From assembly GCA_022496805.1 (NCBI GenBank), contig CM040091.1, positions 13,816,336-13,880,335 of the forward strand: a stretch of 64,000 nt of DNA, in the 5' to 3' direction. Below, piece after piece: positions 1 through 64,000 of this stretch. This DNA comes from Pohlia nutans (taxonomy: Eukaryota > Streptophyta > Bryopsida > Bryales > Mniaceae). Below the pieces are notes generated by a model. That model was given only the letters and a program-made list of their open reading frames with translations, ran no database searches and was not told where the DNA came from. The number at the start of each line of letters is the position of its first letter. The first letter of the stretch is position 1. Both the position numbers and the translations under genes were made by a program.

Positions 1-2145
1 CCAATGTAAATATTTTTAAATAATAATAAATTTAACGTAAAAAACACAACTTTAAATGAATGAATTAATGATGTCAAATGCCACCTTTGAAATGATGTGG
101 TGGGATTGGGAGGCCACAAGATATTATACTTGTAGAATTTACATGTAATATTCATTGCAAAAAATTGAAATGTACTTTCATCATACATTTTGAAATGTAT
201 AGCCTGAAGAATAAATTCTTGTAGAATTTAGACATGTTGCATATTGCAAGATTAAGTTCTAAAGTGTACAAAATGGTTGTTGAAATGTTTGTACATATAA
301 AAAAACACCACAATTGATTTAAAAGAAGAGTTCCATACATCCATAAATACAACTAAATATATATATAGTTTATTTATAGATTCTAAAAATAAAAAAAATG
401 TGATTGAAATCTAAAGATAGTAACACGTCTAAAATGAAGCTCAAGAATTCTTGAATAGAAATGAAATCACAAAACCATGAGTAGTCAACTAAACTCTAAT
501 ATTTTAAACTTTCTATTTACAAATTTGATATTCCAATACAAGCCAATTTTGTATACACTATACTAATTTTCAAATCTCTCCTTTAAACTTACAAAGATGT
601 AGGTTTTGAATTGTAGCATGAAAACTTGAACAACCTTATTCTAGTCACAAAAAACAAACTACAAGAAGCATTGAAACCTAAGCCATGTTCAAAACTTCCT
701 TCATAAAATTGAGATTGCAATGAAAAAATATTGTAACAATGATAAAAGATTCATGGAAAAGCAAAAGCAAAAAAAACGAGAGTAGAAGAGAGAAGGATTA
801 GACACAAGATTAAAAAATGAGAGTGGATTGAAGAGGGGCAATGGGGTTTAGTAGGAGAGTAGTCATGATGGTCTTTGAACCAACGTTATGATTATTATGA
901 ATTTATATGTGCTAGATGTTCTAAAACCACTACCTAAAGCTATTCTACTTATGAAGTCAAGGCCGGTTTGATGTGTAAGAGGGCTCAAGTCCCCACCTCT
1001 CATTGGTCCAAATCCCAAAATCAATTCCAACCCATTTACAACAAAACTTGAGCCCAAATTTTGAAACCAAATTTGGAATTAAAAACGACAAGGTCTAACA
1101 TGACCTCAACTCGAAATATTGGGTGCAACAAAAATGGAAGGCCAATTCGTGACTTTGGGGTCGTTTCCAAATTTCAATAAAAAAATCTAATTTTTTGTTT
1201 AAAAAATAATAAATTCCAACAATCAACACCCTTAAATTGTGCAATATGGGCTGAAATTTTCAAGAATTTATACAATGACCCCCCTTTTTATTGGCCCAAA
1301 CGCCATTAGACATGAAAGAAATGACCTCCATTATAATCTTGTTGTATTGAGTGTTTGAGACCGGCTTTAAGACTAATATGGATAGAAGTTTGGTTGAATT
1401 TGCCCTATGAAAAAATGGCCTCCACTTCTATTGTAGTGCCAAATATTTATTAAAAGTGGAAAAAGTTGGTTTCACGTTCAAAATTATAATTAATAAAATT
1501 ATTCTTTCTTTTCAATCTTAAAATGAAATTTGGCCATAAACAAGTGGTATGTTAAAGATGTATGAAAGTGCGTTACATTTCATTAACCTCATGCAGTAAA
1601 GCCTTGTGTTTTATACAAAGTTCAGTGCACTACTTAGTGACAACAATGAATGTGGGATATGTAGTACAACTCCTCTCACTTGATTCTTGTTCTCTTAATC
1701 ACAGGTTAAACTCCTTTACAAAAATGTGCATAACTCAAGCATAAACTTCAAATCTCAAAATCATTTTTGGAAGTGAAAGGTTACTTGATTGTACAAATAT
1801 CCTTAGTTGAACAATACATAAAATTAAGTAAGCCTACTAGCACAATTGACGCTCAAGAGTTTGATCGCAACACATTCTCTTATTATTCAACTCATGCACA
1901 TTCTTCACATTCTTATTGAATTTGTCCATATCTCATGCATAAAATTTCAAATCACAAAATTGTTTTTGGAGGTGGAAGATGACTTGGCCTTTCAACTTTT
2001 TATAGTTGAAATTATTCCAAAATAAGATTATTTTCCATGCTCAAATGTGCACCAAAATCTAATGAAAAATATGGTGTGGTGAGAATTCACATGGGCTTGC
2101 AGGTTCTTCCTATTTCATATCATTTAAGAGTGACTTAGAATGAAT
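1..2145. other. AT-rich intergenic stretch, no gene seen
   Basis: Only short random-looking open frames, none with a recognisable domain. The one visible structure is a diverged direct duplication of about 65 bp: 1722-1790 and 1918-1985 share the pattern 'ctca.gcataaa.ttcaaatc.caaaat' followed by 'tttttggag'. I see no promoter, RNA gene or transposon end here. Confidence 0.5.
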
Positions 2146-2995
2146 TTAACCCCTAACTACATGAGCGTCCATTTTTTGAATGATGTATAGAATCAATGTA
2201 CCATTTTTATTTGCGGTAATATTTTTCATCCGTTTAATAAATAACATTATTTCTTCAAGTTTTTACTTTTATGTAAGTGAAGTCTGATTAAGAAAAAAAT
2301 CAAATTTGAATTTACTAAGTCCTTCCATTCTATGTGAGCTTTCATTTCGACAAAAGTGGAATTTAAGGTTTTGAGCTATAAAATGCACAATAAATCCATT
2401 CTTTGAAGGTGACATACAAATGAAAGTTGTAGATGATGACTTTCCAATGACTTCCATACAGTTTAATTAAAAAATAGTGTCAAAATATTTTTAAATTTGA
2501 TTTTAAAAGAGTTTGTTGTTTTAATTATATGAAAAACACAAAAGTACTCATTACCTTATGAATTTTGGAATGATTGGCCAAAACTGCATAATGTACATTC
2601 TTGAATCATCATTGCCATAACGTGCAATATTTCAATCTATAAGATTATCTTTGATTGCTTACAAAAAGATCTCGAGATACCTTTACCAAACCATAATAAA
2701 TTTCAAATGAACAGCTTCACCATCGTTGAAGCATTATGATATCAATCTATCATAATAAAATACAAGGTGAAAGTATTAAAATTGTAATTTTAGTGAATTT
2801 TCAAAGTTCTTTTGTGTAAATTCATTAAAAACTATCTCAGGCATTTTATTTCAAATTCAACCATATAAATGTTTTTAATAAGGATGTCTCACATAATGGT
2901 ATGCTCTTTAGAGTTGAAGCTCAAAGAAGTTAAAGAAGCCTCATTTTATAATACATTTAGATCTTGCCAAAACCCTCTCAGCAATTAGGGGTTAA
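2146..2995. mobile_element. TTAACCC-type inverted-end element (850 bp)
   Basis: Begins TTAACCCCTAACT at 2146 and ends ...TTAGGGGTTAA at 2995, so both ends are TTAA plus CCCCTAA. A subterminal hairpin-like segment (gcgtccatt...gaatgatgt) lies about 18 bp inside the left end. There is no coding capacity. It belongs to the same family set as many other elements here, and the next element (2992-4160) shares its right-hand TTAA. Confidence 0.65.
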
Positions 2996-4160
2996 TACTT
3001 GAACGTCCTCACTCCTCTCCAAATTTGGCAATTTTGCAAAGATGCATTACAAAATGCAACTAAAAAGGATATTTTGAACTTCGTGTATTAATCAAACTAG
3101 TAAATCTCAAGTTGTAATGCAACACAAAACTAAATAAGAAACATGAACTCCATTGCAAAGAACGTTGATTGAAAGAAATTGAAAAACTTGATTATAGATG
3201 AAAATACTTTACAAAACAGGCAAATGAATGAAAATGGATGAAAATAATATATGATGAGATATTGAATGATAATTGATGGATGTAAAACTTGGATGAAAAC
3301 GTGACGGATTTGGTGACATTGGGATCGTGACACTCTGCATTTAATATAATAGATTTGTACATTATGAATTCTAGATTCTATCCATACAGTTAGATTTGCA
3401 ATTGCTATCACCAATATTTTGTACAAAAATTGAAACTTGAAATTCAAAATATTTTGTAATTTGATTACAAATAAGTTATGGACAATAGGATTAATAAAAA
3501 AAGAAGTACATCTAATCTCTGTTTTTGCTCTACTTCTAACTTCTCTATTGAACTATAGTTGGATTGAATATTGTCTTGTCATGATTGTTCCCTTGAGGGC
3601 CGTAGACTTGGAGCTTTGTAGAAGGTGTCAAAGCCATAGCAAGGTATGGAGAATAATCGGACAATGCATTGTTTTAGATTGTCTCTCAACTTGTTAATAA
3701 CTAGTTTTAGGTCTATTTATATTTCAGTATGAGTTCAAAAGGAATTCAACAGCAATTTGCCAAAACTTTCCTCTTTGAGTTGACTTTTTGGTTAACTCTA
3801 ATCTTTAGATGAAATTTGTTGTGATGGGTTGAAATGTAATACTCTAAAATGTAGTGATTTTTGGAGTTTTTTTGGTAAGTTCCTTAAATTTATGAGTTTT
3901 TATTTTTAGTTTTATTTTTCAAGAGCACATTTACGCTAAAATCTTCAAATTTTTTGGTGAATTACTACAACATGAAACAGGGCATAAAATTTTCACAAAT
4001 CATCCCTTTCCTAATCGGATCACACATGCATGAAGCTATCTTGCCATAGAATTCTACGGTATTTTGTTTTGTTGCGAAAAAGTACATAATGGATGAAAAT
4101 ACACGGATGATATATGTACATCGTCCAATAAATGGACAAGTGGGCAGTTAGGAATTGATT
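2992..4160 (-). mobile_element. Degraded TTAACCC-type element, inverted copy of the 8674-9262 subtype
   Basis: From 2992 the sequence matches the reverse complement of the element at 8674-9262 (for example ttggcaattttgcaaag, the 'gcatgaagctatcttgcc' region and the terminal hairpin cgtccaataaatggaca at 4112-4130). The far end is mutated (cagttaggaattg instead of cttaggggttaa). An extra segment of about 320 bp (3487-3806) interrupts it. Confidence 0.55.
3487..3806. repeat. Inserted dispersed repeat of about 320 bp
   Basis: This segment is absent from the two related elements at 8674-9262 and 14100-14633, which read straight through from 'gacaat' to 'agatgaaattt'. It closely resembles 4895-5205 ('gtagacttggagctttgtagaaggtgt' compared with 'gggcttggagctttggtaggaggtgt'), which is the right half of the element 4531-5257. 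It is probably a fragment of that subtype inserted here. Confidence 0.5.
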
Positions 4161-4530
4161 GCAAGACCAATTCTTCCCTCCATTACAACTCACACTTAAT
4201 CATCCAATTTTTAAGAAAAATATGAAGATTTGGTAAATGTTCTACATTTCAACAATTGCAAAAGTAGTTTATTTGACTTCTTATATTACAAATACTCATT
4301 GCCGAACTTGCTTCTTGACTACATTATATTCTACAACAGTAGGGTACTCCACCACCTACTGAGTGATCGATTTTTTACTAATACATTGAAACTAGAGTGT
4401 AAGATGACACTTACCATTATATGAAGAAAATTCATAGAAATCAAGCAAGTAAGACAAACTTAAGATGTGAAAAGAGAGAGAGCATTAGCTAGAATCTTGC
4501 AAACTTTAATAGGGGTACAAAGTCTAGGGC

Positions 4531-4594
4531 TTAACCCTTAAACATCAAGAGGGCATGGGCGGGGCAATCCGAAAGGCATCTAAAATTTTGGAGG

Positions 4595-4640
<46 letters not shown>

Positions 4641-5257
4641 TGAAAACGGCTTTGCTGGCCATCATTATTGCGGCAGTGTAGCACTTTTCAGAAAACGACC
4701 TCAACTGCCACAACCTCAACTCATGCTCATTTTTATAACTTCGATTGTTTGCCAATGTTTCCACAATCTCCCAAATGAGGCGCAATTTTGGAATTTAAAC
4801 CACTTTTTCAGTAGCTTTCCAACGCACCAATCCTCGCTTGATTTAGTTGAGAAAATCCACTTTTTTCTTCATTATTAAAGCTAACCGAAAAGAAGCCCTC
4901 GGAACCTCCGTTTTCAACCTCCTTTCAACCTCTCTTTTGAGCTCTCTTGAACTATGTTTGAGTTGAATAGTGTTGTGTCATAACTTGTCCCCTTGTGGGC
5001 CATGGGCTTGGAGCTTTGGTAGGAGGTGTGGAAGTCATTGCGAGGTGTGAAGAATAATGACAGTGGCTTGCTTTAGATTGTCTCCCAACTCATCTTGAAC
5101 TAGTTTTCGGTCTATTTATATTTCAATATGAGTTCAAGAGGAGTTCAAGAGGAATTTGCTAAAACTTTACTCTTTGAGCTGACTTTTCGATTAACTCTAT
5201 TCTCTCATAAATAAGCCCGTGGGGCTTGTGGGGCTTACCTTGACGTTTAAGGGTTAA
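4531..5257. mobile_element. TTAACCC-type element with 40-T tract (727 bp)
   Basis: Starts TTAACCCTTAAACATCAAG and ends CTTGACGTTTAAGGGTTAA, an imperfect inverted pair of about 19 bp. It contains an uninterrupted T run at about 4600-4639. Its right half is the source or relative of the repeat inserted at 3487-3806. No coding frame is credible; the open frames through the T run are low complexity. Confidence 0.65.
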
Positions 5258-8200
5258 CAATGTTATAGACTGGATGTAAAATGCGGCCCTAATTGATAAA
5301 TTTTAACACAATGCAATTCTTAGAAAATATTGATCCCAAGACCTAAAATTTATCATAGGGGTCGGCTGTATACCATTTAAAAAAAAATACATTATGCACT
5401 CATAAAATGGATTTTTTAAAAGAGTATGAATTTTCTATTTTTTCCATTTTACAGTGCATGGGCAGCATGGCAGTGCAGTGGCGTTGGCAGTGGCTCCAAA
5501 TCTTTGTTCCTGAATCTTGAGCAGAGAGGAAAATCATCCTCATTTGCATGAGCAGTGTAAGTTATCTGGCAACCAGCTCTAAACAGCAAATCAACTAAAA
5601 TCTGGTAGTTGATGAAGTCAAACTCTGACTCTTGTGGAAAACCCTCACTCCCTCTCAGAAATGCCAAATATCCAAACATTTATGTGGCAAACATTTCAAG
5701 CCATGTTTTTCTTTTTCTTTTTTAAAACGAATTTGCATGGTATGAAATTCAAAGAGCCCATCACGGCTAAAAGATTCCCATCCGCAAAAGGAGGAAGGCA
5801 GAATCTTTTTGCATGTTGTCAAAAATTAATACTTAAAACAGTCAACAGTACATATTTGGCATAAATGTTTTTGTGTGTATGGTGGTTTTTTGGGATGATG
5901 AGTAAAGTTGGATGCCTATGAATCTTTGTTATACTGTAGAATTATCCGTAAAGTTGAGCAAAAGAACTCCACTAGAGAACTCCACTAGAGAAAAGACAAG
6001 GAAAAACCGGATTTTTAGCTTGAAATAGTAGCATAAACGAGTTTTGGCTCCTTTAATTTCAACCAATGACAACGCTCTACATTATCAGAGAGATTCGAAC
6101 CTTGAACCTCCCCAATGCTAAAGAAGCTCCTCCATACCTCCCACGAGTTCCCAAGGAAGAATCTACACGTACTTCCACACCAAGCACATGCTCACCCACA
6201 CCAAGTAAGTTGGCGCTTCATGTCACATATGGACACTCAAAGTTATTTATAGAATGAAAACTATAGTCAAGAGACATGCTACCTGGCTTTGACTTTATAG
6301 AGAACTCTAGTATAAGTGTCCATTAATTTTTGTTAACTTTTTTTCATATCTTGTATAATTATTCCAAAAATAGAAACAAAGGAGGACAGTGCTCAAAAAC
6401 ATGTATTTTGAGGTGTAAATAAGTTTCGTAAAGAGCCAAAAGAGAAGAAACGATTCATTTTGCAAGTTTATTTTTCTATTGCTCCGATTAAGAGGATTGG
6501 TAACTAGTCATGTATCGGTATTACAAAGTTGTGAATGAAATGAACTAGAACTGGTATTTAGAATAAACCATACCATTGCAAAAAAATGATATTTTTTTTC
6601 AATAAATGCAACAATACTTTTTTGAAAGCATGTATGCAAGAGTCTTCAAGAACTTTAATAATTTATGATACTTTGAACATGTAAGAAGGATGGTTGCATG
6701 CTATGTCTATTTAACATTTTTGTAGAAACATACCTTTTGGTACCTTTTAAGAAGTTTTGGAATGGAGTCACCATCAAAAAGTTTAAAAAACTACCTGATA
6801 TAGGGTATAGGGTAAGTTCAAATATAGGGTCTATTTTCTTAATAGGCATATAAACTTTCTACCTAATTATAAAATTTTAGATTTAATAATGAACACTTTA
6901 AATTCAAGTAAGGAATTATTCAAGAATCTAATTAGAATATACTTAAAATACTACATAACATACCTTAAATATTCGAATAATGTAATAGTCTTCCCTTTGC
7001 ACGCAGGTGTATTTCAAATTACACAAGGGGTGATTTCCAAGTGAAGCATAGACAACATTCCCTCATGAAAAGCGTTTTTCATTCGGTTTACAAAAAAGTG
7101 AAGTGCATGTACATAAGGAATCAAAATGCTTAATCTTCCAATGTTGAAATTACTTTTTATTTAATTTTGAAGGATGCGATGCATACACAACACCTTTTGG
7201 TCACAATTATTTTTCATTTTTTTCTAAAAAGGGTAAGGCATGCGCCTCATATAGTTGTCTTGTTCAATCATTAGTCAAAGTGTCCAACACATATAATACT
7301 CCATGTCTCTCAAACAAGCATATTTTCAGAATATACATGGGAATATTCTACAATAGTCTTCAATGTTTGCAAATATTTCATCCATGTTGTTTAATATGTT
7401 TGGCACTTGTCTAAATAGATAGTAGAGATTAAAATTTAAATAAACGCAAAGCTAGAAACAAGTGTCAAATATGACAATCCTAGCGCCTCATGACTTTGAG
7501 AACGAAGTCAAAACTAATTGTTACAAGGAAGCGAGGCACATCGCTCACCTCTTAGAAAAAAATGAAAAATTATCATAACACATGAGTTGCCAAGAATTTG
7601 AACTTGTTAATAAACTTCAATGTTGCATTTTTTGTCTTTGTAATTCGGTCCAATATTAATCATGTACAACAACTCATTTATTGCTTATGTAAAAATATCT
7701 ATGTACACTTTTACAGCCCCAATTACACTTTTAACAGAATCAACGTTTCTATTAATTTATAAGCTCAAAAAATAGTTTAGGTAGTATGAACCACATAAAT
7801 ATTCCAAAATACTATTTGTAAAGACTGATTTAGGGTCAAATTACACAAATAATTATAAAATTTAAGGCATTTGTCGCAATATATTTTACATCATAATTTA
7901 GGCAAAAGAAAGTTAGACCTAAACTTTAGTCTTTTTTTTTTTTCAGTCATAAAGTCTTATGAAAAGTAAATATATAATTCTTCTATTTAAAAAAATGATT
8001 TATTAAAAAATTAGGAGCTATTGTACTACTTTTAAATGATTCTCTCAATAAATACAAACTATTTTAATTTCAATTTTTTTTGAAAGATTGCCTTCTTATA
8101 CAATTTTTTTAGGTATGTCAATGAATGTTTTATTTTTATTTTTTATTTTTTATTTATTTTATTTAAAAAAATATTTTAATGAAACTTGGATTTAGAGTTA

Positions 8201-8350
8201 TTAACTTGGATTTCTCAATTCTTAGTCAAGGTTTTGCATTATATTGAAACTTGTGTTATTCTTGTACAAACTTCTTTTGTTAAAGTTAAAAATTATATTT
8301 GAGTGTTGGTAAATGATTTGAAGACAAACAATATTTTATTTTAGATTCTT

Positions 8351-8399
<49 letters not shown>

Positions 8400-8673
8400 G
8401 TAGTTTATTTAAGGTGCAATTGTTATTATATGGTTGTTATACCAAGGTTAGGTGAGTGTAGTGTGCAACTATTTAAAGAATGAATACCACAACATTTTCC
8501 ACACATGGCACTCGTGCACTTAAAGAACATTCAACATATGACAATGTTCTATATTCTTTATCTCCACATATTTGAAGGACATGTGGAGTATAATGATATT
8601 CTACGTAATAATACAATTCTTCTACCATTCCTTGGTTATTTTATAATTTCACTTGCTCGTTTAGAGATTGATC
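5258..8673. other. AT-rich intergenic stretch, no confirmed gene
   Basis: No recognisable gene. The minus-strand segment 5679-5455 is less AT-rich and stays open for about 70 codons (contains FPQESEFDFINYQILVDLL). It could be an exon relic of an unidentified gene, but I cannot name a family. The rest is AT-rich with short T and A tracts. Confidence 0.4.
8354..8397. repeat. (TA)n microsatellite
   Basis: About 21 uninterrupted TA dinucleotides, just upstream of the TTAACCC-type element at 8674. Confidence 0.95.
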
Positions 8674-9262
8674 TTAACCCCTAAGTGACTAGGCGTTCAT
8701 TTCTTGGACGATATACAAATTTCATCCGTATTTTCTCACTCCTCGTGCATTATTTTTAGTGTAGATTTTTAACTATAGATTTTATAGGAAGTTAGCTTCA
8801 TGCATGTGTGAACCAATTAAAAAGGGGAATGATTTGTGAAAATTTTAGGCCTCATTTCATATTGCAATGATTCACCAAAAATTTCTTAGATCTTACTTCA
8901 AAACTAATCAAACCTGATCTTGAAAAGGTCAACTCATAGAATCAAGCAACCAAAAAATCTTCAAAAATCACTACACTTAGAGCATTACATTTCAACTTGT
9001 CTTAACAAATTTCATCTACAAATTGTCAATATATTGTTCGTAATCAAATTACAAAATAATTTTGAATTTTGAAATTTCAAAATTTATATAAAAATATTGG
9101 TGATAGCAATCATAGATCTAACCACATGGATAGAATTTAAAATTCATAATGTACAACTTTTATTCATACATCAAGTTCAAAATATCCCTCTTAGTTGCAT
9201 TTTATAATGCATCATTGCAAAATTGCCCAATCTGGAGAAAGCGGTGGGTATTTAGGGGTTAA
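8674..9262 (+). mobile_element. TTAACCC-type element, reference copy of one subtype (589 bp)
   Basis: TTAACCCCTAAGTGACTAGG at the left end, ATTTAGGGGTTAA at the right. A subterminal hairpin (gttcatttcttggac) lies about 20 bp inside the left end only. Related copies are 2992-4160 (inverted), 14100-14633 (inverted, part of a composite) and 27945-29693. Shared internal landmarks include 'agcttcatgcatgtgt' and 'cattttataatgcatc'. Confidence 0.7.
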
Positions 9263-9983
9263 ACAAAGGAATAATCTAAGTATTCAAAATTGAAATTTGG
9301 AAGTCAAATATAATGCATGCACGGATGTGCTTACTCGCTCTTTGTTTATTAATTCACATGACATTATTCCCAATACTCTTAAAAGACATACTAAACCCCA
9401 CGGGCTTACATTTGTTTTGGGAAGATTGTTGCTCATAACTTCTACTCCGTTGAACCAAATTGGGCTTTAAAGTGTTGTAAAAAAAACGAAATTTTAACAA
9501 TATCAAAGAATGATAAATTGGACTAAAAAGTAATAAAATAGGCCCTACACTTTCTTAGTTGGGACTATGTTCATTTACAGTTAGAAGTTAGGTGAAAATC
9601 AACATTTGACTAAAGATCGACCAAACATGGTCCTGCGGAGCTCCTTGCATGCTTTTGGGTTAAATTGGCATGTATTGGTGCCTCCGCCTTAGGTATGAAT
9701 TTGATGAGATGGGATGGGGTGAGGGAGGGGTGGGCAGAAATCACATGATGGAGATGACATGGCAGGAGACAAGTGGCACGTTCAGTGTCTGGAGAGGAGC
9801 GAAAGGGCCACCGCAATCCTAAAAGGGAGACAGAAGGAATGAAGGCAGGGTCCGTGCTAGGGAGTTCCGGAACACACCAGTCTGACTCTTTCTTCATTAC
9901 TCGCGCAACGGAACTTCAAGTCGGTTTGGAGCGGCCTCTCACTCGTTGCATGCCTTTTATCATTGCCTTCCTTCCTACTACCC

Positions 9984-10836
9984 CACATAACATAGTAGAG
10001 CAATGGGAGACAACACCCTTTTGCAATGGGACCACAACCTAATTATAATTAGAAAATCGGTTTACGTGGCAATGACATGGTGGTCCCAAAATTCATGGAA
10101 TACAAATGACATTCCATAACATTAAGTAGCATGCATTGTCTTTGCCTTGGCTCTATAGTAGATGGTGTGGAATATTCCACACTCAATAATACTTCATCAG
10201 GATTTAAATGGACAGGTGGAGGCTCCAAGGTGATGAGCAAAATACATGAAGGAAAGACAATGAGCATGAAAGCTACTAAATGTTATGAGTATGGTAATCA
10301 CTGAGTTCCTGGTAGGGGACGAGGCAGGTTACACGACGTAACCCATGAGCTGATGGATGAAATATTTCCGTAACAGTTGACCAAATGGATGAAAAATAGC
10401 TGTAGTAGTGTACTTGATGGATGAATAATGTACTTAATGGAGGAAAAGTTGCATGGATGATGGATGGAGTTTAAGTGTTTAACCCCTAAACTTCTAAGCG
10501 TGCTGTGACGACCAGTAAAATACGGTGTATTTTGGTTGTATTTGGAATGGATCCACACCTTTAATGAGTTTGGGTGCAAAAGAGAAGTTGAAATGTACAT
10601 CAATGCAATTCTAGTGAGCTATTAAGATCCCAATTTAGAGTTTCTTGTTGATAGCAAATCTCAATCATACAACAACATAAGTATATACCATCCCCATGGG
10701 ACGTTTAAGGGTTAAGGACGTCCTTCAGAATGGGTTACGTCTTTCATTAATTAGAAAAATGAATATAAATGAAGATTCCCTTTTGATCCACTTTTGAATA
10801 GGGTACTCTATTGCTCTGCTCTATAATGCTATGAAT
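9984..10836. mobile_element. Terminal-inverted-repeat element, longer relative of 60720-60947
   Basis: The left segment (about 9984-10120, 'agagcaatgggagacaacaccc...ttttgcaatgggaccac') and right segment (about 10735-10836, 'aaatgaagattccc...attgctctgctctataatgctatg') both match the two halves of the 228-bp element at 60720-60947. The roughly 600 bp between them is extra and includes the TTAACCC-type element 10479-10715. No transposase frame. The superfamily is not assigned. Confidence 0.5.
10479..10715. mobile_element. TTAACCC-type element (237 bp)
   Basis: TTAACCCCTAAACTTCTAAGCG at the left end, GGGACGTTTAAGGGTTAA at the right. It is nested inside the repeat 9984-10836. The partial element at 63807-64000 is a diverged relative (shared 'cacacc', 'gagctattaagatcccaatttaga' pattern). 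Confidence 0.65.
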
Positions 10837-10928
10837 AACTCTTACCTTCTAGGCAGGCACTCAATCACCTGCAGCTGCACTGGCTGGGTTTTCCCACTGT
10901 GAGCCGGCCCTCATTCCAATCATAATAA

Positions 10929-12504
10929 GGGGGTCTTTACACTAGTGACCAAGAGCCGGGATGGATAATTCTCTTGGTCACGGCCCTTGGTCAAGAGCCA
11001 TGACCAAGAGCCAACTTTCCCATCCATTGGTCACCAACAATAGTGTAAAGTGAACTTGGACCAAAGGGAAGGTGGGTTGAATTTTTTAATGTATTTTTGA
11101 AAAGAGTAGATTTGATAACTTATTTTTCTTTTGCACTCCTCTTCTTGGTCTTCTTCCCATCCCGATTGGAAAGGGGTTATAGATTGTATTGAAAGGGATC
11201 GGATTTTATATCGTATCAATTTATTAAAGGCAACGATTTTATTATGGCTATGCTGATTTTTGCCAATGAGGGGTTCGAGCATGGTATGCCTGTGGAGCCC
11301 AGGTAAGTTTATATTCACCCTCTTCCTAAGTCATCGACGTGGTATTCCTTTGCAAGATATTGGAATTGAATTAATTTGTGAGGTTAATTTTTTTTGTAAA
11401 ATACGATTTTGAAAATTCAGAATTAGATGCGTAATGAAATTATGAACCCAACGGTATATAGCATGTAAATTTAGGAGTCATATTGCAAAAGTTACGGCCT
11501 AGAAACTGTTTCAGCATTTCAGAATCTGGCCTGAAATGTTCAGAATTGGAAGATTTTTCCGGGAAATCTTTACTAAATCTTTTAAGCAATTTTCAGCAAT
11601 TTAAAAAAAAATTAGCGGTTGTCCAGAAAATTGTGAAAAAAATTGGAGTTGTTGGTGATGGTAAAGTCTAATAGGGAAAAAAAAAATTGGCCGATAATTC
11701 CAAAAAATGAATCGGTAATTGCAATTTCAGATTTTTCCAAATCTACCAATTTCTTCCTTGTTTTTTTTTTTGTTTTTTGTTTTTTTGGAGTCCAGTTTAG
11801 GATTTTGGGATCTTAAAGACGTAACGGTTTCTTTTCATCTTGGAAAGACAGGTAGCCGCCCTGCAACAGTAAAAACAATTGAGCAAAAAAAAAGTAGGCA
11901 AAAAATGTTTAAAAATTATTAAAAAAAAAATTCCATTGGTTCTTGGCTTTTTCAGCTCTTGGTCACCCAGATATAGCGGCAAAAGCTCGGGGGGAGCACT
12001 CCCTTGTATATTTTGCATACACGTGCGATAATGACCTATTTATTTGGGGGGTTATTTACCTTGCAAAAAATATTATAAGGTGATGGTATTTTACATGTAA
12101 AAAGCCTAAGAATATTATATGTGATGGTATTTTACATGTAAACATGTTTCACTTTTTAAAAATCCCCTATTTTACATGTACATTTTTTACAAAATTTATC
12201 TACAATGAATATATAGGACCCTATTTTTTATCGCACATTGTTTCTAAATTTTTTGCCAGTGAACCCCCCGAGGGCGAAAGAACCTCTTTTGGTGGTCTCG
12301 CCGCATTATTTGGGTGATCACGAAACCTTATCCATTTCTGGACATGTAGGATTCCATGTCATTTTCTCATCCATTTTTAGTCTTGGTCACTTCCTCCTTT
12401 TATGGCTAGTGTAAAGTGTACTTGGACCGGCCGGCTCTTATCCTCCAATCATAGTGCAGAATTTCCCTAGGCCACGGCCCTTGGTCACTAGTGTAAAGAC
12501 CCCC
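10929..12504. mobile_element. PIF/Harbinger-like element (1,576 bp) with TAA target duplication
   Basis: The ends are perfect inverted repeats of about 25 bp starting GGGGGTCTTTACACTAGTG (10929 onward; complement ending 12504), flanked on both sides by TAA (10926-10928, 12505-12507). A 3-bp TWA duplication with G-rich ends fits PIF/Harbinger. Subterminal regions repeat 'cggcccttggtca'. No DDE transposase reading frame is visible, so it is probably non-autonomous. A degraded left end of the same type (taaggggatctttacactc) occurs at 13811. Confidence 0.65.
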
Positions 12505-12626
12505 TAAGTTACCCCATGCAACCTACTTTGATGTTGAAGGCCAAAATGACAATGCTTGCAAATTAATGCTTTTACGTATGTGCTGATTACTTTCAAGATC
12601 AGGCAAACACTAAGACAAAGCAAAAT

Positions 12627-13166
12627 TTAACCCTTTAACGTCCCATTCCTTTGTAGACTAGTCAAACTACACTTTTATGCACATTTCAGCTTTCAAGAAT
12701 TGATAGAATATATTTTTTGATAATTTTCATGCATGAAATTGTATGTTTCCTATTAGTCCTAAAATTTTCTGATTTTTTTAATACAAAATGAATTTTTTAC
12801 AAATTTTTAGGTCAAATACTTCAAGAAATTCATATTAATTTCAAATTTTTTTCCAAAAATATAAAATTTCTAGAACATGTGCAAATGACAATGGAGAATC
12901 ACATGATATGTTTTTGTAGAATTTTTGAATTCTAATTTTAAAATTCGAAAGGTGAACATTCTATGCAGTGCAATTCAAACCTTGCAACAGAAATAAAATA
13001 TTCAATACTTGAAATTTATAATATCCGAAAAGTGAAGTGAAAACTAGACTCGATAAACTTCATTTTCTCAATTGAGAGCAATAGCAAAAAACGTCATCTT
13101 CAAGTTCAAAATTGGCTTTGACCAACGCGCATCCACTATTTGGATGCGCGGTCCTTAAAGGGTTAA
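12627..13166. mobile_element. TTAACCC-type element (540 bp)
   Basis: TTAACCCTTTAACGTCCC at the left, GGTCCTTAAAGGGTTAA at the right. Just inside the right end is the hairpin GCGCATCCA-ctatt-TGGATGCGCG (13127-13150). It is the same length class as 15610-16157 and 21538-22086 but diverged internally. Confidence 0.7.
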
Positions 13167-13180
13167 CAAACCAAGCTGAA

Positions 13181-14633
13181 TTAACCCCTAAAGGACTAAC
13201 CATCCATTTTTTTTGGGGATGGTTTTTTTATACTCCATGATCAAAGGCCCAAAAATCAAGTGTTTTAGCTTTGTTGGAGTTGGCAGTTACGATACATTTT
13301 TTGACCGTTGGGATTGAAGAATAGACTTTGTTTGAAAATTTTACACCAGTAAATTTTTTGAAATTTGAGTGTCCAAAATACAAAGGGCTTTCTTAAGAAT
13401 GCTCCAATCATGCATCTCTTTTTAATTTCTCCACTTTCACTTTTTGATTACTTGTAATAAAATTTGAAAAATTTAATATCTCTTTTAAAAAAAATATTAA
13501 AAGAGATTAAAAGTTGAACAATTTACTAAAATAACTAATCTACTTCAAGATTTACTACTAGAATACTTCACTGAAAATGTGAATCTTCGATAGAAAATGG
13601 ATGAACATTGAAGGAAAGTTTGAAAAAACAAATCACAAATTTTTAAAAGAATATGAAAATAGTGTGAAATCCAGATTATATTTATTTTAACCTAAAATAC
13701 TACACAATTCTATATCAGTGTGCCTCACAAATTCACACTTATGGAATCAAGGCAAACTAGAGTGATAATTAGTAGAGAGAGCTATAATTAAAACAATTCT
13801 CACACTAATATCTCATTATTATAAGGGGATCTTTACACTCAAGTGTCAAGATGGATCAATTTCATAGTCACTATTTTTAGTTATAAGCCATAAACAAGTT
13901 TTATAACTATGTAACTTGGATGTTTAATTTTCCATCAATTTTCAAAATTTTGCTTTAATATTCCCAAGATCATAATTTTCATAATTGTGGAATAAATGCT
14001 TTTTAGTCATACCCAAAATAAAATTTTAACTTTGAAACTTTTTACAAAAGATGTTTGCATTTTGCAAGTTGAAGAATCTGATGTTTCGTTGGAAAATTGA
14101 GTTGAGCATGAGAATTTCAAAGATTTCTAATAAAATGTAATGAAGATGTATATTTTGAACTTGATATATGAATATATTTGATTCTATCCATGTGGTTAGA
14201 TCTATAATTGGTAGGACCAACATTTTAGCATAAAATTTGAAACTTAAATTGAACATTCTTTTGTAATTTGATTACAAATAAGATATAGACAATTTGTGGA
14301 TGAAATTTGCTGTGATGGGTTGATATGTAATACTCTAAGTGTAGTGATTTTTGGAATTTTTTTGGTTGCTTAATTTTATGAGTTTATTTTTTCAAGAGCA
14401 CTTTTGAAGTAAGATCTTAGAAGTTTTTGGTGAATCATTGTAACATGAAATGGAGCATAAAAATTTCACAAACCATGATTCCCTTTCTAATTGGATCACA
14501 CATGCATGAAACTAACTTCCCATAATATATACAGTAAAAAATCCACACTACAAAAAGTCAATGACGGATGAGAAATCTCAGTTTGATTCTATACACCGTC
14601 CACTTTTTGGATGATTGGACATTTAGGGGTTAA
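13181..14633. mobile_element. Composite of TTAACCC-type elements (1,453 bp)
   Basis: TTAACCCCTAAAGGACTAACC at the left with a hairpin (ccatcc...ggatgg, 13199-13225), and ATTTAGGGGTTAA at the right with a second hairpin (gtccactttttggat). About 14100-14633 is an inverted copy of the 8674-type. Having hairpins at both outer ends suggests two fused or nested elements. A PIF/Harbinger-like end fragment lies at 13811-13845. Confidence 0.55.
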
Positions 14634-14821
14634 GAGGGTTCAAATTTTCTCTAATGAGGATTAGAGAAGAGGGTTGCTTTTAACACACAAAGGGCGGACC
14701 TATCACCATACTCATCAAATACCTATCACTGTCTTCGCTAGTGAATAGAAGTCATTCAAGATAATGAATTGTAAGCCATTCAAAATAATGAATTGTAAGT
14801 CATTCAACATCCACAAGTGAT

Positions 14822-14934
14822 CACTCGTAGAAAAGGTGTCGCTCCCCGGGGACATGCCCATGCAAAATCACTGTGTATGCGTGGAATTGGGCACTAGTTG
14901 CATGGGTATCTCCCTTGACAATGTGAAGAAACGT
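14822..14934. mobile_element. CACTA-type MITE remnant, relative of 19963-20081
   Basis: Starts CACTCGTAGAAAAGGTG and shares 'gctccccgg', 'gacatgccc', 'gcaaaatc' and 'gtggaattgggcacta' with the intact copy at 19963-20081. The right terminus is degraded. Confidence 0.5.
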
Positions 14935-15609
14935 CCTCCAGGGGATACTTGTACAGTTTGCAGGAAAGAATCACCAACAATGTGCATTCATAATAATAGG
15001 AATCAACATAAGTGTAACCAGTGCTTATTTTATGAACTATTAAGTAATAAATTTATCATTTGAATTGATAATGCAATATAAATTATTTCCTACATATGTT
15101 ATATGTTCTTCTAATATATACCAAATTTTGACAATGTTTGAGTAATTATTCGTACTCCAAAAGGACTACAATATGGCTGTAACTAGTCCTTAATAAGAAC
15201 TAAAATGTCCTTAATTCTTTTCAAATATCTACATATATTGAAGATATCATATCCTAAGCACTCATCAAGAGTCCTTGGATTTGGACACCGTTGGCTCCTA
15301 TTACTATGAATGCACCCGGCACTCCGTGCAGTACTACATTATTACCAATTTCCTCTCACATTATATATTGCTACCAGCTTGAGGCTAAATCCTGTCCGAA
15401 TGGTGTTTTTGCAGAATGATGGTATGAATTCAATTTTCAGGCCATGGTTGAAATCAACTGACTGCTTTTGTGTTGTGCATGCAACAGTAGGTGCCAGGAT
15501 GGTGCAAAAGGTGTACATCTCATTGACAAGATGTACTGTACTGTACATACTCTATTGTCGAACTCATCAATTTTTTTTTTGCACGAATTAAATACAGTTT
15601 CTGCCCAAA

Positions 15610-16157
15610 TTAACCCTTTAATGTCCCGATTCATCACTGATTTCAAAGATCCGTTATAAAATGTTTGATGAATAGCAAAAATGGAGTTGATGTACAAAGC
15701 AAAGTTGTAAATGTCAATGTTTAGATCACATCTGTATGGTTGGATTTATCATATTTTTTAGTAATTTTTTAAAATTAATTTTTCAAGGTTTTCTTTTGAA
15801 ATTCAAGTAAAAATCCCAAAGTAACACAAAAAAATTAAAAATTGTTGTAATGAATTTGAAATAACATGCACTACGAGATGGTATGCTTTCCATTATTTGA
15901 TTCTACTTATTTTGGAAAATCATGCTGAAGGTCTCACTTTTTGAACTAAAAATGAAACTTGACATCAACCACTATTGTTATTTTTCAAAAAATCACAATA
16001 TCTTATTTTGAAGATCCATACCGTACAAATGGTAGTCAACTAGCACAAGAACCAAAGAAAATTTGGATGGATGAAAAACTGTACAGGATGTAGTAAAGAG
16101 AAGGATTTCAATCTGTTCGTCGTCCATTATATGGACGCAAGCGCGTTAAAGGGTTAA
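15610..16157. mobile_element. TTAACCC-type element, twin of 21538-22086 (548 bp)
   Basis: TTAACCCTTTAATGTCCCG at the left, GCGCGTTAAAGGGTTAA at the right. It aligns end to end with 21538-22086 (548 against 549 bp). Just inside the right end is the hairpin GTCGTCCAT-ata-TGGACGCAAG. The right TTAA (16154-16157) is shared with the next element. Confidence 0.8.
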
Positions 16158-16468
16158 CCCGTAAAGGTACCGACAATACAAGTAGATGATAGCCTCAAAA
16201 TATACATTAGCATGTCTCAAATGTACATGAGCTGTACATGAGAGGATCATTGCAAGCATAAAATCTAATTTGACATACTTGCAGTTGGAGGCCTCTCCAA
16301 TATTATCAACAGCTCCCCATCACATGAGATTTATTATAATTGGTAGAGAATCTGATAGGCTTACAAAGGTGATCTAAATGAAAGTCTTCTGAGGTTGTAT
16401 GAAAATGTTGCAAGGCTTTGAATTTGTTCATGATTCAGTTTCTGTATGCTGATACGTTTAGGGGTTAA
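16154..16468 (-). mobile_element. TTAACCC-type element, inverted copy of 23172-23501 (315 bp)
   Basis: TTAACCCGTAAAGGTACCG at the left and ATACGTTTAGGGGTTAA at the right. Internally it matches the reverse complement of 23172-23501 ('tacatgagctgtacatga', 'ggaggcctctccaatatta', 'atcacatgagattta'). Confidence 0.7.
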
Positions 16469-16868
16469 TTCAAACACTTGCACTGCTCGATCGCTGTGAG
16501 TTTTTGTAGCTTCATTGTCACCAAACGAGGTGCCTATGTGTTGTTTGCCTTGGCTGTTTTGATCTGTTTTTTCTGATAAAATCTACTCATATGTACAATC
16601 TTTGATCCTTTAATTCCCAAACTTTGGACAATCAGCATTCTCTTCAGAGTTTGTATGAGCAACTGAGCATCATGTTCTCGTTCATGCTGAAGCTAGCATG
16701 CGTCATATTCATTGAGTCAACTGATGTGCATGTGAACAATCATGGCCTGCACCCATATTATATTCTAACCTACAGATTGGTTTGCACCCTCCGTCAAAGG
16801 TTAATATCGTTATATTCGCTGAATGATATTCACTTTTGAAGAGCGGACAATCTGAAAACAACATCTAA

Positions 16869-17171
16869 GAGCATTCCCACCCATGCACATTAGGACTAAC
16901 TCTCTGAAATTATTCATCTATATTTGAAGGGCCCTTGCACTCACACTCCCCCACCCTTGCACGCCCTTCATGTATCAAAAGTGCGCATCAAATAGTCAAT
17001 GGACCAATCACAAGTAGAATGAGAGGATATAGTCAACTAAATAGTGATTTGAAGGCCCAATTTTTAACACGCTAGGATCGAGAGTCAAGAGGTATATTGA
17101 AAGGGCCCTTGACATTTTTCATTTACTTTTGGAGTGTGAGAGACTCTCTGAGGGCATGGGTGGCCATGCTC
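16869..17171. mobile_element. Tourist-like MITE (303 bp) with TAA target duplication
   Basis: Inverted ends GAGCATTCCCACCCATGC and GGCATGGGTGGCCATGCTC are flanked by TAA at 16866-16868 and 17172-17174. The central part carries a second inverted pair ('gaagggcccttg' and 'aaagggcccttga'). The 3-bp TAA duplication suggests PIF/Harbinger mobilisation. Non-coding. Confidence 0.65.
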
Positions 17172-17559
17172 TAAGGTAAAAGCATTAGAAACGGCTAGGT
17201 ACTACTTATGGCCACTTATAAAAGCACCTGTTTCAACTATAAAAGTACTTCAATTTAGTTATCACAAGCATTAATTATGAATACTAAGTTAAAAATCTGG
17301 TTCGACTAGAAATGAAAGACAATCATTGGTATACCTACTAACATCAATAGTGGTCTAAGTTCGAAAATTTATAACAAAATCATACATTGTGAAAAAATTA
17401 ATTAAAATTTGAGATTGGTTATTAAACCTAAAGTTTTATGTACTTCAATTTTTTATTGTTGAAAACCAACTCTCCATGTAGGTTGAAATGCTTAAATTGA
17501 CGGCAACTGTACCCCTTACCACATAGTAATCCTAGTTGATAGAGCTCAATTTGAGTGCA

Positions 17560-17810
17560 TTAACCCCTAAAGGACCAAGGATTCATGGTTTTAAAATACC
17601 AATTTCAACTAACCATATTGTGAAAAATATAATTACAATGAGATCAAATTTTATGTCACTAGAATCAGTGAAGAACATTGCATGTGTTGGTCAAAAAATA
17701 AATGAAGTTGAACACAACAAAGTCTATTTAAAACATACTCCAAACTGCTAAAACAAACATAAGGTCCAATTTGGGCTTCTTGGTCCCTCGCTTGGTCCTT
17801 TAAGGGTTAA
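17560..17810. mobile_element. TTAACCC-type element (251 bp)
   Basis: TTAACCCCTAAAGGACCAAG at the left, CTTGGTCCTTTAAGGGTTAA at the right: a nearly perfect inverted repeat of about 20 bp, the longest terminal match among the single elements here. Confidence 0.75.
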
Positions 17811-18784
17811 TAGTTGATTTTTCAACAGAGTGTTACTTTTTTGTGACTTTGAATCACACCAATAAAACAAAATGGACATTTGTTGTGAAGTAATTGACAT
17901 AGATATTGAAACACTCAACTTGCAATTCCTAGTTGATGATATGTAGGAGTACAATATCTAAAGAAACGCAATTAGCCAAAAAGAACATACAAGCAATAGA
18001 GTTCATAACTTAAATGTGGTAAAAAGTGAGTTTTCAAAAGTCTTTAATTAAACATGGATCCCCAATTAGACTTTACTTCTTATATAACTAAAACAAACCA
18101 AGTTCATCTTTGAAACTTTACGATCAATTACAATATTATAGTAAAAAGATTGTATGCAGTAAAAGTGAGTTTTTTTACATTTCAAGTAATGAAGGCCAGT
18201 TTTAGAAATCCAATAACATGTTCATTAAGATACTACAATAGTAGGAAAGGGGTTTCACATTTTAAATTTGCCATGTCACATGAATTTACCACTCAAAAAT
18301 GACGTAATTAGTCTGCTTTATTTTTTCAATAATATAAAAAAACATTATTTATTAAAAACATGACTTCAAAAACATCATAGATTAGATACAAGGATATCAG
18401 AAAAAAGATTAATCCATGAAAATAGTGTTTACATCAATGAAAAAACACCACATATTTGAAAAACACTATATACTTGAAAGACACCACACCATATTCAACG
18501 CAAAATCCTCCAATTCAACTCATTTATTCTGAAATTAGAGGCTGAAAAAAAGAAAATATTCACTCAACCTAGAAATACATAACTATATTATTTCATGTCC
18601 CCATATGTAGTATATACCTTTTTCTCTACAAAAACCTAAAGTCCACAAAGTTCAAAACCCGACACTTGAGACAAAATTTTCCACCACACTCTCTCTTGAA
18701 AATGCCCAATTGCATGTGCAACAAAGATATGTTAGACTTTCAAAAATTCAACAAGGACTCCACAAACACCTTGTGCAACATAGT
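17811..18784. other. AT-rich intergenic stretch, nothing recognised
   Basis: No coding frame, repeat end or RNA gene identified. It ends where codon-like composition begins on the minus strand (F-box/kelch relic). Confidence 0.5.
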
Positions 18785-19445
18785 CTAACTTGAGGCGATA
18801 TAACAATATAACATAAGCTCACGCCAACTCTTTTTTGCCAAGTCGAATGCTACACAACAGTCCATTATGTGCGAAATGACTATCGAGTCCACACATCCAC
18901 GGCAATGATCACCATCTCATGCATATTGCCTAGTTGATCCAAACATCCTCTCTAGTATTGGGAGAACTTCACCATTTCTGCTGCCTTATCACCTCCTTTG
19001 TTGCTATTACAATCTCCCAAATGCCCATGTCGATCATGTACTTCATTTCCAATCCCTCCTTAGTGAGCTGCAACCCCCATTTGGTAAGCGGATCAAATAG
19101 TCCCACAAAAACTCCAGTGTACTCGACTATCAACAAGTGATCAAAAACTACCACCAGCTGGGATTTATTTTTGCAGACGAGATGGCTAAGGTAAGTCCAC
19201 GTCGATGTGACTCCATGCGCCGGTGGCTAGATCACAAGTAAATAGAAGTGAGCACCACGGCACTTCAGACAAGTCCATGAACAAAGCATAAAAAAATGCC
19301 ATTCAATAAGATGTCGGAGATAGCACGATAGTGCAGTTTAGGAATGTCACTAAGCCTCTTCTAAACAGAGGTTGTGGAATCATAGAGATGGAGTACATCT
19401 CTTCCTCGGAGAGCGATTGGTTGCCAAGTCATTTGGACATTGCCA
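18785..19445 (-). pseudogene. F-box/kelch-type protein pseudogene fragment
   Basis: Reading the minus strand from about 19445 down to 18785 across frame changes gives pieces typical of plant F-box/kelch-associated proteins: a segment ending LHLYDSTTSV, then a TAG where a tryptophan would be expected, then KRLSDIPKLHYRAI, DLATGAWSHIDVDLP, LVVVFDHLLIVEYTG and, near the end, VAFDLAKKSWRELML. The W-x-x-I/L and 'VAFDL...SW' patterns are beta-propeller strand signatures. Several frameshifts and stops (for example after VDLP) break it, and no F-box itself is visible. In the family these proteins are substrate adaptors of SCF ubiquitin ligases. The family call is my inference from these motifs; the subfamily is unknown. 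Confidence 0.55.
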
Positions 19446-19578
19446 TGCAAAGCTATGGTTATAATTCCGGCCACTGGTTATAATCCATAGTTATGGTTAT
19501 GGCAAAGCTATGGTTATCTACTAGTTATGGTTATGGCATAGTTATGGCAAAGCTATGGTTGTAATCCATAGTTATGAT
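19443..19578. repeat. Degenerate tandem repeat of CATAGTTATGGTTAT-like units
   Basis: Repeated words 'gctatggttat', 'atagttatggttatgg' and 'gcaaagctatggtt' occur about six times with variable spacing. Confidence 0.8.
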
Positions 19579-19962
19579 TTTGTATGCATTGGTATCTAGC
19601 ATTGTCCACTACCATGACTACACTGTCACGTTCATATGGGGAACAACTTTTACCATTGGGTTCTACAATTTTATGGAAGCTCTTGCGTACAGGATTGCAC
19701 ACAATATGTATTGGAGAATTTATCCCATGTCTATCAAAGACTGTACAGTACATGAGCCCGATGTTGGCAACCAATGTGTATTTGGTCAGATAATAATCAT
19801 TATGCAAATGATTCACATGAAAGCATAATCTAATCATAATGATACAAGATGAAAGCATCGAGCAAGGTGTATGACCAATTTTCCGTTGCATCAATACTTC
19901 CTAGCCCATTTTATGACAGTTATCTGTGATGACTATAGATCGAGGCAAGATAAGAATTGTGG

Positions 19963-20081
19963 CACTAGTTGAAAAGGTGGCACTCCCCGGGACATGCCCT
20001 GGCAAAATCGCTATGCATGTGTGGAATTGGGCACTACTTGCCTGGGCATCTCCCTCGGCAGTGCCACCTTTTCTACTAGTG
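19963..20081. mobile_element. CACTA-type MITE (119 bp), TGG target duplication
   Basis: Inverted ends CACTAGTTGAAAAGGTGGCA and TGCCACCTTTTCTACTAGTG, with 3-bp duplication TGG at 19960-19962 and 20082-20084. CACTA termini with a 3-bp duplication fit the EnSpm/CACTA superfamily. A degraded relative is at 14822-14934. Confidence 0.75.
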
Positions 20082-20813
20082 TGGATACTAGCCGAGGTGT
20101 ACAGACTGGCATGAAGAACATGTAGTGAAGGTTTCAACCCTGTATGCCTCCATGTCTTGCAAACTTATCGAGCCTGGCCAAAGACAATTCTGTTCATTGA
20201 CACCATGTTTCTAAAATCATAACTGTATACAGTACTTCAAGGCATGTTGAGCTCTTTCCTATCTTCATTGACAAGAAGAAGGTGCAATAAAATAAAATGA
20301 GACTAATTTTGAATCATTTTGTGGATTTGGTTTGTACAACCCGTGCAAGCTTCTTTTAATGTGCTTTAGTGGTTACACTTCGTGTGAGATGGTCTTCTAA
20401 GAATGACTATGTATGTACAAGATCTTGAGATTACAAATGGATGTCTATAAAATGATTATTCTTGTATAAAAACATCCAAAAAAATTACAATATTAACAAT
20501 TTTCCTATCTTCACTTTGTATATATTTTAACATTGTTCTAAAGAAGAGTCCATTGATGACTCATGCTAGAATTGTGGAAAGGAAAACACTGTGCCTACCA
20601 GTGTAAATCTAGAGTTGAGGCATATAGTACAGTACAAAGTGGGTGGTAGTATACACATGCAGTGATGCAGTTGCTCTTTTGAAGAATCTTGGAATCACTA
20701 CAGACTCATTCATTTATTGAAGTTCGGAAGCAATGCCTGAATGAGAATGACCTTCCAGCGGCCAAGCAGGTTCATGACTCTATCATCAAGAGTGGAATGC
20801 ACCAAAATACATA

Positions 20814-20929
20814 CTCCCTCTGTCCCATTAAAAGACCATGAAAACTCAGTACTATGCTGCATAGTAGTTTTCATGGTAGTTTTGCAGAGTAGTTTTCATG
20901 GTCTTTTAGTGGGACAGAGGGAGAGGGAG
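20814..20929. mobile_element. Stowaway (Tc1/mariner-type) MITE, 116 bp, TA duplication
   Basis: Ends CTCCCTCTGTCCCATTAAAA and its inverted counterpart, flanked by TA at 20812-20813 and 20930-20931. This is the classic plant Stowaway terminus. Removing it with one TA restores the PPR frame across the site, which independently confirms the boundaries. Confidence 0.9.
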
Positions 20930-21021
20930 TATGTTGTGAACAACCTACTGAGTGTGTATTAGATGTGGGATATACGCAAAGTGTTTGATAAACTTGTGCA
21001 GAAGAGTGTTATTAGTTGGAA

Positions 21022-21205
21022 CACTACAAGGGGAAGGCGTCGCTTTTCACTTGATAGGTGAGTCAAACAACGCCACTTTACACTCACTGTTCAGGCACTC
21101 AAGACTTGATGAGTGCCATTCGTCACATAGGACAAGTGTGTACTGTAAACTCTAAGTGAACTCTAACACTGTTTCTAGTGAGAAGCAATGCTTTTGCTAG
21201 TAGTG
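21022..21205. mobile_element. CACTA-type MITE 'family A' copy in the PPR relic
   Basis: Starts CACTACAAGGGGAAGGCG and ends TTTTGCTAGTAGTG. The left end carries the 'GGCGTCGCTTTTCACT' word shared with copies at 23750, 58446 and 60309. The flanks gaa/gag give no exact duplication. Its left end follows the PPR codons for SWN. Confidence 0.65.
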
Positions 21206-21537
21206 GAGCATCATGGTTGAAAATTGACACAGGGATGTAATCTCATGGACTGGGATGATTGATGTGTATGTCAAAAATGTGGAAGCATCCGGACTCTTTC
21301 TCCGAAGAAAATGTGAGGGCTTCAAACCAGATGCTTTCACTTATGTGAGCATCATGAATGCAAGGGCAGGAAGTGGGTGGAGGACGTTTATAGGAGGCCT
21401 TGAGTCAGATTTGCTTGTGGGCAGTGTGCTCGTTCACATGTATGCAAAGAGTGGCAGAATTGGCGATGCTCTAGTAACTTTTGACAAAATGAAGGCACAT
21501 GGAACACCATGATTGGTGGTTTTTGGAGAAATATAGC

Positions 21538-22086
21538 TTAACCCTTTAATGTCTCGATTCAACACTGTTTTCAAAGATTTGTTATAAAATGGTTGATGAA
21601 AAACGAAAATGGAGTTGATGTACAAAACAAAGTTGTAAATGTCAATGTGTAGATAACATCCGTACGGTTGGATTCATCATATTTATTATTAATATTTTAA
21701 AAGTAATTTTGCAAGGTTTTCTCTTGAAATTCAGTTAAAAATCCAAAATTAACACAAAAAAATTTAAAAATATTGTAATGAAATTAGAATGACATGCACT
21801 ACGAGAAGGTATGGTTTCCATTATTTGATTCTACTTATTATGGAAAATCATATTTAAGGTCTTTCGTTTTGAACTAAGATTGAAACTTGACATTAATCAC
21901 TTTTGTAATTTTTCAAAAATTCACATTATCTTATTTGGAAGATCCATACCGTACAAATGGTATTCAACTAGCACAAGAATGAAAAAAAATAAAAAATGGA
22001 TGAAAAACATCCGGTACCTACAGAAATCGAGCTGCTGAAATTCATCCGGCGTCCAGAATCTGGACGCCGGCGCGCTAAAGGGTTAA
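21538..22086. mobile_element. TTAACCC-type element, twin of 15610-16157 (549 bp)
   Basis: TTAACCCTTTAATGTCTCG at the left and GGCGCGCTAAAGGGTTAA at the right. Just inside the right end is the perfect hairpin CCGGCGTCCAGA-a-TCTGGACGCCGG (22047-22071). Non-coding. The two copies share scattered substitutions but are collinear throughout. Confidence 0.8.
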
Positions 22087-22992
22087 AGTAGGGGTGCAAA
22101 CGTGCTAAAATGACCCACAGCATTGACTCCTTATGTTATAGTTGCTGTCAAAATTTGACACAATATTATTGACCTAAACTAGCTTCATAATTACTTTCAC
22201 ACATGTATTCAAAACTGGTTTAGGGATTGTTTTTTTGAAAAATAAAAATATGATCGAAAGTTGAGTATGCCTTCAAAAACCACATGGTGTCCTCTTATAC
22301 ATTGTAGTGACCAGCTTTCATTTGAGGTATATACTCTGATATTCAAATTAAAGAGTCCAAAAGCACGTTCGAAGCTTGATACCTTAAAATAAAATTTATA
22401 AACATTTCAGCATGGAATATCAACACATGGTTTCCTTCTACTTCATAACATAAAGCTCTAGTTCAAGTTTTGTATAAATTTATGAACATTTGAGTTGCCA
22501 TGGGAGTTGCCAACTTAGCTTGTTCAAAACAAAAAGCATTTGTTAACACTGCATTTTCAAGTCTTTTTGGACCCCTAACCATGGGCACATGGCAGTTAGA
22601 GTGCAAATTTTTGTTGTAGGAAGTTTACGATTCACTGAAATACTCCAAATAGTTTTAAGCCATTTGGATCAACAAGTTGAATACTATGATTATTAATTTT
22701 GTGTAAGAATGAAAAATTGCATTGTCAAAGTGTAAAGTGGGTCCCAACTATTAACCAGGTATTTAACGGAGTGTAGGAGGGGCGGTAAAACTCTCCCTAT
22801 GCATAGAATTGTCTTTGTGCGTAGTATTGTGTTAGTGAGTAAAATTGTGTTGCAGTCATATTTTTAAACAGTTAGAGATTGACAATGCATACAATGCAAA
22901 GTGGATGCATGCAGTTTGGATGAACATGGCAATTAGGGTGATAGTTGGTAAGTAGTGGATATGGTTGGTGGCAATTAAGGTTTGAAGAGAGG
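22087..22992. other. Intergenic stretch, nothing recognised
   Basis: AT-rich, with no convincing coding frame or repeat boundary. Confidence 0.5.
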
Positions 22993-23171
22993 TTAACCCC
23001 TAAGTGCGCCAAATGTTGTTTTTTGTATCATTGAATGATTGAAACTTTGAAGAGCCGTTTCTCCTTCATTCAGTGTCAACATTCAATGAAAATTGTTGGG
23101 TTGGATTCTAAATCAAGTCTTTTTTCTATATTGTAAATTTTGCTTCAATCTAAGGTGTTGTGAAGAACATA
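22993..23171. mobile_element. Solitary TTAACCC end
   Basis: TTAACCCCTAAGTGCGCC at 22993 resembles a family terminus, but no matching right end is found before the next element at 23172. Probably a truncated copy. Confidence 0.4.
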
Positions 23172-23501
23172 TTAACCCCTAAACGTCACAGCGTCCAGAA
23201 ACTGGATCATGAACGGATTCAAAGTCCTGTAACTTTTTCATGCAATGTGGGATGACTTTCATCTAAGTCACCTTTGCAAGCCTATTAAGTTCTCTACCAA
23301 TGAGAGTAAATCTCTTGTGATGGGGAGAGGTCCATAATATTGGAGAGGCCTCCAAATGTAAATATGTCAAATTTGTTGGGTAGATTTCATGCATGCAATG
23401 GTCCTTTCATGTACACTTATTGTACATTTGAGTCATGCTAAAATCTATTTTTCAGGCTAACATCTACTTGCGTTCAAAGCATCGGTACGTTAAGGGGTTA
23501 A
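23172..23501 (+). mobile_element. TTAACCC-type element, inverted relative of 16154-16468 (330 bp)
   Basis: TTAACCCCTAAACGTCACAG at the left with subterminal hairpin GCGTCCAGAAACTGGATC, and TACGTTAAGGGGTTAA at the right. Collinear with the reverse complement of 16154-16468. Confidence 0.7.
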
Positions 23502-23749
23502 GAAGCATTTTGGACATACTTGGAGATCATAAGTATGTAAGTTCTTTTACATATTTCTTGGGCGTTGTTACTGTGAACGTACAACTCATTCATGTATTCT
23601 TTTTTAATTCAAAACCCTTGTTGGTCGTACAGGTAACTCGATGGAGTACACTCTTTAATCTTGTTTATACATGATTTTGAGAATGACTGATGTATTGCAA
23701 TGTGATCTGTTTTTCAATTGGTGAACTAAAGGCTAGGGTAGAGGAGATT

Positions 23750-23911
23750 CAGTACTAGCAAAGGCGTTGTTTCTCACTCAGAACAATGTCAAATTTCATT
23801 GTACACACTTGTCATACGTGATGAATTGCACTCACCAAGTCTTGAACGCTTGGCAATGAGTGCGTAGTGGCGCCGTTTGCCTCCGTTTGAGTGAAAAGCG
23901 ACGCCTTCTCG
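23750..23911. mobile_element. CACTA-type MITE 'family A' copy, right end lost
   Basis: Starts CAGTACTAGCAAAGGCGTTG and contains 'ttctcactcagaacaatgtca', 'cttgtcatacgtgatgaattgcactca' and 'gagtgaaaagcgacgccttctc', all shared with the intact copy at 60309-60480. The last CACTA bases are replaced by unrelated sequence after 23911. Confidence 0.6.
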
Positions 23912-24141
23912 GAGGCTCGGAGGCTTGTCAAATTACCAATTGTCAGGTAGTTGGTTGATGAACCTTCCATCATGTTGGCATCAACAACAACGTGGGAGGA
24001 TTTACCTGAGGAAGTCATGAAGACTGTGTTTGCGCTCCTTTCCACCAGTGATTTTAGCAGGGTTGCAAATGTTTGGAAGACTTGGAATTTTGGGGTGTCG
24101 TAACCAAAATTGGCAGTGCTTCACGCCAGTACACCTCAACA

Positions 24142-24262
24142 AGTATCCTGGGATTGCATCTTGGGTTGTTGGTTGGGTTTTGTAGCTTGGCCAGTATTTT
24201 CGGATTGCATCTCGGGTTCTTGGTTGAATTTTGTGGCTCGACCAGTATCCTTGGATTACATG
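24142..24262. repeat. 51-bp tandem repeat, about 2.4 units
   Basis: Units begin at 24142, 24193 and 24244 with 'agtatcctgggattgcatc', 'agtattttcggattgcatc' and 'agtatccttggatta'. The spacing is exactly 51 bp, divisible by 3, so open frames through it are expected and not evidence of coding. Confidence 0.85.
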
Positions 24263-24439
24263 TGTTCTCATACATGTATTAAGGTATGTTCCCACCTGGC
24301 CTTAGCTAATTTCAAGTTTTAAAATATAAGACTTCCAAGTTACACGGAAAGGTGCAGATTACAAGAGAGGACTTTTATTCTGTTGGTTCGGTGGGTATGC
24401 ATTTTTTTTAGTTATATGTGGTTCCCACTTGATGTCAAA

Positions 24440-24580
24440 ATTATAGGTTGACCTTCTCTATGTAGCTTCAATTTCTCTGCACAACTTCAACTTCTTTACA
24501 AAGCTTCAACTTTCTGTCCGTACGCAGCTTCAATTTCTCTACGCTGCTTCAACTTTCTGTACGAAACTTCAACTTCAAGT
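24440..24580. repeat. Degenerate 20-24-bp tandem repeat (agcttcaactttctgtacg type)
   Basis: The words 'agcttcaatttctct', 'acttcaacttcttta', 'agcttcaactttctgt', 'agcttcaatttctcta', 'gcttcaactttctgta' and 'acttcaacttcaag' follow each other: about six units. Confidence 0.85.
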
Positions 24581-25254
24581 GCAGTTCAGCTAAAATTGTG
24601 AGACCTAGTGAGCAAAAATCCAACTAGTCTAAAAGCAAAACTTCGAGGCATCACAAAACTGAAGCTTCCGCACTGTTTGGGATTCAATGTAACTCTTAAT
24701 TTTGAAGTGGTGGGGGTTGCAATGAGATTTGATGAAGTTGCATGCTGGAATTCACGCAATTTGATAAAGCCATTTGGGGTTGCGAGTGGATTCAGACGAA
24801 TTTAGAATTCCGGCGAATCAGTGAACCTTCAATGTGCGGTATTAGGTAATACAAGACGAATCGTTGCATTACAAAACACCGCTGTTACGTGTGTGAAATC
24901 TTCATTTCCAGAAGACTGAAGGTCACGTGAAACCTGCCAATACTTTTGCAAACACTGGACCATCTTTTTGCAAACAACGGTCTTAATCGGGATGCCACAT
25001 CTGCATCCACGTAGGTTCGGTGATTAGCAACAAGCGTTGGTGGGAACACCCGCAAAGATAATGGAGATAATATACTCAAGGAGTGCCGGCCTAAGGTTAG
25101 CGAGAAGGTTAGATGGGAACGGGCTTTTAGAACACATGTAGTTGTATCATTTTTATAGATTGAAATATATAAATTCATTAATTTTTAGTTCTCTTACTTA
25201 TTAGGAATAGTACCTGACTTTTTTTTAATTTTTTTTATGTCTTTTTTTTCTTCT

Positions 25255-25630
25255 TTGTTAGAATTTAACTAGCCATTTGTGGCGCTAAACCCTACAAAAA
25301 GAAATTTAATTTAAAAAATAAAAAATAAAAAATCAGAGTGGGTACAGTCGCTATCTGTACCATAAATGGCGGAAAAATAAATAAATAAAAGGAGAAACAA
25401 AAGAAGAAAATAAAACAAAGAAGAAGGAAAAGAAATTTTTTAGTGTGGATACAGCCGCTGGCTGTATCCTAAACAATGGCGGAAAAAAAATTCAATTTTA
25501 AAATCATTGTATTTAGGTTCCGGCAATTGTATCCACCATGATTTATTATATATTTTTACATTTAAAATTTTAAAAAAATTAATTTTTTGAGGGTTTAGCG
25601 TCATGAATGGCAAGCTAGATCTTGATAAGA
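25255..25630. repeat. Fold-back (inverted repeat) segment
   Basis: 'actagccatttgtggcgctaaaccctac' (25268 onward) is answered by the inverted 'gagggtttagcgtcatgaatggcaagct' (25589-25617), and 'tacagtcgctatctgta' / 'tacagccgctggctgta' lie inside. A possible small inverted-repeat element; the superfamily is not assigned. Confidence 0.5.
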
Positions 25631-25649
25631 AGAAACACAAGATATAAAT

Positions 25650-25822
<173 letters not shown>

Positions 25823-26830
25823 CCACAAATGGCAAGTTGAACCCCAACTAAGAAGAAGAAAGAAGAAAACATAAAAAAATAAAAAAAACCTTGGTGTGAA
25901 TGTGACATCTGTCGCTGCACAAGAAGAGCCGCCAAAAAAAAAAAAAAAAGGAAAACAAAAAAAAAGAAAAAAAAGAAGAGAAGAAGAAAGACAAGAGAAA
26001 AGAGAAGAGGAAGACAAGAAAGCTTGAGGGGTGCACTCTACATTATGTTTGAGAATCACGAGCATTCATGACCCCTTCTAAAAACCCCCTTGTATACGAG
26101 AGGTTATATGTCTAAATACCTTTGTATATAGATACATTTTGTTTCAAATATATGTTCAGTGTAGGTATACATGAATATTTTTAGTTCTAAATGTGTTTAT
26201 TGTATGTATACGTAATACGACAGTGTTCAAATTAATACCCCTTCTGTGCACTCACGTGTACTCGTACATGTTTAGTACAGTGCACCCCTCGAGCAAGAAA
26301 GAAAACGGGTGTTTTCACAGTAGGGTGTTCAAAACAGTAGGGCGTCCGAAATTAAACGCCCTTTAAAATAGAAAATTCCAAAAAAAATCTTCTAAGTTTA
26401 GTTGACTAATGAAAACAGAGCCTATAGTATGGTTGGAATATGCATTTGAAATGGTTTACAAGCAAATTAAATGACATCAACATGATATTCCACAAAGATT
26501 ATCAAAACATTCCAAAAGATTTCAAAAATAATATAAAATATTTTGAAAAGATTCCATTTTTACTATATTAAAATGTTTTTGGTGTTTTCCTTATTTATTA
26601 GATTACGTCATTAATGCAAATGCCTTACAACATTAGAAACTTTTTCTTTGTTAAGAACTATGACATCCTAGCGTGAAAACATCCAGACCAAAAAAAAAAA
26701 AAGATAAAGAAAAGATAAAAGAGAAGAAAAAGATAAAGATAATTTGTTTAGAAAAGAATTGTTTGTTTTTTAATGCAAGTGATTATAGCCAAAAACAAAA
26801 AAAAGAGATTTCTAATTTTTAGAGAAGAGT

Positions 26831-27528
26831 TTAACCCCGAAAGGTTGGGCCTATGACCATGGAATCATGTTTTATCTGTCACACTCAATTTTTCTACTAA
26901 AAATAATACAAGAATTCAAATTTCTATTTTTAGTAGATGAAGTCACATGCCTACTACAAATCATGAATTTTTCATAAATTTTGGTGAAAATTTGAAATTA
27001 CTATGGTTTTATGAAGTAATTGTAAAGAAAATCTATATCAATTACAAAATGTACTAGAAAATTCCGATTTTTTTTACCTAAGGTGTAAATTACAATAAAA
27101 AAAAATTAGTTGATGAAAATCATCCGTGTATCTAAATTTAGAAGTTTTGCTACACCTTGGTGATACCTACCGAACTTGTAACTACAATAGAACACTCAAT
27201 TTTCAAAATTTTCAAAATTTTTTGTTAGTTAAGCTCAAATGCAATGGCACTCATTTTCATGGCCTAAATTTAGTTTAAGTAGAACAAACAAAAAAATTCA
27301 AAATACACTACACAGTAAACCGTTCTTACGACTCTATTGTAGTTGGGACCCCATGTAAAATTTAAAAATAGCTTGAATGATTTGATTTTAACTTGAAGGG
27401 GTGACATCACCAAACAAAAGCCCTTCACATAAAGAATTGAATGGAAGTCATCCACGTAGCAAGTTGGAATTGAAAAGTCAACTTCATTCATAAGCCATTT
27501 TTTGGTCTCTTCGGCATTTAGGGGTTAA
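26831..27528. mobile_element. TTAACCC-type element (698 bp)
   Basis: TTAACCCCGAAAGGTTGGG at the left, GGCATTTAGGGGTTAA at the right. A collinear but truncated relative is at 63071-63740 ('tgtcacactcaatttt', 'ctactacaaatcatga', 'aaggtgtaaattacaat'). Confidence 0.7.
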
Positions 27529-28485
27529 CCAATTTTTTTTAGCCAAATTTGCATATGAAATGAGCTCACTTGTCCAATTGCATAAATAGCGAATTGCGTG
27601 TTATCAATGGAAAATAGACATGTATATATCATGAATTTTTTATTCATTCACTGCCTTACAACTCACTTTTTATGTTTCAAATTTGAAATTCAAAAAAATC
27701 TTCAATTTTGAAGTCCTTTTTAGATGTAGCTCCTCTTTAAAATATTTCAAAGGTTCTTGAAAATTATAAAAAATATTTACATACCACATTTCATGTTGTA
27801 AACACTACAATTGATTATTAGAATATTATAAATTAATATAGTCAATCACAAACACTTTCCATTAAGTATTTATATTCCTTTTTAATTCCTAAACTAAAAT
27901 CTCACACTCTGACAAAGTCTTGAATGTGGGCTACATGAATCATATTAACTCCTAACTGCTCAACCATGCATATTTTGCATGATATACAAAAGCGGACTTT
28001 GTTTTCTCATCCATCATGCATTTTTTGTAGTGTGAACTTTTTGTTGAATTTTGTATAGAAACTTAGCTTCATGCATGTGTAATTCAATTAGAAAGTTGAT
28101 GATTTGTCAAACTTTTATGCCGCATTTCATGTTGCAGTGTTTCACCAAAAAAGTTGAAGATTTTAGTCTAAAAGTGCTCTTGAAAAAGTCAACGCATAAA
28201 ATTAAGCAACCAAAAAAATTCCAAAAATCACTACACTTAGAGTATTGCATTTCAACCCATCAATACAAATTTCATCCACAAATTGTCAATATCTTATTCG
28301 TAATCAAATTACAAAATAATTTTTAATTTGAACTTTCAAATTTTATAGAAAAGTATTAGTGATAGCAATCGCAAATCTAACTTTATGGATAGGATCTAAA
28401 ATTCACAATGTACAACTTTTCTTCATACATCAAGTTCAAATATCCCTCTTAGTTACATTTTATAATGCATCTTTGCAAAACCGTC

Positions 28486-29650
28486 CTCGGGTGGGTCACT
28501 TACTGCATTTTACAAACAACGTACGGTAGAAAATAACATGGGTTTTATTCATCATAGGTAAAATTTATAAGAATTTATAAAAAAATTACAAATAAGATAG
28601 AATGCAATAAAAGAGTACAGGCCATTATAAATAATTTAGGTACACCACAATTCTGGTCCATTATGATTTTAGTACATATAATTTAGGGGATTGCGAATGG
28701 GATCCAATGTATTAAACTGAATACAGTCTGTTTTGGGGGAGAAACAGCTGGAGCACAGTTGGTAGGAAAGGGCGTTAGCTGCGCGGTGGACGAAAAGTAG
28801 GTCTAGAAGTGGATGAAAGCTCAGTTCTGTCTACCTGAATTTAAGGTTGCCGTTGGTTTTGAAGGTACTTAGGGTTAGGGTGCACATTTTCGAGAATGTA
28901 TGAAAGAAAGTTAAGTTCTCGTCATTTTCTTGACGCCATTTTTCTCAAAATTTTAAAGTCATGTTACTTTTAGATTATATTTAAGTCTTTACAAGGAAGA
29001 TAGCATATAAAAAATTGCATTGGTCACCGTTTTATAAAAAATGATAGAGTCCATAATATAAGCAATTTTTTCCCATTAAGTAATCATAGGGGTTCTTTTA
29101 ATTTTAGCTAGGAGGTAAATAGCCCCCAAAAAAACACCCCCTCGCCGCACGTGGTACTGTGAATAGCAAAATAATTTCCTCACGGAATCTCGCATGTATA
29201 CACTGAGCCCACTCACACACACACACACAAGTCGAGAGAAGCTTGCTAATTCAGCACTTTATTCACTTATAATCTTGTGTACACTTTTTTTGATTTTACA
29301 CCCACTTTCGTCCGTCACTCCGGCCACTCCCACATGAGTTCGGCCCAGAAATCACCACTTTCCCCGCCTTAAATCCTCCATCTCTATTCCTCAACCGTCG
29401 GTTATCGGATAACCGTCACGACTCCACAATCATGAATGCACTCTAACCCTAACCGCTAACTGCCAAAGCTAACCGCTAGTAGTAGAATAGTATCTAGTTC
29501 CAATGCACGAATGCAATAGTTGCAATAAATGTAGATTATGTGTTCGAGTCCTAATACCGTCGTCGAAGTAGTTCATATGCGTTGATACCTATGTGAGCGG
29601 AAAAATCACCATGACAGTACCCAAAATATATGAAGAGTGACCCACCCGAG
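28486..29650. mobile_element. hAT-like element with 8-bp target duplication
   Basis: A perfect 15-bp inverted terminus CTCGGGTGGGTCACT (28486-28500; complement 29636-29650) is flanked by the 8-bp direct duplication AAACCGTC (28478-28485 and 29651-29658). An 8-bp duplication is characteristic of hAT (also P) transposons. After discounting the solo LTR inside, it is about 700 bp with no transposase frame: non-autonomous. Confidence 0.75.
29158..29616 (-). mobile_element. Solo LTR of the Ty3/gypsy element at 45286-49808
   Basis: 459 bp from TGTGAATAGC to CCATGACA, near-identical to the reverse complement of the LTR 45286-45762. It is flanked by the 4-bp duplication GTAC (29154-29157, 29617-29620), so it arose by LTR-LTR recombination of a complete element. 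It sits 20 bp inside the right end of the hAT-like element. Confidence 0.9.
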
Positions 29651-29693
29651 AAACCGTCCAATTTAGACAAGGATGAGGATGTTCAGGGGTTAT

Positions 29694-31046
29694 CAACTTT
29701 AATCAATTAATAGAAATTGTTTGATGTACTTCCATATTGTATTCTACTTGAAGTAAATGAAGATATATTAAAATCATGCTTTCACAATAAGATTTGTAAT
29801 CTAATTTATGTTAAAGGGAAACAATTTCACAATTTTATAGTATGACATTCCTTATGAACTACCCCAAGCACGCTTGTACTCGCTTTCCTATAATGACCTA
29901 TTTATAAGTACCTATTGGCAATGTGCTTATATTAATGAACATCAATGTTGTGTTGGTATCATTTTGTTGGTATATTATCAACAATGATATATTTAGATTC
30001 TTTAAATATAACAACTATTGTGAATATGTTGAATTATTTACTCAATTAGTATGCACGCTTGCGTTATATTGTATTAATATCATCAATTAGACTTATATAT
30101 TGTAGTTATTTTTTGATTCACAAAGATTTAGAGGTATTTATGTTCCAAAACACATCAAGAATGTCATTTCCCTATTTTTATTCGGTTGAGGCCCCACCTT
30201 GAAAAACAACCCCCTCTTCCAATGGTTTTTTTCCCAATTAGGTCCTCCTAGGGTAATTTTCCAAATTAGCAAAAACAATTTGCCAAAAAAAACACCGAAG
30301 GTGCCCAAAATGGAAATTTCAGAGAAATGAGGGGTGAATGAACAGTGCCCGCATTCAAGACCACTGGGGATTTAGAGACGGGGCAAACAGAGGCTGGGCT
30401 TGCAAACCCTGCCTGAGCCAAAATTAATGATGAAATATGTACTGTGAGTTCATGACAGTGATTGAAGAAATTGTTGCACCAGTCACAAAGAAGAGAGGGC
30501 CATGGGAAGAAGCTCCTATTGGCTCTGGGGCTCTTCAATTTCCTTATCAAAAGAGTGTTGAAGAACTGTGGGAGAGTGTGGAGACGGTGTGCACTAGTGT
30601 GCAGGGACTGTGCAGTATTGGGGAGAGAGTGTGCATCCCTGTGCACCCGAAAAATCCCCTCTTTACACACCTCAAAACCCATAATTCGGATTTCACACCC
30701 ACGCCAATTAATACCCACCCTAATTGAAATAACCAGTCAAAACTTACTAATACCATATACATGTATATCTCTTATCTGCTACCAAAACAAAAGCTTCTAC
30801 TCAATGAATAAAACCACAATCCATTCAGCAACCCAAATTTCTCCTTAGACCATTGTGAATAAAGACTCTGTTATACTGATTCTTCAAGTGCTACCCTTCT
30901 CCTCCTTCACTAAAACAAACACTGATGTTAGTTCTATTGACAAATCTTAGAACCATCCTAAATGGTGAGCTTTCAAGGTCCAGAAGTAGTGAACTTTTCT
31001 GATTAGTGTACGCTATGGTCAGATTCACGAATTATATTAGGTCTCA
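29694..31046. other. Intergenic stretch, no confirmed gene
   Basis: Overlapping open frames exist at 30266-30727 on both strands (150 codons minus, 96 and 128 codons plus), with somewhat higher GC than the flanks. I recognise no domain and cannot choose a frame. The plus-strand piece with KKRGPWEEAPIGSGALQF is the most protein-like. It is left unannotated as a gene. Confidence 0.35.
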
Positions 31047-31218
31047 CACTACTAGAAAATCCAAATTTTGTTGTTGTTTTAGTTGCGTTGATCTGATTCA
31101 CTTTTTTTTTGTTGAAATGGGCAATCTATTGATTTGAACAAAAATGCGACCAAATAAAAAAAAATGAATTACATCAACACAACCAAAACAACAAAAAAAA
31201 TCGGATTTTCTAGTAGTG
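31047..31218. mobile_element. CACTA-type MITE (172 bp), TCA target duplication
   Basis: Inverted ends CACTACTAGAAAATCC and GGATTTTCTAGTAGTG, with 3-bp duplication TCA at 31044-31046 and 31219-31221. The flanking host sequence is itself duplicated ('gagctttcaaggtccag.agtagtgaa' at about 30967 and 31230), so the MITE sits between two short direct repeats. Confidence 0.8.
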
Positions 31219-31221
31219 TCA

Positions 31222-32099
31222 CCATGCTAACTGATGAGCTTTCAAGGTCCAGTAGTGAAATCTTCTGATTATCTTATGGTCACATTCAGCAAGCAATAGA
31301 CAAACTAAATTAATTGTAGAGCCCTAGAGCTTTAGTTGCCTAGTTTCTAAATTTTTGGATGATTCAACATTTTCCAAATTTTGAGTACACTATCAAAAAT
31401 AGTCAAAATTTAAGACAAAATTTTGTAATGTATGATTGTATTGAGAATTTCCTTAACATTCATCATTTAGCTATTTAGCTTTAAGAAGATTTTCAACATT
31501 TAGTTTTAGAAATCTGACAATATCGCATAGTATATATTATCGTATGTGAGGGTCAAATTTGGACAGTATCGTGTCAAAATCTAATATCCACATCATGTTT
31601 TGAGAGGTCCACGTCACCATAAACCAATCACAAGATGACATGTGGCACTTTTGGACAAAAAGTAATTAATTAATGTCGAAACTGACCACGACGTAGGGTA
31701 TGTTAGTGACTTGAGAATTTGCCCAGGTAATTAAGTGGAAAGCGGAGGTAATTACGCAACGAATGGGAACGCGAGACCAGCATCCGGTCCACCAGTCGAG
31801 ATGCACCGTTCATCGCTAGTCCGATTTGTGGTTCAGCTCAGCCTCGATCAGTCTTCAAAGTGGACTGATCGATCGGTGCTACAATTCATTCCTCAGCTTC
31901 CATCGGTTTCTCGTCATATATATAAAGAACTCCGGTCTATGGTAGGACCGGCGTGAATGAAGTGTCTGTTCATCCTACCTTAGGTTCAATGCCCACAGGA
32001 CAAAGAATCTGGGGTTAGGATTACTCGCCTCTCTCAAGGTTAGACACTATAGTAGCCAACAATATGTTTCAGAGGATGTGATGAAATATATATAAAGTA
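31222..32099. other. Intergenic stretch before the LINE 3' end
   Basis: Contains a GC-richer patch (31730-31960) with a 73-codon open frame and a TATA-like 'atatatataaag' at 31915-31926. There is no homologue I can name. The change to strongly G-rich plus strand at about 32100 marks the start of the LINE. Confidence 0.35.
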
Positions 32100-35000
32100 T
32101 ATTGGTTGGGAGAGTGGCGTTGTAAATTTATGGAGGATCATTATTGGATGGTAATGTTTGGTTGTTTTCTATGCGTCGTTTGTAGAGGAGGATGGACATA
32201 GCATGATGAATGGCGATGACGTTTATATCGTTCATGGTACTTTTTATTTGATGTTTAGGGATTTTGAAGGTAGTTTTGAGGATTTTTATTGAGGGGATGT
32301 GTGTAGATGCGCGGGCTCCAGCAGTAATAACTAGTAATGGGGCGACTTTCCATCCTTTGGATGCAATATCGTCTAAGAGAGGATGGTACTTTTGGATTTT
32401 GTTAGTGATGGTATCGGGGGAGAATCGGTCATTGCAATATGTAAATTCAATGAATTGGATGGTGAGAGATGGATCGGGAGTTGTGGGAGGAACATGTTGG
32501 TAGGAGAGACCTTTAATGCATAGAATGTCAGGTTTGAAACGTGCATTACATTGGCATCGGGGGGTCTCACATGAGCAGGGGAGGAGCCAAGAGGGAACTG
32601 TGTTATCCGGGGAGTTGTTTTGGAAAATACCAACATTCATGAGTGTGTAGCATCTTGATTTGTTAGAGGAGATGAGGAGTTTTCGCAATGCCCAAACAGC
32701 CTTATTATGGCGTTTGGTTCGTAGGGCATGTATATGGTGATGGTTGCATTTGAGGAGGACGTGTAGCCAAGTATCAGGATCTAGTGAGTTGCATATGGAG
32801 CAAGTAGCAGAGGGGAAGCGTGCTATGCCAAAGAACAGTTGTTTCCTGGCATTACCCATATATTGTCCAGTGCGAAATTTGAGTAGGCAGGTTTTTTGGG
32901 CATCTGAAATGTTTGGGTTGGTCCAAAATGCATTTGAGAGATGGTTGTCAAGGTTGTTGTTAGAAACCCATTTGTCTAAGTTGGGAAGTTTTTTGGTGAT
33001 GGTTTTTAGATTGGTTTCGAGGTCATGTTTGATTATATATTTTTCAAGGGATCTAATGGGTCCTTTGTCAGGGACCGCTTCCATAGATGGCCAATCAAGT
33101 TTTTGGAAAAATTATGGGGTGGAGTGTGCAAATTCATGTGGAAGTTCGGCATTCTTGTGGTCGAGTGCTCTGCCAGCATTGGCGAGTTTGTCTGCTGTTT
33201 CATTGCCTTCTATCTGGGCATGTGCTCGAACTTTGTAAATATGTGTTGGTTGGGAGCGTTGTTGTAGGAGGTTAACCATTAATGTAAGTATGGTTTTATC
33301 TGCATGGTTGTTGTGAAGGGTGGGGTGCTTGATTTGTGTTTGGAGAAGGTATAGGCAGTTAAGGCAATCTGTAAATATGTAGGCTGGTTCATGTTGGTAA
33401 TCTGTAGTTAGTAGTAGGAGAGTATCGTAAAGAGCCATGAGTTCGGCACGTAGAATGTTTTGGTGGCCATATAGGCGTTTAGAGATTTGGATTTCAGGTT
33501 TGAGAGGGTTGTAAATTCCATATCCAGCAGTTTCACGGATCCATTCACCAGTACTGTTTTGCTTGGGTGGTTCGAAGGAACCGCCAGTGTAGTAGCTTTG
33601 TTGGGGAGGGAATTTGAGGGGGATGGTGGTGGCGTAGTTAGGGAGGTTGGGTATGGGGAAGGAGGTTGTCATGGGGGGAGGTGGGTATGTGAAGTGATGC
33701 CAGCTTTTGTTTGGTTTGACTGGGGTGTTTGGGGGAGTAGGGGGGGCAGGTTGAAATGCGGCATGAGCAATGTTTAGAGTAGTAGCGGTATCTTGAAGAG
33801 TAGAAATTTGGTTTTGTGTGCCAAAAGAGGAAGTTTGGTGATGTATGCAAAGAATGTGGGTGGCAAGTGGCTCCAAACGTTTTTTGTGGAGTTCGGGGGG
33901 AAGGGTAGGTTCTTCATATGTGAGAGTGTCAGGTTGGAAGTGGATAATGATATGTGTATCCGGGTAGGGACCAAGGAGAGGGGTGTGGTTTTGGTACCAG
34001 TTAATATCGGGAACTGTAAGAATGGTAACGTTCGTGGAATCTTGTTGGGCAGCTAAACGGGCCCAATGTATGGCTTGTTGGGTTGCGAGAGCGTTGTGAG
34101 GGTGGGCATATCCAATGCCTTGCCATTTATAGTGGAAGGCTGGGCCAAGAGATCCGAATATTGTATCACGGAGGAAAGGGGAATGGTACATGGTGAGTAG
34201 TGTTGAGCAGGTGACTGGGGAAGAAAAATAGGAGTGGGTGATGCCAAAAGTAGCAATGAGAGAGTTGAGAAGGGTGGAGGGAAGTGTGTGATTGGAAGCT
34301 TTAAGGGGATCTGTTTTAGGGAGTCTATATTTATATCTTTGATAAAGCCATACTACTTCGGTTTCGAAGGATTGGGGAGGGGGGGAAATTGAGTGAGTTT
34401 TAGTTTGGGCAATTTTATATTGGCGCCAGAGCCAATGGAGTCGAGTGACCGGGATGGTAATAAGATGTTTGCCAGATGATTCGTAAATGTGGGCTTGGTC
34501 AGTTTGTGTTTGTATGGTTGGTTGGTTAATTTGTATGTCTTTTGAGGGATTACAGTCTTGTGTGTAAATGTAGGTATGGGGGAGGAAAGTGGGGGCTGGG
34601 ATATGTCGTATATCACGTGTTTGTATTGAGGTAAAGGATCTTTGGGCAAGAGTGGTATAGTGTTGGTGTTGTATTTTTGTAAAATAGGAGGTAAGGAGGG
34701 TAGTGTTGTGGGAGATCACTAGTGGTAGATTTAGTGGAAAGAGACGGCTTTGTGTGAGCCATTTGGTGTACGAGAGATTGGAGGGAAGTGTCCATTGGCA
34801 GAGGTATGTGTCGTATGTTTTAGAGATGTTATATTTATCTGTGGTTTTGATGGATTTGTGAAGAAGGATAGAGCTGATTGGAAATTCTTGTGGGTTGTTG
34901 GGGATGTCGGTAGGGGGGAGGTGTATTTGAGGAGGAGGTAGTAATTGGAGTGGAGGCACAGGGGGGGATTGTGGGGTGATAGTATGATTTATGGTGTGAT

Positions 35001-36099
35001 ATTCGGGCTGTAGGATGCGGGAAGGTGGATGTGTCTGACATGGATTTGGGCAGGTATTGTTGCAAGCGGGCTGGCAGAGGAGTGTGTAAGCTATATTGAG
35101 GGCAGATTTAATTAGTTTGGTGGGAGTAGCGTGGTAGTGTTTAAAGTCTTGTGGAGTCATGAGTTGGTGGCCATTAGGGAGTGTTAGGTGCTTAATTTCG
35201 GTGATGTTGTGGAGAAGAAGTTTGTGTAGTAATTTAATGGAGAGATCAGGGTTAAGGTGTGGAGCTAGAATGGGGACTTGGGTCATCCATGCGTTTTCTA
35301 ATGGGGTGGAATGTAAAAAGAAGTTTTCATGAAGGTTATTGAGATGGGCGCCACCAGTTGAATGGAGGAGGTGTATTGTTCGGGTGATGGGAGATCTATA
35401 GCAATGTTGTGGTGTGATTCGAGGTATGTTTAATGCTCCGCCGTGTTTAGCGAGGATGTATTGGATAAGGCCTTTATATATGGTCCCTAGTTTCCCAGTA
35501 TCGTTCAGGGCAGAGCGGAGTTGTTCTCCTATACATCGGAGGTAGGCATTTTTTAGGGAGAAGGCTTGGATACCAAACAGTGCATGGGGGAGTTGTGTGA
35601 TGATATTTGCTGTGCTTTTTGGCAGACCACATATTTGTTTCTTGGTAGCAATTATTTTCTTGTCTAGTTTTTTAATGGTTGGGAGTGAGTATGGAACTGC
35701 ATAAAAACTGTAGGCAATGCCAGCTTGAATGACAGTGTCCAACATGTTGATTTTTTGTTTCATTGTTGTTGGGCAGAGTGTAAGTTGTTTGCATTGTCTG
35801 ACAAGTTTGGTGGTAGTAGTGTGTATTTGTAGTTTCCATTTGAGTGATGGAACCAATTGGATCCCGAGGTAAGTGTATGGTTCATTTTGGTGGAGGATTG
35901 GAATTGGTTGGTTACGATAGTGTATGTTGTGTTCTTGTAGCCAAGATTTAAAGGCATTTGGGTTATGCTTGGATTTGTTTGGACAGCCAGTTACAGCGCA
36001 TTTTGAGATTCCAAGATCCATGCCGGCCCATTTGCAGTATTTATCAAGTTTGTTGAGTTGTAGTTGTAGAGAGGGGGCATTGTTTGTGATTATGGCTAA

Positions 36100-36114
36100 A
36101 TCATCAGCGTACGC
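36100..36114 (-). other. RT catalytic motif AYADDLA
   Basis: The minus-strand codons for YADD are intact, in the frame downstream of the 36289-36292 base loss. They therefore lie in a different frame from the upstream RT motifs. Confidence 0.9.
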
Positions 36115-36288
36115 GGCCGTGTTCAGGGTGACATTGGAGGTTTTGAAAGGATATCCGTTATGGCCTTGTTGGAGCCATCGGAGTAATGGTTCAAGAAATA
36201 GGATGAATAAGTATGGGCTAAGAGTATCTCCTTGGATGGTGCCACGTTGAATTGGGATTGGTTTTGTTTGTCCAAGTGTGCACCCGTG

Positions 36289-36292
36289 AAAA
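36289..36292 (-). other. Single-base frameshift in LINE ORF2
   Basis: Upstream RT (…GNIYSQSSTIF) and downstream RT (GTIQGDTLSPYLF…YADD) are in adjacent frames that meet at this A/T homopolymer. Loss of one base explains it, and the total ORF2 length becomes a multiple of three if one base is counted in. Confidence 0.8.
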
Positions 36293-38166
36293 TGGTGCTG
36301 GATTGTGAGTAAATGTTTCCAATGAGAGCTACTGAGTCGGTGGGGTATCCGAGGTCTTGAATGATTGCAAGGAGACGGGCATGGTCTATGGAGCCGAATG
36401 CATTTTTAAAGTCAATGTAGAGGAGATATATATCTTTTTGAGAGATATGGGCGTCTTCAAGTGCAGCTGTAAGAGTTTGTAGTTGTCGAGATGTGCAGCG
36501 TTCTGCTCGAAAACCTTCTTGGCTATCATGTAAAATTTGGTGTTTTTCACCATAGGCGGAGAGTATGGATGTGAGGGTGCTAGTGAAGAATTTGTAGATC
36601 GTATTAGCTAGGGCAATGGGTCTATGGTTGGGAAGGAGGGAGGGGTTGCCTTTTTTGTAGAGAAGAATTGTGAGGCTAGTTTTCCAGGATGCTGGGATTT
36701 GTTTTTGTTTATAACAATGGGTGAAGAATAGGAATAGTAGGTGGTGGAAGAGTTCTGGGAGGTGTTTTAGGATACTGTTGGGAATTTTGTCTGGTCCTGG
36801 TGTTTTATTGTTAGCAAGGTGTTTGAGACATAGGTCGTAAGTGTTTCTGTCAAAGTAAGTATGTAGGGATATGTGTGGGTGTCCGCGAGCATCAAGAGTG
36901 ATGCCACCTATGTCATGCCAAGGGTATTGGCGTACTCCACAAGTGCATTGTGGGGGATGGGAGGGTAGGAAGTAACAGGTTGGTACGGTTGGTCTATTGC
37001 TGATGGATTGTTGGATGTGGATTTCATTTGCGATATCTTCGGGGTGTGTGAGGATTTTATCAAAACGATCCGTGAGAGAGTCGAGGGGAGGAGTATCTAG
37101 ATTACGAAAGACTTTGTTGTTGATTTTCCTTGGACTTTTTTCATATAGTTGTCTATACTTAGAAATGGCCTTTTTGACACATTCTTTAGTGTATTTAGTA
37201 GTAATTTTTCGGGCGGCTTTATTGGTGGTTTTGGCAAGAGTTGAGAGGTCATTGATCCAATCATCTATGGAGAAATCTGGAGGGGGTGGGGGGGGAATGT
37301 GGCTATGAGATTGTAATGTTTGTAGTATAGGATGGGAGCGCCAATTGGGCGTGTTGTTGACTATGAATAAAGTTTTTCGAAGAATGTGGTATAATTTGAG
37401 GTGTTTTTTCCAAGGTTTGTGTAGTTTTTTGGGGAGGTATCCACCTTGCATGGCAGTTCGAGTGGTCAAAGTCGAGAGAGGGGGTGCACTGCATGTACTT
37501 TCAATAGTGTTGGAAATTTGTTGGATGAGTTGGTCCAAGGAGGTACAAGCCATTTGCCATTGTTCGGGTGTTAGATCTGGTTGTGTTAGTGTGGTGGTCA
37601 GAGAACTGATTTGTATGGAGTTTTCTTCTAAAAATTTATGAAGAAAATTTTGGATTTTGTCAGGGGGAATGGGGTTAAGAATTCGTGGAGTTGGGGGTGG
37701 GATTGTGGGCATGGGCCGAGCTAGGAGTGTGTTTTGGGGAAGATGTAGTGTGATTGGAAAGTGGTCAGAGTTGAGATCTAAGTCTGGATTGGTGGTGGCA
37801 GTGTAGGACAGGTTATTTGGTGTATTTGTATAGAAGCCGTCAATGAGGCTGAGTTGGCTATAGTTATAACCACCTTGTCTACTATAGGGAGAGTTAGAGG
37901 GGATATATGTAAGTTGTAATTGGTTAGTGAATTCTTTCCATTGATCGTCTTCTGGTTGTGGGGGGGTATGGCCGGTAGCACTTTGTCGACCGATGAGGGC
38001 AATATCTCTATTAAAGTCACCATAAAGTATATGTATGTGGTGTGGGTGTTGAAGAATGTGTTGTTGAATAAGTGGTATTAGTGGGAGGTCATTTTCATGG
38101 GAGGGCATATATATGTGAATGAGTAGTAGAGGTTTGAGTGGTAGGTTTTTTATTGTGAGGATTTGT

Positions 38167-38424
38167 TATTGAAGGTAGAGAAGATTGCACAAGGCACACA
38201 CACAAACACAAGGAATGCGTAGAAAGAGATAATCTTTACTCAAAGGCCTTCCACCTTAAGTAGTGTACACTAGGAGGTCACCATGGACAAACCATATGGG
38301 ATAACTCATCACAAGGACACTCTAGAGATCAGCCCATGCCTAACCCCTCCTCCCACACACCATTATTTAGCACCCGTACGTCTTTGGCTTCTAGCAATAC
38401 TACGTTGCATCAATTACCTCAATA
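38167..38424 (-). repeat. copia 3' LTR
   Basis: 258 bp, TATTGAAGG...ACCTCAATA as read on the plus strand; identical by eye to 43337-43594. The polyprotein stop codon (38400-38402) lies inside this LTR. Confidence 0.95.
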
Positions 38425-41400
38425 CTCCCACTTTGCGTAGAGCCAAAGCCTCTAAGTCCAAATGCTATTACTAATCGTTGGTGTCGGTCTCTACAAAGAC
38501 CCTTTGTGAGCACATCCGCCACCATGTGCTCCGTTGGGCAATACTCCAAATGTATAACTCCCAATTCCAACTTCTCCCGAATGAAGTGGTATTGCACATC
38601 AATGTGCTTCGTGCGTGAATGATGTGTAGGGTTCTTTGCAAGTGAAATGCACCCTTGGTTGTCACACATAATCGTTGTAGCCTCACCTTGTGTGCAACCC
38701 ACATCCACCATTAGTTGCCTCAACCAAATGGCCTCCTTCGTGGCATGGCTCGTAGCCATGTACTCGGCCTCCACCGTTGATGTCGCCGTGGTTTGTTGCC
38801 GCTTGCTATTCCACGACACCGCTCCCGATCCGACCTTGAACATGTAGCCCGTTGTCGATCTTCGATCGCTCGTGTCTCCCGCGTAGTCCGCGTCACAATA
38901 GCCGCTCAACACAATGTCTTTGCCTCCAAGACACAACTTCACATCGCTTGTGCCCCTCAAATAACGCATGATCCTCTTGACCGTCATCCAATGCATCGAG
39001 CCCGGTCTCGCCATGTGTTGACTCACCACGCTAATTGGATACGCAAGGTCGGGCCGTGTCGCAATCATCGCATACATCAACGACCCCACCGCTTGCTTGT
39101 ATGGCACCTCCGCCATCGATTTAGCCTCCATCGCATACTCCTCCTCCGAAAGCTTGACGAGCTTGGAGTTTGCATCCAATGGTGTTGCCACGGGCTTACA
39201 ATCCTCCATCCCGAATCTCTTGAGCACGTCCATCACATACTTGCCTTGACTCATGGTGATAGTGCGTGTAGCCCTGTCTCGCACAAACTCAACACCAAGA
39301 CAAAAGTGCAATTCTCCAAGATCACTCATCTCGTACTCTCTCTCAAGCATGCCTTTTAATGCATTCATTAAACTCATGAGGCTTGCAAGAATGATCAAAT
39401 CATCAACATATATGATCACAATCACCACATGTTGCCCGTCTTGCATGAAGTAGAGACTATGATCCGCAATGCTCCTAGTAAACCCGTGTGCAACCAAGAA
39501 CGTGTCAATCTTTTGGTACCATGCTCTTGGAGATTGTTTCAACCCATACAATGATTTTTGCAACTTACAAACAAGGTGCTCATTACCTTGTTGCACAAAC
39601 CCCTCAGGTTGCACCATGTAGATGTCCTCCTCCAAATCGCCATTCAAAAATGCGGTCTTCACATCCATTTGATGCATCTCCAAGTCCAAGGCCGCTCCAA
39701 TGGCAAGAATGCATCGAATGGTGGTGAACTTGGCCACGGGAGCAAATGTCTCGTGAAAGTCCACGCCATGCACTTGCGCGAACCCCTTGGCTACTAATCT
39801 TGCCTTGTGACGCACAACAATACCCGAAACATCCCTCTTTGTCCGAAACACCCATTTGCAACCAATGGGGTTGCGATCCTTTGGAATGGGAGTTAATTGC
39901 CACGTACCGTTAGCAATTAGAGAGTCGTACTCCTCTTGCATGGCGCGCTCCCACTTGACCGCATCCTCACCTTGCATGGCTTCTCGAATGGTCAATGGAC
40001 CATCCGATAATGCCACATTCGCATGCTCGTCCTCCACTTGAGGGAAGATGTGGTTCTTCCACCATTCTCCAGGTGGCTTGCGCGATCTCTCGGGGTACCG
40101 CCGCTCGCTTGAAGAAACTTGCTCCTCTTGCGTGCCCTTTGCGCTATTCTTGGCCTTTGAGCTCGATGGCGCTTCAACAACCTCCGTGTCGCCAGCTTCG
40201 TCATCACTGTCATCATCACCTACATCAACAACACTAGGAGACTTGGAGGGTGTGTCCACCAAAACGTCTCCACTACTCCCACTTGGACCAACCTCCAAAG
40301 GAGCCTCCATCGTAGACTCCTCACAAAATGTCACATCACGTGACCGAATGATCTTCCTCGTGTCCACCGACATGAGTCTATACGCCTTGGTACCTTCACA
40401 ATACCCAAGAAACACACATTTCAAGGCCTTAGCCTCGAGTTTCGTCCTCCGTTCGTCAGGAACCTTCGCATATGCAATGCATCCGAAGATGCGCATGTGT
40501 GCAACACATGGTTGCCTCCCACTCCACGCTTGCTCCGGCGTCATGCCTTCAACCGCGCTTGTTGGACACCGATTGCGTGTGTATACCGCATTCACCACCG
40601 CTTCCGCCCAAAGGTCCAACTTCAAGTTTTGAGCGTGCAACATGCTCCTCGCCATCTCTACAATGGTGCGATTTGCGCGCTCCGCAACTCCATTTTGTTG
40701 AGGCGTGTACGGGGCCGAAGTTTGGCGTGCGATGCCTTCATTCTTCAAAAGCTCGTCAAATTTCTTGGACATGTACTCGCCGCCATTGTCCGACCGAAAC
40801 ACCTTGATCTTCAACTCGGATTGGTTCTCCACCAATGTCTTGAACTCCTTGAACTTCTCAAAGCACTCACTCTTGGCTTTGATAGGGTAGAGCCATATCT
40901 TCCTTGAAAAATCATCGATGAAAGTCACAAAGTACTTGCAACCTCCCATCGATGTGGTCTTCATGGGGCCACACACATCCGAATGCACGATCTCCAAAAC
41001 TTTTGTGGCCCGTGTCGCCCCTTCACCCGCAAATGGCAACCGTTGTTGCTTGCCTTCAATGCAACCTTCACACGTGAATGTAGAAGCATCCACTTTCAAT
41101 TGATGAAGGTCCATACCGCTTACCATGCCGCGTAGTGTCTTCACACTCTTGATGTTCAAATGGCCAAGTCGACGATGCCACAACGCCAACTTGTCGTCCT
41201 TCAAGTTTGAATGCGCCAACGCCGCCGATTCCTTCGAATGCACCTTGGAGAACTTGATGTGGTACAAGCCCTCGTGTTCTTCAATGATGGCCACCTCATC
41301 TCGACTCGGTGACAACACATAACACCTCTTATCACTAAACTCAACCCTCAAGTGCTTTGCCACTAATTGCCTCACCGATAGTAAATTTGCCGTTAATTTG

Positions 41401-42515
41401 GGAACGTGGAGGACATCTTGGATAGTGATTGTCTTCACAAGACCCCTCACCTCGGTGTCTACAACAATTTGGCCCTTGCCAACGGCCTCAAGCACCGTAT
41501 CATCTCCCAAAATCACTCTCCTTGGATTAATGAGAGCATACGAATGAAAACAAGTTTTATGTGGTGACATGTGGCTTGTAGCCCCCGAATCAACAATCCA
41601 ATCACTCGTACTACCATTGCACGATACATTGCTTGCCATGTTTGCATACTCATCACCAACCTCAATCCAATCACTCATGCTTGCATCACCCTTGATGCCA
41701 TCGCTCATGCTTGCCTCATATCTAGCCGTAAATGCGTACTCATCATCGTCACGAGTTTTAGTGTTGTTTGCACTCTCCCCTTTCTCATCCCTCTTGCGTT
41801 TGAAGCAAAATTTGGCAATGTGGCCCTTCTTACCACAATAGAAGCACACCTTGTCGCTTGAGCTCCCACCGCCTCCATTCTTGAATTGCTTCGCCACGAG
41901 TGCCGCTCCATCTTCTCGAGACTCGTTCTCCTTTCGCCGCGAAAGCTCGTGCAACAACCGTGAGGTCACATAGTCCAATGTGAGCTCCGTAATGGGTCTT
42001 GACTCCATTGCCACGATGAGGTACTCGTATGATGATGGAAGGCTCTCCAAAAGTGTCATCACGATGTCACCATCCGTAACCGACACGTCGCAACCGTTGA
42101 GTTGATCCGCGAGAGCTTTGACCTTGTTGATGTGCGCCAACATGTCATCTTCTTCGCCCATCTTGATGGTGAAGAACTTGCGCCTCAAAAACAAAATGTT
42201 GGCCAATGTTTTCGCTTCGTGAATGTTGCAAAGCTTGGACCATGCTTCCGCGGGTGTCTTGCACGAACGAATGTGCGCAAGTTGCGAATCCGCGAGGTTG
42301 AGTGCCAAAATGGCAAATGCCTTCTTCTCCCTCCTCGTGTACGCTTGCATGATCCTAGGATCCGTAGAAGAGAAAGGAGGTTCCTCACTACCCTCGACAA
42401 TCTCCCACAACTCCTTCTCGGCCATCACCATCTCCATTTTGAATTTCCACAAGTGGAAATTCACCCCATCGAACTTGTCCACGACCTTGGGACCCTCACC
42501 CTCAAAAGATGCCAT
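38400..42515 (-). CDS. Ty1/copia Gag-Pol polyprotein (1,371 aa), intact
   Basis: ATG chosen at 42515 (an upstream GTG at 42524 is in frame but unlikely). Order: UBN2-type Gag (residues about 1-200), CCHC knuckle CFYCGKKGHIAKFC (about 224-237), aspartic protease WIVDSGATSHMS (about 306), GAG-pre-integrase with HRRLGH and CEGC, integrase core with HSDVCGP, FIDDFSR and YTPQQNGVAERANR, RT with KARLVAKGFAQ, QMDVKTAFLNG, SLYGLKQSPRAW and YVDDLII, and RNase H with YCDADYAGD, VEAEYMA and the C-terminal HSRTKHIDVQYHFIRE. The protease-RNase H order with integrase before RT defines Ty1/copia. There are no stops or frameshifts, so it may still be functional. The stop falls within the 3' LTR. Confidence 0.95.
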   Translation of the reverse strand: MASFEGEGPKVVDKFDGVNFHLWKFKMEMVMAEKELWEIVEGSEEPPFSSTDPRIMQAYTRREKKAFAILALNLADSQLAHIRSCKTPAEAWSKLCNIHEAKTLANILFLRRKFFTIKMGEEDDMLAHINKVKALADQLNGCDVSVTDGDIVMTLLESLPSSYEYLIVAMESRPITELTLDYVTSRLLHELSRRKENESREDGAALVAKQFKNGGGGSSSDKVCFYCGKKGHIAKFCFKRKRDEKGESANNTKTRDDDEYAFTARYEASMSDGIKGDASMSDWIEVGDEYANMASNVSCNGSTSDWIVDSGATSHMSPHKTCFHSYALINPRRVILGDDTVLEAVGKGQIVVDTEVRGLVKTITIQDVLHVPKLTANLLSVRQLVAKHLRVEFSDKRCYVLSPSRDEVAIIEEHEGLYHIKFSKVHSKESAALAHSNLKDDKLALWHRRLGHLNIKSVKTLRGMVSGMDLHQLKVDASTFTCEGCIEGKQQRLPFAGEGATRATKVLEIVHSDVCGPMKTTSMGGCKYFVTFIDDFSRKIWLYPIKAKSECFEKFKEFKTLVENQSELKIKVFRSDNGGEYMSKKFDELLKNEGIARQTSAPYTPQQNGVAERANRTIVEMARSMLHAQNLKLDLWAEAVVNAVYTRNRCPTSAVEGMTPEQAWSGRQPCVAHMRIFGCIAYAKVPDERRTKLEAKALKCVFLGYCEGTKAYRLMSVDTRKIIRSRDVTFCEESTMEAPLEVGPSGSSGDVLVDTPSKSPSVVDVGDDDSDDEAGDTEVVEAPSSSKAKNSAKGTQEEQVSSSERRYPERSRKPPGEWWKNHIFPQVEDEHANVALSDGPLTIREAMQGEDAVKWERAMQEEYDSLIANGTWQLTPIPKDRNPIGCKWVFRTKRDVSGIVVRHKARLVAKGFAQVHGVDFHETFAPVAKFTTIRCILAIGAALDLEMHQMDVKTAFLNGDLEEDIYMVQPEGFVQQGNEHLVCKLQKSLYGLKQSPRAWYQKIDTFLVAHGFTRSIADHSLYFMQDGQHVVIVIIYVDDLIILASLMSLMNALKGMLEREYEMSDLGELHFCLGVEFVRDRATRTITMSQGKYVMDVLKRFGMEDCKPVATPLDANSKLVKLSEEEYAMEAKSMAEVPYKQAVGSLMYAMIATRPDLAYPISVVSQHMARPGSMHWMTVKRIMRYLRGTSDVKLCLGGKDIVLSGYCDADYAGDTSDRRSTTGYMFKVGSGAVSWNSKRQQTTATSTVEAEYMATSHATKEAIWLRQLMVDVGCTQGEATTIMCDNQGCISLAKNPTHHSRTKHIDVQYHFIREKLELGVIHLEYCPTEHMVADVLTKGLCRDRHQRLVIAFGLRGFGSTQSGSIEVIDAT

Positions 42516-43322
42516 GATCCTCACTTACGTATGCCTCCCCACACAAATGAAACCTCAAACTCAAACACACAACTTTGTTTTTGTGATTTTTTTTTTTTTG
42601 ATATTGCACCTTTGTGCACCCAATGGGTTTAAAACAACCCCAAACACTAGATCAGCACTTTTGTGCTCCACACACGCCTCCCAACACTCAAATGTGAGAA
42701 CCCTCACCCAAAAATGCAAAGAGGCTCACCAAAACCCCTCAAATCACTCAATGGAGCTCAAAACAACTCCAAATGCTTCAATACGACGCCTTAGTGTCCC
42801 CAAACACTCAATGCACGTCAATGACACCTTTGTGTCCTTCAAGAGCACTCACTCAATGCACATGAACTCACACAAGTCCCTCAAAACCCCAATCGCATTG
42901 AAATTGCTCAAAACCGCACCTTTGTGCACAAACTAGCTCCAAATGAAAATTTGAGCACCCCAAGAGCATGAAACACATGCAACACCTCAAAGCAAGTGCC
43001 TAATCACTAGGATCAGATGGTAGACCCTCCACGAGAGTCTTCACACCTCACAAATCACTTGCATTTACTCAAATGCTCACAATTGAACCAAACGAAGTTC
43101 CACTCGCAACGAAGAGATAGAAGAAAGAAAAGAAGGAGATCAAGGGAAGAAATTGACCAAAGAGAGTGCTCCAACATGTAACTTCAGCCCATGCACACCT
43201 CCAAGAAACACCAACGCTTCAACAAGCTCCAAAACCTCCAACAATGCTCCAAAACCGCCCGTTGCGCACCGACCTCAAAATACTTGCACAAATGCAATCT
43301 AATACTCATGAAACACACATGA
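42516..43322 (-). other. copia 5' untranslated leader
   Basis: About 810 bp between the primer-binding site and the Gag ATG. It is rich in CAAA/CACC-type words ('caaatgc', 'tcaaaac', 'tttgtgc' recur). No coding frame is supported, although open frames exist because the strand is stop-poor. Confidence 0.6.
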
Positions 43323-43336
43323 GTGGGCCCATAACC
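43323..43336 (-). other. Primer-binding site matching the anticodon region of initiator tRNA-Met
   Basis: Directly next to the 5' LTR, the minus strand reads GGTTATGGGCCCAC. This is the complement of GUGGGCCCAUAACC, the anticodon stem-loop of plant initiator tRNA-Met. It is not the complement of a tRNA 3' end (which would start TGG). Drosophila copia uses the same 5'-half tRNA primer. Confidence 0.75.
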
Positions 43337-43594
43337 TATTGAAGGTAGAGAAGATTGCACAAGGCACACACACAAACACAAGGAATGCGTAGAAAGAGAT
43401 AATCTTTACTCAAAGGCCTTCCACCTTAAGTAGTGTACACTAGGAGGTCACCATGGACAAACCATATGGGATAACTCATCACAAGGACACTCTAGAGATC
43501 AGCCCATGCCTAACCCCTCCTCCCACACACCATTATTTAGCACCCGTACGTCTTTGGCTTCTAGCAATACTACGTTGCATCAATTACCTCAATA
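43337..43594 (-). repeat. copia 5' LTR
   Basis: 258 bp, identical by eye to 38167-38424. It is followed on the outside by the target duplication TTTGT (43595-43599). Confidence 0.95.
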
Positions 43595-45281
43595 TTTGTA
43601 AGTAGGGAGACATGTTAGTTGGAGATGGGAGTTTAGTGATATTACCAGGGTAAGTGTATTTGTTGTGAATGAGGGTGAGCATTCCCCCTCTAGTGGGTGT
43701 GTATGGGAATCTTTGTTGTATACAGCGAGTTAAAGAGTGAGTGTTGCTAAAGAGAAGTTTGTATTGGGGAAAAAGCTTTTGAATGTAGCGAGTAGATTTG
43801 TTTGCTGTGAGTTTTGTTTCTTGAATTGCAATTATGGCTGGGGGTTTTTGTGTGTGGGTAATGAGAGTTTGAATACTAGGAAGGGTTGTGTTAAGTGAGG
43901 AGGCATTCCATGAAATAATATGTGTAGAGGGAGCGGACGTGTTTATTGGAGGTGTTGTGTGAGGAGGGGGATCGGGGAGTGATGGGGGGTGTGTATACTC
44001 CGGGAGTGGTTCGGCAATGCGGAGAGATTCTTGGAGGAGTTGGGGAGGGAGATATGGAAATTGAGTAGAAAGAGTTTGGAGGGTTGGAAGTTCAGAGTTT
44101 TGGTGTATGAAGTGATAGAGGTCTTCGTGAATGGAGGGTGGGGGGGTGATGAGATGTTGGTGGGTGTGCAAAAATTGGGTATATGGGTGTGGTGTGTGGA
44201 TGTGTCTTTCGGGAGGATTTGGGAGTTTGGCTAGAGAGTTAAGCAATGTTGTTGTCCAATATGGGTGTGGAGTTTGTTGGAGGGTGTAGTTGCATATGGT
44301 AGTATCGGGGTGTATTGTAACGATGATGGCGAATAAAAGCCTAGGTGGAGGGTGGACATTATTATATGAGATGTATTTGTAGAGGTGGGGGAATATTCTA
44401 ATGGAACGTTGGTGATCTTGGTGACATGGTGTTAATAGAGGAGCGAAGGTTTGTGCAAGGTGTTGGTATTCTGGGTGAAATTTTATTGTACATGGGACAA
44501 AGTAGGTTTTAGCTCTATGCTTGTGAGTAGTAGGAAAATGGGCTAATACATTGGGCATTGGTCCCGGGTTGGTTTCAATGTCGCCACCTAACAAAAGGAA
44601 TAGGTAGTTATGTGTTATGTAATAAGTGAGAGTTTGTTGAAGGGGTCGACGTCGGGATGTTTTATAGATGACGTGAAAGCGAATAGGGTAAGAGGTGGTA
44701 ATATAGGGTAGGATGGGATGTGGTGAAGATGAGAAGTAAAGGAAGTAGGTGGTGATGTTGGGTGTCCAATGTGGGGTGGTGGTTAAGAAATTTGTTTGTT
44801 GGTAGGGTAAATTATATCTATATGTGGTAAATATGGTGGGAAAAGGTTGGTGGGTGATGTTTGTGAGTGTGTTGGATATGTTTGGAGGAAAAGGTGGAGG
44901 AATAAGATATTGGTAGGTAGTATATAGTGTAGGTATGTATTTGGTAAGAATAGTGTGGACAAGGCCGTTAGGCCGAGTCCAATTGGTGTAAAGAAGGGGG
45001 TTTTCGTATTTCGGATGGGTAAATGAGAAGGGGAGTGAGAGTAAATGAGCTAGATTGAGAGGGGCCAGGGGAGGAATGGAAGTTTTGAGTGGGGAGGGTG
45101 GAAAGTGGATGCTGGAGGTGTGGTTATGGTGGGGGGATGGGGGCAGATGGGTACATTTACGATGGGTGAATGGAGTTGGGGGGAATTGAACAGTGGGTGT
45201 TATAGAGGGTTGGGTTGTGGATTGGGTGGGACAGGGAGTGTTGGGGCTATTTTGGGGAGATGTGGCAGGGTGACAGGCTGG
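43595..45281 (-). pseudogene. LINE ORF2, second segment: Pro/Thr-rich region, 2A motif, APE N-half
   Basis: Open on the minus strand from the gypsy insertion (45281) to the copia insertion (43595) with no stop in frame. The first 230 codons are rich in Pro, Thr, His and Ser. The 2A-type motif LLLGGDIETNPGP sits at 44597-44559. After it come about 220 residues of unassigned sequence, then the APE endonuclease starts with IISWNASSLN (about 43910) and IAIQETKL (about 43830), which supply the Asn and Glu of the exonuclease-endonuclease-phosphatase fold. The copia element interrupts the APE domain just after MSPYLQIL. No mutation was seen in this segment itself. Confidence 0.8.
44559..44597 (-). 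other. 2A-type ribosome-skipping motif in LINE ORF2
   Basis: Codons for FLLLGGDIETNPGP. The consensus D-V/I-E-x-N-P-G-P is complete and preceded by the usual Leu-rich stretch. In 2A sequences the bond between the last Gly (44564-44562) and Pro (44561-44559) is not formed, so an N-terminal product of about 530-570 residues would be released from the nuclease-polymerase part. Confidence 0.85.
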
Positions 45282-45285
45282 GTTC

Positions 45286-45762
45286 TGTCATGGTGATTTT
45301 TCCGCTCACATAGGTATCAACGCATATGAACTACTTCGACGACGGTATTAGGACTCGAACACATAATCTACATTTATTGCAACTATTGCATTCGTGCATT
45401 GGAACTAGATACTATTCTACTACTAGCGGTTAGCTTTGGCAGTTAGCGGTTAGGGTTAGAGTGCATTCATGATTGTGGAGTCGTGACGGTTATCCGATAA
45501 CCGACGGTTGAGGAATAGAGATGGAGGATTTAAGGCGGGGAAAGTGGTGATTTCGTGGCCGAACTCATGTGGGAGTGGCCGGAGTGACGGAGGAAAGTGG
45601 GTGTAAAATCAAAGAAAGTGTACGCAAGATTATAAGTGAATAAAGTGCTGAATTAGCAAGCTTCTCTGGACTTGTGTGTGTGTGCGCAAACCCATGTGTG
45701 TGTGTGAGTGGGCTCAGTGTATACATGCGAGATTCCGTGAGGAAATTATTTTGCTATTCACA
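45286..45762 (+). repeat. gypsy 5' LTR
   Basis: 477 bp, TG...CA termini. It differs from the solo LTR 29158-29616 mainly by an 18-bp or so indel in a GT-rich stretch near 45680-45710 plus a few substitutions. Confidence 0.9.
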
Positions 45763-45765
45763 TCT

Positions 45766-45783
45766 TTGGTGCGGTGAGCGTGG
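45766..45783 (+). other. Candidate gypsy primer-binding site
   Basis: TGGTGCGGTGAGCGTGGA begins 3 bp after the LTR with the expected TGG. I cannot match it to a specific tRNA from memory. Confidence 0.35.
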
Positions 45784-45856
45784 AACGAATTTGACCTTCA
45801 AATTAAATGAAATTGAAATATGAGCTTTAGTGTAACACGCTTGGGATCAAAACAAC

Positions 45857-46135
45857 ATGGGTAGGTTGTACGAGACTTATGATGACGAAGAGGAAACAGT
45901 CTCAAGAGTAGAACTCCAGCCTACACCTCCGAGAAATTTATCTGGTCTCATTGAAACCATAAGATTTCTTGAGATGAAATTTGCTCCATTAATAGATACT
46001 TCTGATGCAGCAAAGAGGTTAGAGTTATATCATGAGAGATTACTCAATGACACAGAGATTGCTGAAATAATAGAATCAGTGATTTGCGAAATGGGAATAA
46101 TAATCTGGCAGTTGACACTGAACCGAATCAGATAG
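45857..46135 (+). CDS. Small open frame upstream of gypsy gag (92 aa)
   Basis: ATG in a reasonable context (aacATGGG). The product is acidic at its start (YDDEEETVSR) and helical in character (LIETIRFLEMKFAPLIDTSDAAKRLELYHERLL). It is in a different frame from the gag-pol frame, and about 260 bp separate them. It may be a leader protein, an N-terminal part of Gag displaced by a frameshift, or chance. No family recognised. Confidence 0.4.
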   Translation: MGRLYETYDDEEETVSRVELQPTPPRNLSGLIETIRFLEMKFAPLIDTSDAAKRLELYHERLLNDTEIAEIIESVICEMGIIIWQLTLNRIR

Positions 46136-46397
46136 ATAATCAAAGCACGGACGTTAGTTGATATAGTGTAGTAGATTATACACTCTCGACATTGACATGA
46201 TGCCTGGGACTCATGGTTTTCCTTCGATCGTGTGGAATTGAAACGAAAATATCTGTACGAGTGCTAATTTGCATACGGTCCGTTGTTGTGCATGCTCGCG
46301 AGTAGGTGCCAAAGTCAAAACTTGGCATTTCATGAGGAGTTATTCACATCTTTCTCGGGAACCAGAAATCAAGTCATAAAGTTAAGGGGACGAAAGT

Positions 46398-49300
46398 ATG
46401 ACAATCATACCGGCATTCGCAGGACTGGACGGGGAAGATCTGGTGGAGTACATAAAGAGCTTCAAGCGAGGCTGCATTTGCAGCGGTTTTGTGACGCCGG
46501 CTTCATGGGCTGAGCTGCTACCCACTTTTCTGGACAAAACAGCTTCGACATAGTACACCCGGCAATCGGTCACGACAAAAAAGAATTGGGAGTTACTGGA
46601 AAAAAAGCTCCTTAATACTTATCAAATTACCGAATCATACCAATCATTGGTAGCATCCTTGGGCACTTTGCGGCAAGGTGATGAGGAGAGCGCGAGAGCA
46701 TATACGGAAAGGGTCCGAGAGCTCGGTAAGAAGATAAAGAAAAGCTTGGCTGCAGAGATGAACGGAGCATTGACATCAACAGATGAAATATCTGAAGTCG
46801 AAATGAAGGGCATTGACAGCATGGTGCTTCGTGGATACATCACTGGATGTACTCCACACATACAACAGCACTTGAATTACTTGAGGCCCACTACACTCGA
46901 GGGAGCTGCGGAATTGGCATATCGACAAGAGGCAAGTGTTCGGAACGTGGTGCGATCCCTCGGCATGGCTCTGACACCTCCATGTACCATGCAAGCACAA
47001 CCGATGCCGGTGTTGACACTTGTGCAACCAGCGCCAATACAAACAACGTCAAGCACGGTCGACACTATGCTGCGACAACAAGAGAATACGTCCAAGCAAT
47101 CTTCATTAACAATGCTTGCTGCACTGGGGCGTGTGACGCAATCCATTCCCGCGGTCGGGGCGCAACCGCAACTACCGCAGGCTACGTATGTGAAAGCACA
47201 AAACGGTGATGAAGCTAATACTACCCCCATGATATCTGATATGACTGCTTTGGCAAATCAGATGCAGGCATTGGCAATGTGCTGGTTGTAGAGCCAAAAG
47301 CAGGACGAACGTGGGTGTGGAAGAAATAACCACGACGGGGGCCGACAATATAGGGGCGAAGAATATCATAACGGGCCAAGGCGTAGTGAGCAAGATGGTA
47401 GGTATGAAAGTAGAGGAGACGGGCCGCCATGGAGAAATAATAACTCATACCACAACAATGGAGACCGATCGTATGGAGGTGCGAGATCGGATGAGCGTAC
47501 ACCTGAGAGAAGGTACGGCGGTGACGGTCCAAGAGGAGGTGCCACTTCAAATCATGAGCAACGCGGAGGGAGACCCTTCACTCCTCAGAGATCAGTGGGC
47601 TTCAATGTAACGTGTTATGAATGTGGAGAATTGGGACACGTGCGTTATGACTGCCCGAAAAGACGAGCTCCGCCCGCAGATGAATCAAAAGGGAAGCAAG
47701 CAGAAGTCAATATGCTGGAACAAGTGCTCGACTCACCATCAGAGATCGAAGACATAATGGAATCCATGGCTGCAAGCGGCGAGAAAAGGGGAAGGCCAAG
47801 TGGTGATCGAGTTGATCCGAAAATTAGGTCAAGAAGGAAAAGATCGAAATCTGTGGGACCGAACAACGAAGCAGTAAAAGGCAGTGTTGTGAAGCCGCGA
47901 AGGAAAATAGGGATTGACGATATGCTGATAAGTAAAGGTCAAAGAGAGTATTCGATCACCGAGGACCTGTCCATGCAACAAGCTCATATAACGATTGGAC
48001 AACTAGTGGCACGGTGTCCGTCGTTACGAAGAGAGTTGCGATCCGCGGTGAGTACCAGGAAGAAAAGCAAGACGGGTTATACCTATGTAGCAACAAAATG
48101 CGGAGATGACTTACAAGCACCACGAGTAGTAGCTGAGATTAATGGAGTTAAAATACCAGGCTGCCTAGTGGACGGCGGGTCCTCAGTCAATGTGATGTCG
48201 AACTGGTGTCTAGAAGAGATTGATTTAAAAGTGAACCGACCATCCGCATACCGATTACGAGTGGTGGACCAACGAAGTGTGAGGCCATTGGGACAATTGG
48301 ATGACGTTGCGGTGGCTGTGAATGGCGTCACGGTGAAAATAGAATTCCAAGTTCTGGACATTTCTAGTACAAAGGGCGGTTATCCCATAATATTGGGGCG
48401 TCCGCGGCTCAAGCAGGTGAGAGCTATAAGCTATTGGAATCGAGGGAAGATGACAATCGGTCCAAGGAGCAACCGAGTAGAGCTCAGCGTGAACTCAGAT
48501 AGCCCGTCTGAGTCAGATAGTGAGTCTGAAACTTCTAGCTCCGAATCATGGACCGGGGGCTCTAGCTCGAGCTCGGATTATGACTCCGAATGTGAAGCAG
48601 AAGTGTTTAGCATGGAAGCATTTCCACAAGCACTGAAGAGCGAACATCGTGAGTTCGGACCAAACAAGCCATTGGCGCGTGACCCACAGCATGAAGAAGA
48701 AGTACTGTCAAAGGTGCAATTGGGGCCCGAGCTAAGAGAAGAAGAACGAGATGAGCTACAAGCATTGATCAGAGAATTCAGCGACATATTTGTAACCAAG
48801 CACACCGATCTACCTGCTATGAACCTCGAAGAACACAAAGTGGAACTCGTAGAAGGGGCAGTACCAGTAAGAAATCGACAGAGGCGTTTGGCCCCGAGCC
48901 AAGTGGAAGTTCTAAGGCGTGAGTTAGATCAATTATTGGAAGCGGGTTTTATTATTCCCGTGACAAATTCGACCTGGGTCTCACCGGTAGAGATTGTGCC
49001 CAAGAAAAACGGTAAGTGGCGGGTGTGCGTGAATTATAAGTCACTGAACAAGGTGACGAAAAAAGACCGCTTTCCTTTGCCGTTTATCGACGAGCTACTG
49101 GATGAAGTCTCGGGGCACGAGTTCTACTCGTTTTGTGACGGGTATTCTGGTTACCATCAAATTAAAGTGCGAGAAGCTGACATACCCAAAACAACGTTTA
49201 CCACGCCATGGGGTACGTACGCATACACTCGAATGCCGTTCGGCATGAGCAATAGCTCGGGGACTTTCCAGCGTGTTCAAATGGAGATCTTTAGACCATA

Positions 49301-49711
49301 CCTCGGCAAATTTGTGCGCGTTTTCCTCGACGATTTCAGTGTATATGGGCGACGATGTGATCATATAATGCAGTTAAGATTGACGTTCGAGAGATTAGCC
49401 ATGTTCCAAGGATCTCTGAGTCCGGAAAAATGTAAGTTTGGCTTTCGTGAAGGCGTACTTTTGGGACACCTTGTATCAGTTGATGGTATCAGAGTGGACC
49501 GGGGGAAGGTGGCCTCCATTGCAGCACTTAGAAACCCGGCCAATTATGAAGAAATGAGGAAATTATGGGGCAAAGTGAGTTATCATAACAGGTTCATGGA
49601 CAATCTTGCCGAAACCGGTCGACCCATCAGTAGGCTAATATCTCCAAAAGTGAATTTCGAATGGAGTGAGAAATGTGAGCTAGCGTTTGACTGCATACTC
49701 GACGAGCTATA
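46398..49711 (+). pseudogene. Ty3/gypsy gag-pol, two stop codons and truncated after RT
   Basis: One frame runs from ATG 46398 to the 3' LTR remnant, interrupted by TAG at 46551-46553 and TAG at 47289-47291. Gag: MTIIPAFAGLDGEDLVEYIK..., NTYQITESYQSLVASLGTLR, RARAYTERVRELGKK-type helices, then an Arg/Gly-rich tail. Zinc knuckle: CYECGELGHVRYDC (47610-47655). Protease: PGCLVDGGSSVNVMS (about 48155) and PIILGRPRLKQ. An acidic Ser/Glu/Asp-rich linker follows. RT: RRELDQLLEAGFI, KWRVCVNYKSLNKV, FPLPFID, FCDGYSGYHQIK, TPWGTYAYTRMPFGMSNS and FLDDFSVYG. It ends in the RT thumb/connection (FEWSEKCELAFD), then joins LTR sequence. RNase H and integrase are absent. Both stops are TAG, as expected from G-to-A change of TGG or C-to-T change of CAG. 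Confidence 0.85.
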
Positions 49712-49808
49712 CTGGACTTGTGTGTGTATGCGCAAACCCATGTGTGTGTGTGAGTGGACTCAGTGTATACATGCGAGATTCCGTGAGGAAATTATTTTGC
49801 TATTCACA
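49712..49808 (+). repeat. Truncated gypsy 3' LTR (97 bp)
   Basis: Corresponds to the last 97 bp of the 5' LTR (45666-45762). The deletion junction shows only CT microhomology, suggesting illegitimate recombination. Confidence 0.9.
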
Positions 49809-49812
49809 GTTC

Positions 49813-50789
49813 TGAGATAGTAGGGGAGTAAGATGGGTCCGGGGGTGTTCGAAATGAGGGGTGGTTATTTTTTGAGGTTGGGGTGTGGCTGAAGGATGGT
49901 AAAGGCCAATCAGGGGGAATTGTAAGTCAGGGAGAGGCTGGGAGCAAGATAAATGAGTGAGAATTTTGAAGGAAGGGTTGGTAATTGTGAGGACAGGTAG
50001 TGAGTTTGAGGGAGAAGGCTGTGTGGCATTCAACAGGGCATATTGAATAATGAATGTTGGGTAGGTAGGGGGCAGGGGCTTGGCAAATTGGGACAGGTAA
50101 GTAATTGAGGAGGGTAGGTATGGTAAATAGGAGAAAGGTGAGTGGATGGGTAAAATAATTGTTGTTGGGCATAGATAGGTATTTGTGGGTGGGAAAATTG
50201 TGTTATGTGTGATGGAGAAGGGGGCCAGGGGCTGGGTATGTGCTGGACAGATGATGGGCTGGCCTTGGGAGTATTGGTAACTTGAAGAGGAATCTAGATG
50301 GGGAGGGCAGATTGATTGGTGAGTGGGTTGAGAGAGATTAACCCAACTGTGTATAGAAGGCCAGTGAGCAAGCTCTGAAAGTTGAGGTGTGACAGGACAT
50401 GGCAAGGACAGTGAGCTCAATGGTAAGGCATGATAGAAAAGAAGGATAGAGGTCAAAAAGTAGAAGCTTAGAAGCTTGACAGATAGCCTGGAATAATGTA
50501 GACAAAATATTCTCCGAGTTTGGAGCTTTGATATAATGAGAAAAGGGGTCCAGATACATAGAGTGGGGGGAAATAAGGGAGTATGTCTATTTGGCGATAT
50601 ATGGGCTGGGTCCCAGATAGAGAAAACAATAAATAATAAAGTAGCTATAAGGGCCAGGAGCAGGCTGTTTGAAAGGAGACTAACCATCATGAGTATGGGT
50701 GTTGGAAAGTTGGGGGGGTGGGAGGGACCCTTCGGGAGGTCCTTTGGTGATAGCCGAAAATATACCGCCGATTTGAGCACTGTACTCAT
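49813..50789 (-). pseudogene. LINE ORF2, first segment: N terminus with hydrophobic segment
   Basis: The frame is open from an ATG at 50789, but the likelier start is ATGATG at 50690-50685, which overlaps the ORF1 stop (TAG 50682-50680) in the string ATGATGGTTAG. From that start the protein opens with MMVSLLSNSLLLALIATLLF, a signal-peptide or membrane-anchor-like stretch (50690-50613). The remainder is Pro/Ser/Thr/His-rich with no domain I recognise, and the frame runs into the gypsy insertion at 49808, where it ends with a stop in LTR sequence (49800). It continues in frame at 45281. It would be made by reinitiation or leaky scanning after ORF1. Not known to be active. Confidence 0.7.
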
Positions 50790-52836
50790 GGGAGGCAGAG
50801 GTCATGAGTTGAAGCTGTTGGATCAGATAGTTGTGGTGATGAATCTGTTGAGCAGAAAGATGTGCGGTTGAGGCTTCGACTTTGGTGGTGGTATGGGAGT
50901 TGATGACGTTGCCCAAGGAGGTGATATGTGTGTGGAGACGACCCTCCACCGCTTGGATGGTGACTTCGAGTTGATCTAGCGTTGGTGGCTGAGGAGCTTC
51001 ATTCTTGAGGGCAGTGATTGCTTCGGCGATGACTTCGCGGGTGGGTCGTTCGTCTTGTGCACGGGCCGTGGCAAAGGGGTTTGCCCCAGCCAAACTCTTG
51101 TTGTGCGGGGCAAAATCAATGAGCTTACCAAGGCAAGGAACGCCGCGGCGGTTGCACCAATGGGTGTATACCGCGGCGTTGAGGCAACGGATGGTTGCCA
51201 CTCCATCATGTCGGCCCAAGGAATCTCCTTCCGCCCTGTTATAAGTCACTGCAAGAACATTCTTGGGTGCTAACATTTTGTGCAAGGCAGCGGTAACTTG
51301 GATCTGAGAGTATTCAACGGGAAGTCCCCGTACTAATATAGAAGTGGTGAGTGCCTCGGGGGCATTAGGATTGGAGGAGCGGTCTAGAGAAGAGGAAGTG
51401 ATAGAGAGATGGTGGCCAGAGAAAAGGATGGGGGTGTCTAGGAGATACCGTTTGGTAGTGTCAGAAGCTACCGTGATTTCCGCCGATTCGAGTTCTTTGG
51501 TGCGTTTGGAAACTCCTATGAACTCCAAGTTGGCTCCCGCCTCGTAGCCTACACGGATGAGTTCTCCAAGAAGTTGTCTCGAGGTATATCTGGCCAAAAT
51601 GGGACTTTGAAGTTCGACTCTTCTGTTAGCAGCAGTAGAGGGAAAATCAAAGCCCTTTTCAACCTTTCCAATAACATAGGTGAGATCTTGTAGCTGAAGA
51701 GTAAATATGCGTTCCCCTTTAAGAAGGGCAACGCCATCGGTGCTAGGGTTGAGAAGATCAACCTTGAGAAATCCTAACCAATTTTTGGTTTGCGGGTGAA
51801 CTAAAGCTGACACAGGCTCACGAAATCGGTTAGCGAGAGGGATGCACATAGAGTCAAAACGGGCAAGAGCAGCGGCTTGGACCTCCGGTTTTTTCATTTC
51901 GTTGTATCCGAAATCAAAGCGAATGACTAATTGGTGAGTGTGAGAGAGACCGGTGTAGATATCAACATCTATTCCAAGCGGTATTTGGGTTAGATGGTAA
52001 AATTGTCCCGGGAGTCCATCCGGCCTTGTGGCTGGGTAGAGCAACTGAGGGACGTGCGGAAAAGAGTGGCGGCAAGAGTGGTACTCTTGTCGCTCTGATT
52101 CAGGCATATTAGAAGAGGCAATGTTGGAAAAACCATACGTAGAAAATTCTGGTAAGCCTCTATGGATGTTTAAGGTCTCATGGACGGAGTAAGTTAGCCA
52201 TAGAAGGTTGGAGAATTCACTAAAATTGGGGGAAGCTATGGGATTCATAGAAGATTGGTCACCTGGGAGAGGAGCTGGGGAGCTCTGGTGGAGGCCAGGC
52301 GGCGTAGAGCCTGGGAACACTGGGAGTGCTGAAGTAGATGCTGTTCTTGTGAACTCCTTCTCCCCGGGTGGTACAAGGCCGAATTGGCCTTGGGGCGTGC
52401 TGTCAGGTAGGGCTGCAGCTGGACCTGAAGACAAGACAGGCAAGGTGGGATCGGGGTTGGTCACCTGATTCGCACCTGTCGCTGGAGGGGTTCGGTAGGA
52501 GCCGGCAGAGTAGGACGGCCTCTCAGCAGTAGAGTCGTCGCTGTCTAGATCCATGAGCAATCGGCGGCGTCGCCTTGAGCGTGTGGACGGGGTTGTGTCT
52601 GCAGTGATTGAGGCTGGGAGATTTGCAGCAGGGGCGACTGCCGCGGCAGAGCCGCTGGCTATGGAGGGGGCCATAATGGCGTCGGTGTGTGCCTGCATGG
52701 CGAGTGAGGAAAGTTGCACAGTGACGCGTTTCTTGTGCGAACCAGAAGATCTGGTTTGAAGAGCGCGGTTCGAGAAGGAAGGTTGGGAATCTTCTGATAG
52801 ACTGACTCTTCTGATTGTTGAACGCATGCGTGCCAT
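50680..52836 (-). CDS. LINE ORF1 protein (718 aa), RRM-like domain
   Basis: ATG at 52836 (MARMRSTIRRVSLSED) is chosen because a basic, structured protein begins here. The same frame stays open another 460 codons upstream to 54228, but that part is low-complexity Pro/Ser/His sequence consistent with a C-rich 5' leader. Features: Ser/Arg-rich N terminus with RSRRRRR, a Pro-rich linker (about 100-180), a globular region (about 200-480), an RRM-like domain (about 497-580: TSILVRGLP as RNP2, GVATIRCL as RNP1), then a helical, possibly coiled-coil tail (about 590-700) ending THDG. LINE ORF1 proteins of this kind bind the element RNA as a chaperone. The stop overlaps the ORF2 start. No inactivating lesion seen. 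Confidence 0.7.
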   Translation of the reverse strand: MARMRSTIRRVSLSEDSQPSFSNRALQTRSSGSHKKRVTVQLSSLAMQAHTDAIMAPSIASGSAAAVAPAANLPASITADTTPSTRSRRRRRLLMDLDSDDSTAERPSYSAGSYRTPPATGANQVTNPDPTLPVLSSGPAAALPDSTPQGQFGLVPPGEKEFTRTASTSALPVFPGSTPPGLHQSSPAPLPGDQSSMNPIASPNFSEFSNLLWLTYSVHETLNIHRGLPEFSTYGFSNIASSNMPESERQEYHSCRHSFPHVPQLLYPATRPDGLPGQFYHLTQIPLGIDVDIYTGLSHTHQLVIRFDFGYNEMKKPEVQAAALARFDSMCIPLANRFREPVSALVHPQTKNWLGFLKVDLLNPSTDGVALLKGERIFTLQLQDLTYVIGKVEKGFDFPSTAANRRVELQSPILARYTSRQLLGELIRVGYEAGANLEFIGVSKRTKELESAEITVASDTTKRYLLDTPILFSGHHLSITSSSLDRSSNPNAPEALTTSILVRGLPVEYSQIQVTAALHKMLAPKNVLAVTYNRAEGDSLGRHDGVATIRCLNAAVYTHWCNRRGVPCLGKLIDFAPHNKSLAGANPFATARAQDERPTREVIAEAITALKNEAPQPPTLDQLEVTIQAVEGRLHTHITSLGNVINSHTTTKVEASTAHLSAQQIHHHNYLIQQLQLMTSASHEYSAQIGGIFSAITKGPPEGSLPPPQLSNTHTHDG

Positions 52837-54000
52837 AGGTACTGTGGGGTCATCAAGACAGTTAGAAAATTGAAATATATGGTGGGAAGAACAAAGTGAG
52901 AGGAGGTGGGTGGAGGTAGAAAGGTACCTGGTGGTGTAAGAGAATGCGCAGTAAGTGCACAAGTTACTGGCGGTATTTATAAGATTGGTGTTTGGGATGG
53001 GCCGAGTGTGGACGTGGGAAAAATTGCTCAAGTTACGGAGAGTAGAGTATCTTTGGTAGAGTAGGGGGGTGCGAGTTGACCAAGGAATCTCGGGAGTCAT
53101 GAGAGGTAGGTGAGAAATTTTTGGGATGGGAGTTGGTGAGGATTTTGCGGGTGAGTCACCGTAGCGGTGATTATGTTGGTTGTTGCGAGGGAAGGAAGGT
53201 TCCAAGGGAGGAGCGGGAGGGATTTGTCCCGGCGGCGGGACTGGAGGCGTCGACGTAGGTCTGTTGCAGGAAGAGAGATTGTCGGGAGGCGGCGAGCGGT
53301 GGTGAGTGGATCGAGTTGCGGTGGATAGGGAGCACCGTTGAGAGGATTTGTTACTGGTAGGGGGTAGAATTAGGGGAGAGGGTAAACGTTGGGAGGTTCG
53401 GAGGGTGAGAATGTTTCGGAGGCTGACGGGATGGAGCGACAGGAGGTGGGAGGTGCGAGATGCGGGTACGAGGGAGGTGCGAAAAACACACAGCATTTGC
53501 AAATTTTCGTTGGGAGTCCACGGCAGGCACGGATTTGAGGTGTCAGGAGGGCGCAGCGGCAACGAGTATTGCAGAGATTTGTGCGAGCAAGGTGGAAAAT
53601 TTAAAAGGGTGAAGGAATTTAAAGAATAAGCTTTGTTTGGTGGATAATCGTGGAGAATTATGTGCGTTTTGGTGTGTACTGGAAAAAGGATTGTGAGATT
53701 TGGTGCAAGGCAAGTGTAAGAGGATGTGGAATAATAAAATTGGTTGTGTGGAAAAATTGGAAATGTAAGCCAGATGTGGCTGTAGGTGCAATTTCTGGGA
53801 CTGAATGTTTGGGAGGGATGGCTTGTGGGAGGCAGATGTGGCCTTGGGGGAATGTGAATCGCATGTGTGAGTTGGGAGGCAGTGCAATTTGTGTGGGAGG
53901 TGTGAGTGACACAGATTAACAAATCAGGAGCACAAGATGTGTGTGTGTGAATTTGTGGTGTGGGGATAGTGAATGATTGTGTAGAAGATAAAGGAATATG
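52837..54000 (-). other. LINE 5' leader region
   Basis: Strongly C-rich on the minus strand (plus strand full of 'gtgtgtg', 'gggagg') with few stops, continuous with the ORF1 frame. The bias fades between 53980 and 54010, which I take as the approximate 5' end of the element. No promoter motif identified. Confidence 0.45.
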
Positions 54001-54641
54001 AATGGGCCATACAAAAATGGCAATGTGCAATAAGTAAATCCACCCAAAATGGGACGCGGCCATGACCCTGTGAAGCAGATAGCTCTCCGTCGGGGCAGTG
54101 GGAGCTTCTAAGACGCAAACAATACAAGGCTGAGCGCTCTGGTGTATGCTACCGAGATTGCATCGACACTTACAAACGAGAAATCTAGTTTTCAAAGGTT
54201 GAATCTGCTGTACTACAGGTGAGGTCACTGCAGCATGCGTAGCTAGTCTCGGCTGTGTGTATGAATCTCGCAGCTGGTGGCTGCGTTCTGTAGACTCGGA
54301 ACTGGGATTTTCTGTAAAATGCCGAATACGCTTGAGGAACGCAGTAGTAACTAAGCTTATCTATAAAAGTACTACGGTTTGGCAAGATTCGCCGGAAGCT
54401 TGCGGCTGGACTACAAGGAATGTGGTTAAACAAGTCTAGTTGTGTCGACGGTGTACTGTGAGGGTTTGCAAGTCACATGAGGCAGCGCGTGCTAGCTACA
54501 TGAAGCTGAGGATTCTAAGTGTCGATGTGCAAGAGAGCAGGAAACACGGAGCTCAAAAACTCCCCAGAGCGAAAGAGTGAAACCGCCGTGTCGGTTTTTC
54601 GTCACTTACTGTATCGATCCAGAATTCGTTTATCACAGAAC
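54001..54641 (+). promoter_or_regulatory. Upstream region of the LHC gene
   Basis: About 640 bp between the estimated LINE 5' end and the LHC start codon; it must hold the promoter unless the LINE interrupts it. No TATA box is clearly placed. An in-frame ATG at 54525 (117 bp upstream of the chosen start, no stop between) means the 5' end is not settled by sequence alone. Confidence 0.4.
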
Positions 54642-57600
54642 ATGGCTGCCATGGCGTCTATGACAACCCTTGTTGTTGCGCCTACAGCCATCGCCAGCTC
54701 CACCAGGCGCACTACTCGTGCTTCATGGATCTGCCGAGCTAGTACGTCCAAAGACGACGGGACCCCCGAGACAGTGTCCCAAGCCGTCAGCGATGTGGCC
54801 ACCGCCGTTAAAGAGGTGAAAATTTACTTTTCTTTCTTTCTTTCACTAGTAGCAGACCTGTCGTTTTTCATTCCGGACTTTCTGTTTTCACTAGTGGCTA
54901 AATATTTTACTTATATTTCTGTTTTCTTGTAACCAAAATCACTCACCAGCACTAGCACAATCCATCTACTTGGCGCGGTTTCATTCCGTAAGTGAAAAAC
55001 GACACATTTCCTACTAGTGTTTATTTCTTTCTTTCAGTGACTGGAGCTTTAGTTTTGATCGAGTGTTTGAACACAAGAAGTTTCCAAGACATTAGCCGGG
55101 GCTAACACAGTGTGCGTTAGCCCCCTGATTAGCCCCCCTTACACACGCGGCAAAAAATCTGAGATTTCTTTCTACTTTGGACTTTAGCCCCCAAAATGGT
55201 CCCATTACCGGGGCTAATCTTTCGCGAACTAGAAGGAAGGGCAGGTTTAGCCGGGGCTAAAGTCCCAAAGATTAGCCCCCCGCCGGTTTAGCCCCGGGGG
55301 CTAACAGCTCCAAAACTTCATGTGGAAAAAGAGTACCTGGTCATCGTTCTCTGAACTATTTTGAGTCTAGAATGGAGAACGGTCGTGTCTGCTCTAGAAT
55401 TTCATGTGTTTGGAATTCAGGCAGAGGTTTCTTTTTTCAAATTCGTTAAAATGCTGTGATGCTTCAAGTGTCCGAGCGATGTGGAATCATTAACTAGTTG
55501 CTGTTTTTTTTTTTTTTTTTTCTCTTTTTCAGTGACCGGAGTTTTAGTTTTGATCGAGTGTTGGGAAAAGAATAGATGCCTGAATTTTAAACCCATGACA
55601 TTCTAGAGCAGTCACCGTTCCCAGTCTTTAGTATACTAACTACACCTACACCATCCCAGTCTCACTGTGCACTGTGCTCAATGCACATCGCAGCAGCTTC
55701 TAGATCGAGACAGTGGCCAGCAAAGCACATGATTCAAAGTTGCATAGAGTGGCCTGCAGGCATTTTTTTCCATCTTTCATGAAATGACAAAGTGGCGATG
55801 TAAAATATTATAGTGGTACTCCATACTTCAACACTCATCGACATATCACATATCCATAATTTTATGTATTGTTTTCATCCACAAATCTGGCGATTTCATC
55901 CAAGACTTGTTTTTGATTTGAAGTTTTCTTGAAAAAAAAAACTTCACGGTTTCTGGGCGATATTTTGCGAACATTAGTAGCAAACCTATGGTTTTTCATT
56001 CCTCATTTCATGGAACCAACGAATAGTACCGGAATATTATACTTACGTTTCTGTCTTCTTGTGACCAAAACTACTCATTAGCACTAACTAACAGAGCCCA
56101 TGTGCCTGGCGCCGTTTCATTTCTTTTTCATTTACAGTAAGTTGAAAAACGACACATTTCCTTCTAGTGATCTGATTCATGTGAGCGTTGATATATGATT
56201 GTCCAGGCCGCGACAGATGCAGTGGAAGAGGTAAAAGCAGCGACCACGGCGACCATCGCCGACGAGACTCCAGTAACGACGACGACGACGAGCAGCAGCA
56301 ACGTTGTGGACGACGGGAGTTCCAAAGGGGCAAGAAGCTTGACAGGCGCGGCGGCGTGGTACCAGGAATACGGGCGGTCCGTGGCGCCGGGCACCGACGC
56401 GAGCGAGTTCTACTACGGGGCGAACCGGCCGCTGTGGAAGGGCCCGTTCACGCAGCCCAAAGACGTGCCGGCGTGGCTCACGGGCGAGTTCCCCGGCGAC
56501 TATGGCTGCGACATCTTCAAGCTCGTCCGTCTCCCCCAAAACTACGCGCGCCTGCGCTCCCAGGCAAGCACGCATGGCATTCTCCTCCTAGCCTGGTTTC
56601 GATCTTCACACAATAATTGGGAACTTCAAAGTTGCAGTAATTATACAATTCTGGATTCGATCTCACGGAGCACAGGCTCACATTTTGGATTGGCTTGGTC
56701 CTTCTACTGCTGTGTATTGGTCTTTACAGTAGCACTGTACACCTTCAATTTATTATTTTTTTCCTAACTTCTAGAACAGAGCCAGTTCAAGATCATTTTG
56801 ACATTGTTTTGATGCACTCACTACTAGGATTGTACCTTCCTGTTTTCTTCACACAATTGCTTCAGAGACTTTGCAGCAAGGGAATGGCATGATATGGGTA
56901 TCTCTTTAACATGTCTCACATAGTGTGACTAATGTCTAACTCGTTTTATGTGTGCTAAAAATTCTATCTTTAACACCATGTATATAGTTGCAGCCATTGT
57001 GCCTATAACACCCTCTAATTTTTGTAATTTTCCAATGCTTTTTTCTTACTGAAAAGATATAATTTCTCGAAAATCACACTATTTTTGGAGGGGTACCCAT
57101 ATTAGGCAATCACCTAATATGTATTTCTAGATTTCTCAAGGAGCACCTCACTTTTTGGATTGGCTTCGTCCTTCTACTAACAGTGATGTTGTGGAGGCAT
57201 CTTGGCTTGGAATGAAAAATGATGTGTAATTCTACAGTACTTAGCAAGTCTGTACAGTTCATTATTTTTCTTCTAGAAAAGGGCCCAAGTTGATCCAGTT
57301 CAAGCATGTAATGCATTTTGGCTCGTTTTGACATTGTTTTGATGCACTCACTACTAGGATTACAGTACACTTTGATCTTCGATCGTTGGCAGAACGGGAG
57401 TATTTCAAGCAATGTCACAGCTTGTTAAGCAACGTATAGGAACTATTCCCTAACAAGTGTAGCAATTAATGTTTGATCCTACTGGTTATTTTTGGTTAAT
57501 TACACTCAAACCTCTTTAATCTTACCATATAGGATCCCAACTTTTTCATTGTAATCTGAGTTGTAGTCTATAGAGTGTCATTTTAGAGGTCATAATAAAA

Positions 57601-58334
57601 AGGTTTGAGTGTATTTTGTAATGAATGCCATATTGATTAATTGACTAGCCTGTGTTATTTTTTTAGTGTAATAAGTTACAAGTTAGACTAGAAAATAACA
57701 AGGATTGGTCAGTTTAACCAATATGACGTTAATGAAATTAGTCTTAAATTGGTAATAACATTACTAATCCATGCAATTGGGGTGTCTTTGCTCAATAGTG
57801 TAATTGAGCCTAGATAATAGAGTTAGAATAGCCATTTATAGTGGAGGTAGCTATTTGGCTAAAGAATTTGGGTTCTTGCAGGAGCTGATTAACGGGCGGT
57901 GGGCCATGCTGGGTATCGTGGGGTGTTTGGCCCCGGAGCTCATCAACCCGAACTCACTTCCCGGGTACGAGCCAGTGTGGTTCAAGACCGGTGCGCAGAT
58001 CTTCTCCGAGGCGGGTATCGACTACCTGGGCGTGCCGGGCTTTATTAACGCGCACAGCTTGTTCGCCGTCGTGGTGTCCCAAGCACTCCTCATGGGCTTG
58101 GCAGAATGGGCCCGCATTAGGTTTGTGCCCGAGGGCGCGGACCCGTTCTACCCCGGCGGGAAAAAGTTTGACCCATTAGAATTTGGTTCTGATCCCGAGA
58201 TTTTGGCCGAGTTGAAAGTGAAGGAGATTAAGAATGGAAGATTGGCCATGATGGCCATGGCGGGTCTTTTTGCGCAGGGCGCACTCACTGGGGTCAGTCC
58301 CCTCCAGAACTTCCACGACTACTTCCAAATCTAG
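54642..58334 (+). CDS. Light-harvesting chlorophyll a/b-binding protein (327 aa, 3 exons), Lhcb5/Lhcb7-like
   Basis: Exons 54642-54815, 56207-56563 and 57882-58334, all joined in phase 0. Start context gaacATGGCT. The first 35 residues (MAAMASMTTLVVAPTAIASS...) are a plastid transit peptide; an Ala/Thr/Val-rich stretch follows. Mature part: WYQEYGRSVAPGTDASEFYYG, WLTGEFPGDYGCDIF, helix B ELINGRWAMLG (E-x2-N-x-R), helix C with AHSLFAVVVSQALLMGLAEWAR, helix A ELKVKEIKNGRLAM (E-x2-N-x-R), amphipathic end FHDYF. These are the chlorophyll ligands and ion pairs of the LHC superfamily, acting in the thylakoid membrane. QIFSEAGIDYLG points to the Lhcb5 (CP26)/Lhcb7 side; the long N terminus favours Lhcb7, but I cannot confirm it. 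Intron 1 is GT-AG (donor GAG|GTGAAA), intron 2 is GC-AG (CAG|GCAAGC). No disabling change seen. Confidence 0.9.
54844..55019. mobile_element. CACTA-type MITE in LHC intron 1 (176 bp), TTT duplication
   Basis: Ends CACTAGTAGCAGACCTG and TTTCCTACTAGTG, internal inverted words 'tgtcgtttttca' / 'tgaaaaacgaca', and TTT on both sides. A diverged copy without clear duplication lies at 55972-56169 in the same intron. Confidence 0.7.
55092..55304. mobile_element. Intronic GC-rich MITE with repeated GGGGCTAA/TTAGCCCC words
   Basis: Begins TTAGCCGGGGCTAACACAG and ends GTTTAGCCCCGGGGGCTAA. The 8-mer TTAGCCCC or its complement occurs about eight times, giving extensive self-pairing. GC content is well above the surrounding intron. 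Superfamily not assigned. Confidence 0.55.
55972..56169. mobile_element. Second CACTA-type MITE in LHC intron 1, just before exon 2
   Basis: CATTAGTAGCAAACC...CATTTCCTTCTAGTG, collinear with 54844-55019. Its right end is 37 bp upstream of the exon 2 acceptor, so it likely overlaps the branch-point region. Confidence 0.6.
56655..57370. repeat. Duplicated segments within LHC intron 2
   Basis: About 56655-56840 and 57128-57362 share 'ttttggattggctt.gtccttctact' and 'cattttgacattgttttgatgcactcactactaggatt'-type blocks. Between them, 56911-57112 is repeated again downstream of the gene at 59405-59605. Confidence 0.7.
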
Positions 58335-58445
58335 ATTAATTGGTTTCCTTGTATGCTAAGCTAAGTTGTCTATTAATTTTGGATTGTGAGATGATATACA
58401 TGTCCTTGAGACATGGTCTTCAAGTTAGTGTTATGATTATTATTA
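58335..58445 (+). other. LHC 3' untranslated region (proximal part)
   Basis: Follows the TAG stop. 'tatgctaagctaagt' here is repeated at about 59277, marking a duplicated 3' flank. A MITE (58446-58606) splits it from the distal part ('gagatgaggaaattaaatcctctgtagggtgtgggtgcttgc', 58620 onward). Confidence 0.5.
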
Positions 58446-58606
58446 CAGTACAAGAGAGGCGTCATTTCTCACTCTACAGGATCGTCTTCATTGTCGCTTT
58501 TCACTGTACATGCTTGTCCTATGTGACGAATCACACTCATCAAGTCCAACCCAAAAAATGGTAAGTGCAAAGTAGGAGTGAAAAGTGACGCCTTCTCCTT
58601 GTAGTG
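58446..58606. mobile_element. CACTA-type MITE 'family A' in the LHC 3' flank (161 bp)
   Basis: CAGTACAAGAGAGGCGTC at the left and GACGCCTTCTCCTTGTAGTG at the right, with the family words 'tttctcact', 'cttgtcctatgtgacgaat' and 'gagtgaaaagtgacgcc'. Flanks tta/cta give an imperfect 3-bp duplication. Confidence 0.7.
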
Positions 58607-60308
58607 CTATTATTGCTTGTGAGATGAGGAAATTAAATCCTCTGTAGGGTGTGGGTGCTTGCATATTGTACCATTCTGCGATTAATATACATAGATTTCA
58701 TTACACTCTAGAGCAGTGTTGGCTGCCCATCTTTTTCACTGCTGTCATTGTTGAATTGAAGAATGATGATGTTTGTTATGTTATTGACTGTAAAGTGTGT
58801 AAAAGGTAGCAGCACCTATTTGCAACTGTCTATATACGAAATTTAGAAAAAATCATCGAAGTTTTTGACAATGGAAGAAATTTATGGTTAAAATTCAAAA
58901 GCGAGGAATTCAAATAATAATAACATTGGTCAAAAAGACCATCGTGAATGGAGAGTTTGTTGAAGGTAGTTTGTCTATATGAGGAAGTGATAAAGTTCTC
59001 CTATAACCAGTGCTAGACCTGTTCAAAAAATGAAGGAACAAGCATCTTGAAATTTTCAATCACTAGACCCATTCGAAACTCACTGTGACCTATTTGCAAC
59101 CACTGTTAAAATCAAATGCAATGTGAGAATGGGAACATGTAATATGGATATTGCTTCTGTTATACTGGAAGCTGTGCAGGGATGGGTGTTTGCTTGTTGT
59201 GTACTGATTGCATAATTCTAGGATTAACGTGCATACATAGGCATACACTAAGACCACTTAATTTATTGGTTTTGTCGTATGCTAAGCTAAGTGATGCATT
59301 AATTATTAATCGCAAGATGAGGAAATCCTGTATGTAGAATATGGGTGCTTGCTTGTTGCTGATTGTATCATTATGGGGGAATCGTCTAAAATGTGTACCA
59401 CTTTTATGCGTCATATAGTGTGACTTATGTCTTAACTCATTTTATGTGTGTTAAAATTTTTGTTTTTAACATCATGTATATAAGCCATGGTGCCTATTGA
59501 CACTCTTTAATTTTTATAGTTTTCCAATATTTTTTTCTTACCAAAAAAGATATTTTACAAAAATCACACTATTTTTGGAGGAAGTACCCATATCAAGCCA
59601 TCATCTTATGAGATTAATATGAGATGAGGTGTGTGTCAGAACACCCTGTGATTATATATTGAAAATGGTCTTTGACTGAGTTTACATGCATGTATGAAGA
59701 GGAAGAATAATATTAATTCTACTAATAGTGTGAATAGGGAATAGTGTGAATAGGGAATAGTGTGAATAGGGAGTCTAATATATAGGTATGCAATTTGACT
59801 ACAGTATTGTAAGCGAAGTAAATGTACTGTCATTTCTGTCTGTACAAAGAAATGACATTTTGTCTTTTCAGAATAGCTAATACCTATTCCCTTGTGTAGT
59901 GTCTTGAAAATCTCTCCTGCCATTACCAACATGATATTGCAATATATCTTGAGTCGCCAATTTAGTTCTTGCCTTCACCCATGTTTGTACCACCCATCTA
60001 ACCAACGTACTTTCCTTGTCACCTTATGCTTAAAATCAGGTGATTTAGGGTTCCATTGTTGCTCTGGTATGACGTCTTTCTCCAGTGAATCCTTGGACAA
60101 TGGTTCAATTTAAATACCCATTTGAGACCCACTTCTCATAATGACTTTTATTCATTCACTTTAAGTAAGAACTATGTAATAGTAGACCAACACTGGTATG
60201 CATCATAACCTACAAAAAAATTTAAGTGATGACAATTTGCACCCAACAAACATAGAACATATATGTTTCTAAAAGGATTACACGGATGCAACCAGACTCC
60301 ACTCCAGA
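58607..60308. repeat. Downstream region with duplicated LHC 3'-flank and intron-2 sequence
   Basis: 59254-59370 repeats the LHC 3' UTR ('tatgctaagctaagt', 'aagatgaggaaatcctgtatgtagaatatgggtgcttgc'), and 59405-59605 repeats 56911-57112 of intron 2 ('tcacactatttttggagg'). There is no coding exon between them. The rest of the stretch, to 60308, shows nothing recognisable. Confidence 0.6.
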
Positions 60309-60480
60309 CACTACTAGCAAAGGCATTGTTTCTCACTCAAAACAGTGTCAGAGTTCACTGTACTCACTTGTCATACGTGACGAATTGCAATCACTAAGTC
60401 TTGAGCGCTTGGGCAGTGAGTGTAAAGTGGCGTCATTTGACTCACCTACCGAGTGAAAAGCGACACCTTCTCTTGCAGTG
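60309..60480. mobile_element. CACTA-type MITE 'family A', intact copy (172 bp), AGA duplication
   Basis: CACTACTAGCAAAGGCATTG at the left, GACACCTTCTCTTGCAGTG at the right, with AGA at 60306-60308 and 60481-60483. This copy gives the best boundaries for the family. Confidence 0.8.
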
Positions 60481-60719
60481 AGAATATGTAAAGACAAGTT
60501 TTGTATCACTGAGTGTGCAGAACCTTGATTCAAATCTTTCATCAACTTTCTAGTATCAAATCATTTTGGTGATACCTTCTGCTGTCTCCCCACTGAGAAG
60601 GATTTGCAAAATACTCCTCCCAAAGCTGGTGTTCAATGATCTGTACTCCACCGGAATCAACTGCGACGTACTTCATCCATGTGTCACATTCCCTTCAGAA
60701 GTAGAGACCAACCTCTGTC

Positions 60720-60947
60720 CATCATAGCATAATAGAGCAATTGGGAGCCAACACCCTTTTGCAATCGGACCACATTCCAGTTACAATTAGAAATTAAGTT
60801 AATGTGGCAATGACACGGAGGTCCCAAAATTCATGAAATACAAATGGCATTCCTTCATTACTTTAAAAAGTGAATTTAAATGAAGATTCTCTTTCGATTA
60901 AGTTTTCAAAAGGATACTCCATAGCATTGCTCTATTATGCTATGATG
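60720..60947. mobile_element. 228-bp element with perfect 22-bp inverted ends
   Basis: 60720-60741 (CATCATAGCATAATAGAGCA...) is perfectly inverted at 60926-60947. The internal sequence matches the flanks of the longer copy at 9984-10836. No clear target duplication; superfamily not assigned. Confidence 0.7.
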
Positions 60948-61339
60948 AGCAGCTGATATATACCTGAAACATTGGCACTCTATCAAATTGATGAATAAGG
61001 TAGGAGCACCCAATTCCGATAGTGTACCAATGCCGATAATTTTTTGACACGGTAGTCATTCTAAAACGTAAATTTTAGGTAGATCATAGATAGTTTATCA
61101 TTTTAGTCAACAAACAATAAGGGCTCTATGACTTGCTTAGATTTACGTTCTAAAAGGACTATCGTGTTTAAAAATTATCAACACTGTTGGAACTCCTACC
61201 TTATGATGAATGCATGATATGTCCAATGCCTCTTTGGACATTAGAGGGCGCAGATAAATTAAGAAAGGTAGATGGGCTGTGGAGATTTGAAAGTGTGACT
61301 GCACACACAAATCTCAACAGTGTATCAAAAACCATTTAC

Positions 61340-61412
61340 TGAGGTTCCACTGCCGTTAAACAGGTGAGAATCACTCAGTAGTTGCTGTTCATTCTATCTC
61401 TGTGACCGGGGG
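61340..61412 (+). pseudogene. LHC exon 1/intron 1 fragment
   Basis: 'ccactgccgttaaacaggtgag' parallels the exon 1 end and donor at 54799-54820 ('ccaccgccgttaaagaggtgaa'). It is followed by 'tagttgctgtt' and 'gtgaccggggg', which parallel intron 1 at about 55495 and 55533. The intervening intron is shortened. Together with the 59.25-59.6 kb repeats it suggests a decayed second LHC copy. Confidence 0.5.
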
Positions 61413-61414
61413 TT

Positions 61415-61964
61415 TTAACCCCTAAAAGCCCGAGGGGTATTGGACAAAACATAGATGTGTTATAATATGTGCCTTCCATATGTTTGATGAAGGTTGGTTC
61501 AATAGACAAAATGTAGAGTATCATCTTTACAAATTATCCATACGGTCAAACTTCCAAAATAATCTTTAGATCATCTTTTAATGAATTTAAAAGCATTAAC
61601 CTTCGAAAATTTGTATAAATTATAATTTTCAATTTTAGAGTTCAAAATTTAGTACGATTGGTTAAAGTTGGGCTATCTATTGTAAACTTCAAAAAAGCAA
61701 TAGAAATGATGGAGGAATCATCATTACTTTCCCCAAATAGCAAATTTTGTAACACTAAGACAATGTTGAGGTGATCTACTTTGAAAAATTCTCCCGGGTG
61801 GAGTTTAACTCGGATTGCCATAATTCAAATTGGGTTGGAAAGTAGACTTGATGTAGTATTTTAAAATATTTTTTATTTTTTCAAAAATTTATTTTTTTGT
61901 TCCGGGCAGCCCGTTTTTTCCGGGCAACGACCACAAATTGGTCGCTCGGGAGCTTAGGGGTTAA
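61415..61964 (-). mobile_element. TTAACCC-type element, left arm of palindrome (550 bp)
   Basis: TTAACCCCTAAAAGCCCG at the left, CGGGAGCTTAGGGGTTAA at the right. A hairpin CGACCA-caaat-TGGTCG lies just inside the right end. Almost identical, in inverted orientation, to 61961-62493 apart from a 17-bp or so insertion near 61910-61926. Confidence 0.85.
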
Positions 61965-62493
61965 CCCCTAAGCTCCCGAGCGACCATTTTCTGGTCGCTG
62001 CCTGGAACAAAAAAATAATTTTTTGAAAAAATAAAAAATATTTTAAAATACTACATCAAGTCTACTTTCCAACCCAATTTGAATTATGGCAATCCGAGTT
62101 AAACTCCACCCGGGAGAATTTTTCAAAGTAGATCACCTCAACATTGTCTTAGTGTTACAAAATTTGCTATTTGGGGAAAGTAATGATGATTCCTCCATCG
62201 TTTCTCTTGCTTTTTTGAAGTTTAAGATAGATAGCCCAACTTTAATCAATCGTACTAAATTTTGAACTCTAAAATTGAAAATTATAATTTATACAAATTT
62301 TCGAAGGTTAATGCTTTTAAATTCATTAAAAAAATGATCTAAAGATTATTTAGGAAGTTTGACCGTACGGATAATTTGTAAAGATGATACTCTACATTTT
62401 GTCTATTGAACCAACCTTCATCAAACATATGGAAGGCACATATTATAACACATCTATGTTTTGTCCAATACCCCTCGGGCTTTTAGGGGTTAA
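61961..62493 (+). mobile_element. TTAACCC-type element, right arm of palindrome (533 bp)
   Basis: TTAACCCCTAAGCTCCCGAG at the left with hairpin CGACCA-ttttc-TGGTCG, GGGCTTTTAGGGGTTAA at the right. It shares the central TTAA (61961-61964) with the left arm, so the two copies are abutted head to head on one target site. Confidence 0.85.
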
Positions 62494-63070
62494 ACTTGAG
62501 AGTTTGAAAAACAAATTGCTGGAACAGACTCTTTAATCAGGATGGTCGTCCAGTTAGTGTTGTGATTATTATGATTTTTAGAGAGTAACTCTAGCTCATA
62601 GGGCCACTGTGAATGAAGAGTTTGTTGGAATAATGGGAACATGAATATTGGGAATAAAATTGCAGAAATTTGTGTATTTTGTGAGAAATCTTCTTCCAAA
62701 TGACCAAAAAATATTTCTCATAAATAACCTTGTTAAAATGAGGCCATATTTCTTAAGTTGGTGGTTTTAGGACATCCTACTTTAAATAGCGTAATAGAAT
62801 GCAAAAAAGGGAACTACTACACTATTTTGGTATGATGAGGCTCGATGCTACTAAGGACACATTTGGCTCCACGCTAGCCAAGCTACCACTACCCTGCCTT
62901 AGATTGATCATTTTTACATGTTGTGCATGTAAAAAATGCATCCTTTAAATCAACCCACTATGACTTGTTTTTAATTTTTGCTTATCATAGGAAGCCAGGT
63001 TGGAAGCAGGGCTCACATGTGAAGGAGGTCCTCATTTCACAAATCTTACCTCTTTTTGAACCTTCCACGT
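62494..63070. other. Intergenic stretch, faint similarity to the LHC 3' flank
   Basis: 'agttagtgttgtgattattatga', 'gtgaatgaagagtttgttgga' and 'aatgggaacatg' recall 58425-58450, 58945-58965 and 59127. No gene. Confidence 0.35.
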
Positions 63071-63740
63071 TTAACCCCTAAATGACGGGCCTATGAGCTT
63101 ATGATCATCAAATCTTGCTTTACCTGTCACACTCAATTTTGGCAAATAAGATAAAAATTCAACTTTATATTTTAAGTAGATGAAGCCATGTGTGATGTGT
63201 CTACTACAAATCATGAGCTTTTCATAAGTTTTGGTGAAAATTTTGAAATTACTATGATTCTTTGAAGTGATTGTAAAAGAAAATTCACATCAATTACAAA
63301 ATGTACTCAAAATTTCTGAGTTTTTTATCCAAGGTGTGAATTACAATGAACAATAGTACAGTAAATGAAAATCATTTGTTTATTTAAATTTAGAATAATT
63401 CATGGTAATACCCAGCAAACTTGTAATTTGAATAAAACACTTAGTTTTCAAAGTTTTTCAAAAATTCAAAATGAAGTAGAAATTAGACCCGGTAAGCTTC
63501 ATTTTGTTAGTTGAGCTCAAATACAATAAAACCCACTTTTCATAGCCTAAATTTAGTGTAAGCAAGAAAAAATATAAATACACTACATAGTGCATTGTTT
63601 TAACTACTCTATTTGTAGTTGGGACTCTGTAAAATCCAAAAATAACTTAATTGACCTTAGTTTAACTTGAAGAGGTGGCATGACCAACAAAGAACCTTCA
63701 CGGGAAGAATTGGATGAATAATCCTTCATTTACTCTATGA
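63071..63740. mobile_element. TTAACCC-type element, right-truncated relative of 26831-27528
   Basis: TTAACCCCTAAATGACGGGCC at the left; collinear with 26831-27528 to about 63730, after which the similarity and the right end are lost. Confidence 0.6.
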
Positions 63741-63806
63741 TACTTCAGTTTTCTTTAAATAAGTTACATCCATCTCCCGGCATATGGCAACAACTACATT
63801 TACAGG

Positions 63807-64000
63807 TTAACTCTTAAAGGTCCAGAGAGCCCTTTCCATCAAGTATTATACAACAATATTCCATTCTATTTGGCATGGTTCCACACCCCTTATAAATTGA
63901 AGATAAAAAATGAAGTTAAAATGAAGTTAAAATTCAGGTTGACATGATTTTAATGAACTATTGAGATCTCAATTTAGAACTTTCTATTCACAACAAATGT
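63807..64000. mobile_element. TTAACCC-type element, cut by the window end
   Basis: TTAACTCTTAAAGGTCCAG at 63807. The downstream sequence resembles 10479-10715 ('gagatctcaatttaga'). The right end lies outside the window. Confidence 0.5.

Follow-up and report, generated by a model that had tools for sequence, protein, structure and literature searches.

A putative Dualen/RandI-type LINE family with two nucleases and a CAPAM-like domain in a streptophyte, probably a moss

The 64,000-nucleotide stretch of DNA analysed here (the window) carries on its minus strand what is, with a probability of about 0.87 that includes the mechanism proposed below, a degraded copy of an abundant Dualen/RandI-type LINE family in a streptophyte, probably a moss. 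By sequence, the family comprises an ORF1 and a giant ORF2 with a 2A motif, an APE, a reverse transcriptase (RT), a CAPAM-like domain, an RNase H, an R2-type finger and a restriction-like endonuclease (RLE). From sequence and structure prediction, it appears to be a large, still-conserved land-plant family with two nucleases and a CAPAM-like fold. APE and RLE are viewed as alternative solutions to one LINE insertion step, and Dualen is taken as evidence for how one nuclease replaced the other (available text of PMC4640811). A large land-plant family keeping both nucleases together with a cap-methyltransferase fold would make the role of each nuclease testable, and a moss host would open the dual-nuclease puzzle to the good genetics of that plant group.

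Extent and integrity of the element

The limits given in Table 1 correct the earlier span of 32100..54000. Another copy, C20, is 98.6% identical to the window copy over 2152 nt from 54570 inward and has no match beyond 54570. All ORF2 motifs named in the sequence-only reading (SWN, IQETK, GDFN, SDH, YADD, RNase H, finger and KPD/IEFT/KIQKY) were recovered on the minus strand, at the places given there or close by; the CAPAM-like domain, 2A motif, structured 3' RNA and 5' leaders are additions to it. The window copy is damaged by an in-frame TAA, two overlapping frames within the RT, and Copia and Gypsy insertions. In copy C13, the boundary at the TAA site is open and one frame covers RNase H and finger/RLE. 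The proposed search of the own genome for intact copies found one with an ORF2 frame open over 2,876 codons stop to stop, in agreement with the predicted length of about 2,870-2,900 codons.

Target-site duplications of 12-14 bp are readable in five of the eight copies examined, and these five have differing flanks, not one shared 28S rDNA site. Rfam gave two chance-level matches over 31700-54700, both within the LTR elements, and none at the 3' RNA.

LEAFY is a streptophyte marker, and its SAM domain has matches in the own genome; the named control genomes are prokaryotes. For an LHC exon in the window, the top match among solved structures is 7xqp/8htu chain 9, presumably a moss photosystem protein. 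Both the LEAFY matches and the exon agree with the streptophyte host suggested earlier.

Table 1. Features of the element copy and its surroundings (window positions)
Feature	Position	Strand	Details
5' target-site duplication	54591..54604	.	14 bp
Insertion-specific leader	54571..54590	-	20 nt; between duplication and common element start
Whole non-LTR retrotransposon copy	31917..54570	-	5' end at 54570, 3' tail ~31917; two LTR elements nested inside
ORF1 open frame	50680..54360	-	1226 codons stop to stop; C-terminus coiled-coil-like, by eye only
Nested Gypsy-type LTR element	45659..49808 (ends approximate)	+	gag, protease-like, RT; 104-nt direct repeats, 95%
ORF2 piece: pre-2A segment, 2A, linker, APE N-terminal half (WN, QETK)	43587..45287	-	
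2A/StopGo-like motif DIETNPGP	44559..44582	-	upstream of APE
APE motif ISWNASS	43896-43916	-	
APE motif IQETKL	43809-43826	-	
Nested Copia element	38167..43594	-	identical 258-nt LTRs; 5-bp duplication TTTGT; splits APE
ORF2 piece: APE C-terminal half (GDFN, SDH), RT 5' half	36126..38165	-	Exo_endo_phos_2 2.5e-7, RVT_1 8.6e-11
APE motif GDFN	38010-38024	-	
APE motif SDH	37755-37772	-	
ORF2 piece: RT 3' half (YADD), CAPAM/PCIF1-like domain, RNase H	33115..36405	-	
RT motif YADD	36100-36111	-	
CAPAM/PCIF1-like methyltransferase-fold domain region	33556..34608	-	
RNase H motifs	within 33184-33594	-	
In-frame TAA	33112..33114	-	parts RNase H piece from finger/RLE piece in window copy
Finger and RLE (KPD...EFT...KxxKY)	32131..33111	-	
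R2-type finger CX2CX9HX4C, then RxKRHN	32704..32802	-	finger begins 32788-32802
RLE motif KPDIL	32521-32535	-	
RLE motif IEFTY	32437-32451	-	
RLE motif KIQKY	32386-32400	-	
Structured 3' RNA	31918..32048	-	four-helix junction, then terminal hairpin, (TA)n tail
3' target-site duplication	31903..31916	.	14 bp; 1 base different from 5' one

ORF1, 2A motif and APE

Neither the ORF1 frame nor the ORF2 piece with the 2A motif has a Pfam match; an exodeoxyribonuclease III model reaches 1.4e-4 against the latter, below the model cut-off. No ORF2 start codon is evident, the window piece having no Met before the 2A motif and the next Met directly after it. The motif fits the 2A consensus D(V/I)ExNPGP in the window copy and in C13 (DVEQNPGP), and is degenerate in C19 (NLGP). 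According to the available part of a 2026 survey, natural StopGo use by plant viruses is without evidence (PMC12846837), a null against which a StopGo motif in a plant element is notable. Profile searches, which the sequence-only reading had proposed for all ORF2 pieces, placed Exo_endo_phos_2, RVT_1 and RNase_H over the Pfam cut-offs in the window copy and gave no match for the RLE piece. In C13, the APE scores 22.2 bits with Exo_endo_phos, just under the 24.5-bit cut-off.

Reverse transcriptase phylogeny

In a PDB sequence search, R2 proteins are the best matches of the RT, with 94-100 bits for vertebrate R2 against 56-58 for L1; Bombyx R2 (50-54) falls below L1 (54 vs 58 bits). The lineage of the element has a support of 97 in the quick tree and 81/87 in the careful one, and contains rows from Haematococcus and Parachlorella. 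Since the tree has no Dualen-labelled sequence, kinship of the RT to named Dualen elements is indirect. A clade uniting P0001, its three nearest rows and L1 is rejected (p-AU 0.001, with human L1 as a single, long-branched row), contrary to the firm L1 placement that had been named as fatal to the dual-nuclease reading. One clade of the family with R2 is disfavoured (p-AU 0.024, two R2 rows, both outside the lineage), and a grouping of the family with L1 and Tad-like rows has a p-AU of 0.058. In both trees, L1 groups with the two R2 rows, which suggests that deep branches are unreliable. P0003 (2805 aa, with an OTU protease) was considered as a close relative and falls outside the lineage in the tree.

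CAPAM-like domain and RNase H

The PCIF1/CAPAM fold is recovered over about 230 residues, with the FxSP and FGSxG motifs present. NPPF is the catalytic motif in PCIF1. At this site, the window copy has HPHN (in 34093-34113), C13 has HPPN, and some distant relatives have NPEY or LPPY. The lack of NPPF makes an active methyltransferase less likely than a structural module or one that binds the 5' end or cap. In contrast to PCIF1, it is fused within a LINE ORF2. A CAPAM-like domain also occurs in relatives from the RT lineage, and the portions of the Dualen descriptions available do not mention one. A literature search on PCIF1 with retroelements found no paper connecting the two.

At the first RNase H aspartate, the window copy has Gly and C13 has Tyr. 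The motif is readable in 24 of 30 RLE loci, with 22 Asp, 1 Asn and the Gly peculiar to the window copy, and a dead RNase H was thus rejected as a family trait.

RLE identity and family constraint

The RLE piece has no NCBIfam match, and single-sequence and profile searches against PDB returned nothing relevant. Structure prediction was therefore used. The predicted fold (mean pLDDT 71) is that of the R2 RLE, far above other folds, and includes the region 32300-32550, where PD-(D/E)XK support had been sought; the next-nearest folds are viral cap-snatching endonucleases, all PD-(D/E)XK. The evidence for a predicted RLE consists of its fold, its motifs and P0111. The earlier claim of APE and RLE in one element thus stands, the APE by motifs and Pfam, and the RLE by motifs and R2 fold.

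The RLE piece has 122 scored own-genome matches including the window copy, all at E < 1e-146, from 5315 first-look candidates, and the C-terminal 506 aa of ORF1 has 87. Between diverged copies, dN/dS is about 0.07 with saturated dS, and the APE and RLE domains are under similar constraint. The closest two copy pairs tested have dN/dS >1 (L009-L010 2.57; L014-L015 1.41), a pattern fitting unconstrained young copies, which is counted against the preferred explanation.

The stop between the RNase H and finger/RLE frames and the lack of sequence matches for the RLE would also suit a plant L1-type LINE with only an APE, followed by an unrelated or chance finger protein. This is barely credible given the single open frame in C13, the R2 RLE fold, the low dN/dS, the rejected L1 grouping and the higher RT scores of vertebrate R2.

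Comparison with known systems

Like Dualen/RandI, the family combines an APE with an RLE in a single element and has RNase H, an RT lineage with green-algal elements and short non-poly(A) 3' repeats, here (TA)n or (CTAT)n; those of RandI are (ATT)n or (CTATTT)n (available text of PMC3747384). It differs in its land-plant host, the 2A motif before the APE and the structured 3' RNA, Dualen being compared by description only. The earlier restriction of dual nucleases to green algae is too narrow: apart from Guillardia, cryptophytes are all reported to carry LINE/Dualen (available text of PMC12747079). With L1-type LINEs, the family shares the APE, the ORF1/ORF2 plan and RNase H, which plant L1 also carries (available text of PMC4640811); it differs in its separate RT, its RLE and its tails, which are not plain poly(A).

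With R2, the family shares the finger and RLE fold and their order, the best PDB match of the RT, and a structured 3' RNA, which in R2 is the template signal; its own 3' RNA structure is conserved. An R2-clade element with an acquired APE would explain the RT matches and the R2-like RLE. It is very unlikely, given the tree and the varied insertion sites with target-site duplications, as opposed to one rDNA site. The family also has an ORF1, and to our knowledge R2 lacks RNase H, a CAPAM-like domain and 2A. In a second subfamily, the B-box-like 3' stretch gave 0 tRNA genes in 9 loci.

Proposed mechanism and 5' leaders

In the preferred Dualen/RandI-type reading, the 2A motif would free an APE-to-RLE protein from the N-terminal segment. 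The ORF2 protein would recognise the 3' RNA as in R2, the DNA would be nicked, the nick would prime reverse transcription, and RNase H would clear the template. On indirect grounds, the odds are nearly even that first-strand nicking falls to one nuclease and a staggered second-strand cut to the other; alternatively, each may do both, or one may mainly bind or act on another substrate. In the same element, one nuclease might cut target DNA while the other has been kept for binding or RNA processing. This has appreciable weight, short of the even mark, as most LINEs need just one nuclease and the present evidence is compatible with target-DNA cutting by one alone; against it, both catalytic sets are kept and both domains are similarly constrained.

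On arriving at the 5' terminus of its template, the element RNA, the RT could continue onto another RNA and produce a short insertion-specific leader. The C20 leader (34 nt) is unlike that of the window copy despite their close identity and same element start. It matches 208-244 nt upstream of the apparent start codon of a coatomer gamma gene, a place where a transcript might start. The C8 leader has no second genome location at ≤2 mismatches. Leaders could instead be 5' transductions, from element RNAs begun at host promoters upstream of the parent copy, as the C20 match would allow. This is rather unlikely, because transductions should nest or be shared, whereas the window and C20 copies carry unrelated single leaders, and 1.6 kb at the C14 match holds no element start motif.

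It is also conceivable, and improbable, that capped 5' pieces of host transcripts are bound by the CAPAM-like domain and that the RT jumps onto them. They might be cut by the RLE, given its resemblance to cap-snatching endonucleases. Such cap capture would give each new copy a fresh leader and one nuclease an RNA-side job.

Architecture and novelty of the element

The element has the Dualen/RandI architecture. The sequence-only reading had proposed a LINE with both an APE and an RLE nuclease in a streptophyte, with an ORF2 of about 2,870-2,900 codons, and its sequence motifs were found again in their places on the minus strand. Profile searches with Pfam detect the RT in two pieces, RNase H and an APE-type nuclease, as well as a PCIF1_WW match that was not sought, located between RT and RNase H (CAPAM-like domain). 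The element would work, by inference, through target-primed reverse transcription with two nucleases. Dualen is reported from green algae (PMC4438587 and PMC8226300) and from cryptophytes (PMC12747079); the surveyed literature, partial in its coverage, yielded no report of Dualen in land plants. Because of its host, the CAPAM-like domain, a 2A motif and insertion-specific 5' leaders, the element is a new variant relative to the known Dualen/RandI elements.

The StopGo consensus of 2A is fitted by DIETNPGP in the window copy and by DVEQNPGP in the copy on contig C13 of the same genome. Two further proteins among the 124 scanned carry the motif, as DIEPNPGP (P0095) and DVEANPGP (P0120 of Haematococcus). 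Odon et al. are said to have described 2A in APE-type LINEs in 2013.

The window copy has minus-strand open frames of 1226, 567, 680, 1097 and 327 codons, and is interrupted by a Copia element whose LTRs are identical (1374-codon frame) and by a Gypsy element (plus-strand frame). It also has a TAA between RNase H and the finger, and its frame changes within the RT. The insertion is flanked by a 14-bp duplication whose two copies differ at one base. Judged against the copy on contig C20, the window copy is young (RLE dN 0.012, dS 0.005).

Coordinates of the element, its leaders and its surroundings
Feature	Position	Strand	Remark
Element 3' end	~31917	minus	TA-rich tail
Sense strand of element	32131-54360	minus	strongly G-poor, C/A-rich; G 6.5-16.4% in three stretches measured
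Open frame ahead of 2A	44583-45287		~235 codons, no Met (window copy)
Element 5' end	54570	minus	placed by comparison with the 98.6%-identical C20 copy
Leaders	54571-54590 (window); L056, L057, L039, L059 (family loci)		
Chlorophyll a/b-binding gene	54642-58334		apparent first exon, ATG ~54642
Chlorophyll a/b-binding exon	57804-58331	plus	downstream, read along the plus strand
Long A tracts in 3' UTR, C13 copy (L040)	4168-4206; 4938-4986		

Copies with open frames and selection

The host genome holds a copy, the C13 copy, in which ORF1 (1149 codons) and ORF2 (2876 codons, as large as predicted) are both open, their lengths being measured from stop to stop and not from start codons. In that genome the RLE piece gave 122 scored matches out of 5315 first-look candidates and the ORF1 piece 87 among the matches listed, neither being a copy number. 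When the C13 copy is compared with the C19 copy, the domains give dN/dS values of 0.094 (APE), 0.052 (RT), 0.140 (CAPAM-like domain), 0.141 (RNase H) and 0.072 (finger plus RLE), and the pre-2A segment (63 codons) gives 0.60; these are orders of magnitude since dS is saturated, and several comparisons of the C13 and window copies gave no dS. Thirteen copies with 322 codons were also compared pairwise in the RLE region, and dN/dS has a median of 0.107 among those of their 78 pairs whose dS exceeds 0.02. By contrast, the two closest pairs yielding a ratio among the 327-codon copies reach 2.57 and 1.41, each with very few changes behind it, as expected for copies decaying after insertion.

Relationships of the reverse transcriptase

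Against PDB, the RT scores highest with vertebrate R2 (94-100 bits), followed by L1 (56-58) and Bombyx R2 (50-54). Used as a query, the RT found 189 proteins, and the 120 listed include those of Haematococcus lacustris and Parachlorella kessleri. The quick tree (68 rows, with 22 near-duplicates left out) places 63 family rows on one side of a branch (SH-aLRT 97), and the careful tree, in which 20 of 25 rows are family, supports the family branch at 81/87. In both trees the L1 row groups with the R2 rows, so the deep branches are not to be trusted. The kinship with L1 that would speak against the sequence-only reading is rejected for P0001, from a set of 124 proteins, and its three nearest rows (p-AU 0.001); with respect to R2 and to APE-only elements, the tree tests single out no one place for the family.

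Finger/RLE matches in the 124-protein set are confined to P0111, P0001 and P0053. P0111, of the same lineage, combines an RNase H with the finger and the RLE (E 6e-13 in that set), and its sister P0086 has an APE by Pfam; most relatives listed are too short for both nucleases to show. Outside the lineage, P0003 is an unnamed protein of 2805 aa with RT, zinc-binding RT finger and C-terminal OTU protease, and has HPHPGP at a possible 2A place.

Insertion sites and leaders

Target-site duplications of 12-14 bp are present in five of the eight copies examined; the other three show no 5' motif within the stretch retrieved. All five duplications start with T preceded by G, and this initial T may belong to the tail. 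Each of the five readable copies has one leader of its own sequence, about 20-75 nt, between the duplication and the common start. Three leaders (C8, C20 and C6) were searched genome-wide, and the reversed-pattern control of each gave 0 matches. The C8 leader has no second genomic place at up to 2 mismatches. The C20 leader has one further place, on C14, with 2 mismatches in 30; the likeness there covers 37 nt at 94.6%, situated 208-244 nt upstream of an apparent coatomer gamma start codon. The C6 leader has 274 places including its own at up to 3 mismatches, and is therefore derived from a dispersed repeat.

3' untranslated region

A 3' RNA motif was found in 28 of 32 loci, from which 21 sequences were picked. 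Their predicted fold comprises a junction and a terminal hairpin. On four of five covariation measures none of 500 shuffles equals the real sequences, while the fifth is reached by 141 of 500. Since this block is kept across subfamilies with only about 67% of RLE residues in common, it is probably the template signal. Several of the second-subfamily loci L024-L038 have an antisense tRNA B-box-like stretch, GGGAATCGAACCC, about 100-300 nt past the RLE piece. It is perhaps a SINE; ARAGORN found no tRNA genes there in nine loci.

Host and neighbouring gene

LEAFY SAM-domain matches and the chlorophyll a/b-binding exon bear out a streptophyte host, probably a moss. The LEAFY matches number 14 in this genome and occur in 0 of 14 control genomes, those named being prokaryotes, so this comparison cannot separate plants from algae. 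The chlorophyll a/b-binding gene, its two exons joined by inference, apparently stands head-to-head with the element. The best solved matches of its protein are 7xqp/8htu chain 9, a moss LHCB9.
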